Shown: in pieces, positions 1 through 64,000 of the stretch
How positions within the stretch are numbered: the first letter of the stretch is position 1
How the letters are laid out: the number at the start of each line of letters is the position of its first letter
Assembly (NCBI RefSeq): GCF_019903425.1
Contig: NZ_JACHUZ010000013.1
Span: 1,772,168 to 1,836,167, forward strand
Origin: Vreelandella halophila
GTDB lineage: Bacteria; Pseudomonadota; Gammaproteobacteria; Pseudomonadales; Oleiphilaceae
DNA length: 64,000 bases
Direction: 5' to 3'
Program-made: the position numbers and the translations under genes
Notes under the pieces: model-generated
The model's database searches: none
Seen by the model: only the letters and a program-made list of their open reading frames with translations
Told to the model about the DNA's origin: nothing

Positions 1-228
1 CTTGCGGATGTACTGGAGTATCTAAGGCCCAAGGTTAAGTCTGTCCTTACCAAAAAAGATGAAAAGGATCTTTTTAACCTGGCCAATAATTTTGGTATTC
101 GTCACCACAATGACCAGCAAAAAACGAACTATGATGCTGCCTTGTGGCTAAGCTGGATGTTTTACTATTACCTAGCAACAATCCATGTGCTTCTCCGTAA
201 ACTTGGCAATCAGTCACTTAACAAATAG
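1..228 (+). CDS. Partial hypothetical protein, C-terminal 75 residues of a cassette gene
   Basis: Reading frame 1 is open from the window edge to a TAG at 226-228 and encodes an acidic/basic mix followed by an aromatic stretch (WLSWMFYYYLATIHVLLRKL) that could be a helix. The 5' end lies outside the window. Its stop overlaps the left simple site of an attC-like element, as expected for an integron gene cassette. The composition is AT-richer than the core genes further right. I do not recognise the family; the RHHN segment hints at HEPN-type proteins but this is only an impression. Real coding is supported by the long stop-free frame and by the cassette context. Confidence 0.6.
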   Translation, partial: LADVLEYLRPKVKSVLTKKDEKDLFNLANNFGIRHHNDQQKTNYDAALWLSWMFYYYLATIHVLLRKLGNQSLNK

Positions 229-289
229 CCTTACTCGGCTCGGCTTGTCACGCTGCGCGCAACAAACCGGCCACTGCAAATGGCGTTAA
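228..289 (+). other. attC-like site 1, split by the IS5 element
   Basis: The left 7-mer GCCTTAC (228-234) matches the attC consensus RYYYAAC at six of seven positions. The right core begins GTTAA at 285-289 and is cut by the IS. Joining it to the bases after the right target duplication (A1457, T1458) restores GTTAAAT, a full match to GTTRRRY. Between them CGGCTTGT and ACAAACCG can form an imperfect stem. The site lies between two AT-rich unknown genes, as in a cassette array. Confidence 0.5.
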
Positions 290-1452
290 GGAACCTCTGA
301 ATAACCAGTTTTGAACGCCAATTCCCGATTTCGATCCGGAGATGAACCGATTTCGGCGATAAATGCCCGGTCTATTTGTTCATCTTTTGTCCGGTTAACG
401 CCTTTTTGGCGGCCACCGGACACACTTCCCCTACGCGGGGAGGTATCGTTCACCGACAAGCATGTTGCTGAACGCTGCCAACAGGTAAAGCCGATTGGCG
501 TTCTTCGCCAGGCCGCGGTAGCGGACCTTAGCGTAACCAAACTGACGCTTGATGGTACGAAACGGATGCTCGACCTTCGCCCGAACACTGGCCTTGATCT
601 TTTCCGCCCTGGCAAGGTTGCTGCCTTCCGCCAGCTGTCGGGTAACACCAGGGCGCCGGGCGATGAACCAGTCGACGTTCCGGTGCCGGTGCTCTTTGCG
701 CTTCTCAATGCCCCGGTAACCGGAATCGCCAAAAACCCGTGTTTCATCGCCGTGGAGCAACGCGCCAGCCGCATTGAGATCGTGCTCATTGGCAGCAGTC
801 ACTTCCAGCGAATGGATCATCCCAAAACCGTCATCCACACCAGTGTGCATCTTCATTCCGAAATACCACTGGTTGCCCTTGCGGGTCTGGTGCATTTCCG
901 GATCCCTCTCGCCGCTTTTGTTCTTGGTCGAGCTGGGCGCGGAGATGATGCTGGCATCCACGATGCTGCCTTCGCGCAGCATCAGGCCCTGGCGCTCCAG
1001 GTGCTTGTTCACTTCCTTGAACATCGCCTTGCCCAGGTTGTGCTGCTCCAGAAAATGGCGGAAGTTGAGAATGGTGGTTTCGTCCGGAATCGAATCGGCC
1101 AGGGTCAGGCCGGCAAAGCGGCGCATGGACTCGATCTCGTAGAGTTCGTCTTCCATCGCTGGATCGGAAAGGTTGTAGAACAGCTGCATGCAGTGGATGC
1201 GAAGCATCACCTGCAATGGATACGGCCGGCGGCCGTTCTCGCCCTTGGGATAGTAGCGGGCAACCTTGTTCTCCAGCTTCTTCCAGGGGATCAGCTGATC
1301 CATGCGCTCCAGGAACTTCTCGCGGCGGGTCTTGCGCTTTTTGTTCTGGTATTCGGCTTCGGCAAAGCTGATCTGGCTCATGGCGTGAAGACCTTCCCGA
1401 TTGGTGGCTCTGGCGCTATTGTCGCAAATCCGGGGGCTTTTTCAGAGGTTCC
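290..1452 (-). mobile_element. IS5-family insertion sequence, 1163 bp, with TTAA target duplication
   Basis: The element starts GGAACCTCTGAATAA at 290 and ends with the near-perfect inverted repeat TTTTTCAGAGGTTCC at 1452. A 4-base TTAA duplication sits directly outside both ends (286-289 and 1453-1456), which fits the YTAR target preference known for the IS5 subgroup. It holds one intact transposase gene on the minus strand. It is inserted in the core of an attC-like site, so it arrived after the cassette array existed. Intact ends, duplication and transposase suggest it could still be active. Confidence 0.9.
431..1381 (-). CDS. IS5-family DDE transposase
   Basis: A 316-residue transposase that cuts and rejoins the ends of its own element. 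The N-terminal DUF772-type region (about 20-125) is followed by a DDE core: Asp142 in IVDASII, Asp219 in FGDSGYRG and Glu271 in AKVEHPFRTIKRQFG, the standard spacing and signature of IS5 transposases. The ATG at 1381 is near the right end of the element and the length is typical of the family. No frameshift is visible. The opposite strand carries a long open frame that is only its shadow. Confidence 0.93.
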   Translation of the reverse strand: MSQISFAEAEYQNKKRKTRREKFLERMDQLIPWKKLENKVARYYPKGENGRRPYPLQVMLRIHCMQLFYNLSDPAMEDELYEIESMRRFAGLTLADSIPDETTILNFRHFLEQHNLGKAMFKEVNKHLERQGLMLREGSIVDASIISAPSSTKNKSGERDPEMHQTRKGNQWYFGMKMHTGVDDGFGMIHSLEVTAANEHDLNAAGALLHGDETRVFGDSGYRGIEKRKEHRHRNVDWFIARRPGVTRQLAEGSNLARAEKIKASVRAKVEHPFRTIKRQFGYAKVRYRGLAKNANRLYLLAAFSNMLVGERYLPA

Positions 1453-1474
1453 TTAAATCTTAGAGGAGTCGTGC

Positions 1475-1843
1475 GTGACAAGCAAAAGAAATTATGAAGA
1501 GATCAGCCGAAAAATTGATCAACGGATGAACTCTTGGTACCTATTCTTGAATGAAATCTTCGGAGTCTTGGGCTTTGCCTTAGCGCTTTCAGTTGTAGGG
1601 CTTGAAGGTTCGCAGTTCTACGCATCGTTGGTTTTAGTATTTCTAGGAATATTATATATTCCAGAAGCAATTAAGAGGCGGCGCTTCATAAAGTTGCTCC
1701 GTAAAAATAGGCATCCGTCTTTAAGTCTTTTGAATTCACTTCGTGCTGGAGCAGCATACTGGTTCGGCCTTTCATTTTTGCTGCTGGTGGTATTAGGTGC
1801 TCTGGATAAGGATACGACATTTTGCGTAATATTTGGATGTTAG
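1475..1843 (+). CDS. Hypothetical small membrane protein in a cassette
   Basis: A 122-residue protein with a charged N-terminus and three hydrophobic segments (about 24-45, 48-67 and 92-112), so probably an inner-membrane protein. The GTG at 1475 is preceded by AGAGGAG seven bases upstream, which decides the start. The codon composition is AT-rich compared with the metabolic genes to the right. It is the first gene of what looks like a two-gene cassette between attC-like sites 1 and 2, and the second gene begins 11 bases after its stop. I do not recognise the family, and no function can be read from the sequence. Confidence 0.7.
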   Translation: MTSKRNYEEISRKIDQRMNSWYLFLNEIFGVLGFALALSVVGLEGSQFYASLVLVFLGILYIPEAIKRRRFIKLLRKNRHPSLSLLNSLRAGAAYWFGLSFLLLVVLGALDKDTTFCVIFGC

Positions 1844-1853
1844 GAGGAAGCTC

Positions 1854-2279
1854 GTGGAATCGATAGACTTTATATATAAAATCAGAGTGGCAAAATTTTT
1901 CCAATGGGTGAGTGGGGGCACAGCTGCCGCTGCGCTAGGCTTATTCATTTTTACTGTTGGATTACCCACCGATCAGACGCAAAAATGGGTGGCGTTGTCT
2001 TTGTTCTCATTTTCCATGCCTATGCTCCTTGGTGCGTCAGCGATTTCAAAGGATATCCAAATTTTTGAGGCTACATCAAGCAAATCAGATCGCCTGCATT
2101 CGATGATGCTTACGGTGGGCGTGCTCTCGTTTATGGCCGGTTTTGGAATTCTCTGTTTCCTGATTAATTCTTGGCTGCCTATTATTATCGGAATAAGTTT
2201 CAGCATATCGGTACTATTGTATTCGTATAGCTACGATAGTTTGGTCGCTGAAACCAGTAGTCAAAAGCTCAGGACTTAA
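1854..2279 (+). CDS. Hypothetical membrane protein in a cassette
   Basis: A protein of about 141 residues with four likely membrane segments (GTAAAALGLFIFTVGL, WVALSLFSFSMPMLLGASA, MMLTVGVLSFMAGFGILCFL and a last one ending near SVLLYSY). The GTG at 1854 follows AGGAGGAAG at 1842-1850; an in-frame TTG at 1833 overlaps the previous gene and is less likely. The stop (2277-2279) lies inside the left 7-mer of attC-like site 2, the usual arrangement in integron cassettes. Together with the preceding gene it could form a two-subunit membrane system, but this is inferred only from adjacency and size. The family is not recognised. Confidence 0.65.
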   Translation: MESIDFIYKIRVAKFFQWVSGGTAAAALGLFIFTVGLPTDQTQKWVALSLFSFSMPMLLGASAISKDIQIFEATSSKSDRLHSMMLTVGVLSFMAGFGILCFLINSWLPIIIGISFSISVLLYSYSYDSLVAETSSQKLRT

Positions 2280-2345
2280 CAAGTTGCTGCACGCGGATAA
2301 ATTACTCGCTGCGCTCGCAATTTACCGGTGAGCAAAGCGTTAGGG
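2274..2345 (+). other. attC-like site 2 (72 bp)
   Basis: The left 7-mer ACTTAAC (2274-2280) is a perfect RYYYAAC and the right 7-mer GTTAGGG (2339-2345) matches GTTRRRY at six of seven positions. The arms between them pair imperfectly (TTGCT with AGCAA, CGG-A-TAAATT with AATTTACCG) with unpaired bases on one side, the layout that integron integrases use to choose the bottom strand. The site overlaps the stop of the upstream gene, and the next cassette gene starts nine bases after it. Confidence 0.75.
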
Positions 2346-2353
2346 AGTCAATC

Positions 2354-2980
2354 ATGGCAGACGATTTCCGAGACCTCATAACTGGCAAAATTAGACTCCC
2401 CCATGTTGAAGACAAGCTGTTCACCGAGGCGGACGACTGGTGGATGAACGCCTGCCTAGACTGGTACCACGATGCTTCCGAGCTATACATAGTTGGGTAC
2501 AAAGAAGCAGCTGATTCGTTGGTCGAAAGCGTTAATAACAGAAACGGAACAGGCGATTCGTTGGTGTTCCCAATAGTCTTTCTTTACCGTCAATATTTGG
2601 AATTAAGACTCAAGTCACTGCTTGAAGATGGCCGCCGTTTACTAGACAAACCCCATGAGGCTGGGGCCGAGCATCGTCTGTCTAAGTTGTGGCAACCAAC
2701 TCGAGAAATCTTGCTTGAAGTTTGGCCAGAGGGAAATCGCGAACATTTGAAAATTGTGGGTAAGCTGATAGCCGAATTTGAAAAGGCAGATCCGCGGTCA
2801 ACGTCGTTCAGGTATCCAAAGGATCTATCGGGGAAGAAGTCTGTGAAACTCGAGATACCTCGCCTTAATCTACGCAATCTTTCCGAGGTCATCGGTGCCA
2901 TGGCTATCATATTAGAAGGGGCATCAGCTGGTATCTCAGAATATCTCAGCATCAGGCAGGATATGGACCATGGGTGGTAA
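2354..2980 (+). CDS. Hypothetical protein, 208 residues, cassette gene
   Basis: A soluble, acidic protein; ATG at 2354 has AGGGAG about six bases upstream, and that Shine-Dalgarno overlaps the end of attC-like site 2. The stop at 2978-2980 is four bases before attC-like site 3, so the gene fills exactly one cassette. The segment FLYRQYLELRLKSLL (about 76-90) resembles helices seen in HEPN-like proteins, but the RX4-6H active-site motif is not evident, so I do not assign that fold. No signal peptide or membrane segment is visible. Function unknown. Confidence 0.75.
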   Translation: MADDFRDLITGKIRLPHVEDKLFTEADDWWMNACLDWYHDASELYIVGYKEAADSLVESVNNRNGTGDSLVFPIVFLYRQYLELRLKSLLEDGRRLLDKPHEAGAEHRLSKLWQPTREILLEVWPEGNREHLKIVGKLIAEFEKADPRSTSFRYPKDLSGKKSVKLEIPRLNLRNLSEVIGAMAIILEGASAGISEYLSIRQDMDHGW

Positions 2981-2983
2981 GCT

Positions 2984-3057
2984 CCCTAACCAGGCCATGC
3001 ACCGGATGCCAAACCCTCCGCTTCGCTCCGGTTTTGTCACCGGTGATGGCGGGCGTT
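2984..3057 (+). other. attC-like site 3, interrupted by the IS1182 element
   Basis: The left 7-mer CCCTAAC (2984-2990) and the right core GCGTT (3053-3057) bracket arms that pair with one-sided bulges: CCAT-g-CACCGG-a-TG on the left against CACCGGTGATGG on the right, then CAAACC against GGTTTTG. The extrahelical bases lie all on one arm, a hallmark of functional attC hairpins. The IS1182-family element begins immediately after GTT, within the crossover core. Confidence 0.75.
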
Positions 3058-4812
3058 GAGACTGTAGAAAAACCCCCGATTTGGTAGGCTAGCCCCGAGC
3101 AACAAGGAGTCGTTGGCATGCCCCGCTTCAAGCCCTACAACTACGACCAGGACGCGATGGTGGTGATCAACTACCGCCACCAGCTCCAGCCCGGGACCTT
3201 CGAATACGCCGTCCATTACCTGATCGAGCACAAGCTGGATCTGTCGGTCTTTTACCCCAAGTACCGTAATGGAGACACAGGCCGACTGGCCTACGATCCG
3301 GCCATTCTTCTCAAGATCATCCTGTTCGCCTACTCCAAGGGCATCACCTCCAGCCGCGAGATGCAGTGGTGCTGCGAGACCAACATCCTCTTCAAGGCCC
3401 TGTCCTGCGACACGGTGCCGCACTTCACCACCCTGGCGGCGTTCGTGAGCAACCACGCGGAGGAGATCGAAGCGCTGTTCGAGCAGGTCCTTCTGGTGTG
3501 TCAGGAACAGGGCCTTTTGGGCAACGAACTGTTCGCCATCGATGGCTGCAAGATGGCCTCGGATGCATCTAAGGAATGGTCCGGCACCTTCAAGGAACTG
3601 GGCGATAAGCGGGATAAGCTGCGCCGGCTGATCCGCCATAGACTCCAGGAACACCGCCAGCAGGATGAGGCCGCCACGGAGGCCGAGCTCGATCAGCAGA
3701 TCCGGGAGGCCAGGACCATCCTCTCGCTGGATGAGGCGAAGAACAAAATAGACCGCTTCCTAAAGACGCAGAGCCCACGGAAGGGCCAGGGCAAGCGGAG
3801 CAAGGAAGTGAAGAGCAACATCACGGACAATGAAAGCGCCAAGATGACCACCGGCAAGGGCACCATCCAGGGCTACAACGGCGTAGCCACGGTGGATAAA
3901 AAGCACCAGGTCATCATTGACGCCCAGGCCTTCGGCGAAGGCCAGGAGCACCATACCCTGAAGCCGGTTCTCGAGCGCGTGGAGCAACGCTACCGACGAC
4001 TGGGCATCAACGCCAATATTTTCCAACAAGGCACCATCGTCACCGCCGACACCGGTTCCGCCAACGCGACCCGGCCTTCGCCGAACAGAAGGCCAAATAC
4101 GGCAAACGCCACCAGAACACCAGCCCATCACAATGGAAAGAGGTTATCCCGGCTAGCGAATTCGACTTCGATCCAGTGAACCTCACCTGCGATTGCCCTG
4201 CAGGAAACCGGCTCAGTTACCGGGGCAGCCGGGAAGATGAGAACGGCACCCCAAAAGCCTACTTCGAAGGCCGCCTACTCCAGTGTCGCCCTTGCCCGAA
4301 GAAACACCGATGTATGCACAATCCCCGTAGCGCCGATCACCGACACGGCGCTGGCCGACAGGTGAGTTTCCCTCTGGAACACAAGCGCCCGCCGAACTAC
4401 ACCGACTGGATGAAACATCGCGTCGACAGCCCCGAAGGCAAGCGCATCTACAGTCACCGGATGTCGGTGGTGGAACCGGTGTTCGGCAATATCGGAACGA
4501 CCAAGCGACTGGACCGGTTCAGTCTGCGCGGCAAGCGCAAGGTCCAAGGGCAGTGGCAGCTATACTGCCTGGTGCACAACATCGAGAAGCTGGCCAACTA
4601 CGGGCAGTTAGCGGCATAAGGCAGCGAGGCGGCAATGTACCGCCAGAAGCCGGTTGTGACGGGCCTTTTTAAGGCCGCCCATTGGCGAACTCGGCTAAAC
4701 GGAGCCGGACACCGGAAGCGGTGCCAGATGATCGGACCAGCGAATGAGCTGGTGAAACGAACAATCAGGAAGGCTGTGGACTGCGCCCGGAAGCGGGTTT
4801 TTCTACAGTCTC
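3058..4812 (+). mobile_element. IS1182-family insertion sequence, 1755 bp, transposase broken
   Basis: The ends are an 18-bp perfect inverted repeat, GAGACTGTAGAAAAACCC at 3058-3075 and its complement ending at 4812. GTT occurs directly outside both ends (3055-3057 and 4813-4815). After the right GTT the sequence GAGACTGTAGAAAA appears again, as if the terminus of another copy lies there, so the apparent duplication may reflect a tandem scar. The single transposase reading frame is shifted, so this copy is probably not self-mobile. Confidence 0.85.
3118..4619 (+). pseudogene. IS1182-family transposase, frameshifted
   Basis: The gene reads in one frame from ATG 3118 (MPRFKPYNYDQDAM) to about 4070 and continues in another frame from about 4076 to the TAA at 4617-4619. 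Near the junction the first frame turns into low-complexity residues, while the second frame supplies the expected sequence (FAEQKAKYGKRHQN and onward). The joined product would be about 500 residues with acidic residues in FAIDGCKM, TIVTADTG and SVVEPVFGNIG, as expected of IS1182 DDE transposases. A small indel near 4065-4077 is the simplest cause; programmed frameshifting is not usual in this family. The 4620-4812 stretch is the non-coding 3' end of the element. Confidence 0.85.
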
Positions 4813-4815
4813 GTT

Positions 4816-4832
4816 GAGACTGTAGAAAATGG
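4816..4832 (+). repeat. Relic or second copy of the IS1182 left end
   Basis: GAGACTGTAGAAAA (4816-4829) repeats the first 14 bases of the IS1182 element three bases beyond its right end and in the same orientation, then diverges into unique sequence. With GTT this gives a 17-base direct repeat flanking the element (3055-3071 and 4813-4829). Confidence 0.7.
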
Positions 4833-4853
4833 AAACGGCGGTTCTATAAACGG

Positions 4854-5075
4854 TCAGCAGCCCGCTAAAGACCTGTAACTCTCCAGGTATACCGCCGCCT
4901 GATCCTCCAGCGGCATTGATTGCCAGGCGGTCGACTGGATGTGCCACGCCTCGTTCAGCTCCTCGACTTCCAGCCCTACGGCCGCGAGCGCGTTGGAATC
5001 GCCTTCCAGATACCGCGCAGCGGCTTGATAGACGGTTTCAGCGCCATGTGTATCAATCGCTTGCTCTACCTGCAT
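4854..5075 (-). CDS. Small hypothetical protein downstream of the enoyl-CoA hydratase fusion
   Basis: A 73-residue acidic, helix-prone protein (MQVEQAIDTHGAETVYQA...) with an ATG at 5075 preceded by AGAGGAAT. It starts 16 bases after the stop of the CoA-binding/enoyl-CoA hydratase gene on the same strand and is probably co-transcribed. No cysteines suited to metal binding, no membrane segment and no motif I recognise are present. Its end is only some 25 bases from the IS-end relic, so the C-terminus may have been altered by the transposition event. Function unknown. Confidence 0.6.
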   Translation of the reverse strand: MQVEQAIDTHGAETVYQAAARYLEGDSNALAAVGLEVEELNEAWHIQSTAWQSMPLEDQAAVYLESYRSLAGC

Positions 5076-5091
5076 GGTTATTCCTCTCTGT

Positions 5092-6303
5092 TCACTGATC
5101 CGACCACTGCGGTTCACGCTTCCCGATAAACGCGTTGATGCCTTCTTCCGCGTCATGCGTCATAAGATTATCGACCATGACCCTGGAAGTGTATTCATAC
5201 GCCTCGGCGAGCGACATTTCCCGCTGCCGGTAAAATGCCTCCTTGCCGGTTTTCAGGGTCATGCTGGATTTCGAGGCAATCGTCTGTGCAATCCCAAGAG
5301 TGTAGTCACTGAGCTGTTCCTCCGGTACTGCCCGGTTGATCAGGCCAATGTCCGCCGCCCGTTCCGCATCAATCATCTCCCCCGTCAGGAGCATTTCCAT
5401 GGCAGCCTTGTTTCCAACATTCCGGGACAGCGCCACCATCGGGGTTGAACAGAACAGGCCGATCGAGACACCCGGTGTTGCGAAACGGGCGGAAGGGGAG
5501 GCATAGGCGAGGTCACAGCTGGCAACCAACTGGCAGCCGGCCGCCGTGGCAACGCCATTCACCTCGGCGATTACCGGTTTGGGGTTGGTAACGATTCCCC
5601 GCATGACACCACAGCAGGCAGCCATGGTTTCCTCGAAGAAGGCTCGACCGCCATCCGGTGCCTGGCGTGCCTGTGTCATCTCACGCAGATCATGGCCGGC
5701 ACTGAATGCGCGACCGTTCGCTGAGAGGATGATAACGCGGACGGAGGTATCCTCTGCGGCTTGTTCCAGAGCCGTCCGCAACTGCTTCAGCATGTCCATG
5801 GAGAGGGCATTGCGCCGTTCGGTATCATTCAGGGTCAGGCGCAGGATGCCCTCGCTGGTTCTTTCCCGCAGAAGAATGGGATCAGCCAGTTCGATCTTGG
5901 GGCACCGGTCCATTACCACCTTCATGCCACCCTGTTCGGCAATGCGCTCAGCCTTTTCATCGTGGATTCCGAGTTGTGCCCAGAGCACTGTCGCTCCGAT
6001 ACCCTGAGCTTCACGGGCGATGCCGACCAGCTCTGCGGATGGCCGGAAAACGTCCACCATATCCACGGGCCGGTCGATGAATTTCAGGGAGGGATAGACT
6101 CTGAGGCCGCAGATTTCGGTGACATCCGGCCGGGGGTTGACCGGTATCACCTCGTACCCGGCGCCAGTCAGGAACTGCAGCACCTCGTTGCTTGGCTTGG
6201 CTGGGTCAGCGCTGGCACCCACCATGGCAATGCGTCTGACTGATCCCAGAAGCTGCTGAATGTAGGCATCGGAATACTTGGCGCCGTATCGGGTATCCGT
6301 CAT
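5092..6303 (-). CDS. CoA-binding domain fused to enoyl-CoA hydratase/isomerase
   Basis: A two-domain, 403-residue protein. Residues about 10-140 form a Rossmann CoA-binding domain (IAMVGASADPAKPSNEVLQF; PVNPRPDVTEICG), alone known as the YccU-type family. Residues about 150-400 are a crotonase domain of the ECHDC3 type, with the oxyanion segment AFSAGHDLREMT and the second loop GVATAAGCQLVASCDLAYAS. The usual hydratase glutamate pair is not obvious, so the reaction is uncertain. The ATG at 6303 has GGGAGAG upstream and is preferred to an ATG seven codons earlier. It follows the two betaine methyltransferases on the same strand. The fusion is less common than the separate proteins. Substrate unknown. 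Confidence 0.85.
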   Translation of the reverse strand: MTDTRYGAKYSDAYIQQLLGSVRRIAMVGASADPAKPSNEVLQFLTGAGYEVIPVNPRPDVTEICGLRVYPSLKFIDRPVDMVDVFRPSAELVGIAREAQGIGATVLWAQLGIHDEKAERIAEQGGMKVVMDRCPKIELADPILLRERTSEGILRLTLNDTERRNALSMDMLKQLRTALEQAAEDTSVRVIILSANGRAFSAGHDLREMTQARQAPDGGRAFFEETMAACCGVMRGIVTNPKPVIAEVNGVATAAGCQLVASCDLAYASPSARFATPGVSIGLFCSTPMVALSRNVGNKAAMEMLLTGEMIDAERAADIGLINRAVPEEQLSDYTLGIAQTIASKSSMTLKTGKEAFYRQREMSLAEAYEYTSRVMVDNLMTHDAEEGINAFIGKREPQWSDQ

Positions 6304-6399
6304 AGGTTCTCTCCCACCGATCATTCCCCGACCTTAGCCATTTGGCAGGAATGCCACAAGGTCGGCGCGGCGGAACGCCGAACCGCCGCGCTCCGCCGC

Positions 6400-7224
6400 C
6401 TATTTTTCCGCGACGTAGTACACCCAGCCGATGCTGTCGGCGTCGGCCTGGTCTACCCAGAACTGCAGTGCCTGCGAGGTGGCATCGACCACATCCCGGC
6501 CCACGCGCTCCTCGAATTCCGCGCGCCGGCGTTCCAGCTCGGATCGTACCCAGCCATAGGACAGGGCAACATTGAGCGACCAGTCCTCATGGCGCTGGAT
6601 GGTAAAGCCAAGGTTTTTGATAGCGCGCTCGTAGTCGCTGTCATCCCACATTTCCGGCGCACCCACACGCTCATAGATGCGCCGGCGGTCGGCTTCCGGT
6701 GTACCGGCCCGGACCAGCAGCTCTGAAAAAACCAGCTTGCCACCGGGCTTGAGGACACGATGCGCCTCCTGCAACACCTTGTGTTTATCCGCTGCATGCA
6801 GGAAAGCTTCCTGTGACCAGTAGACGGAGAAGCTCTCGGCGTCGTAGGGCAGGGCGTGGAAGTCCGCCCAGGCGAAGTCAACCTTACTGTCGAGGCCGGC
6901 GTCACGGGTGAGCTCACGACCCCATTCGAGTTCCTTATCGGATATGTTGGTGGCAAGTACAGAGCAGCCGTACTCGCGCGCCAGGTAGCGCGCCATGGCG
7001 CCGTAGCCGCAGCCTACGTCCAGCACCTGGTCGTCAGGGCCGAGCCCGAGGTCTTCGCTCATGGTGCGGTTGGTGCGCTCCATGGCTGTGGGCAGGTCTT
7101 CGTCCGCGTGCGCGAACAGGCCCATGTGGATGTTCTCGCCCCAAATGTCCTTGTAGATGGCATTGGCGGCGCCGTCATAGTAGTCGCGCGTCTGCGCCAC
7201 CACGTCTTCAATCGCGGTGTTCAT
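6400..7224 (-). CDS. Sarcosine/dimethylglycine N-methyltransferase (SDMT)
   Basis: A 274-residue class I SAM-dependent methyltransferase that completes glycine betaine synthesis: sarcosine to dimethylglycine to betaine. SAM motif I is VLDVGCGYGAMARYLA (about 67-82), and the acidic loop and ALPYDAESF segment are typical. The long C-terminal part with WSLNVALSYGWVRSELERRR fits the extremophile SDMT family of Halorhodospira and Aphanothece. ATG 7224 is preceded by GAGAGGAA and is chosen over a start six codons earlier. It lies 79 bases downstream of the GSMT gene, so the two form an operon. Betaine is then an osmoprotectant, which points to a saline habitat. Confidence 0.9.
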   Translation of the reverse strand: MNTAIEDVVAQTRDYYDGAANAIYKDIWGENIHMGLFAHADEDLPTAMERTNRTMSEDLGLGPDDQVLDVGCGYGAMARYLAREYGCSVLATNISDKELEWGRELTRDAGLDSKVDFAWADFHALPYDAESFSVYWSQEAFLHAADKHKVLQEAHRVLKPGGKLVFSELLVRAGTPEADRRRIYERVGAPEMWDDSDYERAIKNLGFTIQRHEDWSLNVALSYGWVRSELERRRAEFEERVGRDVVDATSQALQFWVDQADADSIGWVYYVAEK

Positions 7225-7303
7225 GGTTCCTCTCCGGGTCATTCGGATTGACGGTGAAACCGGGGCGCATGAGGCCCCGGGGTGGTCAACTCGGAAGGGG
7301 TGT

Positions 7304-8074
7304 TCAGGCTTTCGGCTTGATTGCTACCTGCTGGACGAAGTCCACTTCATTGCGGTCGAAGGGCCGTTCGAAGTCGCCGTATTGGGTCAGGTTGGTAAAG
7401 CCGGTCTGTTCCAGAAGCTCCGACATGTAGTCCTGGCGCAGCGGGAACATGTTGAGCTGGAAGTGCGCGCCGTCGGGGAATCTGTACTCGAAACGCGCCA
7501 GGGTTGATGTCAGCTCGGCGGGATAGGCTTCTACGCCCTTGCCGGTGTAGTAGTGCTCGTGCTTGGAGCTGTAGCCGCCGTCGAGCATGGAGTCATAGTT
7601 GCGGTGGTCGATGATGATGATGCCACCGGGGCGCAATACCCTGTAGAAAGCCTGCATGGCCTGCACGCGGGCCTCGTGCTCGAACAGGTGAGTGAAGGAG
7701 TTGCCCAGGCACACCAGGGCGTCAAAGCGTTCCTCGCCCAGTTCCTCATCCAGCTTGACCCAGTCGGCCACCTGGCTGTGCGCGAAGGTCACGCCCACCT
7801 TGCTGGCGTTCTCGCGTGTGCGGGCGAGCATGTTTTCCGAGCCGTCAGTGGCGGTCACCTCAAGGCCGGAACGGGCCAGATTGATGCTGTTGAAGCCGGT
7901 GCCGCTGGCAACATCCACTACGTTGCTCGCGCCAGCTTCCTTGAGTAGCTTCTCGTAGAAGCCGCCTTCGGATGCCTTACGGCCTTCCCAGCCCACAAGG
8001 TCGTCCCAGTAATCGACGAAGTCGGGTGTGTACTGGCCGTATTGATTGCCGGTTCCGAGATTCTGAATAGTCAT
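7304..8074 (-). CDS. Glycine/sarcosine N-methyltransferase (GSMT)
   Basis: A 256-residue SAM-dependent methyltransferase that converts glycine to sarcosine and dimethylglycine, the first steps of de novo betaine synthesis. SAM motif I is VVDVASGTGFNSINLA (about 52-67), with DGSENML as the acidic loop and LVCLGNSFTHLFEH downstream. The N-terminus (NQYGQYTPDFVDYWDDLVGWEGR) and the tract IIIIDHRNYD are characteristic of bacterial GSMT. A strong GGAGGT precedes ATG 8074. It heads the operon with SDMT and is divergent from the MocR regulator, whose inverted-repeat operator lies about 95 bases upstream, so MocR control is plausible. Confidence 0.92.
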   Translation of the reverse strand: MTIQNLGTGNQYGQYTPDFVDYWDDLVGWEGRKASEGGFYEKLLKEAGASNVVDVASGTGFNSINLARSGLEVTATDGSENMLARTRENASKVGVTFAHSQVADWVKLDEELGEERFDALVCLGNSFTHLFEHEARVQAMQAFYRVLRPGGIIIIDHRNYDSMLDGGYSSKHEHYYTGKGVEAYPAELTSTLARFEYRFPDGAHFQLNMFPLRQDYMSELLEQTGFTNLTQYGDFERPFDRNEVDFVQQVAIKPKA

Positions 8075-8167
8075 CTTACCTCCGTTGGTTTCGACGGTCG
8101 TTCCGTCAACGAGGTGTAGTCTGGCGCTGATCCGGTTATCATTACAGATTCAATGGAAGACTGATGT

Positions 8168-8204
8168 ATCGGTACAGTTTTGCATTTAAGCGAACTGTAC
8201 CGAT
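8168..8204. promoter_or_regulatory. 12-bp perfect inverted repeat, probable MocR operator
   Basis: ATCGGTACAGTT (8168-8179) and AACTGTACCGAT (8193-8204) are perfect inverted copies separated by 13 bases. They lie between the divergent MocR and GSMT genes, 21 bases before the chosen MocR start. Spacing of about two helical turns fits a dimeric GntR/MocR binding site. An alternative TTG start at 8180 would fall inside the repeat, which argues for the later ATG. Confidence 0.75.
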
Positions 8205-8224
8205 TGAAGGGGGCGGTAACTGCC

Positions 8225-9664
8225 ATGAATGATGCAACGGAACCCTGGCGCTACGAGACGGTGGCGAATGCCCTGGAAGCGCAGATCGAGGCGGGAACCT
8301 GGGGCGCCGGAGCGCGCCTGCCGGGGATGCGCAAGCTGGCAGCGCAGTTCGGAGTCAGTGTCTCCACCATCGTCACCGCTGAGCAGCTGCTGGAGGACCG
8401 GGGGCTGATCGAGGCGCGCCCGCGCTCAGGCTATTACGTGCGGGAACACCCCTGGCAGCCACCCGAGGCGCCGGAACGGTCCGCGCCGGAGAGCACGCCC
8501 ACGGCGGTGACCGGGCAGGAGCTGGTGTTGCAGGTGGTCAAGGCGGCCAATGCACCGGACCAGGTGCGCCTGGGCGCTGCGGTGCCGCACGCCAGCTTTC
8601 TGCCCGCCCATGCGCTGCAGCGCTGTTTCGCCGGGGTGGCGCGGAACTGGGGCGACCGTGCTCTGGAATACGCCTTTCCGCCCGGACCGCCGGAGCTGCG
8701 CCAGCAGATCGCCCAGCGCATGGCCGATGCCGGCTGCCAGCACGCGCCCGAGGAGATCATCATCACCAATGGAGCCCAGGAGGCTCTTGCCCTGTCACTG
8801 CGGGCTGTGGCCAATCCTGGTGACGTGATCGCCATCGAGTCACCCACTTTCTACGGCCTTCTCCAAACCATCGAAGCCCAGGGGCTGCGCACGCTGGAGA
8901 TTCCCACGGATCCCGATGAGGGCATTGCGCCCGAGGCGCTCGCCCTGGCGCTCGACCAATGGCCGGTAGCCGCCGTCATGGTGATGCCCAACTTCGGCAA
9001 CCCGTTGGGGCACTGTGCGACGGACGAGCGCAAGCAGGCTCTGGTGGAGCTCTGCGAGGCCCGGCAGGTGCCGCTCATTGAGGACGACGTCTACGGCGAT
9101 CTCAGCTTCCAGGCACCGCGCCCCTGGGCGGCCAAGGCGTATGAAAACAGTGGTGGGGTTCTCTACTGTGGTTCTTTTTCCAAGACGCTCTCGCCCGGAT
9201 TGCGCCTGGGGTGGGCGGTGCCCGGACGTTTCCATGACCGGCTGGAGTACCTCAAGTATGCCTATAGTGCGGCAAGCCCCGCCTGGCCTGGGTTCGCCGT
9301 GACGGATTTTCTGGAACGCGGTGGCTATGATCGCTACCTGCGCCGCGTGCGCAGCGACTATGCCCGGGCGGTGGAGGCCATGCGGCGCGCCGTGGCGCGC
9401 TACTTTCCGGCAGGCACCCGTACGACCCGGCCAGTGGGTGGTTTTGTGCTCTGGGTGGAACTTCCCGAGAGCGTCGACGCCATCCAGCTCTACCGCCGGG
9501 CGCTTGCAGAGCGTATCAGTATCGCGCCCGGGCCCATGTTCTCCCCGACGGGCAGGTTCCAGCGCTTTATTCGGCTTAATTGCGCACAGCCCCGGGACGC
9601 GCGTCTGGAACGGGCTCTGGCGCGCGTCGGTGAACTTGCCAGCGAGCTCTTACCAGTGGCATGA
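8225..9664 (+). CDS. MocR-family regulator: GntR winged helix plus aminotransferase-like domain
   Basis: A 479-residue regulator with an N-terminal GntR winged-helix (about 1-75; LAAQFGVSVSTIVTAEQLLEDRGLIEARPRSGYYV) and a fold-type I PLP domain (about 100-475). SFSKTLSPGLRLGW carries the lysine that would bind PLP; NGAQEALALSLRAV and VMPNFGNPLGH are further cofactor-loop signatures. ATG 8225 is chosen because an earlier TTG lies within the operator. MocR proteins sense an amino compound through PLP and act on the neighbouring gene or on themselves. Being divergent from GSMT-SDMT, it may regulate betaine synthesis; that is inference. Confidence 0.88.
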   Translation: MNDATEPWRYETVANALEAQIEAGTWGAGARLPGMRKLAAQFGVSVSTIVTAEQLLEDRGLIEARPRSGYYVREHPWQPPEAPERSAPESTPTAVTGQELVLQVVKAANAPDQVRLGAAVPHASFLPAHALQRCFAGVARNWGDRALEYAFPPGPPELRQQIAQRMADAGCQHAPEEIIITNGAQEALALSLRAVANPGDVIAIESPTFYGLLQTIEAQGLRTLEIPTDPDEGIAPEALALALDQWPVAAVMVMPNFGNPLGHCATDERKQALVELCEARQVPLIEDDVYGDLSFQAPRPWAAKAYENSGGVLYCGSFSKTLSPGLRLGWAVPGRFHDRLEYLKYAYSAASPAWPGFAVTDFLERGGYDRYLRRVRSDYARAVEAMRRAVARYFPAGTRTTRPVGGFVLWVELPESVDAIQLYRRALAERISIAPGPMFSPTGRFQRFIRLNCAQPRDARLERALARVGELASELLPVA

Positions 9665-9675
9665 ATAGCACAGGA

Positions 9676-10302
9676 TCATTTCTGGACTGGGATCATGATT
9701 TCATTATGCCGCAGAAACCAGGGCGTGAACGGTGGATTATAGCGGGCCCAGACTGGTTGGCCTGCTATCTTCAGGCGCTCCTGCGCAATCCATTCCTCAA
9801 GTTCATCCAAATGGCGCTGGAAACGTTTTTCGCTCCATGTTCCCGAGTACTCAATCACGGCAACGCGGCGGGCGGGAACGGTCTTAAGTGTCACCTTGGG
9901 GTTTGTTGGCTCTGGAAGTGTCTCAAGTGTGTAAGAGGACGGCATTACAAAAGCGACCGCCCAACCCGAGTCTGTTTGCCACTGCTCCACGGGCGCGGTC
10001 ATTTCGATTTCTTCCGAGGCAGCTGTCTGCGTGACCGGTGACGTCATCGAGATACTGGCTTCAACCCTGTTCTCACCGGATATGTAACCGAACAGCCTAT
10101 CGAACGCCTGGCCGCCGGCCTCCTCAAGTGAGGCATCAACCCGGGTTTCGGCAACAATGGCGCTGCCATAGTCTCTCAGCTCAAAGTCGCCGTCTTTTCG
10201 CACAATCTCGTATGAGGGCTGTTCAACAAACATGGCACACCCGGAAAGAAAGGCTCCGAGACAGAGTAATGCCAGCAGCCTGAATGTCTGTGTGATACCC
10301 AT
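9676..10302 (-). CDS. SOUL-family heme-binding lipoprotein
   Basis: A 208-residue exported protein. The signal peptide ends in the lipobox LSGC (about 17-20), so it is likely a lipoprotein. The body matches the SOUL/HBP family: YEIVRKDGDFELRDYGSAIVAET at the start, ISMTSPVTQ and IEMTAPVEQ in the middle, VAVIEYSGTWSEKRFQRHLDEL, and the terminal WFLRHNEIMIPV. Bacterial members are thought to bind heme or a related tetrapyrrole. ATG 10302 is chosen because it places the signal peptide at the N-terminus; an upstream open extension lacks one. It converges on the MocR gene, with stops 11 bases apart, and no operon partner is visible. Confidence 0.88.
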   Translation of the reverse strand: MGITQTFRLLALLCLGAFLSGCAMFVEQPSYEIVRKDGDFELRDYGSAIVAETRVDASLEEAGGQAFDRLFGYISGENRVEASISMTSPVTQTAASEEIEMTAPVEQWQTDSGWAVAFVMPSSYTLETLPEPTNPKVTLKTVPARRVAVIEYSGTWSEKRFQRHLDELEEWIAQERLKIAGQPVWARYNPPFTPWFLRHNEIMIPVQK

Positions 10303-10633
10303 TAAGCACCTTCCCAGTGGGTTGAACTCTTGGTCAGCTTGCCGAGAAAAAAAGCGCCTTCGCAAGATCCGCGCCATGAAAGACCTGCCCGTGGAAGTCG
10401 ATAATCGGGACTTCGTCCAAAGTATGGGCGAGGACACTGGCAGTCTGCTCTGCGTTCATGCAGTCACCACGCTTCAGTCGCTGGTTCAGCCATCCCGCGT
10501 GCGGTAGATCCAGAAGCCTGGCTTTGCTCAGGTGATCCTGTATGCCGGGTGTATTCACCAGGCCCGGCTGGAACAGGCTTACTGCTGGGTCGCCCTGATC
10601 CGGAACCAGTTCCCAAAGCATTACGACAGAACT
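10303..10633. other. Gene-poor stretch, possibly decayed coding sequence
   Basis: No intact gene can be supported here. The minus strand is open from about 10657 to 10334 and its translation looks protein-like near the end (IIDFHGQVFHGADLAKALFF), but it overlaps the glutathione peroxidase remnant on the other strand and has no clear start signal. Either this is the tail of a decayed gene or chance. Confidence 0.35.
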
Positions 10634-11054
10634 GATGAAAAGGCTTACAGAGGGCAACCAATGCTGGTCGTGAATACGGCGAGCCGTTGCGGCTTCAGAG
10701 GTCAGTTCGGGGGAGCTCGAGGATCTGCATCAGCGCTATCGGGATCAGGGCCTGGCGGTGGTGGGCTTCGCCAGTGATGACTTCAACCAGGCGGCTGATA
10801 CTGAGCAGGATGCGGCCGATGTATGCAGGGTCAACTATGGGGTCACGTTCCCCATGGTCGCTCCAACATCCGTTACGGGCGATCAGGCGAATCCGCTTTT
10901 TAGTATGATCCAGTCCCGGGGGCGGGCGCCGGAGTGGAACTTCTACAAGTATGTTCTGAATGCGGAAGGCAAGTTGACGGCCAGTTTCCCCAGTCGGGTG
11001 TTACCCTCAGACGCGGAACTGGTCGACGCAGTTGAAGCCGTGCTGAACGATTAG
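10634..11054 (+). pseudogene. Glutathione peroxidase-like gene with a frameshift
   Basis: The translation shows the peroxidatic motif LVVNTASRCGF and, after one frame change, GFASDDFNQAADTEQDAAD, VNYGVTFPMVAP and the conserved WNFYKYVLNAEGKL, all typical of glutathione peroxidases. The frame breaks at a run of five G (near 10709-10713): removing one G joins the frames as QFGELEDLHQRY. The usual N-terminal 30-40 residues upstream of LVVNTAS are poorly conserved and no good start codon is visible, so the gene is probably decayed, though a sequencing error in the G run cannot be excluded. The stop at 11052-11054 is 47 bases before the MOSC gene. Confidence 0.8.
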
Positions 11055-11101
11055 TTGCCAAATCTGTTCAACGTACTCACGGGAAGAGGAGTTTGCCCAT
11101 A

Positions 11102-11602
11102 ATGTCGGACTCGAAATCTCTCGCAACACTTCTCGATACGCTGCCTCAAGTGGGCGAGCTCAAATGGATCGGAATTCGTCCTGGCAGAGGTGAAGCGATG
11201 GAACCGCTTACGCGGGTCGGGGTCTATCAGGGTAGCGGTCTTGAGGGCGACCGGTATAAGGGGCGGTCAACGAGCCGTCGTCAGGTGACCCTTATCCAGG
11301 CGGAGCATCTCCCCGTCATTGCCTCCTGTTCAGGCCATGACAGTGTTGCGCCAGAGGCGTTACGACGTAACCTTGTGGTGTCCGGCATCAATCTCCTGGC
11401 CCTCAAGGGCAAGTGGTTCCGTGTCGGGGAGGTGCTTCTGGAATACACGGGCCCCTGTGACCCATGCAGTAAAATGGAGTCGCTTCTCGGGCCGGGCGGT
11501 TATAATGCCATGCGTGGACACGGCGGTATTACTGCTCGCGTCCTGGAAGAGGGGGAGATTGCGGTGGGCGATGCCTTATGGCGCGAGCCCTTTGCAGTAT
11601 AA
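11102..11602 (+). CDS. MOSC-domain protein
   Basis: A 166-residue single MOSC domain, related to the C-terminal domain of molybdenum cofactor sulfurases and to YiiM/YuaD. Visible features are the early VGVYQGSGLEGDRYKG, RQVTLIQAEHL, LRRNLVVSGINLLAL and the conserved cysteine region YTGPCDPCSKM, followed by RGHGGITARVLEEGEIAVGD. Such proteins are expected to bind molybdopterin or handle its sulfur; the exact substrate is not known. ATG 11102 lies 11 bases after GAAGAGGAG, and an in-frame TTG three codons earlier is an alternative. The next gene on the same strand starts 62 bases downstream. Confidence 0.85.
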   Translation: MSDSKSLATLLDTLPQVGELKWIGIRPGRGEAMEPLTRVGVYQGSGLEGDRYKGRSTSRRQVTLIQAEHLPVIASCSGHDSVAPEALRRNLVVSGINLLALKGKWFRVGEVLLEYTGPCDPCSKMESLLGPGGYNAMRGHGGITARVLEEGEIAVGDALWREPFAV

Positions 11603-11664
11603 TGCCCTCAGCGGTCCACTTGATCAGGGTCGTGGCAGTGTTCTGTTGGTCACAGGAGCAACCG

Positions 11665-12150
11665 TTGTCCGAGATCGAAATCCGTCAGGCTACCATTGAA
11701 GACTCGACCCTGATCCTGGGGTTTGTCAGGGAACTCGCCATCTATGAGAAAGCAGAGCATGAGGTATCGGCGACGGTGGCCGATATCGAAAATGCCCTGT
11801 TCCGCAGTGAAACCACCACGGAAGCCGTGATCTGCAGCATTGCTGGCAGGCCCATCGGCTTTGCGGTCTATTTCTTCAATTTCTCGACATGGCTCGGCCG
11901 GCATGGTCTGTACCTTGAGGATCTTTATGTGTCTCCTGAGTACAGGGGCAGTGGCGCCGGGAAAACACTGCTCAAGCACCTCGCGCGGTTCGCCGTATCA
12001 AAGGGCTGCGGCCGCTTTGAATGGACGGTTCTGGACTGGAATGAACCGGCAAGACGGTTCTATGAGTCTATTGGAGCGGAACCACAGAGTGAGTGGGTGA
12101 ACTACCGTCTGGCAGGGCAGGCACTGGTGGACTTTGCCGCCGGTTCGTAG
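11665..12150 (+). CDS. GNAT-family N-acetyltransferase
   Basis: A 161-residue acetyltransferase. The acetyl-CoA loop is LYVSPEYRGSGAGKTLLKHL (about 83-102), and the C-terminal WTVLDWNEPARRFYESIGA is the usual GNAT ending. GLYLEDLYV and YFFNFSTWLGRHG are typical of the spermidine/thialysine N-acetyltransferase group, so a diamine or small amine substrate is plausible but not proven. The start is TTG at 11665, which follows AGGAG with suitable spacing and begins at the conserved SEIEIRQAT; the upstream in-frame extension has no domain content. It converges with the ABC transporter operon on the opposite strand. Confidence 0.85.
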   Translation: MSEIEIRQATIEDSTLILGFVRELAIYEKAEHEVSATVADIENALFRSETTTEAVICSIAGRPIGFAVYFFNFSTWLGRHGLYLEDLYVSPEYRGSGAGKTLLKHLARFAVSKGCGRFEWTVLDWNEPARRFYESIGAEPQSEWVNYRLAGQALVDFAAGS

Positions 12151-12163
12151 GCCCGCGGCAGGG

Positions 12164-12886
12164 CTACTGGTTCAGGGGCCTCTGGTGTTTCAGAAGATGC
12201 TGCTCCAGACGGCGGAAGCCATAGACGATCAGGAACGTCAGGGCCATATAGACAAGGGCAACCGCAACGAACGCGGTGAACGGCGCGTAGAACCGTGAGT
12301 AGATATCCCTTGCGGCACCGGTCAGATCCACAATGGTGACCACGCTGGCGATAGCACTGGCGTGGAGCATGAAGATGACCTCGTTGGAATAGGCCTGGAT
12401 CGCCCGGCGGAAGGCGCTGGGCAGGACAATGCGGCGCATGCGCAGGGCCCAGGACATGCCGTAGGCCTTGGCTGCTTCGACCTCGCCCTGGGGCGTTGCC
12501 ATCAGGGCGCCGCGGATGATTTCCGTGGTGTAGGCAGCGGTGTTGAGGGTGAACGCCAGCAGCGCCGGGTAGAACGGATCCCGGAAGATATCCCACCAGA
12601 ATGTTTCCTGGATGCCCTCGATCTGCCCGATCCCGTAGTAGATGATGTAGAGCTGGATCAGCAGGGGCGTACCCCGGAAGATATAGGTGTAGAGCCAGAC
12701 CGGGCCAGAGACGAAGGGATTCCTGATGGTGCGCAGAATGGCCAGCGGGACCGCCAGAAACAGGCCGATGACCAGTGACAGGAACACCAGCTGCACCGTC
12801 GTGACAAGCCCGCCCCAGTAGTGCATGACCGTGGTGGCGTTGAAGATCTCGTTCTGGTTGAGCAGCTCCGCAAGGAATTCGGGCAT
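12164..12886 (-). CDS. Polar amino-acid ABC transporter permease (HisM type)
   Basis: A 240-residue inner-membrane permease of the His/Glu/Gln/Arg family, with an N-terminal periplasmic-facing stretch and about five membrane helices. The cytoplasmic EAA loop, EVEAAKAYGMSWALRMRRIVLPSAFR (about 150-175), contacts the ATPase. The membrane segments VFLSLVIGLFLAVPLAIL and AFVAVALVYMALTFLIVYGF are clear. It starts three bases after the stop of the partner permease. Together with the binding protein and ATPase upstream it makes a complete importer of the histidine/lysine/arginine/ornithine class. Confidence 0.92.
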   Translation of the reverse strand: MPEFLAELLNQNEIFNATTVMHYWGGLVTTVQLVFLSLVIGLFLAVPLAILRTIRNPFVSGPVWLYTYIFRGTPLLIQLYIIYYGIGQIEGIQETFWWDIFRDPFYPALLAFTLNTAAYTTEIIRGALMATPQGEVEAAKAYGMSWALRMRRIVLPSAFRRAIQAYSNEVIFMLHASAIASVVTIVDLTGAARDIYSRFYAPFTAFVAVALVYMALTFLIVYGFRRLEQHLLKHQRPLNQ

Positions 12887-12889
12887 GGC

Positions 12890-13606
12890 TCAGATGCCTC
12901 CCACGACGCCGGCATTCGCGCGCCGGTTGAGCCACTTGATGGCCAGCTCGGTGATTGCCGTCAGGGAAAGGTACATAACGGCAACCGGAATGAAGAACTT
13001 GAACGGGGCATGCTCCGCCTTGCTGGCCTGCTCGGCGATGCGGACCATATCCGACAGGCCAATGACCGAGACCAGGGCCGTGGTCTTGAGCAGTACCTGC
13101 CAGTTGTTACCGATGCCCGGCAGGGCATGGCGCAGCATCTGGGGGAACATGATCCGGAAGAAGACCTGGAAGCGGTTCATGCCGTAGGCGCGTCCCGCCT
13201 CGATCTGACCGGTAGGGACGGCAAGAAAGGCACCCCGGAATGTTTCCGTCATGTAGGCGCCGAAGATCAGTCCGATGGTCAGGACACCGGCCATGAAGGG
13301 GTCGAACTGAACGAAGAAGTCGATCCCGTGGTTGTAATAGAGGTAGTCCGACAGTTGGTTCATCAGAACCTGGCCGCCGTAGTAGAACAGCATCATCATA
13401 ACCAGGTCGGGGATGCCGCGGATCACCGTGGTGTAGAAGGTCGCAGCGCCCCTGGCTGCCCGGCTGCCGGAGAGCTTGGCGGAAGCACCAAGCAGCCCCA
13501 TGGCGAGGGCCAGCGCCAGGGAGGCGAAGGCCAGCTCTGTGGTGACGATGGCACCGCGGAGCAGCTCCGGGCCATAGCCGTGGAAATCAAGCATGGACGC
13601 GGCCAT
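12890..13606 (-). CDS. Polar amino-acid ABC transporter permease (HisQ type)
   Basis: A 238-residue permease. The N-terminal segment YGPELLRGAIVTTELAFASLALALAMGLLG and the motif VIRGIPDLVMMMLFYYGG are hallmarks of HisQ/ArtQ proteins. The EAA loop GQIEAGRAYGMNRFQVFFRIMFPQMLR lies at about 140-166. It starts six bases after the binding-protein stop and pairs with the HisM-type permease immediately downstream to form the transmembrane channel. Basic amino acids are the usual substrates for this subgroup, but the exact one cannot be read from the permeases. Confidence 0.92.
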   Translation of the reverse strand: MAASMLDFHGYGPELLRGAIVTTELAFASLALALAMGLLGASAKLSGSRAARGAATFYTTVIRGIPDLVMMMLFYYGGQVLMNQLSDYLYYNHGIDFFVQFDPFMAGVLTIGLIFGAYMTETFRGAFLAVPTGQIEAGRAYGMNRFQVFFRIMFPQMLRHALPGIGNNWQVLLKTTALVSVIGLSDMVRIAEQASKAEHAPFKFFIPVAVMYLSLTAITELAIKWLNRRANAGVVGGI

Positions 13607-13612
13607 CCGTTA

Positions 13613-14365
13613 CTACATCTTGATGCTGTAATCGAAATAGCGGTTCATGATGGTGTCATAGGTACCATCGTTCTTCAGCGTTTCCAGTGCCTCGTTAATC
13701 TCCTTCGCCAGCTCCCTGTCACGCTTGCGCATGGCAACCGCCACGCCTTCGCCAAGCTTGACCGGTTCGCCGATTTCCTTGAAGTTGTCCTTGGTAAGGA
13801 AGTATTCCTCGCCCACGGGGTAATCCACGAACACCAGGTCGAGCCGGTCGCTTTCAAGATCCAGCCTCATATCATCGGCGGTGGTATAGCGCTTGACCTC
13901 AACAATGTTGCCCAGGTTCTCGGTCACGTAGTTGTCCATGGTGGTGCCGCGCTGCACACCGACAACCCTGCCTTCCATCGCAGAGCGGTCGGTCACGTCC
14001 ACGCTGGTGCTTTTCTTCGCGAACCAGCCACCCGGTGTACGGTAATAGGGCTCGGAAAACAGTACACGTTTCGCGCGCTGCTCGGTGATCGACATGGAGG
14101 ACATGATGGCGTCGTACTTGCGCGCCATAAGGCCGGGAATCATGCCGTCCCAGGCCTGAACCACGAAGTCACACGCACGGTTCATCTCTTCGCACATGGC
14201 TTCTGCAAGCTCCACTTCGAAGCCGGTCAGTTCGCCTTCCGGCGTCCTGTACTCAAAGGGTTCGTAGGGAACGTCAAACGCGATGCGGAGCGGGCGCTCC
14301 TGGGCCTGTGCCAAGCCGGTCACCATGGCAAGGATACAGCCTGCGGCGATCAGGAATTGTTTCAT
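13613..14365 (-). CDS. Amino-acid ABC transporter substrate-binding protein
   Basis: A 250-residue periplasmic binding protein with a signal peptide (MKQFLIAAGCILAMVTGLAQAQ, cut near residue 21). The SBP_bac_3 fold is shown by LRIAFDVPYEPFEYRTPEGELTGFEVELAEAM at the start, WDGMIPGLMARKYDAIMSSMSITEQRAK and GVQRGTTMDNYV. The FEVELAEAMCEEM and TEQRA segments resemble LAO/histidine-binding proteins. It heads the binding-protein/HisQ/HisM unit. A TGGC-N7-TTGC sigma-54-type element lies about 63 bases upstream of its ATG, recalling the nitrogen-controlled argT-hisJQMP genes of enteric bacteria. Confidence 0.9.
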   Translation of the reverse strand: MKQFLIAAGCILAMVTGLAQAQERPLRIAFDVPYEPFEYRTPEGELTGFEVELAEAMCEEMNRACDFVVQAWDGMIPGLMARKYDAIMSSMSITEQRAKRVLFSEPYYRTPGGWFAKKSTSVDVTDRSAMEGRVVGVQRGTTMDNYVTENLGNIVEVKRYTTADDMRLDLESDRLDLVFVDYPVGEEYFLTKDNFKEIGEPVKLGEGVAVAMRKRDRELAKEINEALETLKNDGTYDTIMNRYFDYSIKM

Positions 14366-14428
14366 GGTGGTGACTCCGTGGTTCTGTGATTGAGACGTTG
14401 AGTGATTGTTCGAAAAGCGCGCAGGATA

Positions 14429-14443
14429 GCAAGGATCAGGCCA
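14429..14443 (-). promoter_or_regulatory. Sigma-54-type promoter for the binding-protein gene
   Basis: On the minus strand the sequence reads TGGCCTGATCCTTGC, with GG and GC exactly 12 bases apart as required for -24/-12 elements. The predicted transcript would begin near 14418, some 50 bases before the ATG at 14365. Same architecture as the elements at 32496, 35686, 38746, 40812 and 51676. Confidence 0.65.
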
Positions 14444-14455
14444 GCCCGGGAAACA

Positions 14456-15244
14456 TCAGAAGATCGATCTCTGGAAGTTGGGAGCCAGGAACTGCTTTAC
14501 GCGCTCTGAGGACGGGTTGTTGAAGACCTGTTCCGGAGAGCCCTGTTCCTCGATCCGGCCCTGATGCAGGAACATGACCTGGCTGCACACATCCCGGGCA
14601 AAAGCCATTTCATGGGTGACCACGATCATGGTGCGGCCTTCCTCGGCCAGCTTCTGCATCACCCGCAGGACATCCCCGACGAGTTCCGGATCCAGTGCCG
14701 AGGTTGGCTCATCGAACAGCATGACTTCCGGCTCCATCGCCAGTGCCCGGGCGATGGCGGCCCGTTGCTGTTGCCCGCCTGAGATCTGGGCCGGGTAATA
14801 GTCCTTGCGTTCACGGATGCCCACTTTCTCCAGATAGGCTTCCGCGCGTTCGATGGCTTCCTTCTTCGGCACTTTCAGAACATGCACCGGCGCCTCGATG
14901 ATGTTCTCCAGTACGGTCATGTGGGACCAGAGGTTGAAGTTCTGGAACACCATGGACAGGCGAGCGCGGATCCGCTCGACCTGGCCCTGATCCGCCGGGA
15001 CCCGGATACCCTTGCGATTCTGCTTGAACTGGATGGGCTCCCCGTGAACGATGACCTCCCCGGAGGTGGGCGTCTCCAGCAGGTTGAGGCAGCGCAGGAA
15101 GGTACTCTTGCCGGAGCCGGAGCTGCCGATCATGGAAACGACATCGCCTTTCTGCGCCTCGAGATCCAGACCACTGAGAACCGGCGTGTCACCGAAGGAT
15201 TTATGGATATCGCGGCAGACGAGAGGGGCGCAGTCATCGACCAT
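14456..15244 (-). CDS. Polar amino-acid ABC transporter ATP-binding protein (HisP type)
   Basis: A 262-residue ABC ATPase that powers the neighbouring importer. Walker A is [15 protein letters not shown] (about 37-51), the signature motif is [15 protein letters not shown], Walker B is [13 protein letters not shown] and the switch histidine is in [12 protein letters not shown]. The insertion around [19 protein letters not shown] is typical of HisP. It is transcribed ahead of the binding protein with a 90-base gap that contains its own sigma-54-type element, so the ATPase may have a separate promoter or lie in the same longer transcript. Confidence 0.93.
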
Positions 15245-15452
15245 GTCGTGCTCCTGGGTTCATGGTAGGCGCTTTTTACGGACTGTGGCGGCAAAAATCA
15301 ATAGCGCCCTGGCGAACGGATGATGAGCACGTGCCTGTCCGGAATCGACGAGATCCACAATCAGTGTGGTGACGTCAAGTGCGGTATGCGCAGCCCGGAT
15401 ACCGCTGGCAACCTCATTCAGTCTGGAGCATTTTCGCCCGCCGGGAATCAGG

Positions 15453-16379
15453 TCATGGCTTTTGAGCGCCATCCAGAATGCCGAAGCCCGCCCCGGTCAG
15501 GCGCTCTGCCAGTGCCTTGATATGGGCCGGGCCGACCTCGCAGCAGCCGCCGACGATGGTCGCTCCCTTCTCAACCCACTGGAGAACGTGGTCGGCATAG
15601 GCATCTGGATCCAGGTCTTTGCGTGCCTCCAGCACGTCAACAGTGCCACCGGGCTCGAGTGCCGCTACGGAGGTGAAGGCGTTGGCATAGCCGCCGAAAG
15701 GTACGCCCAGCTCAGCCAGTATATCCATGGCGGTCGTCAGCGCTTCCGGCACCGCACAGTTGACCAGTACGGCATCGGCCCCGGCTTTCACGGCCTCCCG
15801 TGCAGCCTCGGCCAGCGACTCGCCGGAACGCAACCGGGTGCCGTCAGTGTCATCCACAGTGAAGGCCGTCCATACCGGCAGGCCGCTTTCTACTGCCGCA
15901 GTCGTGGCCGCGCGTGCCTCGTGGGCAATGGACATGGTTTCGCAGAGAAAGAGATCGACGCCACCGGCTTTCTGAGCCTGGACCATCTGTCGGTATTCAT
16001 GGAGGCAGGTGGTTTCGTCATGAGCAACCTCCGGTCGATAACTCGCCACCAGCGGCGGCAGACATCCTGCGATCCGCACATTCTCACCGCTTTCGTCGCG
16101 CGCCTTGCGGGCGGCGTTCAGGGCGGCGCTGTGCAGTGGCTCAAACAGCCCGGGTTCACCGTCGCGGGCCAGCCGGGTTGGCGTTGCACTGTAAGTATTG
16201 AGGGTGATGACGCGGGCACCGGCATTGATGAAGTCGCGGTGAGCATCGACGACCAGCTCCGGCTCATCCAGCATGACCTGGGCGGACCAGAGCGGCGAGG
16301 CCGGCTGGGTGCTGCGCCGTCTGAGTTCCTGGCCCATACCGCCGTCCAGAAGTACTACCTGCTCTTTTTCTGAGGCCAT
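15453..16379 (-). CDS. Homocysteine S-methyltransferase-family protein
   Basis: A 308-residue TIM-barrel zinc methyltransferase. The N-terminus VVLLDGGMGQELRRR, the middle LFLCETM and VLVNCAVPE, and the C-terminal IVGGCCEVGP give the three zinc-binding cysteines known from MmuM, BHMT and MetH N-terminal domains. The reaction would transfer a methyl from S-methylmethionine, betaine or a related donor to homocysteine; because the cell makes betaine, betaine is a reasonable guess only. ATG 16379 is chosen since an upstream open extension shows no homology. It is divergent from the HAD hydrolase, with a conserved 18-base motif between them. A 208-base gap (15245-15452) separates its end from the ABC ATPase, and I see nothing in it. 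Confidence 0.88.
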   Translation of the reverse strand: MASEKEQVVLLDGGMGQELRRRSTQPASPLWSAQVMLDEPELVVDAHRDFINAGARVITLNTYSATPTRLARDGEPGLFEPLHSAALNAARKARDESGENVRIAGCLPPLVASYRPEVAHDETTCLHEYRQMVQAQKAGGVDLFLCETMSIAHEARAATTAAVESGLPVWTAFTVDDTDGTRLRSGESLAEAAREAVKAGADAVLVNCAVPEALTTAMDILAELGVPFGGYANAFTSVAALEPGGTVDVLEARKDLDPDAYADHVLQWVEKGATIVGGCCEVGPAHIKALAERLTGAGFGILDGAQKP

Positions 16380-16502
16380 TGTTTGGTATCCCGTTGTTGG
16401 TTTGGCTACAAGAACCGGTCTCTGGACACTAGTCCTTTCCGTGGAAAGGCTCAAGGGCGGTATTTCATCAAATCCGGAATCCATTTCACGCGATACAGGC
16501 GT

Positions 16503-16520
16503 AAACTGGACCAGTTGGAC
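16503..16520. promoter_or_regulatory. Shared 18-base motif, copy A (palindromic core)
   Basis: AAACTGGACCAGTTGGAC contains the perfect palindrome AACTGG-A-CCAGTT (16504-16516). The same 18 bases with one change occur at 62176-62193, also between two divergent genes. Here it lies 19 bases before the HAD hydrolase ATG. A repressor or MocR-type operator is likely; the regulator is unknown. Confidence 0.5.
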
Positions 16521-16539
16521 GTTTCCCGTGGAGACTGTA

Positions 16540-17244
16540 ATGACCGCATTAAGCCTCGATCTGGATGAGACTCTATGGCAACTGGACGGCGTCATTGAGC
16601 AGGCCGAGCGGGCCCTGCATGATTACCTGCTGGCGCACCACCCAGCTGTCGCCGCGGCCTATCCCCCCGAGCGAATGCGGGCTCTTCGTGCTGATCTCGT
16701 TGAATCGGATCCCTCGCTGAAACATGATGTGACTGCCCTGCGAATTCGCACCCTTGAGCATGCTGCGCAGGGCGCAGGCCTCCCGAGGCGGATTGCCGAA
16801 GAGGCTTTTGAAGTCTTTCTGGAAGCACGGCATCGAGTACAGTTTTACCCTGATGCATTGCCGCTCCTTGAGCGGTTGCATGGGCGTATGCCGCTGGTCG
16901 CCCTGACCAACGGCAATGCCGATGTGCATCGGCTTGGGATGGGCCATTACTTCGTGGCGTCACTTTCCGCTGTCGAGGTGGGCGCCGCGAAGCCTGAGCG
17001 CCTCATGTTCGAGGCGGCGGCTGACAGCACGGGGACCCCCATGCAGAGCCTGATCCATGTGGGCGATGATCCTTTCACGGATGTTGCTGGTGCTGCCCGG
17101 CACGGTCTGCGTGCGGTTTGGCTCAATCGTACCGGTGCGCCCTGGCCGGTGGACCTGCCGCCGGTGTTCCATCACGAGATCCGGAGTCTGGATCAGCTTC
17201 CGGAATTACTCGCACGCTTGGAGCCCGAGCTGGAGCTGCTGTGA
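16540..17244 (+). CDS. HAD-superfamily hydrolase (YigB-like)
   Basis: A 234-residue phosphatase-like protein. HAD motif I is LDLDETLW near residue 6, where DLDET places the nucleophile and acid aspartates. Motif II is VALTNGN, and motifs III/IV appear as VGAAKPERLMF and VGDDPFTDVAGA. The helical cap covers about 20-95. ATG 16540 begins right before motif I; an open frame runs further upstream but without homology and across the divergent promoter. Related YigB proteins dephosphorylate FMN, though substrates vary. The stop lies six bases from the end of the convergent blh gene. Confidence 0.88.
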   Translation: MTALSLDLDETLWQLDGVIEQAERALHDYLLAHHPAVAAAYPPERMRALRADLVESDPSLKHDVTALRIRTLEHAAQGAGLPRRIAEEAFEVFLEARHRVQFYPDALPLLERLHGRMPLVALTNGNADVHRLGMGHYFVASLSAVEVGAAKPERLMFEAAADSTGTPMQSLIHVGDDPFTDVAGAARHGLRAVWLNRTGAPWPVDLPPVFHHEIRSLDQLPELLARLEPELELL

Positions 17245-17250
17245 GTAGGA

Positions 17251-18219
17251 TCAGGGCTGCTTCTGGTTGCCTTCCCACCAGAATTTGACCATCAGTCCAT
17301 GGGGCAGCGTGAGAGCCGCCAGGGCCCAAAACATAACGCGGATGGCTTCCACCAGGAGGCGGGAGTCCGGCTCTAAAAATACCATCACTGCCCATGCCCC
17401 GAGTGCAAGAACGATGGCGGCGAATGTTGCCGGAGCGGCCTTTTGCCACAGAAACGCCAGAGTGGATCTGGTCTTCGCACGCCCGAGCCCCTGCTGGATG
17501 ACGGAGAGGAAGTGGCGAATGCTGTGGACAACGCAAAAGTAGAACGCAAAGGCCAACAACGGCGGTAGTGCTACCAGTGCTGTTGCCACCAGGACCAGCT
17601 CCGCCAGAACACGTGTGCCAAGTTGGGCGTAATGGCGGTAGGCCAGGATTCCGAAACCCAATAGCCACACACCTGCCAGTAACGGCCCGGCGGGCTCCAG
17701 CACTGAGAGCACTGCTTGTGGCTCACGCTTGATCAGCCACGCGAAAAGCTCACTGGTCTGGCTCGTGTGACCAAGGATCGGGCCAAGTATCGGCAGGCTT
17801 CCGCAAAGCCACAGTAGGAGGGCATTGGGGTGGGCGCTGAGAAAGGTGGCATCCGTGAAACCAAAGTGCCAGATGGAGAGAGCCAGGAACACCAGTAACG
17901 CCAATACTGGGAAGAACCAAATCAAGGCCACAAAGGCGAGGGAAGCGATGACATAGAGGCTGGTAAGAAGCGCCAGTCTGCCCGGCTCGTTCAAGGCGAG
18001 GTGCTTGAGGATCAGGGGGTCGGCACCGCCGTGAGAGAGGCCGAAAATGCCGATTGGCACCAGCACGATCCAGAACTGCTGCTCAATTGACAGCGGTGGT
18101 AACGCAAGGGCTGCCAACACTGCAACAAGGGCCGCAGCCAGAACGCTCCATTGATGGCGGCGTCCCCCGTTGCTGCCGTAGAGGCTGGCCCTGACCTTGT
18201 TTATCGTTTCGTCGTTCAT
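17251..18219 (-). CDS. blh: Brp/Blh-family beta-carotene 15,15'-dioxygenase
   Basis: A 322-residue integral membrane enzyme that cleaves beta-carotene into two retinals for the rhodopsin. It has about eight hydrophobic segments and the conserved metal-ligand histidines of the family in GLSHGGADP (near 62), SIWHFGFTD (near 115), CVVHSIRH (near 233) and TLPHGLMVKFW close to the end. The start overlaps the crtY stop by four bases (ATGA-type), showing translational coupling. It is the last gene of the crtE-crtI-crtB-crtY-blh operon. The presence of all five genes plus an opsin gives a complete retinal route. Confidence 0.93.
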   Translation of the reverse strand: MNDETINKVRASLYGSNGGRRHQWSVLAAALVAVLAALALPPLSIEQQFWIVLVPIGIFGLSHGGADPLILKHLALNEPGRLALLTSLYVIASLAFVALIWFFPVLALLVFLALSIWHFGFTDATFLSAHPNALLLWLCGSLPILGPILGHTSQTSELFAWLIKREPQAVLSVLEPAGPLLAGVWLLGFGILAYRHYAQLGTRVLAELVLVATALVALPPLLAFAFYFCVVHSIRHFLSVIQQGLGRAKTRSTLAFLWQKAAPATFAAIVLALGAWAVMVFLEPDSRLLVEAIRVMFWALAALTLPHGLMVKFWWEGNQKQP

Positions 18220-19373
18220 ACAAGTGCCGCTTTCAGGAAAGGCCCTGGCGGTAACGCGCTGGCAATCGCCATTGCATCACGCAGGCAGGGCTGGTCGTTC
18301 ATGAATCGACTCATCTGGGCCCCCGTAGTGGCAGAGAACAGTGCCAGAAACCATTCAGACGCCTTGTCAGGGTGGCGCCGGAGTGCGCGCAGGAAAACCC
18401 GGTCCATCCATTCGAGCCAGTAACTACGTGCGGTGGGCGGTTGAAGGTGCCATCGATTCGAGGCCTTGGCCGCTAGAATCTGCTGCGCCAGCATCATGCT
18501 GCACCGCTGGCAGGTTGCAAAATGGTAGCCGGTGGCAGCGCGCATCCAGCCAGCGCCAACCCCGGCTTTGATCACCCGGCCGGAGCGACGCTCGCTGCTG
18601 ATCGGGATCATGGGCAGCATCGAGGATTCCTCGCGCAGCACCCGGTAGTCCTTGATGCCCTCACTGGCGAGCCAGCTTTCAAGTTTTGCCTCGCAGTCCT
18701 GGTTGTATCTTTGGGGCTGGAATGCGGTCCATTCGACGAGCAGATGATGCTCATCCTTGGGCAGAAGGTAGACGAAACAGGGATAATCATCGCAGGGCTG
18801 GAAGTCCATAAGTCGAGCGGTTGTAACCTCATAGCCATGGTCAGGGCAATGGATCTCCATGCCGGTAAAGACCTGCCAGAAGCCAGTGGTGGTTGTCTCT
18901 GGCAGGTTTGCGGGCGGTCGGGTGTCCACTACCGCATGGGCGCGCACTTCGACGGTATCGGTTATGACCTGAATTATGTTCTCGCCCTCATTGATGGTCT
19001 CTACGTTTACGCCCTGCTGGAGGGTCAGTGCCGGGCATGCTTCGATGCGATGCAGTGCATGCCGGTAAAGGGCGTCCGCGGGTAGCAGGGCGTAAGAAGT
19101 CCGCGGACTGGACTGCACTACGCGTGTTTTCCCGGCGCTGACCTGCCATTGCGGCCAGCGGTGGGTGATCAGTTGACGGAAGGGGTGATCCTCGCGATCC
19201 CAGAAGCACCAGGTACGGTCATTGTCGTAGGTGGTTCTGGGCTCAAGCAGGCGCACACGGGGCATGGCCTGCCCATTGCGGCTCGACAGTTCCTCCAGCC
19301 AGCAGGCGAGGCTGAGGCCTGTAAGGCCGGCGCCAATGATCACGATATCCTCATCCGGATCGTTAGCTTCCAT
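18216..19373 (-). CDS. crtY: Lycopene beta-cyclase
   Basis: A 385-residue CrtY-type cyclase that converts lycopene to beta-carotene. The FAD-binding dinucleotide motif DIVIIGAGLTGLSLACWL opens the protein. DNDRTWCFWDRED and the later PMIPISSERRSGRVIKAGVGAGWMRAATGYHFA match the CrtY family, including the G-R-ATGY-F motif near residue 285. ATG 19373 is preferred because the Rossmann motif follows about ten residues later; it overlaps the crtB end by 11 bases. Tight overlaps on both sides fit a single operon. Confidence 0.93.
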   Translation of the reverse strand: MEANDPDEDIVIIGAGLTGLSLACWLEELSSRNGQAMPRVRLLEPRTTYDNDRTWCFWDREDHPFRQLITHRWPQWQVSAGKTRVVQSSPRTSYALLPADALYRHALHRIEACPALTLQQGVNVETINEGENIIQVITDTVEVRAHAVVDTRPPANLPETTTTGFWQVFTGMEIHCPDHGYEVTTARLMDFQPCDDYPCFVYLLPKDEHHLLVEWTAFQPQRYNQDCEAKLESWLASEGIKDYRVLREESSMLPMIPISSERRSGRVIKAGVGAGWMRAATGYHFATCQRCSMMLAQQILAAKASNRWHLQPPTARSYWLEWMDRVFLRALRRHPDKASEWFLALFSATTGAQMSRFMNDQPCLRDAMAIASALPPGPFLKAALV

Positions 19374-20364
19374 AGCCCCTCTCTGCCCGCTGATCGCGTT
19401 CTGCCGCGGTGCATTTGTTTCGCTGATTGGCTCCGGGATAAGTGGAAAGGTCACGGTGTAAAAGGGCATCGTGCCCGCTTGCCTTATCAGGCGAGGGGAT
19501 CAACGCCAGCCGCACTACCGCTGCGAGTGACACCTGGATCTTGCGGAGCGGACCGACCATGCTGCGACGCTGCCAATAGGCTGCCTCGCCACGGCGAAGA
19601 ATCTGGCGTCCGATCTCGCGGTAAAGCCGGGCGGCCACGGCTATGGCGATTCGGGGCCTGGCTGGCAGGTACCACAATCCCTGCCAGCCGCTGGCGTAGT
19701 AGGTCTCAGCGTGCGAGAGCAGCTCGCGAACACCAAGCCAGGCGTTATGGCGGGAGGACACATCTCCCCTAACCAGTGCGCCTGGGTGGAGGTGGCCCGC
19801 CGCGCCCTTTGCTGGTAGATAAACCCGGCCCAGCTCAGCGTCCTCCAGGACATCCCGTGCAATGTTCGTCATCTGCATGGCGATCCCCAGGTCAATGGCA
19901 TGGGGCAGGGCCCGCGCTCGTGGTTCCGCGCCAAGAAGGCAGCTCATCATGACGCCCACTGTTCCGGCCACGCCATAGCAATACTGAAGCAGTTCCGCGT
20001 GGTCTGTCATATGCACTGGATTGAGGTCCTGCTGCACCGTGGCGATGAGTTCTTGCAGCGCCTCCATGGCAACCGGGTATCCGCCCAGAAGGTCACTGGC
20101 CTGCTCGTAGACCGGTTTCTGTGGTTCGGCCGGGGGAGCGCCGTGCGCCAGGGCTTCGTTCAGCGCATGAAGCTGTTCACCCGCATAAACGCGTTGTGAG
20201 GGGGTTACGGCCTCGTCGGCCAGGTCGTCAATCCTGCGGCATAGGCTGTAAAGGCTTGCTGCACTGGCCATCTGGTCACCGCTCAACAACTGACCTGCCC
20301 AGTGAAAGCTGCGACCATTGCGTCGCAACACGTCAGTACTGGCGCCAGTCTGGTCCAGAGTCAT
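19363..20364 (-). CDS. crtB: 15-cis-phytoene synthase
   Basis: A 333-residue squalene/phytoene synthase that joins two geranylgeranyl diphosphates. The two aspartate-rich magnesium motifs are seen as CRRIDDLADEAV (about 42-53) and MTNIARDVLEDAELGRVYLP (about 170-189). YCYGVAGTVGVMMSCLLG is the conserved helix between them. Its ATG overlaps the crtI stop by four bases. The last ~40 residues, past VSLAAVVRLALIPSP, are more variable and low in conserved content, which is usual for the family. Confidence 0.94.
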   Translation of the reverse strand: MTLDQTGASTDVLRRNGRSFHWAGQLLSGDQMASAASLYSLCRRIDDLADEAVTPSQRVYAGEQLHALNEALAHGAPPAEPQKPVYEQASDLLGGYPVAMEALQELIATVQQDLNPVHMTDHAELLQYCYGVAGTVGVMMSCLLGAEPRARALPHAIDLGIAMQMTNIARDVLEDAELGRVYLPAKGAAGHLHPGALVRGDVSSRHNAWLGVRELLSHAETYYASGWQGLWYLPARPRIAIAVAARLYREIGRQILRRGEAAYWQRRSMVGPLRKIQVSLAAVVRLALIPSPDKASGHDALLHRDLSTYPGANQRNKCTAAERDQRAERGYGS

Positions 20365-21920
20365 GGTCCCGCCCCATTGGTCGTCGAGGCATCGATTCTG
20401 CCCGCCCGTTGTTCAGGCTGCATTTCCCAACGGTTTACCAGCCGCTCAACAACGCCGGCTGAAGAGACCACACCCGGCACGCCAGCGCCCGGATGGACGC
20501 CTGCGCCCACAAAGAACAGGTTGGGATAGCGTGGTGACTGATTATGGAATCGCAGGCCGGCGGATTGCGTGAGCGTGGGCGCGATGGAGAAGCCACTGCC
20601 ATGGGGGCTGTTGAGCGCATCATGAAAGTAGACCGGTGAGACACTGCGCTTCGCCCGTATCTGTGCATGGAGGTCCGGCATGAGACGCCGCGCAAGAATA
20701 TCGACAATGCGCTGCTCCAGCTCCGGCGCGAGCTGTGTCCAGTCCTGATTGCCCTGGAGGTTCGGGACGGGCGCCAGCACGTAGAAGGCATCGCCGTTGG
20801 CGGGTGCCATTGAGGGATCGGTCGCGCCGGGGCGGTGCAGGTAGAGGCTCAGGTCATCCGGTACTTCATGCTGATCAAAGATCTGGTCGAGAATCTCACG
20901 GAAGGTCTCGCCAAAGACGATGGTGTGATGTTCGAGCTGGGAGTAGATGCGATCGGTCGTGAAATAGAGCACGAACAACCCCATTGAGTGCTTGAGACGC
21001 GCCCGGTGGCCGTCCGCAATGCGCTGCAGAGCCGTACGGGCAATCCAGTGGTTGTAGACGTAGAGTGGGTCGGCGTTACTCACCAGCAGGTCGGCTTCGA
21101 AACGCTGGCCGCTGCCAGTGAGAGCCGCGCGCACCACCCCCCCCTCCATCTCAAGGCGCTCGACGGATTGTCCGGTGTGCAGCCGCCCGCCGTGACGCTG
21201 GAAGAGTGCGGCCAATGCATTGACCAGGGCGCCAGTGCCGCCCTTGGCATACCAGACCCCACCCCTGCGTTCTAGCGCATGGATCAGCGCGTAGAGTGAC
21301 GAGGTCCGGAACGGGTTACCGCCGACAAGCAGCGAGGGTACGGAAAACGCCCTGCGCAGGCGTTCATCCCGGAAGAACCGGGCCACAAACTGGTAGATGC
21401 TCCTGTCCGCTCTCAGCCGAACAAGGTCCGGAAAGACGTCCAGCATATCGCTGATCCGGGTGAAGGGGCGGGTGGCCAACTCCACAAAGCCGCGCTGATA
21501 CATGGCCCCGGCAGCCTCAAGAAAGGCGTGATACTGGCTGCCTTCTCCGGGCGACAACCGCTCGATTTCCTCAATAATCGCCTCGGTGGTATCCCTGTAG
21601 TCGAAGTGGGAGCCGTCCGTGAAGTCCATGCGGTAAAACGGGGCGACCGGCAGAAAAGTGACATGATCTTCAATGTTTTCGCCGAAACGCTCAAACAGTT
21701 CCGAGAAGATAAATGGGGCAGTGATGACCGTTGGTCCGGCGTCAAAATGGTGGCCATCCAGTTCAAACGTTCTGGCGCGTCCGCCAAGGTCAGCGTGCTT
21801 TTCCAGAAGGTCTACAGCATAACCGCGCGCAAGCAGGCGGAGAGCGACGGCCAGTCCACCAAAGCCCGCACCGACAACGACAGCTTTTGTCTGTCTGCTA
21901 CTGCTGTGTAATTGCGCCAT
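20361..21920 (-). CDS. crtI: Phytoene desaturase (CrtI)
   Basis: A 519-residue FAD-dependent desaturase that introduces the double bonds turning phytoene into lycopene. The N-terminal Rossmann motif is AVVVGAGFGGLAVALRLLARG with LGGRAR (about 14-50), followed by HHFDAGPTVITAPFIF. The C-terminal signature reads RFHNQSPRYPNLFFVGAGVHPGAGVPGVVSSA (about 465-495). The start is two bases after the crtE stop and the end overlaps crtB. Full length and all signatures are intact. Confidence 0.95.
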   Translation of the reverse strand: MAQLHSSSRQTKAVVVGAGFGGLAVALRLLARGYAVDLLEKHADLGGRARTFELDGHHFDAGPTVITAPFIFSELFERFGENIEDHVTFLPVAPFYRMDFTDGSHFDYRDTTEAIIEEIERLSPGEGSQYHAFLEAAGAMYQRGFVELATRPFTRISDMLDVFPDLVRLRADRSIYQFVARFFRDERLRRAFSVPSLLVGGNPFRTSSLYALIHALERRGGVWYAKGGTGALVNALAALFQRHGGRLHTGQSVERLEMEGGVVRAALTGSGQRFEADLLVSNADPLYVYNHWIARTALQRIADGHRARLKHSMGLFVLYFTTDRIYSQLEHHTIVFGETFREILDQIFDQHEVPDDLSLYLHRPGATDPSMAPANGDAFYVLAPVPNLQGNQDWTQLAPELEQRIVDILARRLMPDLHAQIRAKRSVSPVYFHDALNSPHGSGFSIAPTLTQSAGLRFHNQSPRYPNLFFVGAGVHPGAGVPGVVSSAGVVERLVNRWEMQPEQRAGRIDASTTNGAGP

Positions 21921-21921
21921 G

Positions 21922-22911
21922 TCATGCAGGCCCTGCGTCTTGTAGGCTGTTCTGCCGGTGTGCGAGGGCTCTTTGCTCCAGCTGTATCAGTAATGGTTGC
22001 AATCTGGGAGCCAAGGATACGGGTACCCTGGTTTCCAGATCGCCCAGGGTCTCTCTGGCGCGGTTAAGGGAGGCTTGGGCATGCAATGTCGCTCGCTGAA
22101 TGCGCTGCCCGGTACCCCCTTGCCCCGGGGGGCAGTGGTGATGCCAAGCGTGAAACGGATGCAGGCCTTCTACGCCGTTTTCCAGATCATCCAGGTCGTC
22201 GATGATCTGATAGGCCAGCCCAATGGCGTTCGCCAGTCGCCCCATGCGGCTCTGGACGTCGGCTTCCGCCCCGGCAGCCACCGCGCCGGTTATGAGCGGT
22301 AATTCAATGAGTGGCACAGTCTTGGCTGCGGTGGTGTAAAGATAGTCCCGGAAGTTGGGGTGTGCCCGCTGGTGGGAAGAAGCGACTTCCCGACTTTGCC
22401 CAACAATGGTGCGACTGGTCATGGTCGTCAGCTGTCGCACAAGTGAGCTTGATTCCTGTGGATCAGTGAGATCGGCAGCAACACCAAAGGCTGTGCATAA
22501 AAGAAGATCGCCGGTACACAGGGCGACTTCGCTACCGAACTGTTTCCAGACAGACGGTTTGCCGCGCCGGTGCTCGTCGCCATCCGAGAGGTCATCGTGC
22601 ACCAGTGAGGCGTTATGAATCAGTTCGCAGGCGGCTGCAGCCGCTACGCGGTATTGGTTGGAACACTGAAAGGTGTGGCCGCTGGCGAGCGCCAGACGCG
22701 CCCTCAACAGGCTGCCGGTTGTGCTGTTCTGATAGCTGGCGGCCTCTGTAGCAGGGCCGTGGTCCAGTCCCAACAGGCGCTCCTTGATCAACGCCTGTAC
22801 CTGCCTCAGCTCCCGGGCGTCAGCTTCGCTATCATTAACCGTTATGTTCGGCGTGGGTCGTTCATTGGTTCGGACGGCATCCACATCGGTTGTTACGCAG
22901 GGGATCGTCAT
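21922..22911 (-). CDS. crtE: Geranylgeranyl diphosphate synthase
   Basis: A 329-residue trans-polyprenyl synthase that supplies GGPP for carotenoids. The first aspartate-rich motif is SLVHDDLSDGDEHRRGKPS (about 102-120) and the second is YQIIDDLDDLENG (about 232-244). The N-terminal ~30 residues are variable. The first gene of the five-gene carotenoid block, it begins 133 bases after the rhodopsin stop, so it can be read from the rhodopsin promoter or its own. The small residues upstream of the first DDxxD are compatible with a C20 product. Confidence 0.92.
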   Translation of the reverse strand: MTIPCVTTDVDAVRTNERPTPNITVNDSEADARELRQVQALIKERLLGLDHGPATEAASYQNSTTGSLLRARLALASGHTFQCSNQYRVAAAAACELIHNASLVHDDLSDGDEHRRGKPSVWKQFGSEVALCTGDLLLCTAFGVAADLTDPQESSSLVRQLTTMTSRTIVGQSREVASSHQRAHPNFRDYLYTTAAKTVPLIELPLITGAVAAGAEADVQSRMGRLANAIGLAYQIIDDLDDLENGVEGLHPFHAWHHHCPPGQGGTGQRIQRATLHAQASLNRARETLGDLETRVPVSLAPRLQPLLIQLEQRALAHRQNSLQDAGPA

Positions 22912-23044
22912 TGTTGTACTCCCTTGGTACCGATTTGTTGCGACTGCGCGTTGATGCTGGCGGCAATTACCACCAGATCAAACCGAAGCGGCGCCGGACC
23001 TGTCGTCCGACGCCTCTTCATGGTTTCAAGCCGCTTAGAAACCC

Positions 23045-23833
23045 TCAGGCCTTTTTGTTGGCTGAGGTGCCCGAACCACTCTTCCCTTCATCTTCTGTTT
23101 TACGCAGTGCAATCGTGAATATGAACAGGCCAAACACTGCCTTCGCGACGATATCCGCAATCGTATAGCCGGTTTCCACCGCAACGATGGCTGACCCACC
23201 GGTGAAGCCTACAAGCGGGAACAGGTAGACGATGGGATAGAACGCCCAGGATGCGACGACAAGATACGACGCAATGTTGATCAGGCTTTTCACGTTCTCC
23301 GGCTGCTTATCGATCGACTCCCTAAGTCCTATTACCAGTTGATAAACGATATAAAGGAACGGAATCATCGAAAGAATCCAGAAGATCATGCGTGTACCGA
23401 TGGTCTCTGCAACTTCACCGGGATACCCCAGTATAATCATCAGAGCTGCGGCGCCCCCCAGCTTCAGGGATTTGTTGATGGTTTCCTGCTGGGTGAATTT
23501 CATGACCAGAATCAGCTCAATCAGCAGAAGCGGCACTGTCAGCAGCCAGTCCACATAGCGATAGGCCCGGTTGAATGGTTCATCACCTGTAACCACTTCC
23601 CCCGCCTGAATGCTTGCCGCATGGTCCCACGACAGCATGATCTGCAGGTAATGATAGGCCGCAATAGCGGTCACCAGCCCGGTAATGGTGACGGCCATCC
23701 GGTAGGCGGGTGCCACGGAAGAACGCATCAACCACAGGAAGATCGTGGTAGATGCCATTACCGCAAACCCGAAGGAAAACGCATTCGCGATAAACGAATA
23801 CTGATCCATGGACAGCGTTTCAAGGTTAAGCAT
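23045..23833 (-). CDS. Light-driven proton-pump rhodopsin, xanthorhodopsin-like but without the antenna site
   Basis: A 262-residue seven-helix opsin that should pump protons outward on green light. Schiff-base lysine is Lys231 in TIADIVAKAVFG; the helix C motif YRYVDWLLTVPLLLIELIL gives Asp95 (acceptor), Thr99 and Glu106 (donor), the DTE set of proteorhodopsin/xanthorhodopsin pumps. His61 is the acceptor partner. Leu103, at the tuning position, predicts green absorption. At the position where xanthorhodopsin has the glycine that admits the keto-carotenoid antenna, this protein has Trp152 (RMIFWILSMIPF), so antenna binding is unlikely. GAGGGAG precedes ATG 23833. It lies upstream of the retinal operon, with a 226-base gap to idi on its other side. 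Confidence 0.95.
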   Translation of the reverse strand: MLNLETLSMDQYSFIANAFSFGFAVMASTTIFLWLMRSSVAPAYRMAVTITGLVTAIAAYHYLQIMLSWDHAASIQAGEVVTGDEPFNRAYRYVDWLLTVPLLLIELILVMKFTQQETINKSLKLGGAAALMIILGYPGEVAETIGTRMIFWILSMIPFLYIVYQLVIGLRESIDKQPENVKSLINIASYLVVASWAFYPIVYLFPLVGFTGGSAIVAVETGYTIADIVAKAVFGLFIFTIALRKTEDEGKSGSGTSANKKA

Positions 23834-24059
23834 TGTTATGGCTCCCTCTGACGGTTGTTGCTGAGCTTGAGGTCCGACGCTACCTTAGCGTCGCAACGCT
23901 TACACAGCACTGGCCCCTTACTTATGCGGGGCGCGCGAGTTTTGCCGCAGAGGCGTCCTCTGCCAGCTCACTCATAGAAAGGTTACGCGCCATTCAGGAA
24001 ATCAGATTAAAAGTTATAAAGTTTTGGTTGTAATTGGGTGTCGTTGCGCCGCGAGCGCC

Positions 24060-24626
24060 TTAAAGCGCTTTCACCCGGTCCCAGAAATTGTTGCGCAGGT
24101 TAGGCCATTCCAGCTTAAGCCAAGGGGTGTAGTGTTCCGGAGTTTCGACCAGTTTCCGATCCATCGCTTCAGGAGTGATATAGCGCCAGTCGGCGATCTC
24201 GCTTTCATTAACCTCAACCAGAGAATCTGAGCGCGCTATATAGACCGAGCATAGCTCGCGCTCAGTACCGGGCTCACCGAAGGAGGCGTGATAGCTGAAG
24301 CGGTAGAGAAACTCCGGTTGTACAGTGATGGCAAGTTCTTCCTGGACGCGGCGTTCCACGGACTCCAGCTCGTCCTCGCCACGCCGTGGATGGCTGCAGC
24401 AACTGTTTGACCAGTAAAGTGGCCACAAGGGTTTGTGGGAGCTGCGTTTCTGCAGAAGCAACTCATTGTTGCGATTGAAGACAAAGAGGGAAAATGCGCG
24501 GTGCAGCCGACCCTCACCCTGATGGCATGCCACCTTGGAGTCATACCCCAGCACCTGGTTGTTCTCATCAACGAGGATCAGGGGCTCCTCGTCAAAGGAG
24601 ACAATGTTCGTTCGGCTTTGGCCCAT
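24060..24626 (-). CDS. idi: Isopentenyl-diphosphate delta-isomerase, type 1
   Basis: A 188-residue Nudix-fold isomerase that balances IPP and DMAPP, feeding crtE. The catalytic cysteine is in YWSNSCCSHPRRGED (about 71-85), the Nudix-like helix is SVERRVQEEL, and the glutamate/cysteine strand is TERELCSVYIA. Metal ligands are visible in HRAFSLFVF. It lies upstream of the rhodopsin gene on the same strand and so is probably part of the same isoprenoid/retinal unit, although the 226-base gap suggests a separate promoter for the rhodopsin. Confidence 0.93.
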   Translation of the reverse strand: MGQSRTNIVSFDEEPLILVDENNQVLGYDSKVACHQGEGRLHRAFSLFVFNRNNELLLQKRSSHKPLWPLYWSNSCCSHPRRGEDELESVERRVQEELAITVQPEFLYRFSYHASFGEPGTERELCSVYIARSDSLVEVNESEIADWRYITPEAMDRKLVETPEHYTPWLKLEWPNLRNNFWDRVKAL

Positions 24627-24839
24627 CGATCCTCTTCCTCCGGGTATTGCCTGATTTCGGCGATGAAATGCGCGGAATCCCTTCCGCCGTATAGTGGGGA
24701 GGCATTTGACTGAACGTTCGGTTCAAGGGAATGAAAGTACCCATAGTCACAGCTCCACTCTGATTGAATACGACAGTGGAAGCCGGTTCAGCTCTTTCCA
24801 GCGGTAGAAAGTAATGCTCTGGCGAGTAGGTTGCCTGAG

Positions 24840-25184
24840 TCAGGTGAAAGCGATTCTTGTGCCATTGGCCAGCATTTCTTCCTGAGTAGGCGCATGGCCA
24901 TCAACGCCGATCATCTCGTCGCCGCACTGATCACTCCAGGTCAGTACGCCATGGGTTAGACCGATGCTGCCAAGGAGCTCGCGAATCTTACCTGTGCCGT
25001 AAAACGTGAGCGTGCGACCCTGATCGTCGCTGAGCTGTGTGTTGCTGCCGCCGTCATGGAAGCGCACCGTATAGATGCCATCCATCGACTGTACTTCAAC
25101 AAGGGGGGATAGGCCTTGAGCCATTGCCTGTGAGAGTTGTTTCAGGGTTGTGTGATCGCCGAGTTGGTAAGTTTGGATAGTCAT
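24840..25184 (-). CDS. Small protein, DUF6482-like
   Basis: A 114-residue soluble protein. The pattern DGIYTVRFHDGG, QLSDDQGRTLTFYGTGKIRELLG and the late DEMIGVDG resembles small DUF6482 proteins of halophilic gammaproteobacteria, but I make this match from memory and hold it loosely. ATG 25184 is preceded by a strong GGAGGG, so the longer upstream frame is rejected. It stands alone on the minus strand between idi and the glycoconjugate genes. About 213 bases separate it from idi, and I see no clear element there. Function unknown. Confidence 0.6.
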   Translation of the reverse strand: MTIQTYQLGDHTTLKQLSQAMAQGLSPLVEVQSMDGIYTVRFHDGGSNTQLSDDQGRTLTFYGTGKIRELLGSIGLTHGVLTWSDQCGDEMIGVDGHAPTQEEMLANGTRIAFT

Positions 25185-25293
25185 TGTTTTCCCTCCGCCC
25201 GGGATGTGTGATTCAAGAATAAGACGGTCCCGGCTTTCAGGCAATTCCCGTTGGCCTGCAGATGTTTTTTCCCGGGTGGGTTATAGAACCAGA

Positions 25294-26061
25294 TTACCCG
25301 TGGCTACCGGGCGACTGCGGGTAAGTCTTGTAGCAGTCTACCCGGCCAAGCAGGGCCTCCAGTTGATCAGCCAGAGGGTATTGCCAGTCGTAGGGATGGA
25401 TGGCAATACGCAGAGGAATCTGACGCCGAATCGCCAGCCATGCATTGACCTGGTTACTGAGTCGCGTAGCGATCGCACGCCACCAGCGGTCGGCCTCGAA
25501 ACCGGCTACGGGTAAATGCTGCCGGCGGTCGGTCTGGAGGTCGTGGAGCCCGCGAAGGGTCTCAATATAGCGGAATGGCGTGGTGGCGAGCGTGTCGCGC
25601 TCGACCGCCCCCAGGGCCCAGGCGGGTGGAATGTAGACATCACAGGAGCCAAGCCCCACTTCCAGGAACCAGTTCTGGCACCTGTGCATCAACTGGGCGA
25701 TGCTGCTGTCGGTCAGCGAAAGATGCTCCGCGGCACGGTTGGACAGGATAAGGCTGTGCAGCCGGTGCCTCAGCGTCCGGGGCGGTCCGCATTCATGGCA
25801 CCAGCCATGGCCGATCATGGTGTACCCCTGTTGTGCCAAACCGTGCAGCCAACTCAGGTCTTGCGGTGTCCAGGCTCGGCTTGGAACGACCAGAAGGGCG
25901 ACGGCATCAGGAGGGATGGCGTCCAGGCGCTGCAGTATGCGCTCAACTTGATGCCGAGTCTCCGGCATAACGTCATGCACGGAAACCAGTGCAGAGAGCT
26001 CTGCGGTAACGGCAAGAGGCTGAACCGGAATCAATAGCGGCTGTCCAGGCGCTGCAGCCAT
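25294..26061 (-). CDS. Polysaccharide-deacetylase-like protein (DUF2334 type)
   Basis: A protein of about 255 residues with the deacetylase-like beginning LVSVHDVMPETRHQVERIL (metal aspartate in HDV), the central TMIGHGWCHECG with the H-x3-H pair, and the late LRIAIHPYDWQYP. These are the metal-binding positions of NodB-fold carbohydrate esterases. No signal peptide is clear, so action may be cytoplasmic. The best start overlaps the glycosyltransferase by about 30 bases; an upstream extension would overlap 105 bases. It is third in a deacetylase/glycosyltransferase/sulfotransferase cluster, so N-deacetylation of a sugar on a glycolipid or oligosaccharide is plausible. Confidence 0.75.
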   Translation of the reverse strand: MAAAPGQPLLIPVQPLAVTAELSALVSVHDVMPETRHQVERILQRLDAIPPDAVALLVVPSRAWTPQDLSWLHGLAQQGYTMIGHGWCHECGPPRTLRHRLHSLILSNRAAEHLSLTDSSIAQLMHRCQNWFLEVGLGSCDVYIPPAWALGAVERDTLATTPFRYIETLRGLHDLQTDRRQHLPVAGFEADRWWRAIATRLSNQVNAWLAIRRQIPLRIAIHPYDWQYPLADQLEALLGRVDCYKTYPQSPGSHG

Positions 26062-27194
26062 GCCACGGTTCCAGTGGGATGGCTTACTGTTCTCGGCTCC
26101 CGCTTTGTTGCTGCCTGCATCAGCACTTCGAGCCACTGGTTTACAGCGCCCGAACTAACGCTGACGGCGGCTTGCCGGCTTTGTTCAGCGAGTGACTGGC
26201 GTTGTTCGGCGGGCAGTGCTTCCATCCGCTGAAGGGCCTGGCCGAGGTTTTCGTCACCCTGCACGCTGAACAGGGATTGCCGGAGTTCAGGCCATTGGTT
26301 TATGCCACACTGGGGCGAGGTCAGTACCAGCCGTTGCCGCATCATCGCTTCCAGCGCGACCGTACCGAACGCTTCCACCGAGGAGGGCAGTACCAGCGCA
26401 TCTACCCGGTCCAGCCAGTCGATGATCTCCGTTCGGGGGAGCCAGCCAAGAAGCTGCACATTGTCGAGCTTTCGCGCCGCTTTCTCGATTTCGGGTCGCT
26501 GGGGCCCATCACCCGCAATGAGAAAATCCAGGTCCGGCCGTTGGCGTGCCAACTCGATGAAAGCCTCAATGTTTTTCTCCGCGGCCAGCCGTCCCACATA
26601 CAGAACGGACTGAAGCCGTTCGCGGAGGGGCGTTACGGGTCTGTCCAGAAAAGTCCGGGCGACCGGAGTACCGATCCGTCTGGGGCTGGGGATGCCGGCG
26701 GCTCTGGCGAGCCCTGTCATATGGTCGCTGACGGTGATTGCGGAGTACGCACGGCGGGACATGGTCAGGTTCAGCCAGTCCATAAGGCGGCCGCCCAGGT
26801 AGCCTGCCACACGATTGAAGTAGATCCGGGCCAGTTGCCGGTAGTCTGTCTGGTAGGTAACGCATACTGGAATGCCCAGCTTGCTGGCCAGCCAGAAGCC
26901 GGCCAGGGAGTAGAGGCCAGGGCCGGGGACCACCACTACGTGAGGTTGTACGTCGAGAAAGATGCGTGTGAGAACACGCATTCTCGGGAGATAGAGTTTC
27001 TGTGTGGGGTCGCCCGGAACAGGCAGTGCGAGGCCCTGGTAGGCCCTTGGGTTATCCATGCTCGGGGCGATCAGTTCCGCTTGCCCGATCCGTTGATCGA
27101 GATGGTCCACCAGATCCTGAAAGTAGGTGCCAACGCCGTTCCGCCCCTGGATCGCGTCGACAACAAACAGGACTCTAAGCTCGCTCGTTTCCAT
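26031..27194 (-). CDS. Glycosyltransferase family 4
   Basis: A 387-residue GT-B glycosyltransferase. The N-terminal domain has LFVVDAIQGRNGVGTYFQDLVDHL and VVVVPGPGLYSLAGFWLA. The donor-binding C-terminal domain shows SVLYVGRLAAEKNIEAFIELA (about 203-223), IAGDGPQRPEIE and the EX7E segment SSVEAFGTVALEAM. The profile is that of GT4 enzymes such as alpha-mannosyl- and glucosyl-diacylglycerol synthases. It overlaps the sulfotransferase stop by 20 bases and the deacetylase start. The acceptor cannot be read from the sequence, but a lipid is likely given the neighbours. Confidence 0.88.
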   Translation of the reverse strand: METSELRVLFVVDAIQGRNGVGTYFQDLVDHLDQRIGQAELIAPSMDNPRAYQGLALPVPGDPTQKLYLPRMRVLTRIFLDVQPHVVVVPGPGLYSLAGFWLASKLGIPVCVTYQTDYRQLARIYFNRVAGYLGGRLMDWLNLTMSRRAYSAITVSDHMTGLARAAGIPSPRRIGTPVARTFLDRPVTPLRERLQSVLYVGRLAAEKNIEAFIELARQRPDLDFLIAGDGPQRPEIEKAARKLDNVQLLGWLPRTEIIDWLDRVDALVLPSSVEAFGTVALEAMMRQRLVLTSPQCGINQWPELRQSLFSVQGDENLGQALQRMEALPAEQRQSLAEQSRQAAVSVSSGAVNQWLEVLMQAATKREPRTVSHPTGTVAWLQRLDSRY

Positions 27195-28413
27195 GCTGCG
27201 AAGTATCGGAGCTCACTGTGAAAGTGGTGTGAACGTCGTCTGATGTTTCAGTGACAGACGGCTTCTGGTCTGCATCAGCCAGCTCCCTGATCACAGGACC
27301 AAGGTCACGCTCGATCATGGTCTTATCCAATCCGAGGTTGGCGAGTGAATACCGGTGTCTGCTTGTATAGCCCCTGGCTTTATGCTCTTCGCGGTTCAGT
27401 ACGGCTTTGTACTCGTTCGTGGGCTCCCAGCCCAGCCGTGTGTAAAGACGTTCGATCTGGCGCCTGGGTTCCGGGGTGAGGTCTTCCATGGCCATGAGCG
27501 CATACTGGTCCCGTTCCATTGGCGTAAGGTTAGTGAGAAGGTGACGGGCCTGGAATTTCAGCATGGCAATGAGCTTCCGGCTCAGCGCTGAACTGGGATC
27601 CCTGTGGTCGAAAAGGCGCGCGCCTTGCTGGAGCGAACTGACCAGAGAAGGAGCAGCAGCCTCGGGTGTACGGTAACAGGCAATGAACTGAGCATCCGGG
27701 AATTGGCGGACCAGGGTCCTGATCACGGGCGTGAATGACGGGTTCTTGGACAGGAAGCGCCGTTCCGTACCGTGGACGTACAGATGACGCTGGACAAGGC
27801 TTTTGTAGAACGTCATAACCTGGCACTGCTCCTTGGGGCTCAGCTGCTCGTCAAAATACGCCAGGCGCCAGACGCGCTCGACAGGGAAGGGAAGTACCAA
27901 CAAGAAACAGGCTCCGACAAGGGAAAGCGCCAGGTAATCTTCCTCGGTATCCCGTAATCCCGTCTGGTGGACGTCGCCAAACCAACCGAAAACCACGTTT
28001 TCAGCCAAGGCCAGGGATCTGCCCAAGGGTCGGCCCAGGACCCGGTCCACGCGACCGACGCCCAGCCAAAAATAGCGTTGGGTAATGGAGGGTGCGAAAA
28101 TCAGTTCCCAGAGCCTGGTAGAGGTAAAGCGCTTTTCGTCCTTCGCTAGAAGACGATGCAGAAAGGTAGTGCCACTCCTCGGCATGCCGAGAACGAATAC
28201 CGGCCGATTTACAACAACCTTCCGAAAGCCGGGGAACAGCAGTCGATCCAGAGCCAGTCCCGTGGCGTTGACTGACTGGATCAATGTGTAGGCCGGCAGA
28301 AATACGCCCATCACAGCCGCGCGCTTGAGGGTCAATCGCCCCTGGCTTTCCGGTCCTGGACGTAGAGTATCGCCCAGTAAACGGGCGTGGTTCCTGAGCG
28401 CGAGCGTCAGCAT
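27175..28413 (-). CDS. Sulfotransferase family protein
   Basis: A 412-residue PAPS-dependent sulfotransferase. The 5'-phosphosulfate loop is VFVLGMPRSGTTFLHRLLA (about 72-90), and the 3'-phosphate region is seen as FLSKNPSFTPVIRTLVRQFPDAQFIACYRTPEAAAPS. The hydrophobic N-terminal stretch AAVMGVFLPAYTLIQSVNATGLALDRLLFPGF suggests membrane association. ATG 28413 is preceded by ACAGGAAA. First in the minus-strand cluster with a glycosyltransferase and a deacetylase, it probably sulfates a glycolipid. Carbohydrate or sterol-like acceptors cannot be excluded. Confidence 0.88.
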   Translation of the reverse strand: MLTLALRNHARLLGDTLRPGPESQGRLTLKRAAVMGVFLPAYTLIQSVNATGLALDRLLFPGFRKVVVNRPVFVLGMPRSGTTFLHRLLAKDEKRFTSTRLWELIFAPSITQRYFWLGVGRVDRVLGRPLGRSLALAENVVFGWFGDVHQTGLRDTEEDYLALSLVGACFLLVLPFPVERVWRLAYFDEQLSPKEQCQVMTFYKSLVQRHLYVHGTERRFLSKNPSFTPVIRTLVRQFPDAQFIACYRTPEAAAPSLVSSLQQGARLFDHRDPSSALSRKLIAMLKFQARHLLTNLTPMERDQYALMAMEDLTPEPRRQIERLYTRLGWEPTNEYKAVLNREEHKARGYTSRHRYSLANLGLDKTMIERDLGPVIRELADADQKPSVTETSDDVHTTFTVSSDTSQHGNERA

Positions 28414-28557
28414 GGTTTTTCCTGTGTTTCCAGTTGGGAAGAGGTTAGCCCTATCAAGTGACAGGGGGGTTACAGCCAGCACTGGTCCGTTCGGGGATCG
28501 CGAGCCGGGGAACTGCGGGATTGCTGTGTCACCAAATCGTTAAATTAGCTCGCTAGG

Positions 28558-28935
28558 ATGGCCTCCAAGAACCCGGAACGGGAGCCTGAGTTGGTGCGGG
28601 CTCTCACCATTACATCCTGTGTGCCGGAGGTTTTGATGGGTATGGCCATGTCTCAGATCCAAAGAGAAATTGCGCGGGGGTGCAAGGGGCTGGAAAACAT
28701 CGATTATGTGCCCCAGGAAAAACTTGAAGTTATTGCAACCGATGTGTTTATACGGATCAGGCTATCGGAAGACGGTGAGCAGGAAACGATGCTCATCAGC
28801 GGGATTCGGGCGGCTCTTTTCCAGTATGTGAAAGCGCTTGGGATACAGGTACTGCCCATCAACAACGGCCGTTCGAGTGGACGTCTTGATGGCCCAGTCG
28901 ATGTTTTCAGTGTGGGTCGGAGTGCTCCGGATTAG
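28558..28935 (+). CDS. Hypothetical protein, 125 residues
   Basis: A soluble protein with a helix-rich middle (MAMSQIQREIARGCKGL) and strands IATDVFIRIRL and ALGIQVLPINN. No domain is recognised. It is the only plus-strand gene in this area and converges with the ParA gene; a 9-bp stem hairpin begins at its stop codon. The ATG at 28558 lacks a strong Shine-Dalgarno; an internal ATG at 28636 is possible. Coding is supported by frame length and by the hairpin placement only. Confidence 0.5.
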   Translation: MASKNPEREPELVRALTITSCVPEVLMGMAMSQIQREIARGCKGLENIDYVPQEKLEVIATDVFIRIRLSEDGEQETMLISGIRAALFQYVKALGIQVLPINNGRSSGRLDGPVDVFSVGRSAPD

Positions 28936-28956
28936 GATGACCTGGGCAGGTCATCC
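28935..28956. terminator. Hairpin between convergent genes
   Basis: GGATGACCT (28935-28943) and AGGTCATCC (28948-28956) form a perfect 9-bp stem with a GGGC loop between the ends of two convergent genes. There is no U-run on either side, so it may act as a weak or Rho-assisted bidirectional terminator. Confidence 0.45.
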
Positions 28957-28969
28957 AAGGTGTCCTGGG

Positions 28970-29716
28970 TCAGAGCTTTAGTTTATCCCTGATTTCCTGC
29001 CACAGCTCACGGTAGGCTTGTGCTGCCTTGCTTCGCCGAGCCATCAGCTCCAGTGGCTTTCTCTCTTCGCCCATTCGCTCGATCGCGCTGGCGTTTGGAA
29101 TCACCGCATTTAATGCCCGCGGCAGGGTTTTGGCCCGGTTGTCCGCTAACTCCCTGTGGAGTGTTTTCCGACGATCGACCATCGAGAAGAATGGCCGCAG
29201 GCGCTTGGCTTTAATCTTGTGGTCTTTCGCGAAACCGTCGATTTGCTCCCAGCTGTTGAGTGAGAGCTTCGTCGGGATGATGGGCACGTAGACCGCATTC
29301 GCGGTCTCCATGACCTGCTCGGCAAGTTCCGAGAGTGATGGTGGGCAATCGAGAATGACCAGAGCTGTTTCCTCACTCAGGGACTTGAGCCATTGTTTGA
29401 GTTCCCGGCCCGAGCCAGCCTGACTGAGCTTGATGTCGAAATTGCGCGCACTCTGGTGGGCCGGGATCAACTCGAGTTTAGGGTATGGCGTCGAACGGAC
29501 GTAATCGCCAACAGGCGATTTGCCTTTGATCAGGGGTGCAAGTTTCCTGCCAGGCTGTGGTGTGTCTTCAGACAGAAACCAAGTGGCTGCTCCCTGAGGA
29601 TCCAGATCCCACAGAAGTGTGGATATACCTGCCTGGCTCGCAAGATACGCAACATTCACGGCGGCTGACGTTTTTCCAACACCGCCTTTAACGTTATGAA
29701 ATGCGATGATCTGCAT
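28970..29716 (-). CDS. ParA/MinD-family ATPase, orphan
   Basis: A 248-residue deviant-Walker ATPase. The P-loop is FHNVKGGVGKTSAAVNVA (about 6-23), the A' motif is LLWDLDPQGAATWFL, and the catalytic VILDCPPSLSELAEQVM follows near 115. No ParB or centromere repeat is adjacent, which is unusual for a partition system. Orphan ParA proteins often position proteins or organelles in the cell; the partner is unknown here. The ATG at 29716 begins right before the P-loop. Confidence 0.87.
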   Translation of the reverse strand: MQIIAFHNVKGGVGKTSAAVNVAYLASQAGISTLLWDLDPQGAATWFLSEDTPQPGRKLAPLIKGKSPVGDYVRSTPYPKLELIPAHQSARNFDIKLSQAGSGRELKQWLKSLSEETALVILDCPPSLSELAEQVMETANAVYVPIIPTKLSLNSWEQIDGFAKDHKIKAKRLRPFFSMVDRRKTLHRELADNRAKTLPRALNAVIPNASAIERMGEERKPLELMARRSKAAQAYRELWQEIRDKLKL

Positions 29717-29795
29717 GCATGCTCATAATTCGACTCAGAATTTGGATCGTATTATAGGGTTGAATTTCTCTTACTTTATGTCAATTCAATGACAG

Positions 29796-30164
29796 TCAGG
29801 AACTTAAAGTTGCATCGGGTGCACAGTAAAGCTCATAAAGGCGGCTCATCAGCGCCACAATCCGCGGGTCCCGAATGCGGTAAAGCACCAACTGTCCCTC
29901 CTTCCTGAAACTGACGAGGTTTTCAGCTCTGAGGCGTGCCAGGTGCTGGGAGAGGGCTGACTGGCTGAGTGGCACACTGCTGTTGATGGACCCCACGGAT
30001 TTCTCGCCCTCGGTCAGCGTGCACAGAATCATCAGCCGGTTGGGGTTGGCGATCGACTTAAGAACCTGGCTCGCCTCGGCTGCGTGCTCAGCCATTTCAT
30101 CCGGCGTAAGGGCCGAGGCGCCGCTGAACTGCTGCAGGGTTCTCGCATAGTCCTCTGGATCCAT
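29796..30164 (-). CDS. BigR/SqrR-type ArsR-family regulator
   Basis: A 122-residue winged-helix repressor. The helix-turn-helix is SVPLSQSALSQHLARLRAENLVS (about 63-85) and the wing is RKEGQLVLYRI. Cys48 in RLMILCTL and Cys114 in LYELYCAP are 66 residues apart, the same spacing as the persulfide-sensing pair known in BigR and SqrR, so it probably senses sulfide or polysulfide by forming a tetrasulfide bridge. It is divergent from a decayed DUF442 gene; DUF442 proteins are the classic BigR-controlled partners. An AT-rich inverted repeat lies between them. Confidence 0.88.
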   Translation of the reverse strand: MDPEDYARTLQQFSGASALTPDEMAEHAAEASQVLKSIANPNRLMILCTLTEGEKSVGSINSSVPLSQSALSQHLARLRAENLVSFRKEGQLVLYRIRDPRIVALMSRLYELYCAPDATLSS

Positions 30165-30240
30165 AAGTCGCTCTCCGGTTTTGGGTCAGATTATACCGCG
30201 TTAGGTGGCTCTTGTATTTGCAACGGATACTTTCCAGTCT

Positions 30241-30264
30241 TTATATTAGTAATACTTAATATAA
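30241..30264. promoter_or_regulatory. AT-rich inverted repeat, probable BigR-type operator
   Basis: TTATATTA (30241-30248) and TAATATAA (30257-30264) are perfect inverted arms with an 8-base spacer, located between the divergent ArsR-type regulator and the DUF442 remnant, 23 bases before its start codon. AT-rich palindromes of this size are typical BigR/SqrR targets. It also overlaps a likely -10 region. Confidence 0.65.
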
Positions 30265-30287
30265 GGTAGAAATTGTGGAGAGAGACG

Positions 30288-30550
30288 ATGATGAAGAACC
30301 GTGTTATTCCAGCAAGGCCCCTACCGGAGAGCAGGTAGAGGAGTTCGCCAGGATTGTCTCCACGACGGGTAACTACCCCGTTCTGGTGCACTGCGCCAGC
30401 AGTAATCGGGTAGGCGCGATGTGGGCTCTGTATCGCCATCATATGGGCGTGCCCGCGGAGATCGCTCTGGAGGAGGCCAAGGCAGCCGGGCTGAAGACCA
30501 GTCGGGTACCGGCAGTGCGGGAACGTGTCGGTCTGGGTGCGTCCCAGTAG
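30288..30550 (+). pseudogene. Decayed DUF442 (beta-lactamase-hydrolase-like phosphatase domain) gene
   Basis: A good GGAG and ATG at 30288 open a short frame (MMKNRVIPARPLP...) that stops after 16 codons. A different frame then continues with TGEQVEEFARIV, the phosphatase-loop motif LVHCASSNRVGAMWALYRHH (C-x5-R) and a complete C-terminus. This is the back half of a DUF442 domain; the middle of the gene is missing and the frames no longer match, so an internal deletion has occurred. Intact homologues act in sulfide oxidation with BigR. A shorter product from a GTG at 30275 could be made but would lack the N-terminal half. Confidence 0.75.
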
Positions 30551-30583
30551 AAGTCTTTGAGGCCAGGAAGCAGGGAGCCGGCG

Positions 30584-31498
30584 TCAGGGCTCAATCCTAT
30601 TGCGTCCGTTGGCCTTTGCTTCATAGAGCATGTTGTCCGCCTGTCTGATCAGTTTCTCCATGTCGGAATCCGAAGTGGGAATGATCGATGTGAGGCCAAT
30701 GCTGGCTGTGAGGTATTTGCCGGTGGGGGAATGTAGGTTGAGTATCTTTGCTTCGGTGAGGTTTCGCAGGAACTGGTTGGCCAGCTGCCGTGCCTGTTCC
30801 AGTGACGTGTCACCCCAGATCAGGGCGAACTCTTCACCTCCGTACCGGGCACAGGTATCGCTTGGCCTGTTTACGGTTTCCTGAAGGAGGGAGGCAACCC
30901 GGCGCAGGGTGTCATCACCGACCTGATGGCCAAAGGTGTCATTCAGTAGTTTGAAATGATCCAGATCCACGATGGCCATGCTGACCGGTTTGCCCAGCCT
31001 CATGCACCGGCGGACTTCCTCATGAAGGAATTCGTCAAAGGCGCGCCGGTTGGCGATCCCGGTCAGCCCATCGATGCGTGCGAGCGCGCTGACTTTTTCC
31101 TCGGCCAGCTTCCGTTCCGTGATGTTCTGGTGGACGATCACAAAGTAGCTGCCCTCATTCAACTGCAATGGCGCAACCCGCATCATGAACCAGCGTTTTT
31201 CATCGGGGCTGTGACAGGGGTATTCAAGATAGAATTCCGGTCGTCTGCCGCTCACAACACTGCGTATGCCCTCAGCGGCTCCCGCGCCGAACTCATCTCC
31301 CATGGCGGATGCCTTGTCGCACGCCGCAAGGTAATTGAGCGTCTGCCAGTGGTCACCAGGGATGCAGGCGTCGTTGTTTTCCCCGTAGTCACGCCACGCC
31401 CTATTCACATACTGGATAGTGCCGGCCTCATCAATCACCACGATGGTTTCGCTGACGGAATCAAGAATCGCGCGTAAGAAATCCGGTGAGTGTTCCAA
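30584..31498 (-). CDS. Diguanylate cyclase with a PAS domain
   Basis: A 304-residue cytoplasmic protein. The PAS domain covers about 8-130 (ILDSVSETIVVIDEAGTIQYVNRAW; ITERKLAEEK). The GGDEF domain (about 138-300) carries DLDHFKLLNDTFGHQVGDD and the active loop RYGGEEFALI. RPSD five residues before GGEEF matches the RxxD inhibitory site, so feedback by c-di-GMP is expected. The start is TTG at 31498, preceded by AAAGGACA at suitable distance. No transmembrane segment is present, so the PAS domain probably senses a cytoplasmic signal. Confidence 0.93.
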   Translation of the reverse strand: MEHSPDFLRAILDSVSETIVVIDEAGTIQYVNRAWRDYGENNDACIPGDHWQTLNYLAACDKASAMGDEFGAGAAEGIRSVVSGRRPEFYLEYPCHSPDEKRWFMMRVAPLQLNEGSYFVIVHQNITERKLAEEKVSALARIDGLTGIANRRAFDEFLHEEVRRCMRLGKPVSMAIVDLDHFKLLNDTFGHQVGDDTLRRVASLLQETVNRPSDTCARYGGEEFALIWGDTSLEQARQLANQFLRNLTEAKILNLHSPTGKYLTASIGLTSIIPTSDSDMEKLIRQADNMLYEAKANGRNRIEP

Positions 31499-31699
31499 TA
31501 TGAGTGTCCTTTACGACTGGGGAACAGGAACCATGTGCTGACCGTTCTTTCTCAAATCGGTATTCCCTCATGCCTTGATTCCATTGTCGCTCCTGTTGCT
31601 GCCCAGTGCTACCCGGGAGAAGCCGTAACCATCCTTTGTCGGCGGGCTGGAGTCTGAGACTATTGGGGCATCCATGCAGAAATGTAAGAGGAGCGTGCA

Positions 31700-32290
31700 G
31701 TGAATCATCTCGCCCATCTCTTTCTGGCTCCGGATTCGTCGGAGGCCAGGGTTGGCAGCGTTCTTGGTGATTTCTGCCGTGGCGTGAGGGTTCAGGCTCT
31801 GCCGGAGGAGGTGCAGTGGGGCGTGCAGCACCATCTCTCGGTCGACAGCTACACGGACCGCCATCCCCAGGTCCTGGCGAGTCGGCGCCTGTTCTCGGCG
31901 CGGCGCCGGCGCTTTGCCGGCGTCGCGCTGGATATCCTCTATGATCACTATCTGCTCAGATACTGGCCTGAATTCAGTGGCCGGGATCCTGATGCCTTTA
32001 TCCGGCAGGTCTACCGTGAGCTCCAGGAACACGAACACCTTATGCCGGATCCAATGATCCGTGTGACCCGGCGGATCACTCTGGACGACTGGTTTGGCCA
32101 TTATCGGGACCTCGATAACATCGGCTATGCGCTGGATCGGGTTGCCGGTCGTATCCGGTTTCCGAACCGATTTGACGGCATCATCGAGGAGATACGTCAA
32201 AACGACCAGACTCTCGAAGCGCATTTCCTCTGTTTCTTCCGCGATCTGCAACGCGATCTCGGGGCGAGTCAGCCACCAGCTCCCATCTGA
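31700..32290 (+). CDS. acpH: Acyl carrier protein phosphodiesterase (AcpH-like)
   Basis: A 196-residue HD-type hydrolase that removes the phosphopantetheine arm from acyl carrier protein. The family signature is MNHLAHLFLAPDSSEARVGSVLGDF at the N-terminus, followed by GVQHHLSVDSYTDRHP, FAGVALDILYDHYL and GYALDRVAGRIRFPN. The histidines and aspartates in LAHLF, HLSVDSYTD and DILYDHYL form the likely metal site. The ATG at 31700 follows AGAGGAGCG. It is a single-gene unit. The following 205 bases (32291-32495) hold only a weak CCTGATG/CATCAGG stem. Confidence 0.9.
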   Translation: MNHLAHLFLAPDSSEARVGSVLGDFCRGVRVQALPEEVQWGVQHHLSVDSYTDRHPQVLASRRLFSARRRRFAGVALDILYDHYLLRYWPEFSGRDPDAFIRQVYRELQEHEHLMPDPMIRVTRRITLDDWFGHYRDLDNIGYALDRVAGRIRFPNRFDGIIEEIRQNDQTLEAHFLCFFRDLQRDLGASQPPAPI

Positions 32291-32495
32291 GCAATCCCCG
32301 CCTCGAGCCGCCTGATGTCCTGCAAGAGTGCATCAGGACTCCAGCTGCACTAAGAATGAACGCAATGACGACCGTTACCTGTCGTGAGCGGTGGCTATGC
32401 AGCCAGCTTCCGTGCCCAGCCCTGTAGCCATAAAAAGCATAATATCAATACTTTGAGTTCTTTCCAGAAACGGGCAGCGTCCTTTGAGATCTCCC

Positions 32496-32510
32496 TGGCA
32501 AATCTTTTGC
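32496..32510 (+). promoter_or_regulatory. Sigma-54-type promoter for the dimethylamine oxidation genes
   Basis: TGGCAAATCTTTTGC with GG and GC 12 bases apart matches the -24/-12 consensus. It is 54 bases before the cupin ATG at 32564. The context is AT-rich, with TTTTTG just downstream. Confidence 0.75.
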
Positions 32511-32563
32511 ATTCTTTTTGAGAAAATTTGATTCCCACAGAGAAACAAGTAAGGAGATCTCTC

Positions 32564-32920
32564 ATGAAGAAGATGACCCATTTTCCCGGTGCTTCCGAGC
32601 GCAGCTTTCCGAGCATGGAAGTCGAGGGGTGCAATGCCTGGCTCGGGGACGTCGCGGTATCGGATGACCCGGACAAGACCATTGTGAGCGGCTTCTTCCG
32701 CATGGAGCAGTCCGATAAGCCACTGGTCTATGACTACACCTACCATGAGATGAAGTGCATCTTTGCCGGAGGTTTCACCATCACGGATGAAACCGGCCAG
32801 AGTGTCGAAGCCCGTCCTGGTGATGTTTTCTATTTCCCTGCCGGCAGTCAGATCACGTTCGAGACCGATGATTTCGGCGTCGGGTTCTTCTGCGGACAGC
32901 GCCGGGAAGGCGAAGGGTAG
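32564..32920 (+). CDS. EutQ-like cupin protein, first gene of the dimethylamine unit
   Basis: A 118-residue single cupin domain. FHEMKC-type metal sites are not perfect, but TYHEMKCIFAGGFTI (about 66-80) and ARPGDVFYFPAGSQITFE (about 90-107) give the cupin strands and the usual PG turn. AAGGAGATCT precedes ATG 32564, an excellent ribosome site that decides the start over an earlier in-frame codon. It precedes the three monooxygenase subunits and follows the sigma-54-type element, so it is probably co-expressed. It may be an accessory or sensor of the methylamine system; no reaction can be assigned. Confidence 0.82.
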   Translation: MKKMTHFPGASERSFPSMEVEGCNAWLGDVAVSDDPDKTIVSGFFRMEQSDKPLVYDYTYHEMKCIFAGGFTITDETGQSVEARPGDVFYFPAGSQITFETDDFGVGFFCGQRREGEG

Positions 32921-32949
32921 TGGGTTAACCGTGATGGAGGAGGTTCGGC

Positions 32950-33570
32950 ATGTCGATGCCAGGCATCAAGAGCAAACCAGTCTATACCGGACTCACGCCT
33001 GATCCGGGGGCCTGCCAGCATGTACTCGCGGGCGAAGGTCCGGGAACGGAGGCACTGTTGCGGATGCGCCGCGAATTGGCCGAAGGGAATGACGGCATGG
33101 CGCCGGCGGCATCGTCAGTGGCTCTGTTCTATACGGCAGGTGCTGGTCCTGACCGGGGGGATGAGTTGGCCCGCGACGGTCATGGCTCTCCCCGCTTTTT
33201 CCCCGATACCGATGGGCTTTGCCAAGCGTTGAATGAATACCTTGCTGATGCCGGTATGGGGGTACGGCTGTACGTTGCCGGCAGTGAAGCATTTCTTTGG
33301 CGGGTCGTGGCAAGTGCCCGCGATGGGGTGGGCATGTCGGAGGCGGCCATCCAGATGGAGCGGTGCGGTCCGCCAGCGCGACCGGTGTGCTGCATACACT
33401 GCAAAACGACCGATCCTGCCGTATCCACTACCGTATACCAGTGTCCTGGCTGTGGCCTGAATCTTTTCGTCCGGGATCACTTCTCACGCCGGCTGGGTGT
33501 CTACCAGGGGGTCTGTGTGGACGCCGAGGCGCCGGGTGACGTGCCTGAGCCGGAGGAGCTTGATTCATGA
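32950..33570 (+). CDS. Dimethylamine monooxygenase subunit, DmmA-like (zinc-ribbon type)
   Basis: A 206-residue protein whose C-terminal part has paired cysteines CCIHC and CPGCGLNLFVRDHFSRRLGVYQGV (about 148-190), a metal-ribbon signature of DmmA-type subunits. The N-terminal half (about 30-140) is less conserved, with VALFYTAGAG and VRLYVAGSEAFLW. GGAGGAGG lies just before ATG 32950. It overlaps the reductase gene by four bases, so the two are translationally coupled. Together the genes form the enzyme that oxidises dimethylamine to methylamine and formaldehyde. I am sure of the system by context, less so of the exact subunit letter. Confidence 0.78.
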   Translation: MSMPGIKSKPVYTGLTPDPGACQHVLAGEGPGTEALLRMRRELAEGNDGMAPAASSVALFYTAGAGPDRGDELARDGHGSPRFFPDTDGLCQALNEYLADAGMGVRLYVAGSEAFLWRVVASARDGVGMSEAAIQMERCGPPARPVCCIHCKTTDPAVSTTVYQCPGCGLNLFVRDHFSRRLGVYQGVCVDAEAPGDVPEPEELDS

Positions 33571-34532
33571 TCACCTCACAGCAACCCAGTATCCCGGTGC
33601 GGGTGGCCGGAATCGATCAGGTCACACCCTCGGTGAAGACCTTTACCCTCGAGCACGCTGAGGGCATTACCCTGCCATGTTTCTCCGGGGGCAGCCACGT
33701 GGTTGTCACCATGAAGGATGCGCAGGGGCAGGTCTGCCACCGCAATCCCTACTCACTCACCAGTCCGCCGGATGACGGCCGCTGTTACCGGATCTCGGTG
33801 CGCCGTGACGATGCGGGGCGGGGCGGCTCCCTGTTCATGCATGAGCGGCTCGGTGAGGGCGATCTCCTGGAAATATCCGCGCCCGTCAACCTGTTCCCTT
33901 TGAATGTCCTTGCCCGCCGGCATGTGCTTATTGCTGGCGGTATCGGGATAACGCCGTTTCTCGCACAGATGCACGAGCTGCGCCAGCGTGGCGTGCCCTA
34001 TGAGTTGCATTACCAGTTCAGGGATGACGATGGCGCTCCCTATCGGGATGCCATTGCTGCCCGGGAGCCCACCGCCACCTTCTACGAAAGCGATCGAGGC
34101 GAGTACCTGGATCCGCTCGCGATTCTGCGTGATCAGCCGCTGGGCACCCATGTCTACGTCTGTGGCCCTGCCGGACTGATTGAAAGGGTCAGCGATGCTG
34201 CGGCTCAGCTTGGGTGGCCGGCGCGCCATGTCCATGCCGAAGCGTTTACAGCGCCGCCTGTGGGGGAGCCGTTCACGGTGGTCTGTAACAGGAGTGAACG
34301 GGAGATCGAGGTGCCCGGTACTGCCAGTGTTCTGGAAGCGCTGGAGGGAGCAGGGCTGGAACCGCCGTGCTCCTGCCGGGGCGGTGCCTGCGGTGAATGC
34401 GAAACCAGAGTGCTCGAAGGCGATATCGAGCATTACGACCATTTCCTGTCCGACGACGTGAAAGCGGCAAACAGCCGGATGATGATCTGTGTATCCAGGG
34501 CCCGCTCACAACGCGTCGTGCTGGATCTATAG
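33567..34532 (+). CDS. Dimethylamine monooxygenase reductase subunit (FAD/NAD and 2Fe-2S)
   Basis: A 321-residue PDR/VanB-type oxidoreductase that passes electrons from NAD(P)H to the heme subunit. The flavin-binding region shows RNPYSLTSPPDDGRCYRISVRR (about 53-75), the nucleotide-binding motif is VLIAGGIGITPFLAQM, and HVYVCGPAGLIERV is the following loop. The C-terminal ferredoxin has CSCRGGACGECE (about 271-282) and a fourth cysteine in MMICVSRA, the plant-type 2Fe-2S pattern. Its ATG overlaps the upstream stop. The order and sizes match dimethylamine monooxygenase operons of Pseudomonas and Ruegeria. Confidence 0.9.
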   Translation: MITSQQPSIPVRVAGIDQVTPSVKTFTLEHAEGITLPCFSGGSHVVVTMKDAQGQVCHRNPYSLTSPPDDGRCYRISVRRDDAGRGGSLFMHERLGEGDLLEISAPVNLFPLNVLARRHVLIAGGIGITPFLAQMHELRQRGVPYELHYQFRDDDGAPYRDAIAAREPTATFYESDRGEYLDPLAILRDQPLGTHVYVCGPAGLIERVSDAAAQLGWPARHVHAEAFTAPPVGEPFTVVCNRSEREIEVPGTASVLEALEGAGLEPPCSCRGGACGECETRVLEGDIEHYDHFLSDDVKAANSRMMICVSRARSQRVVLDL

Positions 34533-34573
34533 GCCGGCGGTGCCGGCGGCGGTGAACGCTCAGGAGTCGAACC

Positions 34574-35638
34574 ATGCAAGCAGAAACAACAGTCGCAGAG
34601 CCGAATGTGAAACCCGTGGAAACCTTCCGCGATGACTTCACCTACAGCAACAGTCCGGAGGCTATACGGCGATTCCCGTTTCCGTTTCCCGAGGACAGCT
34701 ACATGTACTCGGTCAACATCGAGCCGCACAATGGCGGGCCTCCGGGTTCGGCCTACGCACCGGCTTTCGACATTGACGAGCACTATCTGTCAGAGATCGA
34801 GGAACGCCGCCGGGTGCTGGAAGAGGATCCCAGCCGCTGCACGGTGCTGCCGCACATGATGACGGCCCAGTGGGATACGCTCGAGCTTCTCATGGAGTCG
34901 CTTTCCACGGACTACCCGCAGCACTTCACACTGACCCGGGATGGCGATCGCTGGACCTGGGAGAACCGGTTGCTGGGTATCCGTGACACCTTTACGTTCG
35001 GGGATCCAGAGACCCTGCCACGGGAGCCGTTCGAGTACATCACGCGCCAGGTCCAGGGGGATTTCACCCTGCACGATCAGCGCGATGACATGCTCTACAT
35101 GGATGGCGGCATGCTCACCTGTCAGGCGGACTGGTCGCTTCAGTTCGATCTGGGCATGAACTTCCATGAGTGGCACGGGCCGGTGCCGCGAGCCCATGAA
35201 ATGGGCATCTTTGACCGCGCGCTCAAGTACCTCCTGAATCTGCAGGTGGGCCATCCCGTCCGGCGCCTGAACTGGACCATGACGGTCAACCCGCGTATGG
35301 ATACGTCGCCGGAGAACTACCACAAGTGGGGCATCGACCGGGCTCGCGTAACACCGGAGAACGTCGGCGACAAAGCTCACCTGCGCGTTGAGCTGCAGGC
35401 CCTTTATCGGTTACCGCGCAGCAACGCCGTGCTGTTCAGCATCCGCTGCTATCTCATCAGCGTGAACGAGCTCGCCACCATCCCCAAATGGGCCAAGCGC
35501 TTCCATCGTGTGCTGAAAACGCTTCCTGATGATCTGGCGGACTACAAGGGCTTTATCGACTATCGCCCTCTCGTCGTGGATTACCTGTCCCAGTTCGATG
35601 ATGGGGAAGAACTGACGCCGGGCGCAGCGCCCGGGTAG
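34574..35638 (+). CDS. Heme-dependent oxidative N-demethylase subunit (HODM alpha-like)
   Basis: A 354-residue protein of the former DUF3445 family, the catalytic part of dimethylamine-type N-demethylases. Recognisable segments are CTVLPHMMTAQWDTLELLMESL, YITRQVQGDFTLHDQRDD, MLTCQADWSLQFDLGMNFHEWHGPVP (about 180-205) and VELQALYRLPRSNAVLFSIRCYLI. The histidine in FHEWHGPVP is a candidate heme ligand. GTCG...ATG 34574 follows CAGGAG. Third gene of the monooxygenase set, 41 bases after the reductase. The product methylamine would feed the N-methylglutamate pathway encoded 6 kb downstream. Confidence 0.88.
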   Translation: MQAETTVAEPNVKPVETFRDDFTYSNSPEAIRRFPFPFPEDSYMYSVNIEPHNGGPPGSAYAPAFDIDEHYLSEIEERRRVLEEDPSRCTVLPHMMTAQWDTLELLMESLSTDYPQHFTLTRDGDRWTWENRLLGIRDTFTFGDPETLPREPFEYITRQVQGDFTLHDQRDDMLYMDGGMLTCQADWSLQFDLGMNFHEWHGPVPRAHEMGIFDRALKYLLNLQVGHPVRRLNWTMTVNPRMDTSPENYHKWGIDRARVTPENVGDKAHLRVELQALYRLPRSNAVLFSIRCYLISVNELATIPKWAKRFHRVLKTLPDDLADYKGFIDYRPLVVDYLSQFDDGEELTPGAAPG

Positions 35639-35685
35639 AGGGTGTTTACATGCCGGAGGGAGCCAGGCGCAGACACTCTTCTGGC

Positions 35686-35700
35686 TGGCCTGCAATTTGC
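35686..35700 (+). promoter_or_regulatory. Sigma-54-type promoter for the soluble chemoreceptor
   Basis: TGGCCTGCAATTTGC with GG and GC 12 bases apart, 57 bases before ATG 35757. It lies in the 118-base gap after the N-demethylase gene, so the receptor can be expressed on its own under nitrogen control. Confidence 0.7.
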
Positions 35701-35756
35701 TTTATCCCGAGTATCACAGGAAGTCGGTCTGTAATGAACCCATACAGGAGTAGGCC

Positions 35757-37625
35757 ATGCTTTTGATCCCCGGACTGGGTCAGCGCAACAAGGAAAATGG
35801 GGCGAGCCAGGAAAGCCTGCCTGAATGGCTGCATGCCCTGGAGTCCGGGGAAGTGCACAGGGCACTGGCGATTGGGGGAAGCGCCATACCGGATAATGTG
35901 CGTCATGGCCTGGAGTCGGTGCAGGCTGTGGAGCAGGCGGGCGGCTCACCACGTGCCTTGCAGCTGCTCGCAGAGCGGGCCGAGGCTCTGGTCGCTCACG
36001 CGGAACAGGGCCTTGATGTGGTTGATACCACGCTCGGTGAAATAGGGGCCCGTTCGGAGGAACAGCAGACGTTCCTGGGCCAGACGCGCGAGCAGCTTGA
36101 TGAGAGTGATCGCAACGCTGACTCGCTGCGCACCGCGATGGATCAGGAGCTACAGGAAACGCACCAGTTTTTTACTGATCGCTTCGCGACCCTGTCGGAA
36201 CGGATCGAACATCAGTCCGAGCGATCCCGGGCATTCATCAAGACGATTGATGACATCAGCCGGACCGTCCAGCTGCTGTCACTCAATGCATCCATTGAAG
36301 CGGCGCATGCCGGGGAAGCGGGCAAGGGGTTCGCGGTTGTCGCCTCGGAGATCCGGGACCTGGCCATGCGGACCCAGCAGAGTGCGCGTGAGGCGGACGA
36401 GCAGATTGACCTGACGGCTGTCTCCGAGTCCCTGTCGCAGGTTCTGAGTGATGCGGAAGCGCGCCTGGAAACACTCTCCCATCAGGTCAGCGATTCACTG
36501 GGAACTTCCCATCGTCTGCTGGGATCCATGAGCGGCTACATCGACAAGATCCAGAGCAATAACCGAATCATCAGTGAGACGGTTGCCCTGGCGGGTGATA
36601 CGACCCGTCATGCCCGGACCCGCAGTGAATGGAGTCGCACTACGCTCCGTGAGGTTGCTGGCGGTCATGCGGGAGACGACCCGCGTGAGGCTCGGAAGGC
36701 TGTCGCGAGTGTACTCCAACGGGAACGTATTACGCCGGATCCCGGCTATGATCGACTGGCTGACATCCGTGAACGCGGGGTGATCCGGATCGCGATTGAG
36801 CCGGCCTTTCTGGGGGTCTCGTTCCGTTCCTCACCGAACGAACCGCTCAAGGGCCTTGATGCGGAATGCGCGCGTGCCTTCGCCGACTGGCTCGGGGTTC
36901 GCTGTGAGTTCGTGGAGCACCCCTGGGCGCTCTGTACCCAGCTGCTGGAAGCGGGCCGCAAAAGGGGAGAGCCCGAGGCGGATGTGGCGTGGAGCGCCCT
37001 GCCGCCAGTGGCGGGATATGACCGGGCTGCTTTCTCCGAACCCTACGCCTTTCTCCCCTACGTGCTGGCCCGCCGGGCCGGTGATGAGCGCATTACCGGT
37101 CTCGCCGATCTGGAAGGGCGGGTGCTCGGGGTGATCAATGACCCCGCCGCGCTGCAGATACTGGAGCAGAAGGGACTGCGCTGGCAGGCCAATGCCGGCA
37201 AGCCGGGCGGAACGATCCGGTTGGCCAATCTTCTGGCGTACAATGACCAGAGCGTCATTCACGACAGCCTGGCCAACGGCGTGGTGGATGCGTTTGCCGT
37301 GGATCTGCCCATCTATCACTGGGTCTGCTACGGCGAGGACAGCCCCATGCGGGGGCAGCTTGAAATCCTGCCGGGTAATATTGACGATGAACTGTGGTAC
37401 TACAGCGCTGCCGTGGCCAATTCGCCGGGGAGTTACACGCTCCTCGAAAGCATCAACCGGTTTATCCGGGAGTTCCGCCAGACTCAGACCTACCAGGGCA
37501 TACTCCAGCAGTGGTTGGGCCAAGTCTACGATAATCCTGGCTGGCAGTACCCTGAAGGCGTTGTCACGGTTGCCGAGCTGGAGCGGACCCACCAGGCGCA
37601 CTGCCGCCATTTCAGTATTGATTGA
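35757..37625 (+). CDS. Soluble methyl-accepting protein fused to a C-terminal solute-binding-like domain
   Basis: A 622-residue protein with no signal peptide and no membrane segment. Residues about 85-290 form a coiled-coil methyl-accepting signalling domain whose tip reads [34 protein letters not shown] (about 170-203, given here in parts: [20 protein letters not shown]). Residues about 330-600 match the SBP_bac_3 fold: [50 protein letters not shown] periplasmic-type binding domain placed after the signalling domain in a cytoplasmic protein is unusual. It lies between the dimethylamine genes and a permease, behind its own sigma-54-type element, so an intracellular amine sensor for chemotaxis is plausible. 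Confidence 0.85.
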
Positions 37626-37657
37626 GCCCGCATGATGTCCAGCCGAGGTGAGTTGAC

Positions 37658-38563
37658 ATGAAAGAGGCCCGGTTGGGGAGTGTCGTTGTCGTTCTGGTGG
37701 GCTGCCTGTGGGGCACCTACTGGTTTCCGCTGCGTCAGATCAATGAAGCGGCACCACTTGGCTCCTGGGCAACGGTCTGTGCCCTGTTCTTTGCCTGTGC
37801 GCTGCTTGCGCCCTGGGTTATTCCCTCTCGCCACCGGATCCGGCGGACGGGCCTGGGTACGCTCATGGTCACGGGAGCCGGTGGTGGGGCGTTCGTTCTG
37901 TACTCGAATGGGCTTCTTTATGGCCAGGTGGCTGTCGTTATCCTGCTGTTTTACCTGACCCCGATCTGGAGCACCCTGATCGGCCGGCTGTGGTTCGGAT
38001 GGCCGATTACACCTTGGCGCGTGGGGGCCATTGTGCTGGGGTTTGTTGGGATCGCGCTGGTCATGGGCCCATCCAACGGCGGCATACCACTGCCCAGCGG
38101 CATCGGTGACTGGATGGCATTGATGTCCGGGCTTGTCTGGGCGATCTCCTCAACCGGCATCCGGACCCAGCCGGGTCTGAGTGCCGTGGAGTGTAACTTC
38201 GTGTTCTGCCTTGGTGGCCTAATTACTGCACTCCTGCTGGCATTGGCTCTCGATGGTGTGGCTATGCCTGGTATCAGTTCCGGGAATCTGGGCGGAGTCG
38301 TGGCCTGGGCGCTGTTTCTTGGCGGGGTCTGGTGGGCGTTCGCGCTGACTGCCTTTCTCTGGAGCGCCCAGCGGATGGAGCCTGCCCGTGTGGGGATCCT
38401 GCTGATGGGGGAAGTGGTGGTAGGTATGGTCTCAGCGGTCCTGCTTGCCGGGGAACACCTGGGTGGCTGGATGGTGCTGGGCGCCGTCATGGTGGTAACA
38501 GCGGCCGTGATCGAGACCTGGCCCCGTGAAGCCACCGCCCATACGGCTGCAGCCTGCCCCTGA
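37658..38563 (+). CDS. EamA/DMT-superfamily permease
   Basis: A 301-residue inner-membrane protein with about ten hydrophobic helices in two EamA repeats. The start LGSVVVVLVGCLWGTYWFPLRQ and GEVVVGMVSAVLLAGEHLGGWMVLGAVMVV near the end are typical of the family. ATG 37658 follows GAGGTGAG with 33 bases between the chemoreceptor stop and this gene, so both are likely co-transcribed. Members export or import small metabolites; a role in amine or amino-acid movement is suggested by context only. Confidence 0.85.
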   Translation: MKEARLGSVVVVLVGCLWGTYWFPLRQINEAAPLGSWATVCALFFACALLAPWVIPSRHRIRRTGLGTLMVTGAGGGAFVLYSNGLLYGQVAVVILLFYLTPIWSTLIGRLWFGWPITPWRVGAIVLGFVGIALVMGPSNGGIPLPSGIGDWMALMSGLVWAISSTGIRTQPGLSAVECNFVFCLGGLITALLLALALDGVAMPGISSGNLGGVVAWALFLGGVWWAFALTAFLWSAQRMEPARVGILLMGEVVVGMVSAVLLAGEHLGGWMVLGAVMVVTAAVIETWPREATAHTAAACP

Positions 38564-38745
38564 TCCTCCCCTCAGAGCGCACCCTGTGCACTGTCCTGAA
38601 GAGCCCAGACCCCGACACGCCCGTGATTGGGGCACGGTCAGGGCTCTGGCTGTCCTCTGCGTTCGCTCCCATCTCAGCACCTTCCCCCTCAACCCATTGA
38701 ATTCCAGGGAAGTTAAACGGGGCATCGCTTCGTTTCGACCCTGTG

Positions 38746-38760
38746 TGGCCCGCAGCTTGC
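38746..38760 (+). promoter_or_regulatory. Sigma-54-type promoter for the Amt transporter
   Basis: TGGCCCGCAGCTTGC with GG and GC 12 bases apart, 74 bases before the Amt ATG. The wider 38564-38745 gap otherwise shows only short repeats (GCACCCTGTGCAC near 38590). Confidence 0.75.
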
Positions 38761-38834
38761 ATAGGTAATAACGGGGAAGAAACATAGTTTCTTTGTAGTA
38801 AAAGAAGTGCCTGTCAACTGCGGGAGTGGAGCTG

Positions 38835-40136
38835 ATGGAAGAGCAACTGAGTCAACTGCAATCAACGGTGGAGCTGTTGAGCGCCGTCGATATGGAGATT
38901 TACTACTGGTGGTGTACCGCCATCATGTTTCTTATTCACGCCGGCTTTCTTGCCTATGAAATGGGGGCGTCACGAGTCAAGAACTCGCTGACGGCAGGGG
39001 TCAAGAATATCCTGGCACTGGCCTACCTGATTCCGGCTTTTTACTTTGTAGGTTGGTGGATCTACAACGCTTTTCCCGGAGGTTTCACGATAACGGAAGG
39101 CGCTTCGGCAGCCGCCCCCTGGAGTTCGAATATGGGGCCCAACCTATCGGACAAGGGAACCGGGGTTTTCTGGGCTGCCTTTACCCTGTTTGGTGCCACC
39201 ACGGCATCAATCCTTTCGGGGGCAGCGATTGAAAGGATCCGGCTGAGTGCCTATGTGATCCTGGCGTGCGTGCTCGGGGCCGGCGTCTGGATTCTGGGCG
39301 GCGCCTGGGGCTGGCATCCGGACGGCTGGCTGCTGACAGAGCTGGGCTATCACGACATCGGAGCCGCTGGGGTCGTTCACACCGTGGCCGGGTTCTTTGC
39401 GCTGGGTGTGCTGATCAACCTGGGTGCGCGCGTGGGCAAATACGGCCCCAATGGTGAGATCAATGATATCCGTCCGCACAACCTGCCCATGGCGTTGATT
39501 GGTCTGATGCTGATCATCGTCGGCTTCTTTGGCTTCCTGGGTGGCTGCATCATCTACAACGTGGGTAGTGACTGGACCACCATCTATGGCAACCCAACGA
39601 ACCTGTCCGCGTTTGGTTTCAATACGCTGATGGGCTTTGCCGGTGGCGTTATCGGTGCCTACGCGATCAGCCGTGAGCCTTTCTGGATGATGTCCGGCGC
39701 CCTTGCCGGGATCATTTCCGCGGCGGCGGGTCTGGATGTCTATTATCCGCCGGTTGCCTTCCTGGTTGCCTTCATCGGCGGCTGTCTCGCACCGATTGGC
39801 GGTCGCATGCTTGAAAAAGCCGGTATCGACGATGCGGTGGGCGCTATCTCGGTTCATGGTTTCGCCGGTGTCTGGAGCCTTATTGCCTCCGGGATCTTCC
39901 TGCACGGTTATCCGAATGTGGGCGATCTGCCGGACGTTACCTTCATCGGGCAGCTGATCGGTGCAGTCGTGATGATGGCGCTTGGCTTTGTTCCTGGCTA
40001 TGGGCTGTCACTTGCCATGAAATCCCTGGGAGTCCTTCGGGTACCCGAGGAGGTCGAAAAGATTGGTCTGGATGCGGTGGAAGTTCCGTCCGTGGCCTAT
40101 CCGGAATCATCCATCCCAGCCCGCGCGAACCAGTGA
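38835..40136 (+). CDS. amt: Ammonium/methylammonium transporter (Amt family, divergent)
   Basis: A 433-residue channel with about eleven membrane helices. Conserved Amt elements are AGFLAYEMGASRVKN in the first helix, GATTASILSGAAIERI, the first pore histidine in AAGVVHTVAGFFALG (near 185) and the second in GAISVHGFAGVWSLIASG (near 340). The usual FxxFF gate segment and the N-terminal signal peptide of classical AmtB are not clearly present, so this is a divergent member. ATG 38835 is preferred to a GTG three codons earlier, because GGGAG then sits eight bases upstream. Sigma-54-type control and the neighbouring methylamine genes suggest uptake of ammonium or methylammonium. A PII gene is not next to it. 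Confidence 0.9.
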   Translation: MEEQLSQLQSTVELLSAVDMEIYYWWCTAIMFLIHAGFLAYEMGASRVKNSLTAGVKNILALAYLIPAFYFVGWWIYNAFPGGFTITEGASAAAPWSSNMGPNLSDKGTGVFWAAFTLFGATTASILSGAAIERIRLSAYVILACVLGAGVWILGGAWGWHPDGWLLTELGYHDIGAAGVVHTVAGFFALGVLINLGARVGKYGPNGEINDIRPHNLPMALIGLMLIIVGFFGFLGGCIIYNVGSDWTTIYGNPTNLSAFGFNTLMGFAGGVIGAYAISREPFWMMSGALAGIISAAAGLDVYYPPVAFLVAFIGGCLAPIGGRMLEKAGIDDAVGAISVHGFAGVWSLIASGIFLHGYPNVGDLPDVTFIGQLIGAVVMMALGFVPGYGLSLAMKSLGVLRVPEEVEKIGLDAVEVPSVAYPESSIPARANQ

Positions 40137-40207
40137 GCTGGAGGATGCATGAGGGTCGCCCTGGCTGGCGACCCATCGTATCAACCTGTTAAAGAAGGAG
40201 TTGAACT

Positions 40208-40417
40208 ATGGATCCTAGTACATTTGCTGCGTGGGAAGGGGCTAATGCGGTATTCACCTTCGGGCCCGGCTCAGCTGGAATGTGGCTGTTCCTGCTGGGT
40301 GCCATTGGGATCGGGATCGGGGTTCTTGGTCGGATGATCATCCATGAGAACCAGACGTTCCGGTCCCTGGACCCGGACCTGGTGAAGGAAGGGGGAATGC
40401 GGGGCGCCAACATCTGA
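40208..40417 (+). CDS. Small single-span membrane protein next to Amt
   Basis: A 69-residue protein with one strong membrane segment, MWLFLLGAIGIGIGVLGRMI (about 25-44), then a charged tail. AAGGAG lies seven bases before ATG 40208, an excellent start. It is 71 bases after amt and before a terminator, so it is the last gene of the amt transcript. I do not recognise the family. Its position suggests an accessory or regulatory subunit of the transporter. Confidence 0.75.
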   Translation: MDPSTFAAWEGANAVFTFGPGSAGMWLFLLGAIGIGIGVLGRMIIHENQTFRSLDPDLVKEGGMRGANI

Positions 40418-40491
40418 CCCCGCAGGACCATCAACCAATCCCCGGGGAGGCTGTGTGCGAGTTGAGCGGCACAGACCTCTCGGGGGTACTC

Positions 40492-40525
40492 GAAGCCCTG
40501 GAGTTCCCAGGGCTTCTTTTGTTTT
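40492..40525 (+). terminator. Rho-independent terminator after the amt unit
   Basis: GAAGCCCTGG (40492-40501) and CCAGGGCTTC (40507-40516) form a perfect 10-bp stem with an AGTTC loop, followed by TTTTGTTTT. The rest of the gap up to 40700 shows no gene; a short open frame across it is not supported. Confidence 0.9.
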
Positions 40526-40700
40526 CGTACAGGAATACCCGCTCCGAACCATACCGCTCACTGCAGGTGAGACCCGCCCGTATTTCTTTCAGGCAACTGA
40601 TGGCTTTCACCCGGTTACAGCCCTGGATGCCGGACTCTTTCTTTACACCGCCGGCAGGGCGAAGAAGCATGCGTTTTTTTAGGTCAGTAAAAAAAGATTC

Positions 40701-40715
40701 GCACAAAGAAAGTGC
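40701..40715. promoter_or_regulatory. NtrC-type binding site
   Basis: GCAC-N7-GTGC (40701-40704 and 40712-40715) matches the core of the NtrC consensus. It lies about 110 bases upstream of the sigma-54-type -12 element at 40825, a usual enhancer distance. Confidence 0.55.
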
Positions 40716-40811
40716 AGGAGTGGTCAGGTCGGTTTCTTTCTTTGTTCCATAGATTTCTGAATCAAAAGATTTTCCCGTTTCTCTGAAGGGCGGTGTGGTG
40801 AAGCTGTGAGT

Positions 40812-40826
40812 TGGCAAGGGGATTGC
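40812..40826 (+). promoter_or_regulatory. Sigma-54-type promoter for purU-mgd-gmaS-mgs
   Basis: TGGCAAGGGGATTGC with GG (40813-40814) and GC (40825-40826) 12 bases apart; the wider context TTGGCA...TTGCAT follows the consensus except for one base. The ATG of purU is 28 bases downstream. It would drive the nine-gene methylamine operon. Confidence 0.8.
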
Positions 40827-40853
40827 ATTCTTTATATGAAACAAAGTTGATTA

Positions 40854-41726
40854 ATGAGAAACTATCATCCAATGAATCGCAGATACCGACTCATACTGTC
40901 CTGTCCCGATGATCTGGGTATCGTGGCCGCCATAACGGATGCCGTCGCCCAGCACGGTGGTTGGATTACGGAAGCCCATCAGTTTGCGGATCCGGATCAC
41001 GGCTGGTTTTTCATGCGCTACGAGGTAAGTGCCGACAGCCTGCCTTTTGATGGGGACGGGTTCAGGGAGGTGCTGGCTCCCATCGCCCGCCGGTTTTCCA
41101 TGCAGTGGCGGGTTACCGACTCGGAAAAGCGCCAGCGCGTGATCATCCTGGCCAGCCGCGAGTCCCACTGCCTTTCGGATCTGCTGTACCGGTGGCGCAG
41201 CGGCGATATGGCGTTTGATATTCCCTGTGTTGTGTCCAATCACCCGGACCTGCGCGACTTCGTGGAATGGCACGGGATCGAGTTCATCCATCTTCCTGTG
41301 GATCCGCAGGATCGGGAAGCGGCTTTCGTCGCCCTGGACGATATATTCCAGCGCAGGCAGGCGGACACCATTGTCCTCGCGCGCTATATGCAGATCCTGC
41401 CGCCCTTCCTCTGCGAGCGTTACCAGGGGCAGATCATCAATATCCATCACAGCTTTCTGCCGTCCTTTGCCGGTGCCCATCCCTACCGGCAGGCGGCAGA
41501 GCGTGGCGTGAAGCTCATCGGCGCCACCAGCCATTTCGCGACGCCCGATCTCGATGCCGGCCCGATCATTGAGCAGGACGTTGTGCGGGTTAATCACCAC
41601 AACACGGTCGCGGACATGGTCCAGCTCGGCCGGGATGTGGAGAAGACCGTACTGGCCCGGGCACTGCGTTATCAGCTCGAGGACCGGGTCCTTATCCACG
41701 GCAACAAAACCGTCATTTTCCAATAG
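40854..41726 (+). CDS. purU: Formyltetrahydrofolate deformylase
   Basis: A 290-residue enzyme that hydrolyses 10-formyl-THF to formate and THF. The N-terminal ACT domain (about 8-85: LILSCPDDLGIVAAITDAVAQHGG) is followed by the formyltransferase-fold catalytic domain. Catalytic residues lie in INIHHSFLPSFAGAHPYRQA (about 195-215) and in the aspartate of TPDLDAGPIIEQDV. It is the first gene of the N-methylglutamate operon, eight bases before mgdA. This suggests that C1 units from N-methylglutamate dehydrogenase enter the folate pool and leave as formate. An ATG six codons later (40872) is an alternative start. Confidence 0.93.
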   Translation: MRNYHPMNRRYRLILSCPDDLGIVAAITDAVAQHGGWITEAHQFADPDHGWFFMRYEVSADSLPFDGDGFREVLAPIARRFSMQWRVTDSEKRQRVIILASRESHCLSDLLYRWRSGDMAFDIPCVVSNHPDLRDFVEWHGIEFIHLPVDPQDREAAFVALDDIFQRRQADTIVLARYMQILPPFLCERYQGQIINIHHSFLPSFAGAHPYRQAAERGVKLIGATSHFATPDLDAGPIIEQDVVRVNHHNTVADMVQLGRDVEKTVLARALRYQLEDRVLIHGNKTVIFQ

Positions 41727-41733
41727 GTGTGCT

Positions 41734-42975
41734 ATGTCATTGCATCTGCTGAAACTGGGACTGAAAGGGACGGACGATGAACCACGGTTCTTCCCTCAGC
41801 CCGGCGAGCTTAAGTCTCACTACGATGTGGTCATCATCGGCGGCGGCGGCCACGGCCTGGCCTGCGCCTACTACCTGGCGCGGGATCACGGCATCCGCAA
41901 TGTCGCTGTTCTTGAGCAGGGTTATCTGGGCGGCGGTAATACGGGGCGGAACACGACCATCGTGCGCTCCAACTACCTGACGCCCGAGGGGGTCCGTTTC
42001 TACGATGCCAGCCTGCGGTTGTTCCAGGACCTTTCCGAGGACCTGGACATCAACCTGTTCTACTCCACACGCGGCCATTACACCCTGGCACATTCCGATG
42101 ACGCCATGCGCACCATGCGCTGGCGTGCGGAGGTCAACCGGCACCAGGGCGTGGAAAGCCATGTGGTCGATCGCGACTATGTGACGCAGGCAATCCCGGG
42201 CCTGGATCCGGATTGCGGTGGCTCGCAGCCAGTGATGGGGGCCCTTTATCACGCCCCGGGGGCAGTGGCACGCCATGACGCGGTTGCCTGGGGCTATGGT
42301 CGTGCCGCCGCGGCGCGTGGCGTGGAGCTCCACCAGAAAACCCGGGTCACTGGCATCCAGCAGTCCGGGGGGCGGGTGCGTGGCGTTACCACCGACCGGG
42401 GCACGATTGAGTGCGACTCGGTGATTTCAATGGTGGCGGGATCAACGCCCATCATCACCGACATGGTTGGGCTGCCCACGCCGATTGAGATTTTCCCCCT
42501 GCAGGCCTGTGTTACGGAGCCGGTTAAACCCTTTCTCAACACCATCGTGGTGTCCGGAAGCCTCCACCTCTATCTCAGCCAGTCCTCGCGGGGCGAGCTG
42601 GTCATGGGTGCGGCGGTGGATCCCTTCGTGCTTCATTCAACCCGTTCCACATTCGGGTTCGTTGAGGGGCTGGCGGACAACATCGTCGACCTGATGCCGT
42701 TTACCTCCCGGCTGCGAGTGGTCCGCCAGTGGGCCGGCATGAGCGATCTTACGCCGGATTTCGCGCCGATCATGGGAACCACGCCGCTGTCTGGCTTCTA
42801 TCTGGACGCCGGCTGGGGTACTTGGGGTTTCAAGGCGACTCCCATCAGCGGCAAGACCATGGCGGAGACCGTGGCCACCGGCCGTAACCATGAGCTGATC
42901 GAACCTTTCCGTTACTCCCGTTTCCGCGACTTTGAACTGGTCGGGGAAAAGGGAGCCGCTTCAGTGGGGCATTGA
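41734..42975 (+). CDS. mgdA: N-methylglutamate dehydrogenase subunit A (sarcosine oxidase beta-like)
   Basis: A 413-residue FAD-dependent subunit that oxidises N-methylglutamate. The dinucleotide motif is DVVIIGGGGHGLACAYYLARD (about 30-50), followed by GYLGGGNTGRNTTIVRSNYL, where the covalent-flavin region of the sarcosine oxidase beta family lies. The end has SDLTPDFAPIMG and YLDAGWGTWGFKATPISGK. It is followed by mgdB with a five-base gap. Identity as mgdA rather than soxB rests on the neighbouring gmaS and mgsABC genes. Confidence 0.9.
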   Translation: MSLHLLKLGLKGTDDEPRFFPQPGELKSHYDVVIIGGGGHGLACAYYLARDHGIRNVAVLEQGYLGGGNTGRNTTIVRSNYLTPEGVRFYDASLRLFQDLSEDLDINLFYSTRGHYTLAHSDDAMRTMRWRAEVNRHQGVESHVVDRDYVTQAIPGLDPDCGGSQPVMGALYHAPGAVARHDAVAWGYGRAAAARGVELHQKTRVTGIQQSGGRVRGVTTDRGTIECDSVISMVAGSTPIITDMVGLPTPIEIFPLQACVTEPVKPFLNTIVVSGSLHLYLSQSSRGELVMGAAVDPFVLHSTRSTFGFVEGLADNIVDLMPFTSRLRVVRQWAGMSDLTPDFAPIMGTTPLSGFYLDAGWGTWGFKATPISGKTMAETVATGRNHELIEPFRYSRFRDFELVGEKGAASVGH

Positions 42976-42979
42976 CGCT

Positions 42980-43252
42980 ATGAAGATCATCGATTGTCCG
43001 GTTATCGGGCCACGCCCGGCTGCTGAGTTCACCTACGGCGGGGCAGTAGGGGCCCCGCCCGTGGAGGATCCGACGCCTGACCAGCTGGCCGAGCATGTTT
43101 TCTACCGTGCCGGGGCTCCCGGGGTCCTGCGCGAGTGGTGGTACCACCGGCCGACCGGTCGCTGGTTTGTCCTGGAACGGAATACGGCGACCAACGACAT
43201 CCTGAGGACTGTTGAGCCCGAGGAGGTGGCCTATGCCATTCCGATGCTATGA
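42980..43252 (+). CDS. mgdB: N-methylglutamate dehydrogenase subunit B (sarcosine oxidase delta-like)
   Basis: A 90-residue small subunit. The start MKIIDCPVIGPRPAAEFTYGG and the tryptophan-rich EWWYHRPTGRWFVLERN are typical of SoxD-type delta subunits. The usual four zinc-binding cysteines of SoxD are largely missing (only Cys6 is visible), a feature of this protein to check. It overlaps mgdC by 20 bases. It stabilises the complex with subunits A, C and D. Confidence 0.88.
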   Translation: MKIIDCPVIGPRPAAEFTYGGAVGAPPVEDPTPDQLAEHVFYRAGAPGVLREWWYHRPTGRWFVLERNTATNDILRTVEPEEVAYAIPML

Positions 43253-46142
43253 ACCCCGGCCCGGCGAGTGGATCGATCGTTCCCGTAAGCTGCGTTTCCA
43301 GTTCGAGGGGCACTCCTACACCGCTCATCCAGGGGACACCATTTCATCGGCACTGCTTGCCAACGGGGTCTCGCTGCTGGGGCGCAGTTTCAAGTACCAC
43401 CGTCCACGCGGTGTCGTCAGCATGGCGAATCACGACGTCAACGCGCTGTTTGAAACCGGGGACGATACCAACATCCGGGGTGACATAACGCCTGTTCAGG
43501 ATGGCATGGAGCTGCACCCGGTCAACGCGCGTGGCGGTCTCAGGAAGGACCGTGATCGTTACCTCGACTGGTTCGGGCGTTTCATGCCGGTCGGGTTCTA
43601 CTACAAGGCATTTCACCGGCCACGCTCGCTGTTTCCGTTCTTTGAGCGGATGATCCGCGAGCGGGCAGGTCTGGGACGGGTCAACATGCAATGGTCGGCC
43701 CGCCGGAGGCCGAAACGCTATGGCCACTGCGATGTCATGGTGGTGGGCGGCGGACCCGCCGGAATGAGTGCCGTGCTTGAGGCTGCCGCTCAGGGTCTTG
43801 AGGTCATCCTGGCCGATGAGAACCCGGTCCTGGGAGGGTCACTCGGGTACCAGTGGGGCGGGGATGCTGATGCCCGGCAGTGGCTTGGGCAGCTGCTTGA
43901 AGAGGTGGACGCCCATCCGCGTATAACCGTCATGACCTCGTCGGTAGTGCTCGGGTACTACGAGGATCACTGGCTTCCGGTGGCGACCCCGGATGGCATC
44001 GTCAAGGTTCGGTCTCGTGGCGTGGTGGTGGCAGCTGGGCTGCTCGAGCAGCCGGCGGTGTTCCGGAACAACGACCGCCCGGGCGTGATGCTGGTTTCGG
44101 GCGCCCAACGGCTGCTGGAGCGTTTCGGCATCATGCCCTGCAGGGAGGCGGTGGTGCTGGCCGCCAATCCCGAGGCCTACGCGGCCGCCCGTCAGCTGCA
44201 GGAAGCTGGCGTTCGCATCCGTGGCATTGCCATCTGTGGGGAATCCGGCAGTGACAGTGAGCACGCGCGGGCACTGACCCGTGCTGGAGTGCCCCTGTGG
44301 CCGGCGACCACCATTCACGAAGTGCATGGTCGGAACTCGGTTAGCGGCGTTTCCCTGATCGGGACTGACGGCGGATCGTCACCAGTGGATCGCATTGATT
44401 GCGACGGTGTTCTTGTCAGCACTGGCTGGGCACCGGCTGCCCATCTGCTGTACCAGGCCGGCGGTCGCTTGCGTTATGACGACACTCTGGAGATGCAGGT
44501 CCCCTCTGAGTGGCCCGAAACGGTTGTTCCGGCGGGGCGTCTCAATGGTGCCTTCACGCTCCAGCAGCAGCGGGACGATGCCCGCGAGGCTGTGCGTTGC
44601 CTGACTGCGGCCATGGAAGGTGAAACTGGGTATCGGGCGCGTTCGCTGTTTCGCGACAGCGTGGCCCATGGCGCGGCGTGGCCGGTATCCCGCCATCCCC
44701 GGGGCCGTAATTTCGTGGATCTCGACGAGGATCTGCAGCTTAAGGACCTCGAGCAGGCCGCCCGTGAGGGGTTCGATAACGTCGAGCTTCTCAAGCGCTA
44801 CTCCACCGTGGGCATGGGGCCCAGCCAGGGCAAGCACTCCAACGTCAATGCCATCCGGGTTCTCGCACGGTACATGGGCCAGGGCATGGATGCGACCGGA
44901 ACCACAACCGCCCGCCCCATGTATCACCCCGTCCGGCTGGAGGATCTGGCGGGCCGCCGCTTCCGGCCCAGGCGCCTTTCTCCGCTGCACGATCGCCATC
45001 AGCAGCTCGGCGCCGAATTCATGGAAGCTGGCGAGTGGCTCAGGGTGGCCCACTACGGCGGCACAAGGGAGCCAGAGGCTGCCATTGCTGACGAGGTTCA
45101 GGCAGTCCGGAACGCGCTGGGTGTGATCGATGTGTCGACGCTGGGCAAGATCGAGGTTTTCGGGCCGGATGCCGCCCGGCTGCTGGAAGGCTCCTACACC
45201 ATGCGCATGGGGAACCTGCGGTCCGGAATGACGCGCTACGGACTGATCGTTGACGAATCCGGCGTGATCGAGGATGACGGTGTTGTAGCGCGCCTGGCCG
45301 AGGATCACTTCTACCTGTCGGCAACCAGCGGGCATGCGGCTGCCACCTATCGAATGCTTCGGCGCCACGCCCTCGAGTGGGGGCTGGATGTCCACGTGGT
45401 CAATCGCACTGGACAGATGGGGGCGGTGAACCTGGCAGGGCCGGAAAGCCGGCGTGTGCTGGAGTCCCTGGTGGATACGCCACTGCATGAAGAAGCCTTC
45501 CCCAATCTGGGCGTCCGCGAAGCCCGGATCGGCGAGGCCCGGGTACGCCTCCTTCGGGTGGGGTTCGTCGGGGAACTGGCCTATGAGATCCATGCACCGG
45601 CGTCTGTGATGGGGACCATCTGGGATTCCCTCATGGCCGCAGGGTCTGAGTCCGGGATACGGCCTTTCGGAGTGGAAGCACAACGGATTCTGCGCCTGGA
45701 GAAGGGGCACATCATCGTCGGGCAGGATACCGACGGACTGACTACCCCGTTCAACACGGGTATGCCCTGGTCTGTTCACCTGAAGAAGCCGTTCTTCCGC
45801 GGGCGTCCGGCACTGGCTCACCTGAAGGGGCGCGAGTCCCAGCAGCTGGTTGGTTTTGCGCTTCCCGCGGATTCCCCCTTGCCCCGCGAGTGCCATCTGG
45901 TGATCGAGGACGGCGAGATAGCGGGCCGCGTCACCAGCGTGGCCGCCAGCCCCATTCTCGGTCATCCCATTGGACTGGCGATGGTGGACCGGGCCCTGGC
46001 CGAGCGCGGGGATCCCCTTCAGATACGAATCGACGAGGGCCGGATGGTGAGCGCCTGGCGCATGACCACGCCTTTCTACGACCCGGAGGGCCGCCGCCAG
46101 TTTGCCGGGTACCCGGACAGCAGTGAGGAGAGTCACCAATGA
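43233..46142 (+). CDS. mgdC: N-methylglutamate dehydrogenase subunit C (sarcosine oxidase alpha-like)
   Basis: A 969-residue subunit. The N-terminal part (about 1-120) has a ferredoxin-like fold (FQFEGHSYTAHPGDTISSALLANG). The NAD(P)/FAD domain starts at DVMVVGGGPAGMSAVLEAAA (about 165-185), followed by VVVAAGLLEQPAVFRNNDRPGVML. The C-terminal GcvT-like domain (about 600-965; LSPLHDRHQQLGAEFMEAGEWLRV) binds folate and can move the released methyl group to THF as methylene-THF. The short ATG-to-ATG overlap with mgdB and the overlap with mgdD fit a tight operon. Length is standard for the family. Confidence 0.92.
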   Translation: MPFRCYEPRPGEWIDRSRKLRFQFEGHSYTAHPGDTISSALLANGVSLLGRSFKYHRPRGVVSMANHDVNALFETGDDTNIRGDITPVQDGMELHPVNARGGLRKDRDRYLDWFGRFMPVGFYYKAFHRPRSLFPFFERMIRERAGLGRVNMQWSARRRPKRYGHCDVMVVGGGPAGMSAVLEAAAQGLEVILADENPVLGGSLGYQWGGDADARQWLGQLLEEVDAHPRITVMTSSVVLGYYEDHWLPVATPDGIVKVRSRGVVVAAGLLEQPAVFRNNDRPGVMLVSGAQRLLERFGIMPCREAVVLAANPEAYAAARQLQEAGVRIRGIAICGESGSDSEHARALTRAGVPLWPATTIHEVHGRNSVSGVSLIGTDGGSSPVDRIDCDGVLVSTGWAPAAHLLYQAGGRLRYDDTLEMQVPSEWPETVVPAGRLNGAFTLQQQRDDAREAVRCLTAAMEGETGYRARSLFRDSVAHGAAWPVSRHPRGRNFVDLDEDLQLKDLEQAAREGFDNVELLKRYSTVGMGPSQGKHSNVNAIRVLARYMGQGMDATGTTTARPMYHPVRLEDLAGRRFRPRRLSPLHDRHQQLGAEFMEAGEWLRVAHYGGTREPEAAIADEVQAVRNALGVIDVSTLGKIEVFGPDAARLLEGSYTMRMGNLRSGMTRYGLIVDESGVIEDDGVVARLAEDHFYLSATSGHAAATYRMLRRHALEWGLDVHVVNRTGQMGAVNLAGPESRRVLESLVDTPLHEEAFPNLGVREARIGEARVRLLRVGFVGELAYEIHAPASVMGTIWDSLMAAGSESGIRPFGVEAQRILRLEKGHIIVGQDTDGLTTPFNTGMPWSVHLKKPFFRGRPALAHLKGRESQQLVGFALPADSPLPRECHLVIEDGEIAGRVTSVAASPILGHPIGLAMVDRALAERGDPLQIRIDEGRMVSAWRMTTPFYDPEGRRQFAGYPDSSEESHQ

Positions 46143-46618
46143 GCCTAACCGTAACCGAGGAACATCGGCTGTCGCTCCACCAGTTGGTGGGCCCGGGCGC
46201 CTCCGAGGCGCTTGCTCGCGACGGATTGCCCACGCCGCCCGGTGAGCTGGAAGCCCTGCCGCATGAGGCCGGTTTCGTGGCGCGGACGGGCGCAAGGGAG
46301 TACCTGGTGGGGCATCGCCTGGGATGGACACCGGGCGAAGCATCCATGCCGCCCTGGTGCTTTGAACGCTGCGACCGGATCCTGCGGCTTCAGGGGGAAA
46401 GCTGGTGTGAGGTCATGAGTGAACTGTGCTCGCACGATATGCACCGCATGGGGAGTGGGGACTGGTTCATGGGAAGCATGGCCGGTGTTGATGCCTGGCT
46501 GTACGTCACGGGCAGCGACGAAGGCGGCGTTCTGGTTGGTTGTGACCCGTCACTGGGTGACTACCTGCGAAGTGTTCTGGATGCGGTCATTGCAGACCGG
46601 TATCAGAGATTCAATTGA
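46139..46618 (+). CDS. mgdD: N-methylglutamate dehydrogenase subunit D (sarcosine oxidase gamma-like)
   Basis: A 159-residue gamma subunit with the typical loose conservation of Sox[33 protein letters not shown] and the late [16 protein letters not shown]. It overlaps mgdC by four bases (ATGA) and ends 17 bases before gmaS. It completes the four-subunit dehydrogenase. Confidence 0.85.
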
Positions 46619-46635
46619 GCGAGAGGAGTGTGACG

Positions 46636-47970
46636 ATGTTGCCGAAAGATGCTGAAACGCTGTTGGCGGAGAATGACATTCATTATGTGCTGGCGCAGTT
46701 CGTGGATATCCACGGTGTTGCCAAGACCAAGTCCGTGCCGGCGAACTGTCTCATGAATGTGGTCGAGGATGGTGCCGGCTTCGCGGGATTCGCGGTATGG
46801 GGGCTGGGGATCGAGCCCCATGGTCCGGACTTCATGGCCAGGGGTGATCTGGATACGCTGACCCCGATTCCATGGCAGCCGGGCTATGCACGCCTGGCCT
46901 GCACGGGTTACGTCAATAACGAACCCCATCCCTACGATTCCCGGTATGTCCTGCAGAGACAGCTGGAACGGCTGAATGAGCGGGGCTGGACCTTTAATAC
47001 CGGCCTGGAGCCGGAATTCTCGCTGTTCATGCGGGATGAGTCCGGGCAGCTGCGACTGGTGGACGATACCGACAACCTCGACAAACCCTGTTACGACTAT
47101 AAGGGCCTTTCGCGTGCCCGTTCCTTCCTGGAGGAGCTGGTTTCCAGCCTCCAGCAGGTCGGCTTCGAGGTTTACCAGATCGACCACGAAGACGCCAACG
47201 GCCAGTTCGAGATCAACTACAGGTTCAGCGATGCCCTAACATCCGCCGACCGCTTTGTGCTGCTTAGGATGGGGGCGGGCGAAATCGCCAACCACCTGGG
47301 AATGGTCTGCTCGTTTATGCCCAAGCCCATGTCGAACCGCACGGGCAACGGCATGCACTACCACATGTCCATTACCGATGAGCAGGGGCGCAACCTGTTC
47401 GGTGATGACGACGATCCCCAGGGGCTGGGGCTGTCGCCCCTGGCGTACAACTTCCTGGGCGGGCTTCTGGAGCATGCGCCCGCGCTCTGCGCCTTTGCAG
47501 CCCCCACCGTCAATTCCTACAAGCGGCTGGTCGTGGGCGGCTCCAGTTCCGGTGCCACCTGGGCGCCTGTGTACATCACCTACGGCGACAACAACCGCTC
47601 GGCTATGGTGCGGGTGCCCTATGGCCGGCTTGAGTTCCGTCTGCCGGACTCGGGCTGTAATCCCTACCTGGTGACCGCCGCTATGATCGCCGCGGGGCTG
47701 GACGGGGTTGAACGCAAGCTTGACCCGGGTAAGGCCCAGAACATCAACCTGTACGACCTGTCTCCCGAACAGCGGGAAGAAGCCGGCATTGGCCTTCTCC
47801 CGCAGAACCTCAATGAGGCGCTGGATGCGCTTGAGGCGGATCTGCTTTTCAGTGAAACGCTGGGCGAGGGCATTGTCAGCGAATTCCTGCGGATCAAGCG
47901 GGATGAGTGGATTGAGTACAGCCGTCATGTCTCCGACTGGGAAGTAACGCGTTACGCGGAGTTTTTCTGA
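46636..47970 (+). CDS. gmaS: Gamma-glutamylmethylamide synthetase
   Basis: A 444-residue glutamine-synthetase-fold enzyme that ligates methylamine to glutamate with ATP, giving gamma-glutamylmethylamide. GS-type motifs are [25 protein letters not shown] (about 185-200), [29 protein letters not shown] and [19 protein letters not shown] 46636 follows GAGAGGAGTG. The placement between mgdABCD and mgsABC makes GMAS much more likely than a housekeeping glutamine synthetase. The family is shorter than GlnA and has a distinct N-terminus. Confidence 0.93.
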
Positions 47971-47995
47971 ACCGGGGAGGCCAGGAGATAGAACC

Positions 47996-48922
47996 ATGTG
48001 TGGAATTGTTGGACTGTATCTGAAAGACCCGTCGCTTGAGCCGCGTTTGGGTGAACTGTTCGAGCCCATGCTGCTGGCAATGGCGGACCGGGGGCCGGAC
48101 AGCGCGGGTTTTGCGATCTATGGAGACGAAGTGCCTGCCGACCAGCTCAAGTTCACGCTGCAGAGCGAAGAGCCGGGCTACGACTGGGAGGGACTGGTTA
48201 CCGCCATGGAGCGGGACCTTGGTAACCCGCTGAGCTGGTTTCGCAACGCCACGGCGGTTGTGATCAAGAGCGGGTCCGGGGAGGAGCGGGTGCGTGAGTG
48301 GCTGGCCCGTAACGCCCCGGGCGTGAGCCTCATGAGCGTGGGCCGCAGTATCGAGATTCTCAAGGGGGTAGGGCACCCCAGGCTGGTGGCCGACCGGTTC
48401 TCCCTGAGCGGTATGAAGGGCTCGCATATCATCGGGCATACCCGTATGGCGACAGAGAGTGCGGTCAGCATGGAGGGCAGTCACCCGTTCACCACGGGGC
48501 TGGATCTCTGCCTCGTGCATAACGGATCCCTGTCGAACCACAACCGCTTGCGGTTGGAGCTTGAGCGCCAGGGCATGACGTTCGAAACCGAGAACGATTC
48601 GGAAGTGGCCGCGGCGTACCTGACCTGGAAGCTCCGTGAGGGCGAGACCCTGACCCAGGCACTGGAAAGTGCGATCCAGGATCTTGATGGCTTCTACACC
48701 TTCACCATCGGCACGCGGGACGGGTTTGCCGTACTGCGTGACCCCATTGCCTGCAAGCCGGCGGTGCTTGCGGAGACGGATGCCTACGTGGCGATGGCCT
48801 CGGAATACCGGGCACTGGCGCGTCTGCCCGGCATCGCCGGCGCACGCGTCTGGGAGCCCGAGCCGGGCCGGGTTTATGTCTGGGAAAACGCCCAGCAGGC
48901 CAGTGAGGAGACGGGAACATGA
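47996..48922 (+). CDS. mgsA: N-methylglutamate synthase subunit A (class II glutamine amidotransferase)
   Basis: A 308-residue class II amidotransferase domain protein. MCGIVGLYL places the catalytic Cys2 directly after the initiator, and GHTRMATESAVSMEGSHPF with LCLVHNGSLSNH are the substrate loops. In this complex it transfers the methylamino group instead of ammonia from gamma-glutamylmethylamide. The last four bases overlap mgsB. The family corresponds to the N-terminal domain of glutamate synthase. Confidence 0.92.
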   Translation: MCGIVGLYLKDPSLEPRLGELFEPMLLAMADRGPDSAGFAIYGDEVPADQLKFTLQSEEPGYDWEGLVTAMERDLGNPLSWFRNATAVVIKSGSGEERVREWLARNAPGVSLMSVGRSIEILKGVGHPRLVADRFSLSGMKGSHIIGHTRMATESAVSMEGSHPFTTGLDLCLVHNGSLSNHNRLRLELERQGMTFETENDSEVAAAYLTWKLREGETLTQALESAIQDLDGFYTFTIGTRDGFAVLRDPIACKPAVLAETDAYVAMASEYRALARLPGIAGARVWEPEPGRVYVWENAQQASEETGT

Positions 48923-49620
48923 AAAAACTGAGTCTTGCTGAGCACTCAGTACGCGAGCTGAACTCAGCGCTTCACGATCCCCGGGCCATGGACGATGGTA
49001 CCGAATGGTATGTCAGTGATCCGGACGGCCGCCACGCGCTTGCCTGCGGCCTGAACGACGAACTGCAAGTGACCATCGATGGTCACGCCGGGTATTACTG
49101 CGCCGGAATGAACCAGCACGCAACCGTTGTAATCAACGGGACTGTGGGGGTGGGGGTGGCCGAGAACATGATGTCGGGCCTTGTGCGGGTGCGCGGCAAC
49201 GCCTCGCAGTCCGCCGGTGCCACCGGCCATGGCGGCCTGCTCGTCATCGAGGGCAATGCCTCGGCCCGCTGCGGGATCTCGATGAAGGGGATCGACATTG
49301 TCGTGGGTGGTGACGTTGGCCATATGAGTGCCTTCATGGGGCAGGCCGGCCGGCTCGTGGTGTGTGGGGACGCGGGAGAAGCCTTTGGTGATTCCATCTA
49401 CGAGGCCCGGCTCTATGTCCGGGGGCAGGTGGAATCGCTTGGGGCGGACTGCATCGAAAAGCCCATGCGTGAGGAACACCGGGAAGAACTCAGGGGGCTG
49501 CTGGCGCACGCCGATATGGATTTTGATCCCGGCGAATTCCGCCGCTATGGATCGGCCCGCAAGCTCTACAACTTTCACGTCGACAATGCCGGTATCGAAC
49601 AAGGAGACAGCCATGAGTGA
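48919..49620 (+). CDS. mgsB: N-methylglutamate synthase subunit B (GXGXG domain)
   Basis: A 233-residue beta-helix protein equal to the C-terminal domain of glutamate synthase. Repeating glycine-rich turns are visible: GTVGVGVAENMMSGLVRVRGNASQS, TGHGGLLVIEGNASARCGISMKG and DVGHMSAFMGQAGRLVVCGDAGE. It probably forms the structural core and ammonia/methylamine tunnel of the synthase. It overlaps mgsA by four bases and mgsC by eight. Confidence 0.92.
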   Translation: MKKLSLAEHSVRELNSALHDPRAMDDGTEWYVSDPDGRHALACGLNDELQVTIDGHAGYYCAGMNQHATVVINGTVGVGVAENMMSGLVRVRGNASQSAGATGHGGLLVIEGNASARCGISMKGIDIVVGGDVGHMSAFMGQAGRLVVCGDAGEAFGDSIYEARLYVRGQVESLGADCIEKPMREEHREELRGLLAHADMDFDPGEFRRYGSARKLYNFHVDNAGIEQGDSHE

Positions 49621-50938
49621 GCGTACCGAGGACTGGGGGCTTCGCGAATCCGCAACCTTCGATCGGCGGACCATCCATGAGATCCAGCGCGCTGCTGACA
49701 CGGGTATCTACGATATCCGCGGTTTCGGGGCCAAACGCCATCTGCCGCACTTTGATGACCTGCTGTTCCTGGGCGCCAGCATGTCCCGCTATCCCCTGGA
49801 AGGGTACCGGGAAAAGTGCGCCACCGATGTGGTTCTGGGCGACCGTTATGCCAGCAGGCCACTGCACCTCGATATTCCCGTGACCATCGCGGGTATGAGT
49901 TTCGGGGCCCTCTCCGCCAATGCCAAGGAAGCACTTGGACGTGGTGCCTCGGCCATGGGGACCAGTACCACCACCGGCGATGGCGGCATGACCGACGAGG
50001 AGCGCGGCCAGTCCCGAAACCTTGTGTATCAGTACCTGCCCTCACGATATGGCATGAATCCGGACCATCTGCGTATGGCGGATGCCATCGAGGTGGTTCT
50101 TGGTCAGGGTGCCAAGCCGGGTGGCGGTGGCATGCTGATGGGCCAGAAAATCAGTGAGCGCGTGGCTGAGATGCGCACCCTGCCGGCAGGAATTGACCAG
50201 CGTAGCGCCTGCCGGCATCCGGACTGGACCGGCCCCGATGACCTGGCCATCAAGATCGAGGAGCTGCGGGAGATCACGGACTGGAAGACACCGGTCTACA
50301 TCAAGGTGGGCGCGAGCCGCACCTATTACGATGTGAAGCTGGCGGTGAAATCCGGTGCCGATGTGGTGGTGCTGGACGGGATGCAGGGCGGCACGGCGGC
50401 CACCCAGGAAGTGTTCATTGAGCACGTTGGCATCCCGATTCTCGCGGCCATTCCCCAGGCGGTCCAGGCACTGCAGGAGATGGGCATGCACCGGCGCGTT
50501 CAGCTGATTGTCTCCGGTGGCATCCGCAGCGGTGCGGATGTTGCCAAGGCCATGGCACTGGGGGCGGATGCAGTGGGAATCGGGACTGCCGCCCTGATTG
50601 CCCTGGGCTGCAATCACCCACGCTGGAGTGAGGACTACCAGCGGATCGGATCGGAAGCCGGCTTCTATGATGATTACCAGGCCGGGCAGGATCCCGCGGG
50701 TATTTCGACCCAGGATCCGGAGCTGGCCGCCAGGCTGGACCCAGAGCGGGCCGGACGACGCCTAGCCAACTACCTGCAGGTGATGACCCTGGAAGCCCAG
50801 ACCATCGCGCGTGCCTGTGGAAAATCGCACCTGCATAACCTGGAACCTGAGGATCTGGTCGCGCTCAACATGGAGGCAGCCGCCATGGCACGGGTGCCGC
50901 TCGCGGGTACGGAGTGGATTCCGGGAATGGGAACCTAG
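49613..50938 (+). CDS. mgsC: N-methylglutamate synthase subunit C (FMN/Fe-S glutamate-synthase-type)
   Basis: A 441-residue TIM-barrel subunit equal to the central synthase domain. VTIAGMSFGALSANAKEALGRGA (about 88-110), GQGAKPGGGGMLMGQKIS, KVGASRTYYDVKLAVKSGADVVVLDGMQGGTAA and SGGIRSGADVAKAMALGADAVGIGTAAL define the FMN-binding barrel. The C-terminal cysteine IALGC and later ACGKSH may belong to an iron-sulfur site. It reduces the iminoglutarate intermediate to N-methylglutamate. It is the last gene of the operon. Confidence 0.93.
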   Translation: MSERTEDWGLRESATFDRRTIHEIQRAADTGIYDIRGFGAKRHLPHFDDLLFLGASMSRYPLEGYREKCATDVVLGDRYASRPLHLDIPVTIAGMSFGALSANAKEALGRGASAMGTSTTTGDGGMTDEERGQSRNLVYQYLPSRYGMNPDHLRMADAIEVVLGQGAKPGGGGMLMGQKISERVAEMRTLPAGIDQRSACRHPDWTGPDDLAIKIEELREITDWKTPVYIKVGASRTYYDVKLAVKSGADVVVLDGMQGGTAATQEVFIEHVGIPILAAIPQAVQALQEMGMHRRVQLIVSGGIRSGADVAKAMALGADAVGIGTAALIALGCNHPRWSEDYQRIGSEAGFYDDYQAGQDPAGISTQDPELAARLDPERAGRRLANYLQVMTLEAQTIARACGKSHLHNLEPEDLVALNMEAAAMARVPLAGTEWIPGMGT

Positions 50939-50977
50939 TTGACCGGAGCCCCTTGCTATACTGATTCTTCACACTTG

Positions 50978-50992
50978 GGGCCAGGCTGGCCC
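50978..50992. promoter_or_regulatory. Palindrome before the XRE-cupin regulator
   Basis: GGGCCAG-G-CTGGCCC is a perfect 7+1+7 palindrome between mgsC and the regulator gene, a candidate autoregulatory operator. GC-rich palindromes can arise by chance in such DNA. Confidence 0.4.
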
Positions 50993-51029
50993 TGAGGTGA
51001 ACTTTGATCAGCAGAAGGTGACGGTTGCC

Positions 51030-51665
51030 GTGACGAAAGATCCTTACGTGCCCAAGACCCTGGCTACACGGGTCGTGGACGAAGACCGCCAGATGGGGCT
51101 TGAGAGCTACATCGGGACTGTGTTGCGTCAGAAACGCATCAACCAGGAGCTTACGATCGCGGACGTGGCGGAGCTGGCGGGGCTGAGCAGGGGGATGGTC
51201 AGCAAGATCGAAAACGGTCAGGTGGCAACCAGTCTCGACTCCCTGGCACGTCTCACGAGCGTGCTTGGCCTGACCCTGTCGCAACTGTTCCGGGATTACG
51301 ATTCGCCGGAGGGCGGTGCCCAGCACGTCAAGGCCGGAGATGGGCTCGAGGTGGTGCGTCGCGGCACCAAGAAAGGGCATACGTATCACCTGCTGGCGTA
51401 CAACCGGGGGCACCAGAGAAACTTCGAGCCCTTCCTGATTTCCATGGATGACGAAAGCGAAGCGTTCCCCACCTTCCAGCACGAGGGGGTTCAGTTCATC
51501 CACATGCTGGAGGGACGGATCGATTACCGCCACGGTCAGCACGTCTACACCCTGGAACCCGGGGATTCGTTCACCTTCGACGCCCAGGTTCCCCATGGGC
51601 CGGAGCGACTCGCCAGGGTCCCGATCCGGTTTCTCGCTGTGACCATTTTCTCGCCCAGGGAATGA
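51030..51665 (+). CDS. XRE-family regulator with a C-terminal cupin domain
   Basis: A 211-residue transcription factor. The helix-turn-helix (about 26-80) reads LTIADVAELAGLSRGMVSKIENGQVATSLDSLARLTSVLGL, and the cupin (about 100-208) has HEGVQFIHMLEGRI and LEPGDSFTFDAQVPHGPERL. Such PuuR/SutR-type regulators sense small amines or amino acids in the cupin pocket. The start GTG 51030 follows GAAGG; a GTG at 50997 is the alternative and would add 11 residues. It lies between the methylamine operon and eutBC and may control either. Confidence 0.88.
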   Translation: MTKDPYVPKTLATRVVDEDRQMGLESYIGTVLRQKRINQELTIADVAELAGLSRGMVSKIENGQVATSLDSLARLTSVLGLTLSQLFRDYDSPEGGAQHVKAGDGLEVVRRGTKKGHTYHLLAYNRGHQRNFEPFLISMDDESEAFPTFQHEGVQFIHMLEGRIDYRHGQHVYTLEPGDSFTFDAQVPHGPERLARVPIRFLAVTIFSPRE

Positions 51666-51675
51666 GCCGAAGGGG

Positions 51676-51690
51676 TGGCAGCCAACTTGC
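51676..51690 (+). promoter_or_regulatory. Sigma-54-type promoter for eutBC
   Basis: TGGCAGCCAACTTGC with GG and GC 12 bases apart, 39 bases before the eutB ATG at 51730. The element lies just after the regulator stop, so eutBC can be expressed separately. Confidence 0.75.
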
Positions 51691-51729
51691 ATGGTAATGC
51701 CAGCAAGATAGTGGAAAAGGGCAGCACAG

Positions 51730-53139
51730 ATGAAGGGCTATTCAGTCGATCTCGGTTCACGGCGGTACACATTTCCGGATCTGGCGACGCTGCTGGCGCG
51801 GGCGAGTCCGCTCCGTTCGGGAGACCAGCTGGCGGGCGTCACCGCCGGATCAGCCGAGGAACGGGTGGCGGCCCGGATGGCGCTGGCCGACGTGCCGTTG
51901 GCCCGGTTTCTCGAGGAACCCATCATCCCCTATGACGAGGACGAGGTGACGCGCCTGATCATGGATCGGCATGATACAGAGGCGTTTCGCCCGATCGCCC
52001 ATATGACGGTCGGCGAGTGGCGGGACTGGCTGCTGGGGTATGACGCTGATGGTGAGGCACTGGCGCGGCTGTCGCCCGGACTGACCCCCGAGATGGTTGC
52101 CGCCGTCAGCAAACTGATGCGTAACCAGGACCTGATTCTCGTGGCCAGCCGTATCCGTGTGCAAACCCGGTTCCGCAATACCATTGGGGGAGAAGGGCGG
52201 CTCAGTTCCCGCCTTCAGCCGAACCACCCCACCGATGATCCGACGGGGATTGCCGCTTCCATTCTCGATGGGCTCCTGAACGGTTGCGGCGATGCCACTG
52301 TGGGCATCAATCCGGCAACGGACAACGTTCAATCCTACATTGCCCTGACCCAGTTGATGGATGATCTCCGTCAGGCGTACGCCATTCCCATGCAGTCCTG
52401 TGTCCTGGCGCATGTCACCACGGCGATTGAAGCCATGAAGCGCAATGCACCGGTCGATCTGATCTTTCAGTCGATCGCGGGAACCGAAGCTGCGAACAGT
52501 GCCTTCGGGATTGACCTGGCGCTGCTGCGGGAGGCCCATGAAGCAGCGCTTGAGCTCGGGCGCGGAAGCATTGGCCAGAACGTTATGTATTTTGAAACCG
52601 GGCAGGGCAGTGCCCTTTCCGCGGACGCCCATCATGGCATTGACCAGCAGACCTGCGAGGCACGTGCCTATGCGGTTGCCCGCGAATTCGACCCACTGCT
52701 CGTGAACACGGTGGTTGGGTTCATCGGCCCGGAGTATCTGATGGATGGCAAACAGATCACCCGTGCCGGGCTGGAGGATCATTTCTGCGGCAAGCTGATG
52801 GGCCTGCCCATGGGATGCGATGTCTGCTACACCAACCATGCGGAGGCGGACCAGGACGATATGGACGGGCTGCTGACGCTGCTGTCGACCGCCGGTTGCC
52901 AGTTCGTGATGGGGGTTCCGGGCGCGGATGACATTATGCTGGGCTACCAGAGCACGTCCTTTCACGATGTGAATTACATCCGCCAGCTGTTGGGTAAACG
53001 CCCGGCCCCTGAGTTCGAGCAGTGGCTTCAGGCCATGGGCGTTTTTGATGCCCAGGATCGCCTTCTGTCTCCTGCCCATGACCAGAAGCTTCTGGAGCAT
53101 GCACGGCAGTTGCCCGCTGCCATGGAGACGTCGACATGA
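51730..53139 (+). CDS. eutB: Ethanolamine ammonia-lyase large subunit
   Basis: A 469-residue TIM-barrel subunit of the adenosylcobalamin-dependent lyase that converts ethanolamine to acetaldehyde and ammonia. Conserved segments: YDEDEVTRLIMDRHD, NQDLILVASRIRVQTRFRNTIGG, LQPNHPTDDPTGIAASILDGLLNGCGDATVGINPATDN (about 155-195), FQSIAGTEAANSAFGIDL, YFETGQGSALSADAHHGIDQQTCEARAYA and GLPMGCDVCYTNHAEADQDD. It overlaps eutC by four bases. The eut microcompartment and reactivase genes are not in the window. Confidence 0.95.
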   Translation: MKGYSVDLGSRRYTFPDLATLLARASPLRSGDQLAGVTAGSAEERVAARMALADVPLARFLEEPIIPYDEDEVTRLIMDRHDTEAFRPIAHMTVGEWRDWLLGYDADGEALARLSPGLTPEMVAAVSKLMRNQDLILVASRIRVQTRFRNTIGGEGRLSSRLQPNHPTDDPTGIAASILDGLLNGCGDATVGINPATDNVQSYIALTQLMDDLRQAYAIPMQSCVLAHVTTAIEAMKRNAPVDLIFQSIAGTEAANSAFGIDLALLREAHEAALELGRGSIGQNVMYFETGQGSALSADAHHGIDQQTCEARAYAVAREFDPLLVNTVVGFIGPEYLMDGKQITRAGLEDHFCGKLMGLPMGCDVCYTNHAEADQDDMDGLLTLLSTAGCQFVMGVPGADDIMLGYQSTSFHDVNYIRQLLGKRPAPEFEQWLQAMGVFDAQDRLLSPAHDQKLLEHARQLPAAMETST

Positions 53140-53909
53140 ATCGCGAGCTGCCTCCCGCCTACCGTCGCCTGCGTGAACTGACCAACGCCCGGATCGCCCT
53201 GGACACTGCAGGCTCAAGCCTGGGGACCAGGGAATTGCTGGCCTTCCAGTACGACTGGGCCCGGGCCCGCGATGCCGTCTACTACGAACTCGATTTCGAT
53301 GCCCTGAAGGCGCGCATTGAAGAACTCGGGTACGCCTGTGCGCAGGTAGCCAGCGCGGCCGGGTCGCGTGAGGTCTACCTGCGGCGGCCGGACCTGGGCA
53401 GACAGCTGGCGGAGGGTGAGAGCCAGCGGCTTGAGGCAATGGAAGGGGCCTCCTGGGATGTCAGCATCGTGGTTACGGATGGTTTGTCCGGCCTGGCGGT
53501 TGCGGAGAACGCGGTTCCGCTCATTAAGGCCTTTGGCAGGCTGGCTGCCGGGGAGGGGCTGAGTCTCGCGCCCATCGTCCTGGCCCGCCAGGGGCGCGTG
53601 GCCATCGGTGATCCGATCGGCGCCAGCCTCGGCGCAAAGCTGGTGGTCGTACTCATCGGGGAGCGTCCGGGGCTTTCGGCAGCTGACAGCCTGGGTGCCT
53701 ACCTGACCTATGGCCCACGCCCGGGTATGACGGATGCTGAGCGAAACTGCCTTTCCAATATCCGGGACGGTGGCCAGGCACCGGAGATGGCGGCAAACAC
53801 CATGATGTACCTGGTCAAGGGCGCACTCCGGCTTGGCCTGACGGGCGTCTCGCTGAAGGATGAAAGCCAGTTGCTCGAACAGGACGAGCCGGGGATTGAG
53901 GGTTACTGA
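53136..53909 (+). CDS. eutC: Ethanolamine ammonia-lyase small subunit
   Basis: A 257-residue small subunit that helps bind B12. Family motifs: TNARIALDTAGSSLGTRELLAFQYDWARARDAVY (about 12-45), VVTDGLSGLAVAENAVPLI, IVLARQGRVAIGD, VVLIGERPGLSAADSLGAYLTYGPRPGMTDAERNCLSNIRDGG. Nearly complete relative to the E. coli protein but with a short N-terminus. It overlaps eutB by four bases and ends tail-to-tail with the LysR gene, overlapping by seven. Confidence 0.95.
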   Translation: MNRELPPAYRRLRELTNARIALDTAGSSLGTRELLAFQYDWARARDAVYYELDFDALKARIEELGYACAQVASAAGSREVYLRRPDLGRQLAEGESQRLEAMEGASWDVSIVVTDGLSGLAVAENAVPLIKAFGRLAAGEGLSLAPIVLARQGRVAIGDPIGASLGAKLVVVLIGERPGLSAADSLGAYLTYGPRPGMTDAERNCLSNIRDGGQAPEMAANTMMYLVKGALRLGLTGVSLKDESQLLEQDEPGIEGY

Positions 53910-54790
53910 GGTGTTTCGTCGGCGTTGATGTTCTCGACCAGGAAATCCACGAACTGGCGCACCTTGGGGGAAACATGCCGATGCCGGGGATACACGACCC
54001 AGACAGCGGTATGAGTGCACATACAGTCGTCGAGCACTGAAATCAGCTCGCCCGTCTCCAGGTAGTGCCGCACGTAGTAGTCCGGCAGCTGTGCCAGTCC
54101 GATCCCCTTGAGAACCGCATCCAGGAGCGCCTCCCCGGAATTGCCCCGCCAGTTGCCGTGGACCCTGAGCGCCCGGTGCTGCTGCGCGACGTCAAAGCTC
54201 CAGTAGTCGTTGGAACCCACCAGGCAATTGTGGCTGGCGAGATCATCAAGCGACTCAGGTTCCGGTCGCTGCCTGAAGTAGGCTGGAGAACCGACAACGT
54301 ATTCACGCCTGTCACACAGTCGACGCCCGATCAGCGATGAACTGGGCATGGAGCCGGCACGCACCCCCACATCGAAGCCCTCATTGACGATATCCACCCA
54401 GCGATTGGTGTACTCCTGGTCGACAGTCAGCTGGGGATGGCGGAGCAGGAAGTTATTGACCAGTGGCGCAATGTAGCGCTCCCCGAAAGTGGCGGCACAG
54501 GTGAGACGCAGGACACCGCTTGGTCGTTGCTGGTAATCGCCGATGGCGTTGAGCGCCTCCTGGAAGCCATCGAACAGGTGCGCACAGTGGTTGAAGTACA
54601 CTTCGCCCGCGTCTGTCAGCCCCAGCTGGCGGGTGGTGCGATACAGAAGCTGGGTATCAAGCTGGGTCTCCAGCCGGGTTACCAAGCGGCTGACATGGGA
54701 GCTTGAAACCCCGAGGTGACGGGCGGCGTTGGCGAATGACCCCTGCCGCACCACCTGGACAAAGGCCTCGATCCGGTCCCAGTGCTGCAT
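53903..54790 (-). CDS. LysR-family transcriptional regulator
   Basis: A 295-residue regulator with an N-terminal winged helix (about 2-60; WDRIEAFVQVVRQGSFANAARHLGVSSSHVSRLVTRLETQLDTQLLYRTTR) and a substrate-binding domain. The N-terminus is typical of the CrgA-type group. ATG 54790 is chosen because MQHWDRIEAF is the usual LysR beginning. It is divergent from frmA, so it may regulate formaldehyde oxidation, and convergent with eutC. The intergenic gap (54791-54904) has no obvious palindrome with the T-N11-A pattern. Confidence 0.88.
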   Translation of the reverse strand: MQHWDRIEAFVQVVRQGSFANAARHLGVSSSHVSRLVTRLETQLDTQLLYRTTRQLGLTDAGEVYFNHCAHLFDGFQEALNAIGDYQQRPSGVLRLTCAATFGERYIAPLVNNFLLRHPQLTVDQEYTNRWVDIVNEGFDVGVRAGSMPSSSLIGRRLCDRREYVVGSPAYFRQRPEPESLDDLASHNCLVGSNDYWSFDVAQQHRALRVHGNWRGNSGEALLDAVLKGIGLAQLPDYYVRHYLETGELISVLDDCMCTHTAVWVVYPRHRHVSPKVRQFVDFLVENINADETPQ

Positions 54791-54832
54791 TGTTGCTCTC
54801 CAGCAATAATCCTTTGTCGCATGGTGCATTAA

Positions 54833-56014
<1,182 letters not shown>

Positions 56015-56023
56015 GGAGCATCC

Positions 56024-56866
56024 ATGACCGATACACTGGAATTGGTTTCAGAGAACAAGAGCTTCGGTGGCTGGCTCCGGCGGTACCGCCACCGCTCGGA
56101 GGTCCTGGACTGCGATATGGTTTTCGGGATCTACCTGCCGCCGCAGGCCGAAACACAGTCCGTCCCGTTGCTGTGGTGGCTCTCGGGCCTGACCTGCACG
56201 GACGAGAACTTCATGCAGAAAGCCGGTGCCCACCGTGTGGCGGCGGAACTGGGCATGGCGATTATCTGCCCGGACACCAGCCCGCGCGGGACGGACCTTC
56301 CCGGTGAGCATGACAGCTACGATTTCGGCTCCGGTGCCGGTTTCTATGTGGACGCCACCCAGGCGCCCTGGAACCAGCACTACCGTATGTACAGCTATGT
56401 CGTGGAGGAACTGCCCGACCTGGTGCACAACGTCTTCCCGCTCAACGGGCAGGAGGCTATTTCAGGGCATTCCATGGGCGGCCATGGCGCCCTGGTGTGC
56501 GCGCTCCACAACCCGGAACGCTACCAGTCCGTGTCCGCATTCGCGCCGATCTGTCACCCGGTCAACTGCCCCTGGGGGGAGAAGGCCTTTGGGAATTACC
56601 TGGGCGATGACCGTGAGGCCTGGAAGGCATGGGATGCCAGTGAGCTGATCCGCTCCCAAGGTACCGCTCACCCGGTGCTGGTCGACCAAGGGGATGCGGA
56701 CAACTTCCTTGAGGCCGGGCAGCTCCAGCCTGAAGCCCTTGAGGCTGCCTGCACCGAGGCCGGCGCTGATCTGACCCTGAGGTACCAGCCCGGGTACGAC
56801 CACTCCTATTTCTTCATTGCGAGCTTCATTGAGGATCATCTGCGGTTTCACGCCCGTCACCTCTGA
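56024..56866 (+). CDS. frmB: S-formylglutathione hydrolase
   Basis: A 280-residue alpha/beta-hydrolase (esterase D type) that releases formate and glutathione. The nucleophile is the serine of AISGHSMGGHGALV (about 147-160). LLWWLSGLTCTDENFMQKAGA and YDHSYFFIASFIEDHL, with the catalytic histidine, are typical. ATG 56024 has GAGGAG upstream. It forms the formaldehyde-oxidation pair with frmA. The end overlaps the convergent NIT-domain gene by ten bases. Confidence 0.95.
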   Translation: MTDTLELVSENKSFGGWLRRYRHRSEVLDCDMVFGIYLPPQAETQSVPLLWWLSGLTCTDENFMQKAGAHRVAAELGMAIICPDTSPRGTDLPGEHDSYDFGSGAGFYVDATQAPWNQHYRMYSYVVEELPDLVHNVFPLNGQEAISGHSMGGHGALVCALHNPERYQSVSAFAPICHPVNCPWGEKAFGNYLGDDREAWKAWDASELIRSQGTAHPVLVDQGDADNFLEAGQLQPEALEAACTEAGADLTLRYQPGYDHSYFFIASFIEDHLRFHARHL

Positions 56867-57711
56867 CGGGGCCTGTTGTGTTCGGCCATGGCACCGAGCG
56901 TGTCCGCCACCAGCGTGAAGAGCGCATCCACGGTGGCCGTGGCGTCGTCAAAATAGGTCTTGGCGGGAATCACGATGGGATCGGCTGTCAGCAGTTCGTT
57001 CTCGACCTCATGCAGCAGGCGTTCAACCGCCTGCTGCGCCTCGTTCAGATGCTGGTTGCTGACGCTCGAGGATGGGGCATCCTTCAGGGTTTCGAATGCC
57101 GTGCCTGAAAGGTCCTGGATTTTATCGCTGAGAAACCGCATGCGTACTCGCTGGGCTGCCGAACTGGTGCCGGCTACTGCCATGCCGGTTCCCAGTGCCC
57201 GGGCCTGGCCCGACCACTCCGCTGCCTCGAGCACTTCGTTCCAGATACAGCGCTGGTTGGCAGGGTGGGGCGCTACCCGGTCGTCCGCGGCGACATCCTG
57301 GATCAGAAAGAGGGCATTACGGATGATCTGGTGATGCTGGTCCAAGTTGTTCTCGACTGTGTGGTTGTCGGTCTGGCGCAGGCGTGACCAATGGTCCGCA
57401 ATGCCCGACCAGCGCTCGGCGTAGCGGGCATCATCCATCGGTGCCTCCCGGATGATCCGATCCAGTTGATAGCGCCGGTTGTCCAGCTCGGCCCGCATGC
57501 CTGAGTCACCAGAGAGTACGCCTGTGCTCAGGCCCCTATGACGTTGCAGGTTCAGGATCAGGTCCCTCAGGCTTTGAAGGCGGGCCAGCTGTATCCGCTG
57601 GAACCTTTGATGCCGGTAATGCTGTCGTATCAAAAGGGCCGGTATGAGGCCGGCCGTGGCAGCAAGGAGCAAAATTGGGAGCAACAGTGATTCTGCTGGG
57701 AAGGGCAGCAT
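56857..57711 (-). CDS. Membrane protein with a nitrate/nitrite-sensing-like (NIT) domain
   Basis: A 284-residue protein with one N-terminal membrane segment (LLLPILLLAATAGLIPALLI) and a long helical domain. LRDLILNLQRHRGLSTGVLSGDSGMRAELDNRR (about 46-78) and the late TYFDDATATVDALFTLVADTLGAM are NIT-domain hallmarks. Such domains bind nitrate or nitrite in sensor kinases and chemoreceptors. There is no output domain; the adjacent upstream gene encodes a methyl-accepting protein lacking a ligand domain, and only three bases lie between them. A two-piece receptor is likely. Confidence 0.8.
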   Translation of the reverse strand: MLPFPAESLLLPILLLAATAGLIPALLIRQHYRHQRFQRIQLARLQSLRDLILNLQRHRGLSTGVLSGDSGMRAELDNRRYQLDRIIREAPMDDARYAERWSGIADHWSRLRQTDNHTVENNLDQHHQIIRNALFLIQDVAADDRVAPHPANQRCIWNEVLEAAEWSGQARALGTGMAVAGTSSAAQRVRMRFLSDKIQDLSGTAFETLKDAPSSSVSNQHLNEAQQAVERLLHEVENELLTADPIVIPAKTYFDDATATVDALFTLVADTLGAMAEHNRPRQR

Positions 57712-57714
57712 GGG

Positions 57715-58812
57715 TCACTCCGTCAGCTGGGAAAGGTGTGTCGCCATGGTGCGTGCCTGACGGGCCGCCTCGAGGTTGTCGCCATTGCCTTCCCGCACCC
57801 GATCCGCAAGCGTTGCGATCTCGGTGATCGCCTGGCTCTGCTGTTCGGTACTGGTTGCGACCTGGATCACCTGGTCCGTCAACGTGTTCACGCCTTCCTG
57901 AACGTGCGCCAGGAGGTTGCTGACCTCGCTGGACCGGCTGGCGCTTGTGTCCGCCTTATCCGTCAACTGGCCGATCCGCTGGGTGGCTGTGTCGATGTGT
58001 TCCAGAACCGACTGGTTATTGCGGTCGATCTCGGACGCGGACTCCTCGCTGTAACGGGCGAGCTGGCGCACCTCATCCGCCACCACCGCAAACCCACGCC
58101 CGTAGTCCCCCGCTCGCGCGGCCTCGATGGCGGCGTTCAGTGCCAGCAGGTTGGTCTGGTCCGCGATGCCGCGAATGGTGGTGGACATCTCCGTGATGCG
58201 GCGTGAGTAGTCATTCAACTCCGCCATCAGTGCATTGGTCGCCTGCGCCTGTTGCGCCATGCTGTCAACATTCCCCACCAGCTCGGTGAGTTTATGGATA
58301 CCGTCCGCCAGGGTCTCGCTGGCGTGCAGGCTACTGGCCCGGGATTCGTTCGCGATACCCGCGATCTCATTGATGCTGGCGTTCATCTGTTCAATAGCTG
58401 AGGCGGCGGTCTCGGCGGCCTCATGCTGCTGTTGGGCGTTCTGCGTGACGGATTCCGCGCTTTGGGCCACCTCGCCGGCAGCGTGGGCGATCTCGTCGAG
58501 CCGCTGCTGCAGCCCGTGGCTGTTCCGCTGGGCTTCCGCCACATTGTGACCGTGAGACGTTTCGAAAACCCCGGCCAACCACTTACTCCTCTGGCTGGCG
58601 GGGGTGCCGGATGCCTCGAGTTCCTGCAGGACAAGGAGAAGGACGGAAATAGCGATCAGAGCGCCGGCAACAACCAGCCCGAAGGCAATCGGCCAGGGCA
58701 AGACGAGCGGCGCAACCAGGCTCACCAGAACGAGTCCGACCAGAAGGCGGATGACGCCCCTGAGCCCGGCTTCCTGAACAAGCAGACCTCCGGGAAGGCT
58801 TAGGATCATCAT
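57715..58812 (-). CDS. Methyl-accepting chemotaxis protein without a sensor domain
   Basis: A 365-residue chemoreceptor. Two close membrane segments (about 14-55: [46 protein letters not shown]) enclose almost no periplasmic loop. No HAMP domain is obvious. The signalling tip is [42 protein letters not shown] (about 205-245). AAGGAGG stands nine bases before ATG 58812, which decides the start over an upstream ATG. It is 37 bases after the EAL gene and three bases before the NIT-domain gene, so all three may be one transcript. Confidence 0.9.
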
Positions 58813-58849
58813 TGGACGGTGCCTCCTTTCTGAATGCGTCACTGATGCT

Positions 58850-60115
58850 CTAGATATGATGCGGAAGGTGGTGGTGAGACCCTGGAAACGCCTGTTCGGG
58901 ATGGATATCGAGGCACAGGATCCGGTAGCCGTAATACGTGAAGGTCATATGTGAAACGGTGACCGTCCTTGCTGAATCGGGCAGTGCCACATAAGGGCGT
59001 GAAAGATGGATCTCGCCGGGCCGGTTCGTCGCACTGCGGAAGTATTCCCGGTGAGACCAGCTGGCCCCCTCGGCGCTCAGTAGGGGGTTGAAGGCTGAGC
59101 CCCTGCTTTCGTAGCCGGCAGCGAAGGCGGTCTGGCCCTGTTGTACGCCGCGGGTGTCCAGCAGGTAACACCGTTTGGCGCCAGGGCACGTGAGCAGATG
59201 CGTTGCGGCTTCTGGGAGGGCAGTGCCGCCGGCAATCTGGTGACAGGTCTCAAGTATCTCGTGACGCAGGGTGCGAAGGCACTGGATCTGTTCCGATTCC
59301 TGCTGGTCGTTAAGGGCCGTAAAGTGTTTCTGAGCCTGTTGAAGCCGTGGTTCCGCTTCCGCCGAGGCCGTTTCCAATTCGGCGCGGGGATGGCTGTACC
59401 AGAATCCCTGGTAGAAATCCGCCTCGGATTCCCAGGCAAGGGCCGCCTGCTCACGGGTTTCCAGTCCCTCCACGAGGACCAGGCTGCCGTTTTCCCGGAT
59501 CATCCGGATCAGGCTCAGGAAAAGCCTGAAGGCGCGATCGTTCTCAGCGGCGTGAACCACCATCGCTCTGTCCATCTTTACGATGTCCGGCCGGATGCGC
59601 CAGATCCGTTCGAAGTGGGCATCACCGGCGCCGAAGTCATCAATCGCGATCCGGAAGCCGTGGCTTCGGCATCCCGTCACGAATCGTGCCAGTGCTGGCT
59701 GGTCACTGACGGCGTCTTCCACGATCTCGAGCACAATCCGGTCGCAGGAGAGGCCGAATTGGTGCACGAGGTGCGCCAGGATGTCCGGCGCGGTGCGTGA
59801 ATCCACCACGCTTGCCGCACTCAGGTTCAGGAACAGCCATGCGTTCGGTCTGGTTGCGGCGTAGGTATGGAGCGCCTGTTGCCAGAGAGCGATATCGAGA
59901 CAAGGCTCGTGGCCGTCCGATTCGGCTTCCGAGAACAGGGTAGCGGGTGAGACGCGCGCATTTCCGCGGCGGGGCCTGGCCAGTGCCTCGAAGCCGATGG
60001 TCCGACGGTGCGTTGGGCTGACGATCGGCTGGAATTCACAGGAAAGCTCGAAATCCCCAAACCACTTGGGCAGGCAGCCGCGCTGTTCGTGTATACAACC
60101 AGTGAGATCATTCAT
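58850..60115 (-). CDS. EAL-domain protein with a C-terminal sensor-like region
   Basis: A 421-residue protein. The c-di-GMP phosphodiesterase domain (about 20-255) has [11 protein letters not shown] (the EAL motif), [32 protein letters not shown] and KMDRAMV; the aspartate pair DDFGAG is intact, so catalysis is possible. The C-terminal part (about 300-410) has [37 protein letters not shown] and TVSHMTFTY, resembling a PDC/Cache sensor fold in the cytoplasm. It begins the minus-strand unit followed by the chemoreceptor pair. Confidence 0.88.
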
Positions 60116-60475
60116 CGGGCTCAGGCCTTGGATTCTCCACTCAACGACAATTTAATAAGCAAGCAACAGAAGTACCAGGCAGGGCGGAGCAATGTTTCTG
60201 TTTGTTACCTGTGTTGCTGGAAATTGATGGATTTTTCAGGGTATTCAGGGAATTGGCCATGCCTATTGATTTTTATGCGGGGGGCGTTGTTTAGGTGGTA
60301 AACATCGAGAGTCTATATGTCTGCTGCAACAATCCATGGATTCCGAGGATTTAGTGAAATTGCGTAAAGCGCTCATGGAGTCGTGTTCCAAAGATGTGCA
60401 CTATGTATGGGGCTGGTGCACTCCTCATCGAGGAGTACCTGCAGTTCCAGGACCGCCATCTATGGTTGATAACGG
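60116..60475. other. Gene-free stretch upstream of the EAL gene
   Basis: About 360 bases without a supportable gene. Small open frames here lack start signals and family content. The half next to the EAL gene is AT-rich and likely carries its promoter. I see no clear operator or terminator. Confidence 0.4.
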
Positions 60476-61069
60476 TTATTCCTGGATTAACGCCTCGAAC
60501 AGTCCCTTGTGCTCCGGGAATCGCTCCCGGAGCATCGCCGCATCGCCCAGTGTCATGTCGTCGTAATCAAAGCCTGGGGAGACGGCCTCACTGATCAGCC
60601 CGTAGCCATGAGGGCCGTCCAGAAGTTCGGACGCTTTCCAGATACCGCCAGCTACGTGTAGCTGCAGTCGCTGCCCATTGGCGACATTCGGTCCCATCAC
60701 AACGGTCTCCAGGGTGCCGTCTGGGTGGATCAGTGTGTACCGTATCGGGTCTCCTTGATGGAAATAATGCATGATGTCCGATCGGTTGCGATGGAAGTGG
60801 CCGACGGGCGATTCAGAGGTCAACAGGTAGTAAATAGACGTCATCAAAAACCGTTCTCCCGCTTCGGTTTCCATCATGGGCCGATGATCAGCCTGGTAGG
60901 TGCGCCGGAAATAGCCCCCCTCAACGTGTTTCTCGAGCCCGAGCCCCTCGATTACGGCTGCCCTGTCGGGAGTGGCGGCGGGGGATGGCGATGCATGGTG
61001 TCCATGCATACTGCAGCCTGCTGTGGCGAGAGTGACTGCAATGGCTGTTGCGGTAATGCACTTTTTCAT
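60476..61069 (-). CDS. Exported DUF985-type cupin lipoprotein
   Basis: A 197-residue protein with a signal peptide ending in the lipobox ATAGC (about 15-19). The body is a DUF985/cupin_5 domain: EGGYFRRTYQADHRP (about 51-65), TSIYYLLTSESPVGHFHRNRSDIMHYFHQGDP (about 77-108) and GYGLISEAVSPGFDYDDMTLGD. The histidines of VGHFHRNRSDIMHYF would bind a metal. DUF985 proteins are usually cytoplasmic, so the export signal is notable. It overlaps the PuuE-type gene by four bases. Confidence 0.82.
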   Translation of the reverse strand: MKKCITATAIAVTLATAGCSMHGHHASPSPAATPDRAAVIEGLGLEKHVEGGYFRRTYQADHRPMMETEAGERFLMTSIYYLLTSESPVGHFHRNRSDIMHYFHQGDPIRYTLIHPDGTLETVVMGPNVANGQRLQLHVAGGIWKASELLDGPHGYGLISEAVSPGFDYDDMTLGDAAMLRERFPEHKGLFEALIQE

Positions 61070-62046
61070 TTCTGTGTGCGTCCTATTCTTTGTTGGGCGT
61101 CAGAGGTAGGGTAGTGCTCCTTGTACCAGTGCCGCGCAATGTCCAGACGGCGGCATATCCAGACATCCTCGTGCTGTAGTGCATACTCGAGAAACCGCAC
61201 CAGCGCCTGGAAGCGACCGGGACGTCCGATTACTCGGCAGTGCAGGCCGACACTCATCATTGCAGGTGCGGTGTCGCCTTCTGCGTAAAGGGTGTCGAAG
61301 CTGTCCTTGAGATACTGAAAAAACTGTTCACCCGAATTGAATCCCTGGGGCGTTAGGAATCGCATATCATTGGCATCCAGGGTGTAGGGAATCACTAGGT
61401 GGGGGCGATAGCCTGGCTCATGGTGCCAGTAGGGCAGATCGTCGGCGTATGAGTCGGCGTCGTATAGGAATTGCTGTTGCTCGAGAACCAACCGGCGTGT
61501 ATTGGGGCTGTCTCGCCCCGTATACCATCCGAGGGGTGTGGCACCCGTCAACGCCCTGTGAATTCGGATGGCCTCCTGCATGTGTTCCCGCTCCTGGACT
61601 TCCGGAACAGACTGGTAGTCAATCCAGCGATAGCCATGGCTCGCGATCTCCCACCCCGCCTCCAACATGGCCTCAACCGCATCTGGATTACGCTGCATCG
61701 CCATGGCAACCCCGAAGACAGTAATCGGCAGCCTGTAGTGCTGGAACAGTCTGTGAATACGCCAGAAGCCTGCCCTTGAGCCGTACTCGTACAGCGATTC
61801 CATGCTCATGTGACGGCTTGCGTGGGGTTGCGCTCCGATGATGTCAGAGAGAAACGTCTCCGAATGGGCATCACCGTGGAGTACGCAGTTCTCCCCCCCT
61901 TCTTCGTAGTTCAGCACAAATTGCAGTGCGATTCGGGCTCCTCCAGGCCAGTTGGCCCGAGGGCGATCGCGTCCATACCCGACCATATCCCGTGGGTAAT
62001 CCGGTTCAGTACTGGCCCAGTTCTGAGTCAATGCCGTTCTCTCCAT
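61066..62046 (-). CDS. puuE: PuuE-type allantoinase / polysaccharide-deacetylase-family enzyme
   Basis: A 326-residue NodB-fold hydrolase. RIALQFVLNYEEGGENCVLHGD (about 37-58) and ASRHMSMESLYEYGSRAGFWRI are signatures of cofactor-free allantoinases; the later EIASHGYRWIDYQ and GWYTGRDSPNTRRLV complete the family set. It would open the allantoin ring in purine catabolism. No uricase or allantoicase is next to it, so other purine genes must lie elsewhere. It is divergent from the exported adenosine-deaminase-like gene and shares the intergenic 18-base motif with it. Confidence 0.88.
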   Translation of the reverse strand: MERTALTQNWASTEPDYPRDMVGYGRDRPRANWPGGARIALQFVLNYEEGGENCVLHGDAHSETFLSDIIGAQPHASRHMSMESLYEYGSRAGFWRIHRLFQHYRLPITVFGVAMAMQRNPDAVEAMLEAGWEIASHGYRWIDYQSVPEVQEREHMQEAIRIHRALTGATPLGWYTGRDSPNTRRLVLEQQQFLYDADSYADDLPYWHHEPGYRPHLVIPYTLDANDMRFLTPQGFNSGEQFFQYLKDSFDTLYAEGDTAPAMMSVGLHCRVIGRPGRFQALVRFLEYALQHEDVWICRRLDIARHWYKEHYPTSDAQQRIGRTQK

Positions 62047-62175
62047 TTTGTTCGATCAGTACCCGCAGGATTCAAGATGTGTGCCATGGGCTAGTTGCCG
62101 GCATTGGGCTGGTGTTCGGGCGCACTCAAGAGCGTTAAGGGGGCATCCAATCGTTGAATGCACCAACAAGGATCA

Positions 62176-62193
62176 AAACTGGACCAATTGGAC
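62176..62193. promoter_or_regulatory. Shared 18-base motif, copy B
   Basis: AAACTGGACCAATTGGAC differs by one base from the motif at 16503-16520. It lies between the divergent PuuE-type and adenosine-deaminase-like genes, about 100 bases from one start and 130 from the other. Confidence 0.5.
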
Positions 62194-62292
62194 AGGAAAA
62201 GATAGCCTCGCACCGGGCGTTAAATAGGCGAAGTGACGTGGTACAGAAATTGCTGACTCGTTGGTTATATGAATGAACGAAAGGCGGGAAAG

Positions 62293-63750
62293 ATGATGCG
62301 GTGTTCTGGTGGTCGGGCTGGCAGTCTTCTGGTTTCAGTGTTACTCGCGATGATGGCATGTACGGCCACCGCCGCCATTCCACCTGACGATGCCTGGTTC
62401 GAGACCTTCCGGGAAAACGCCTCGGATCATGAGTTGTATCGCTTCCTTTATGCCATGCCCAAAGGCGGCGATCTGCACAATCATATGAGTGGGAACGCGT
62501 TTCCTTCCTGGTGGTACGAGCTGGCCCTGGACCAGAAAGATAATGGCTATCGCTATTACACCAAGGTCAGGATCAACAATTGCGGTGCGTATGGTCGGAA
62601 CGAGTTCGGGCGTACCCCTTACAAGATGTACTTCCGGAATGTGACTGAAGATACCTACGAATCCATGTCGGATTGTAGGCAGTCCGAGTATCGGCGGCTT
62701 GAGAATCTGACCCGGCAGCAGAAAGAGGGCTGGCTCGACAGCATCCGATTGGATAAACCCCACGAGGGTCGTGATGAGTTCTTTCAGCGTCATTGGCAAC
62801 GTCTGGGGGCCCTGACCGCCAATCCCTATCTGATGGCCGAGGTGCTGTATCGCAACATGGAGGCCTTTTCTGAGGAGGGGCTGATTTACCTGGAATCCAT
62901 GATGGGCAGCGCAGGGTATCGCACACCAGGCGGCGAGCGGATTCCCAGGGACGAGGTCGCGGATATCTACAGGAAGCGGCTGGCCGAGGAAGATGCGTTA
63001 GATACCGGTGTCACGGTGCGGCTCCAGGAGTCCATTTTGCGTTTCGCGCCCAATGCGGAACAGCAGTTGATTGATGACTACGCATTCGTGAGCAATAACC
63101 GCGACCTTTATGTGGCGGTCAATATGGTGGGGCGAGAGGATAATGACAAGGGATACCCCATGCGTTTTCGGGACACCCTGCGCAACCTCCGCCAGGAGCA
63201 TAGCGATGTCAACCTCGCGATTCACGCGGGGGAGCTGGATGAACCCAACAGCCATATCCGCAATACCCTGATGCTTGGGGCTGACCGAATCGGTCACGGA
63301 TTGCAGCTCATCAATGACGAGTCTCTGTTACGGGAATTGAGGCACGGTCCCTACCTGATCGAGATCAACCTGATCTCGAACCTATTGCTTGAGTATGTGA
63401 ACGATTTCTCCGAGCACCCCTTCCCGGAATACCTGAGGTTGGGCATTCCGGTGGCGCTTTCCACGGATGATCGTGGCATGTGGGATTCCAACCTTACTGA
63501 CGAGTTCTTCGTCGCTGTCAGGGAGTTTGATCTTTCCTGGCACGAGATCCGGACACTGAGCCTCAATTCCCTGCGGCATGGGTTTGTGGAAGAGCGTGTC
63601 CGGGATCAGCTGATCAAGCGTTACAAGGATGACATTGCGGCTTTTGAGTCCAGATTCCGTGAATCCGGCATAACCGCTTTCGAGGATGTAGAGCCAACCT
63701 ACAATGGCTTCATATGCCGCCATTACGACCTGTGCGGCGCAGGACACTGA
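62293..63750 (+). CDS. Exported adenosine-deaminase-family enzyme
   Basis: A 485-residue metal-dependent deaminase of the ADA/ADGF type with a signal peptide (SLLVSVLLAMMACTATAA, cut near residue 28). Zinc ligands lie in KGGDLHNHMSGN (HxH, about 58-69), NLAIHAGELDEP (about 315-326) and DRIGHGLQLI, with the aspartate pair in ALSTDDRGMW. Secreted members convert adenosine to inosine outside the cytoplasm. An ATG eight codons earlier (62269) is possible. With the nearby PuuE-type enzyme, a purine-salvage theme is suggested. The gene runs to the GCAGGACAC-TGA end at 63748-63750. Confidence 0.88.
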   Translation: MMRCSGGRAGSLLVSVLLAMMACTATAAIPPDDAWFETFRENASDHELYRFLYAMPKGGDLHNHMSGNAFPSWWYELALDQKDNGYRYYTKVRINNCGAYGRNEFGRTPYKMYFRNVTEDTYESMSDCRQSEYRRLENLTRQQKEGWLDSIRLDKPHEGRDEFFQRHWQRLGALTANPYLMAEVLYRNMEAFSEEGLIYLESMMGSAGYRTPGGERIPRDEVADIYRKRLAEEDALDTGVTVRLQESILRFAPNAEQQLIDDYAFVSNNRDLYVAVNMVGREDNDKGYPMRFRDTLRNLRQEHSDVNLAIHAGELDEPNSHIRNTLMLGADRIGHGLQLINDESLLRELRHGPYLIEINLISNLLLEYVNDFSEHPFPEYLRLGIPVALSTDDRGMWDSNLTDEFFVAVREFDLSWHEIRTLSLNSLRHGFVEERVRDQLIKRYKDDIAAFESRFRESGITAFEDVEPTYNGFICRHYDLCGAGH

Positions 63751-63780
63751 TTGCTCTCCTGGCGCCCTGATCCTGCAGTT

Positions 63781-63806
63781 GAAGACGGCCTCCCCGTCTT
63801 CGCCTT
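63781..63806 (+). terminator. Likely terminator after the deaminase gene
   Basis: GAAGACGG (63781-63788) and CCGTCTTC (63794-63801) form a perfect 8-bp stem with a five-base loop, 30 bases after the stop. The following GCCTTCCCCTTTG is only weakly T-rich. Confidence 0.5.
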
Positions 63807-63843
63807 CCCCTTTGATGTCTGAATAGTCATGTCCCGTTAATGA

Positions 63844-64000
63844 TCAGGATACCTTTTGGTGCACCGCCTTCCTCGGCTGCATCAACTTGGGGTTCCTGGG
63901 CCGGCCATAGTAGCCAGCTTTGAGCCACTCCATCACATAAATACCCTGTCGGACAATTAAACTATATTCATAAGTAACTGAAAAATAAGATATAAATACT
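63844..64000 (-). CDS. Possible partial gene at the right edge
   Basis: The minus strand is open from the window edge to a TGA at 63844-63846 and encodes about 51 residues with a basic end (WLKAGYYGRPRNPKLMQPRK). The first part is AT-rich (63950-64000), unlike the rest. It may be the tail of a gene that continues outside, or chance. No family is recognised. Confidence 0.25.
   Translation of the reverse strand, partial: VFISYFSVTYEYSLIVRQGIYVMEWLKAGYYGRPRNPKLMQPRKAVHQKVS

Follow-up and report, generated by a model that had tools for sequence, protein, structure and literature searches.

Organization of the amine island

The window analysed here is a stretch of 64,000 nucleotides from the halophilic bacterium Vreelandella halophila (contig NZ_JACHUZ010000013.1), and its features are collected in Table 1. 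The island carries a cupin-dimethylamine monooxygenase unit (dmm), a chemoreceptor gene (mcp), an ammonium transporter gene (amt), a long unit made of purU, mgd, gmaS and mgs genes with which the xre gene for an XRE-cupin protein would be co-transcribed, and an ethanolamine ammonia-lyase unit (eutBC) whose second gene is presumably eutC, as assigned from its position.

Table 1. Promoter elements, candidate regulatory sites and genes in the window
Feature	Position	Strand	Basis and remarks
TGGC-N7-TTGC before amino-acid-binding protein gene	14429..14443	-	Probably a chance match; H. salipaludis counterpart TGACCTGATCCTTGC
Sigma-54 -24/-12 element of cupin-dmm operon	32496..32510	+	Kept in L046 (TGGCAAAGCTTTTGC) and L047 (TGGCAGAGTACTTGC); model R1 match, E 1.3e-8
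Candidate operator GAAAATTTGATTCCCACAGAGAAA at predicted +1 of dmm	32522..32545	+	1/12 mismatch; 11 nt after TTGC; conserved block
Cupin and dimethylamine monooxygenase genes (DmmA-like, reductase, HODM alpha)	32564..35638	+	Pfam; NCBIfam DmmA family
Sigma-54-like element of chemoreceptor gene, without operator	35686..35700	+	TGGC-N7-TTGC; GG and GC at equal spacing in L046
Soluble chemoreceptor, MCP signalling domain and C-terminal SBP_bac_3	35757..37625	+	Domain match; no segment hydrophobic enough for membrane crossing
Sigma-54 element of amt	38746..38760	+	Kept in L046 and L047
Candidate operator GAAACATAGTTTCTTTGTAGTAAA between promoter and amt	38779..38802	+	Perfect GAAACNNNGTTTC match; a single further one in the genome
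Amt, Ammonium Transporter Family protein	38835..40136	+	Pfam PF00909; start ATG 38835 or GTG 38826
Small ORF after amt	40208-40417		Reading frame following amt
NtrC-like box GCACAAAGAAAGTGC	40701..40715	+	CGCACAAAGAAAGTGCA; 3 mismatches to strict and 1 to relaxed consensus; kept in L046
Sigma-54 element of purU-mgd-gmaS-mgs-xre unit	40812..40826	+	Conserved; R1 whole-genome match, E 0.0054
Candidate operator GAAACAAAGTTGATTAATGAGAAA at predicted +1 of purU	40838..40861	+	2/12 mismatches; 11 nt after TTGC
purU, sarcosine-oxidase-like mgd genes, gmaS, mgsABC	40854..50938	+	Names from best family match, gene order and the reading of the first-pass annotation
XRE-cupin regulator, likely operator reader	50997..51665	+	HTH_3 and Cupin_2; relatives adjoin operator
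Sigma-54 element of eutBC, without operator	51676..51690	+	Kept in L201 and L202
eutB and eutC, ethanolamine ammonia-lyase	51730..53909	+	eutB: NCBIfam

Sigma-54 elements of the island

Sigma-54 promoters are recognized by -24 and -12 elements with the spacing GG-N10-GC. The six TGGC-N7-TTGC sites listed by the first-pass annotation were all recovered at the expected positions and strands; they show this spacing in the form TGGC...TTGCW and lie 27-74 bp 5' of plausible starts. The list was nevertheless incomplete, and its estimate of about two chance occurrences was too low: the window contains 14 such sites, compared with a mean of 4.03 and a maximum of 9 in 100 shuffles. Six of the eight unlisted sites are intragenic, one is at the window edge and one has no same-strand start within 3.8 kb. 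In the whole genome the pattern was found 227 times (117+110, about 4.1 per 64 kb) and the reversed pattern 154 times (78+76). Intergenic and well-placed copies amount to 5/14 in the window with a simple gene finder, or 6/14 if the missed gene at 13613-14365 is counted, and well-placed copies to 2/19 in 20 stretches of 18 kb elsewhere in the genome. It is placement and conservation, not the bare pattern, that tell real sites from chance ones.

The sites of dmm, amt, purU/mgd and eutB are conserved in both other islands compared, that of Halovibrio salipaludis and the more distant L047/L202 (L047 being a MAG record). The -24/-12 elements are kept while the flanks drift, most clearly in the distant island and, as judged from this conservation, the dmm, amt, purU and eutBC sites are most probably true sigma-54 promoters. 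A chance origin of the sites in a GC-rich window could draw on the abundance of the bare pattern in the genome and on the site at 14429, but the position- and base-specific conservation contradicts it for four of the six sites, and we regard it as very improbable. The site at 14429, previously proposed as the promoter of an amino-acid transporter, was rejected since its -24 GG reads GA (TGACC...) in the nearest relative, H. salipaludis. For mcp, the GG and GC of the site are kept in H. salipaludis (L046) beside a gene remnant, but TTGC has become TAGC; because GG and GC survive there, the mcp site is probably a real sigma-54 element.

These promoters are found in a part of the related loci. 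A sigma-54 site precedes 7 of the 18 amt relatives (L046, L047 and five Pseudomonas/Stutzerimonas loci), and none was seen upstream of the L102 and L105 chemoreceptor genes, which follow amt in these loci. None of the 29 other eutB genes examined has TGGC-N7-TTGC within 400 bp. The sigma-54 part is not a general feature: within 350 bp, dmmA and gmaS of L048, dmmA and mgdA of L049 and gmaS of L106 have no site, and the genes tested in the alphaproteobacterial loci gave a single stray match (L073).

A candidate operator at the start of three units

The promoters of dmm, amt and purU share the palindromic pattern GAAA-N5-TTTC-N7-GAAA, located 11-18 nt after the -12 element. It is absent from the mcp and eutB promoters, so that the island splits into two regulatory classes. 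With up to 3 mismatches, this pattern, itself defined from the three promoters, was detected at 3/22 sigma-54-like sites of the window, exactly dmm, amt and purU, and at 0/147 background sites in 360 kb. The other perfect GAAACNNNGTTTC of the genome lies between a second XRE-cupin gene and a gene reading as gcvT.

A model of the gmaS promoters of other genomes (R1) was then run on the whole genome of the window. It was built from 14 of 15 sequences (L142 was dropped as a duplicate of L141; L133, L135 and L137 were added by eye). Three matches were obtained, the top two being the dmm (E 1.3e-8) and purU (E about 0.005) promoters, in a test that is not fully blind because the training promoters were partly chosen for the operator first seen in the window. 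The third match (C13:848606, E 0.13) was discarded as fortuitous, since the locus has no TGGN9TGC element on the strand concerned. The amt promoter was not reported in this whole-genome search; the operator there is 18 nt, not 11 nt, after the -12 element.

The full composite of sigma-54 site and operator, with its near-fixed spacing, recurs by comparison before gmaS in five other families; in L135, the sole locus of f6, it is partial only. In 12 of the 14 gmaS loci where an XRE gene is adjacent, a sigma-54-like site is followed by the operator (up to 3 mismatches), which lies between xre and gmaS; these counts are not independent because several positive loci share a genus. L144 has the XRE gene and no composite site. 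A second operator copy, with 1 mismatch, is found 28-29 bp upstream of the -24 element in four loci (L129, L130, L136 and L137). Within the 510 bp examined, the module is missing in all seven low-identity gmaS loci (L149-L155) and in L127, L128, L131, L132, L134, L143, L144 and L148.

The XRE-cupin protein, whose gene closes the purU unit, has HTH_3 and cupin domains by profile match; by comparison among loci, the palindromic candidate operator lies in the core promoter near the protein's own gene. In 13 further loci (12 alphaproteobacterial, 1 Methylohalomonas) xre directly precedes mgsA, and the pattern GAAA-N6-TTC, chosen after inspection of 11 of these 13 intergenic regions, is present in 11 of them versus 0.11 expected. 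The position of the operator between xre and gmaS, of a similar palindrome between xre and mgsA, and of the second perfect site of the genome beside another XRE-cupin gene argues against the same cis layout being read by another regulator. We consider unlikely both this and the related alternative that the XRE-cupin protein activates. Both retain some appeal, since XRE-cupin binding is deduced from sequence comparison, L133 has the composite and no XRE gene in the DNA stretch examined, and TmaR, the master regulator of trimethylamine catabolism in Ruegeria pomeroyi, is an AraC-type activator (PMC13390433). TmaR likewise coordinates dmm, gmaS-mgs and mgd operons, whereas here sigma-54 promoters are accompanied by a likely XRE-cupin operator, and a domain scan of part of the island set revealed no AraC-type HTH among the scanned proteins.

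NtrC-like boxes

The genome encodes one RpoN and an NtrC scoring above both NtrC equivalog cut-offs. Sigma54_activat gave 15 matches over cut-off in the genome, 12 of them above 200 bits and none in the window. The genome's own glnA, used as a positive control, has the same kind of sigma-54 site upstream together with NtrC-like boxes.

The GCAC-N7-GTGC box announced before purU is real, but the bare pattern occurs 3 times versus 2.09 expected; its count was thus rejected as evidence, and the support for the box is its position and conservation. To the strict consensus the box has 3 mismatches, a score matched by about 22% of random 300-bp stretches. To a consensus relaxed after the strict run it has 1 mismatch, equalled in 0/300 shuffles, a result that is post hoc because the strict consensus had failed to single out purU. 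A better box (TGCACCTAATGGTTGCA, 1 mismatch to the strict consensus) precedes mgd in L047, and NtrC-like boxes are present at purU, at several purU-unit counterparts and at several gmaS promoters. Before amt, mcp and eutB of the window no box better than chance was found (3-4 mismatches, p 0.59-0.99), and amt of L047 has one with p 0.03. For the dmm box, p was 0.14 in the window, 0.06 in L046 and 0.14 in L047.

The single NtrC/RpoN regulon put forward in the first-pass annotation agrees with the presence of RpoN and NtrC, the glnA site, the four conserved promoters and the purU box. As a regulon of all units it is unproven, because the transporter site is unconserved and mcp, amt and eutB of the window have no NtrC box better than chance. 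A plain NtrC/RpoN nitrogen-limitation regulon, in which the palindromes would be incidental initial-transcribed sequence, benefits from the glnA control and from the boxes at purU and several gmaS promoters. It appears quite improbable to us, as the operator is as precisely conserved as the promoter across families and absent from all 147 background sites, and three units of the window are without an NtrC box.

Proposed regulation and comparison with known systems

The reading that we favour, and hold to be probable, is that nitrogen limitation acting through sigma-54 and substrate-relieved XRE-cupin repression jointly run an island for the scavenging of methylated amines (plus ethanolamine). 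Sigma-54 promoters would drive dmm, amt, purU-mgd-gmaS-mgs-xre and eutBC, and probably the chemoreceptor gene. A repressor, most likely the XRE-cupin protein from the end of the purU unit, would bind the operator at dmm, amt and purU, which is predicted to start at or just past +1, and would repress rather than activate. Nitrogen limitation would supply the activator, putatively NtrC, at least at purU, and a pathway metabolite on the cupin domain would release the repressor. Since the sigma-54 promoter would carry a repressor site at its start, expression of the amine genes should require both a shortage of nitrogen and the presence of amine; this would constitute an AND gate in which xre is negatively autoregulated. 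What this adds to the first-pass annotation is a likely substrate-responsive repressor and a conserved candidate operator located where the dmm, amt and purU transcripts are predicted to begin.

Like the NtrC/sigma-54 promoters of the glnA type, those of the island combine -24/-12 elements with nitrogen-acquisition genes, and an NtrC-like box lies upstream at purU as it does at several gmaS promoters; unlike them, three carry a conserved operator at about +1 and several units have no recognizable NtrC box. The XRE-cupin proteins studied in P. aeruginosa are described as transcription inhibitors that bind adjacent to the genes encoding them, for the most part within core promoters (PMC7901475). 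The HTH_3 and cupin architecture and the palindrome in a core promoter beside the protein's own gene are compatible with that description, whereas here the target promoters are of the sigma-54 type and the operator is common to three separate units; the words sigma54 and RpoN are absent from the main text of that report. The available text of a paper on XRE motifs (PMC12565409) contains neither GAAAC nor GTTTC.

The gmaS gene is described as a marker for monomethylamine use in the oceans (PMC7948447), and in the portion of the open-access literature covered no report was found that places gmaS or the N-methylglutamate pathway under sigma-54 control. The composite provides a concrete, testable cis code that allows the regulon to be predicted from sequence data, and it hints at the way in which shared amine islands are connected to the nitrogen control of their hosts. 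More tentatively, and with rather more doubt than confidence, we propose that the assimilation of monomethylamine in six or more families of the order, that of the window included, is controlled by a portable module consisting of a sigma-54 promoter and an XRE-cupin operator at +1, to which certain lineages add another operator immediately before the -24 element. Halovibrio-like genomes might have acquired further copies at dmm and amt, and some Pseudomonas a variant copy at dmm. The module would act as an AND gate that requires both a need for nitrogen and the presence of amine. The inducer might be N5-methylglutamine or N-methylglutamate, an amino-acid-like metabolite that the co-encoded soluble, SBP-fused chemoreceptor could also bind.

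In 58 genomes, the relatives of this chemoreceptor, besides the window's own, were weak matches only (up to 61 bits), and L082, L100 and L125 matched a part of the protein only. At E 1e-60 the MCP-SBP_bac_3 fusion was found in 1 of 369 genomes of the class, the window's own; the named loci L102 and L105 also carry it. Compared by its description, MtpA, the cytosolic methylotaxis sensor of Methylobacterium (PMC10613068), is likewise a soluble chemoreceptor tied to one-carbon metabolism, the protein of the island apparently differing by its C-terminal SBP_bac_3 fusion.

Placement of the sigma-54-type elements

The sigma-54 and NtrC consensus sequences used were those of general knowledge. TGGC-N7-TTGC was counted 14 times in the window (shuffle mean 4.03) and 227 times in the 3.53-Mb genome, where the reversed pattern occurs 154 times. 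The six sites listed in the first-pass annotation (32496, dmm; 35686, mcp; 38746, amt; 40812, purU; 51676, eutBC; 14429, minus strand) are all present as stated, with A or T after TTGC and a distance of 27-74 bp to the gene start, but they are only six of the 14. Among the other eight, six are intragenic, one lies at the window edge and one is without a same-strand start within 3.8 kb. Twenty 18-kb control stretches taken from other parts of the genome contained 19 sites, two of them well placed; with the same gene finder, the window gave 5/14, and 6/14 once a missed gene was added (see table).

Conservation in related islands

The HODM alpha protein is 96% identical to that of Halovibrio salipaludis YL5-2 (L046), the nearest named relative found, so that the organism of the window is probably Halovibrio-like. 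The same island is present in H. salipaludis (L046, L201) and in L047/L202, a MAG recorded as uncultured Ectothiorhodospiraceae bacterium; no purU was detected in L047. The -24/-12 elements are kept upstream of the cupin-dmm genes (-68 in L046, -64 in L047), of amt (-83 and -81) and of purU (-42 in L046; in L047, 268 bp upstream of mgdA). The DNA flanking purU is also largely retained in H. salipaludis. The discriminating comparison is that with L047, where little is shared beyond TGGC, TTGCAT (dmm and purU: TTGCATTC) and the palindrome directly downstream. The eutB element reads GTGGCAGCCAACTTGCATGG in H. salipaludis and TGGCTCGCGATTTGC in L202, within otherwise different intergenic DNA. TGGC-N7-TTGC was absent from the 400 bp upstream of eutB at all 29 other loci examined, two of which have a looser TGGT...CTGC. 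H. salipaludis has no chemoreceptor gene; part of the start region (MLLIP) persists as a remnant, and the aligned promoter, TGGCACCGTATTAGC, retains GG and GC at equal spacing. At two other loci (L102, L105) the chemoreceptor gene itself lacks a site but follows an amt that has one.

The remaining site, 14429, proposed as the promoter of an amino-acid transporter, was rejected, since H. salipaludis has TGACCTGATCCTTGC at the corresponding place and has thus lost the essential GG despite a 98% identical protein.

As a positive control, TGGCAAAGCTTTTGC was found upstream of glnA, assigned as the only Gln-synt_C gene of the genome besides gmaS. Sigma-54-type sites precede amt in 7/18 relatives (L046, L047 and, at -125 to -130, five Pseudomonas/Stutzerimonas loci). 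Within 350 bp, none was found before dmmA in any listed locus (the L046/L047 site precedes the cupin gene), before gmaS in L048 and L106, or before mgdA of the Methylohalomonas locus L049, and the alphaproteobacterial loci gave only one stray match, in L073; such promoters are therefore not general.

A putative operator at three promoters

Each of the dmm, amt and purU elements is followed by GAAA-N5-TTTC-N7-GAAA, with 1, 1 and 2 mismatches of 12 and starting 11, 18 and 11 nt after TTGC, respectively; the 11-nt copies begin at about +1 by the -12 convention. The mcp and eutB sites are without operator. In the window it accompanies 3/22 TGG[CT]-N7-NTGC[AT] sites, exactly the three that defined the motif; a further 360 kb of this genome contain 147 such sites, none of them with an operator within 3 mismatches. 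Genome-wide, perfect GAAACNNNGTTTC has only two copies, one in the amt promoter and one in the interval that separates a further XRE-cupin gene from a gene gcvT-like by its translation; the latter suggests that a related repressor may act on glycine cleavage genes.

GmaS was sought in 390 genomes of the order, 44 of which gave a match at 1e-100, and 510 bp were inspected at each of 29 gmaS loci (L127-L155). An XRE gene adjoins gmaS in 14 (L129, L130, L135-L142, L144-L147), and 12 of these carry a sigma-54-like site with downstream operator (≤3 mismatches), a count that is not independent, several loci being of one genus and L141/L142 identical over the module; the operator is partial in L135 and absent in L144. 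L133 has the composite with no XRE gene in the DNA inspected. L129, L130, L136 and L137 have an additional operator copy (1 mismatch), which starts 28-29 bp before TGGC. Families f20, f26, f36, f37 and f38 have the full composite and f6 a partial one; the named Stutzerimonas/Pseudomonas loci L082, L102 and L105 likewise show the composite before gmaS. The 510 bp held no composite in the seven low-identity loci L149-L155, in L143 and L144, or in L127, L128, L131, L132, L134 and L148; in these last six gmaS follows mgd genes, so that its promoter may lie further upstream.

Fourteen gmaS promoters from other genomes served to build R1, a sequence-only model of 56 positions; as they had been chosen partly for showing the operator, R1 was tested out of sample yet not blind. 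Its matches in the window and a further 364 kb of this genome were confined to dmm (E 1.6e-9) and purU (E 6.6e-4). The whole genome gave dmm (1.3e-8), purU (0.0054) and a third place at chance level (0.13), but not the amt promoter, whose spacing is different. Twelve matches were obtained in 28 other loci: H. salipaludis dmm (3.1e-9, matched again on the opposite strand) and purU (1.5e-4), L047 mgd (1.8e-3) and dmm (8.6e-3), the dmm regions of Pseudomonas L100 and L116 (2-4e-6, palindrome variant GAAC...GTTC), two overlapping in L116 (0.007, 0.07) and three at E 0.18-2.9.

Candidate repressor and activator

Within the island, the gene of an XRE-cupin protein (HTH_3 + Cupin_2) lies 3' of mgsC. 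Where xre directly precedes mgsA (12 alphaproteobacterial loci and one Methylohalomonas, several of them close relatives), GAAA-N6-TTC, a pattern picked after inspection of 11 of the 13 regions, is present in 11/13 intergenic regions (0.11 expected from shuffling). The P. aeruginosa XRE-cupin proteins studied are transcription inhibitors, mostly at core-promoter sites, and bind beside their own genes (PMC7901475), an XRE gene recurs in amine clusters of Rhodobacteraceae (PMC7574528) and an XRE motif is treated in PMC12565409. From operator adjacency and the P. aeruginosa proteins, we infer that the window's protein binds the operator.

Sigma54_activat gave 15 genome matches over cut-off (12 above 200 bits), none in the window; by coordinates, the NtrC gene lies a few kilobases from glnA. 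To the strict NtrC consensus, glnA shows 2 mismatches, L047 mgd 1 and purU 3, and ≤3 occur in about 22% of random 300-bp stretches. With a consensus relaxed post hoc (p from Markov shuffles), purU has 1 mismatch, equalled in 0/300 shuffles; among gmaS loci, L138 has 0 and L133, L140 and L145 have 1 (p about 0.003 or less), and L129, L130, L139, L141, L146 (p 0.02-0.04) and L136 (p 0.06) have 2; L047 mgd has 1 (p 0.02). No such signal appears at L135, L137, L147 and three Stutzerimonas/Pseudomonas gmaS promoters (p 0.31-0.46) or at five Pseudomonas/Stutzerimonas amt promoters (p 0.78-0.84). For the single NtrC regulon of the first-pass annotation, the purU box thus remains a candidate; amt, mcp and eutB of the window give p 0.59-0.99, and dmm gives p 0.14. 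Given these values by unit, NtrC is a fair candidate activator of the purU/gmaS units and only a guess for the others. In Burkholderia, mutation of ntrC improved growth on methylamine rather than impairing it (PMC5491218), which does not favour NtrC control there; PMC6237917 concerns NtrC and gdhA.

In the proposed mechanism, nitrogen limitation would activate the sigma-54 promoters, and the XRE-cupin repressor would hold dmm, amt and purU closed until a pathway metabolite arises; this repression would be self-limiting, as xre is placed after mgsC in the purU unit. The sigma-54 signal alone would control eutBC and mcp. Activation in Ruegeria is instead by the AraC-type TmaR (PMC13390433); searches of open-access literature gave no description of a sigma-54/XRE-cupin architecture for gmaS, N-methylglutamate or methylamine genes.

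Chemoreceptor and small ORF

The fusion of chemoreceptor and SBP_bac_3 domain is present in 1/369 class genomes (search at E 1e-60), and its ligand may be an amino-acid-like amine metabolite inside the cell. Its SBP_bac_3 domain is 61-63% identical to proteins in Pseudomonas lopnurensis and Stutzerimonas stutzeri loci, where the relatives lie downstream of a sigma-54-type amt. Immediately 3' of amt, all five islands inspected have a small ORF of 58-69 aa with a hydrophobic middle and a common WEGA/FEGA...VFTF start.

Coordinates of features in the window (G000:C13:1772168-1836167), elsewhere in its genome and in compared loci
Feature	Position	Remark
Missed gene	window 13613-14365	
Operator-like match	window 40688-40711 (+)	2 mismatches; upstream of purU, overlaps NtrC-like box
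Operator-like match	window, near 32511-32534 (-)	2 mismatches; opposite strand at dmm
Stray operator-like match	window, near 9679 (-)	
Second perfect GAAACNNNGTTTC	L200:1501-1513 = G000:C13:2591246-2591258	
NtrC	L004:1018-2502	above both NtrC equivalog cut-offs
Second eutB	G000:C13:703834-705153	70% identical to island eutB
Trimethylamine monooxygenase and TMAO demethylase genes, H. salipaludis	L046:11149-14922	at the chemoreceptor gene's place; chemoreceptor-start remnant beyond
Chemoreceptor	window 35757-37625	no membrane-spanning segments; C terminus an amino-acid-binding SBP_bac_3 domain
Chemoreceptor relatives	L102:15124-16992 (-); L105:15012-16829 (-)	
Small ORF after amt	window 40208-40417; L046:17717 (+); L047:5849 (-); L102:17366 (-); L105:17144 (-)
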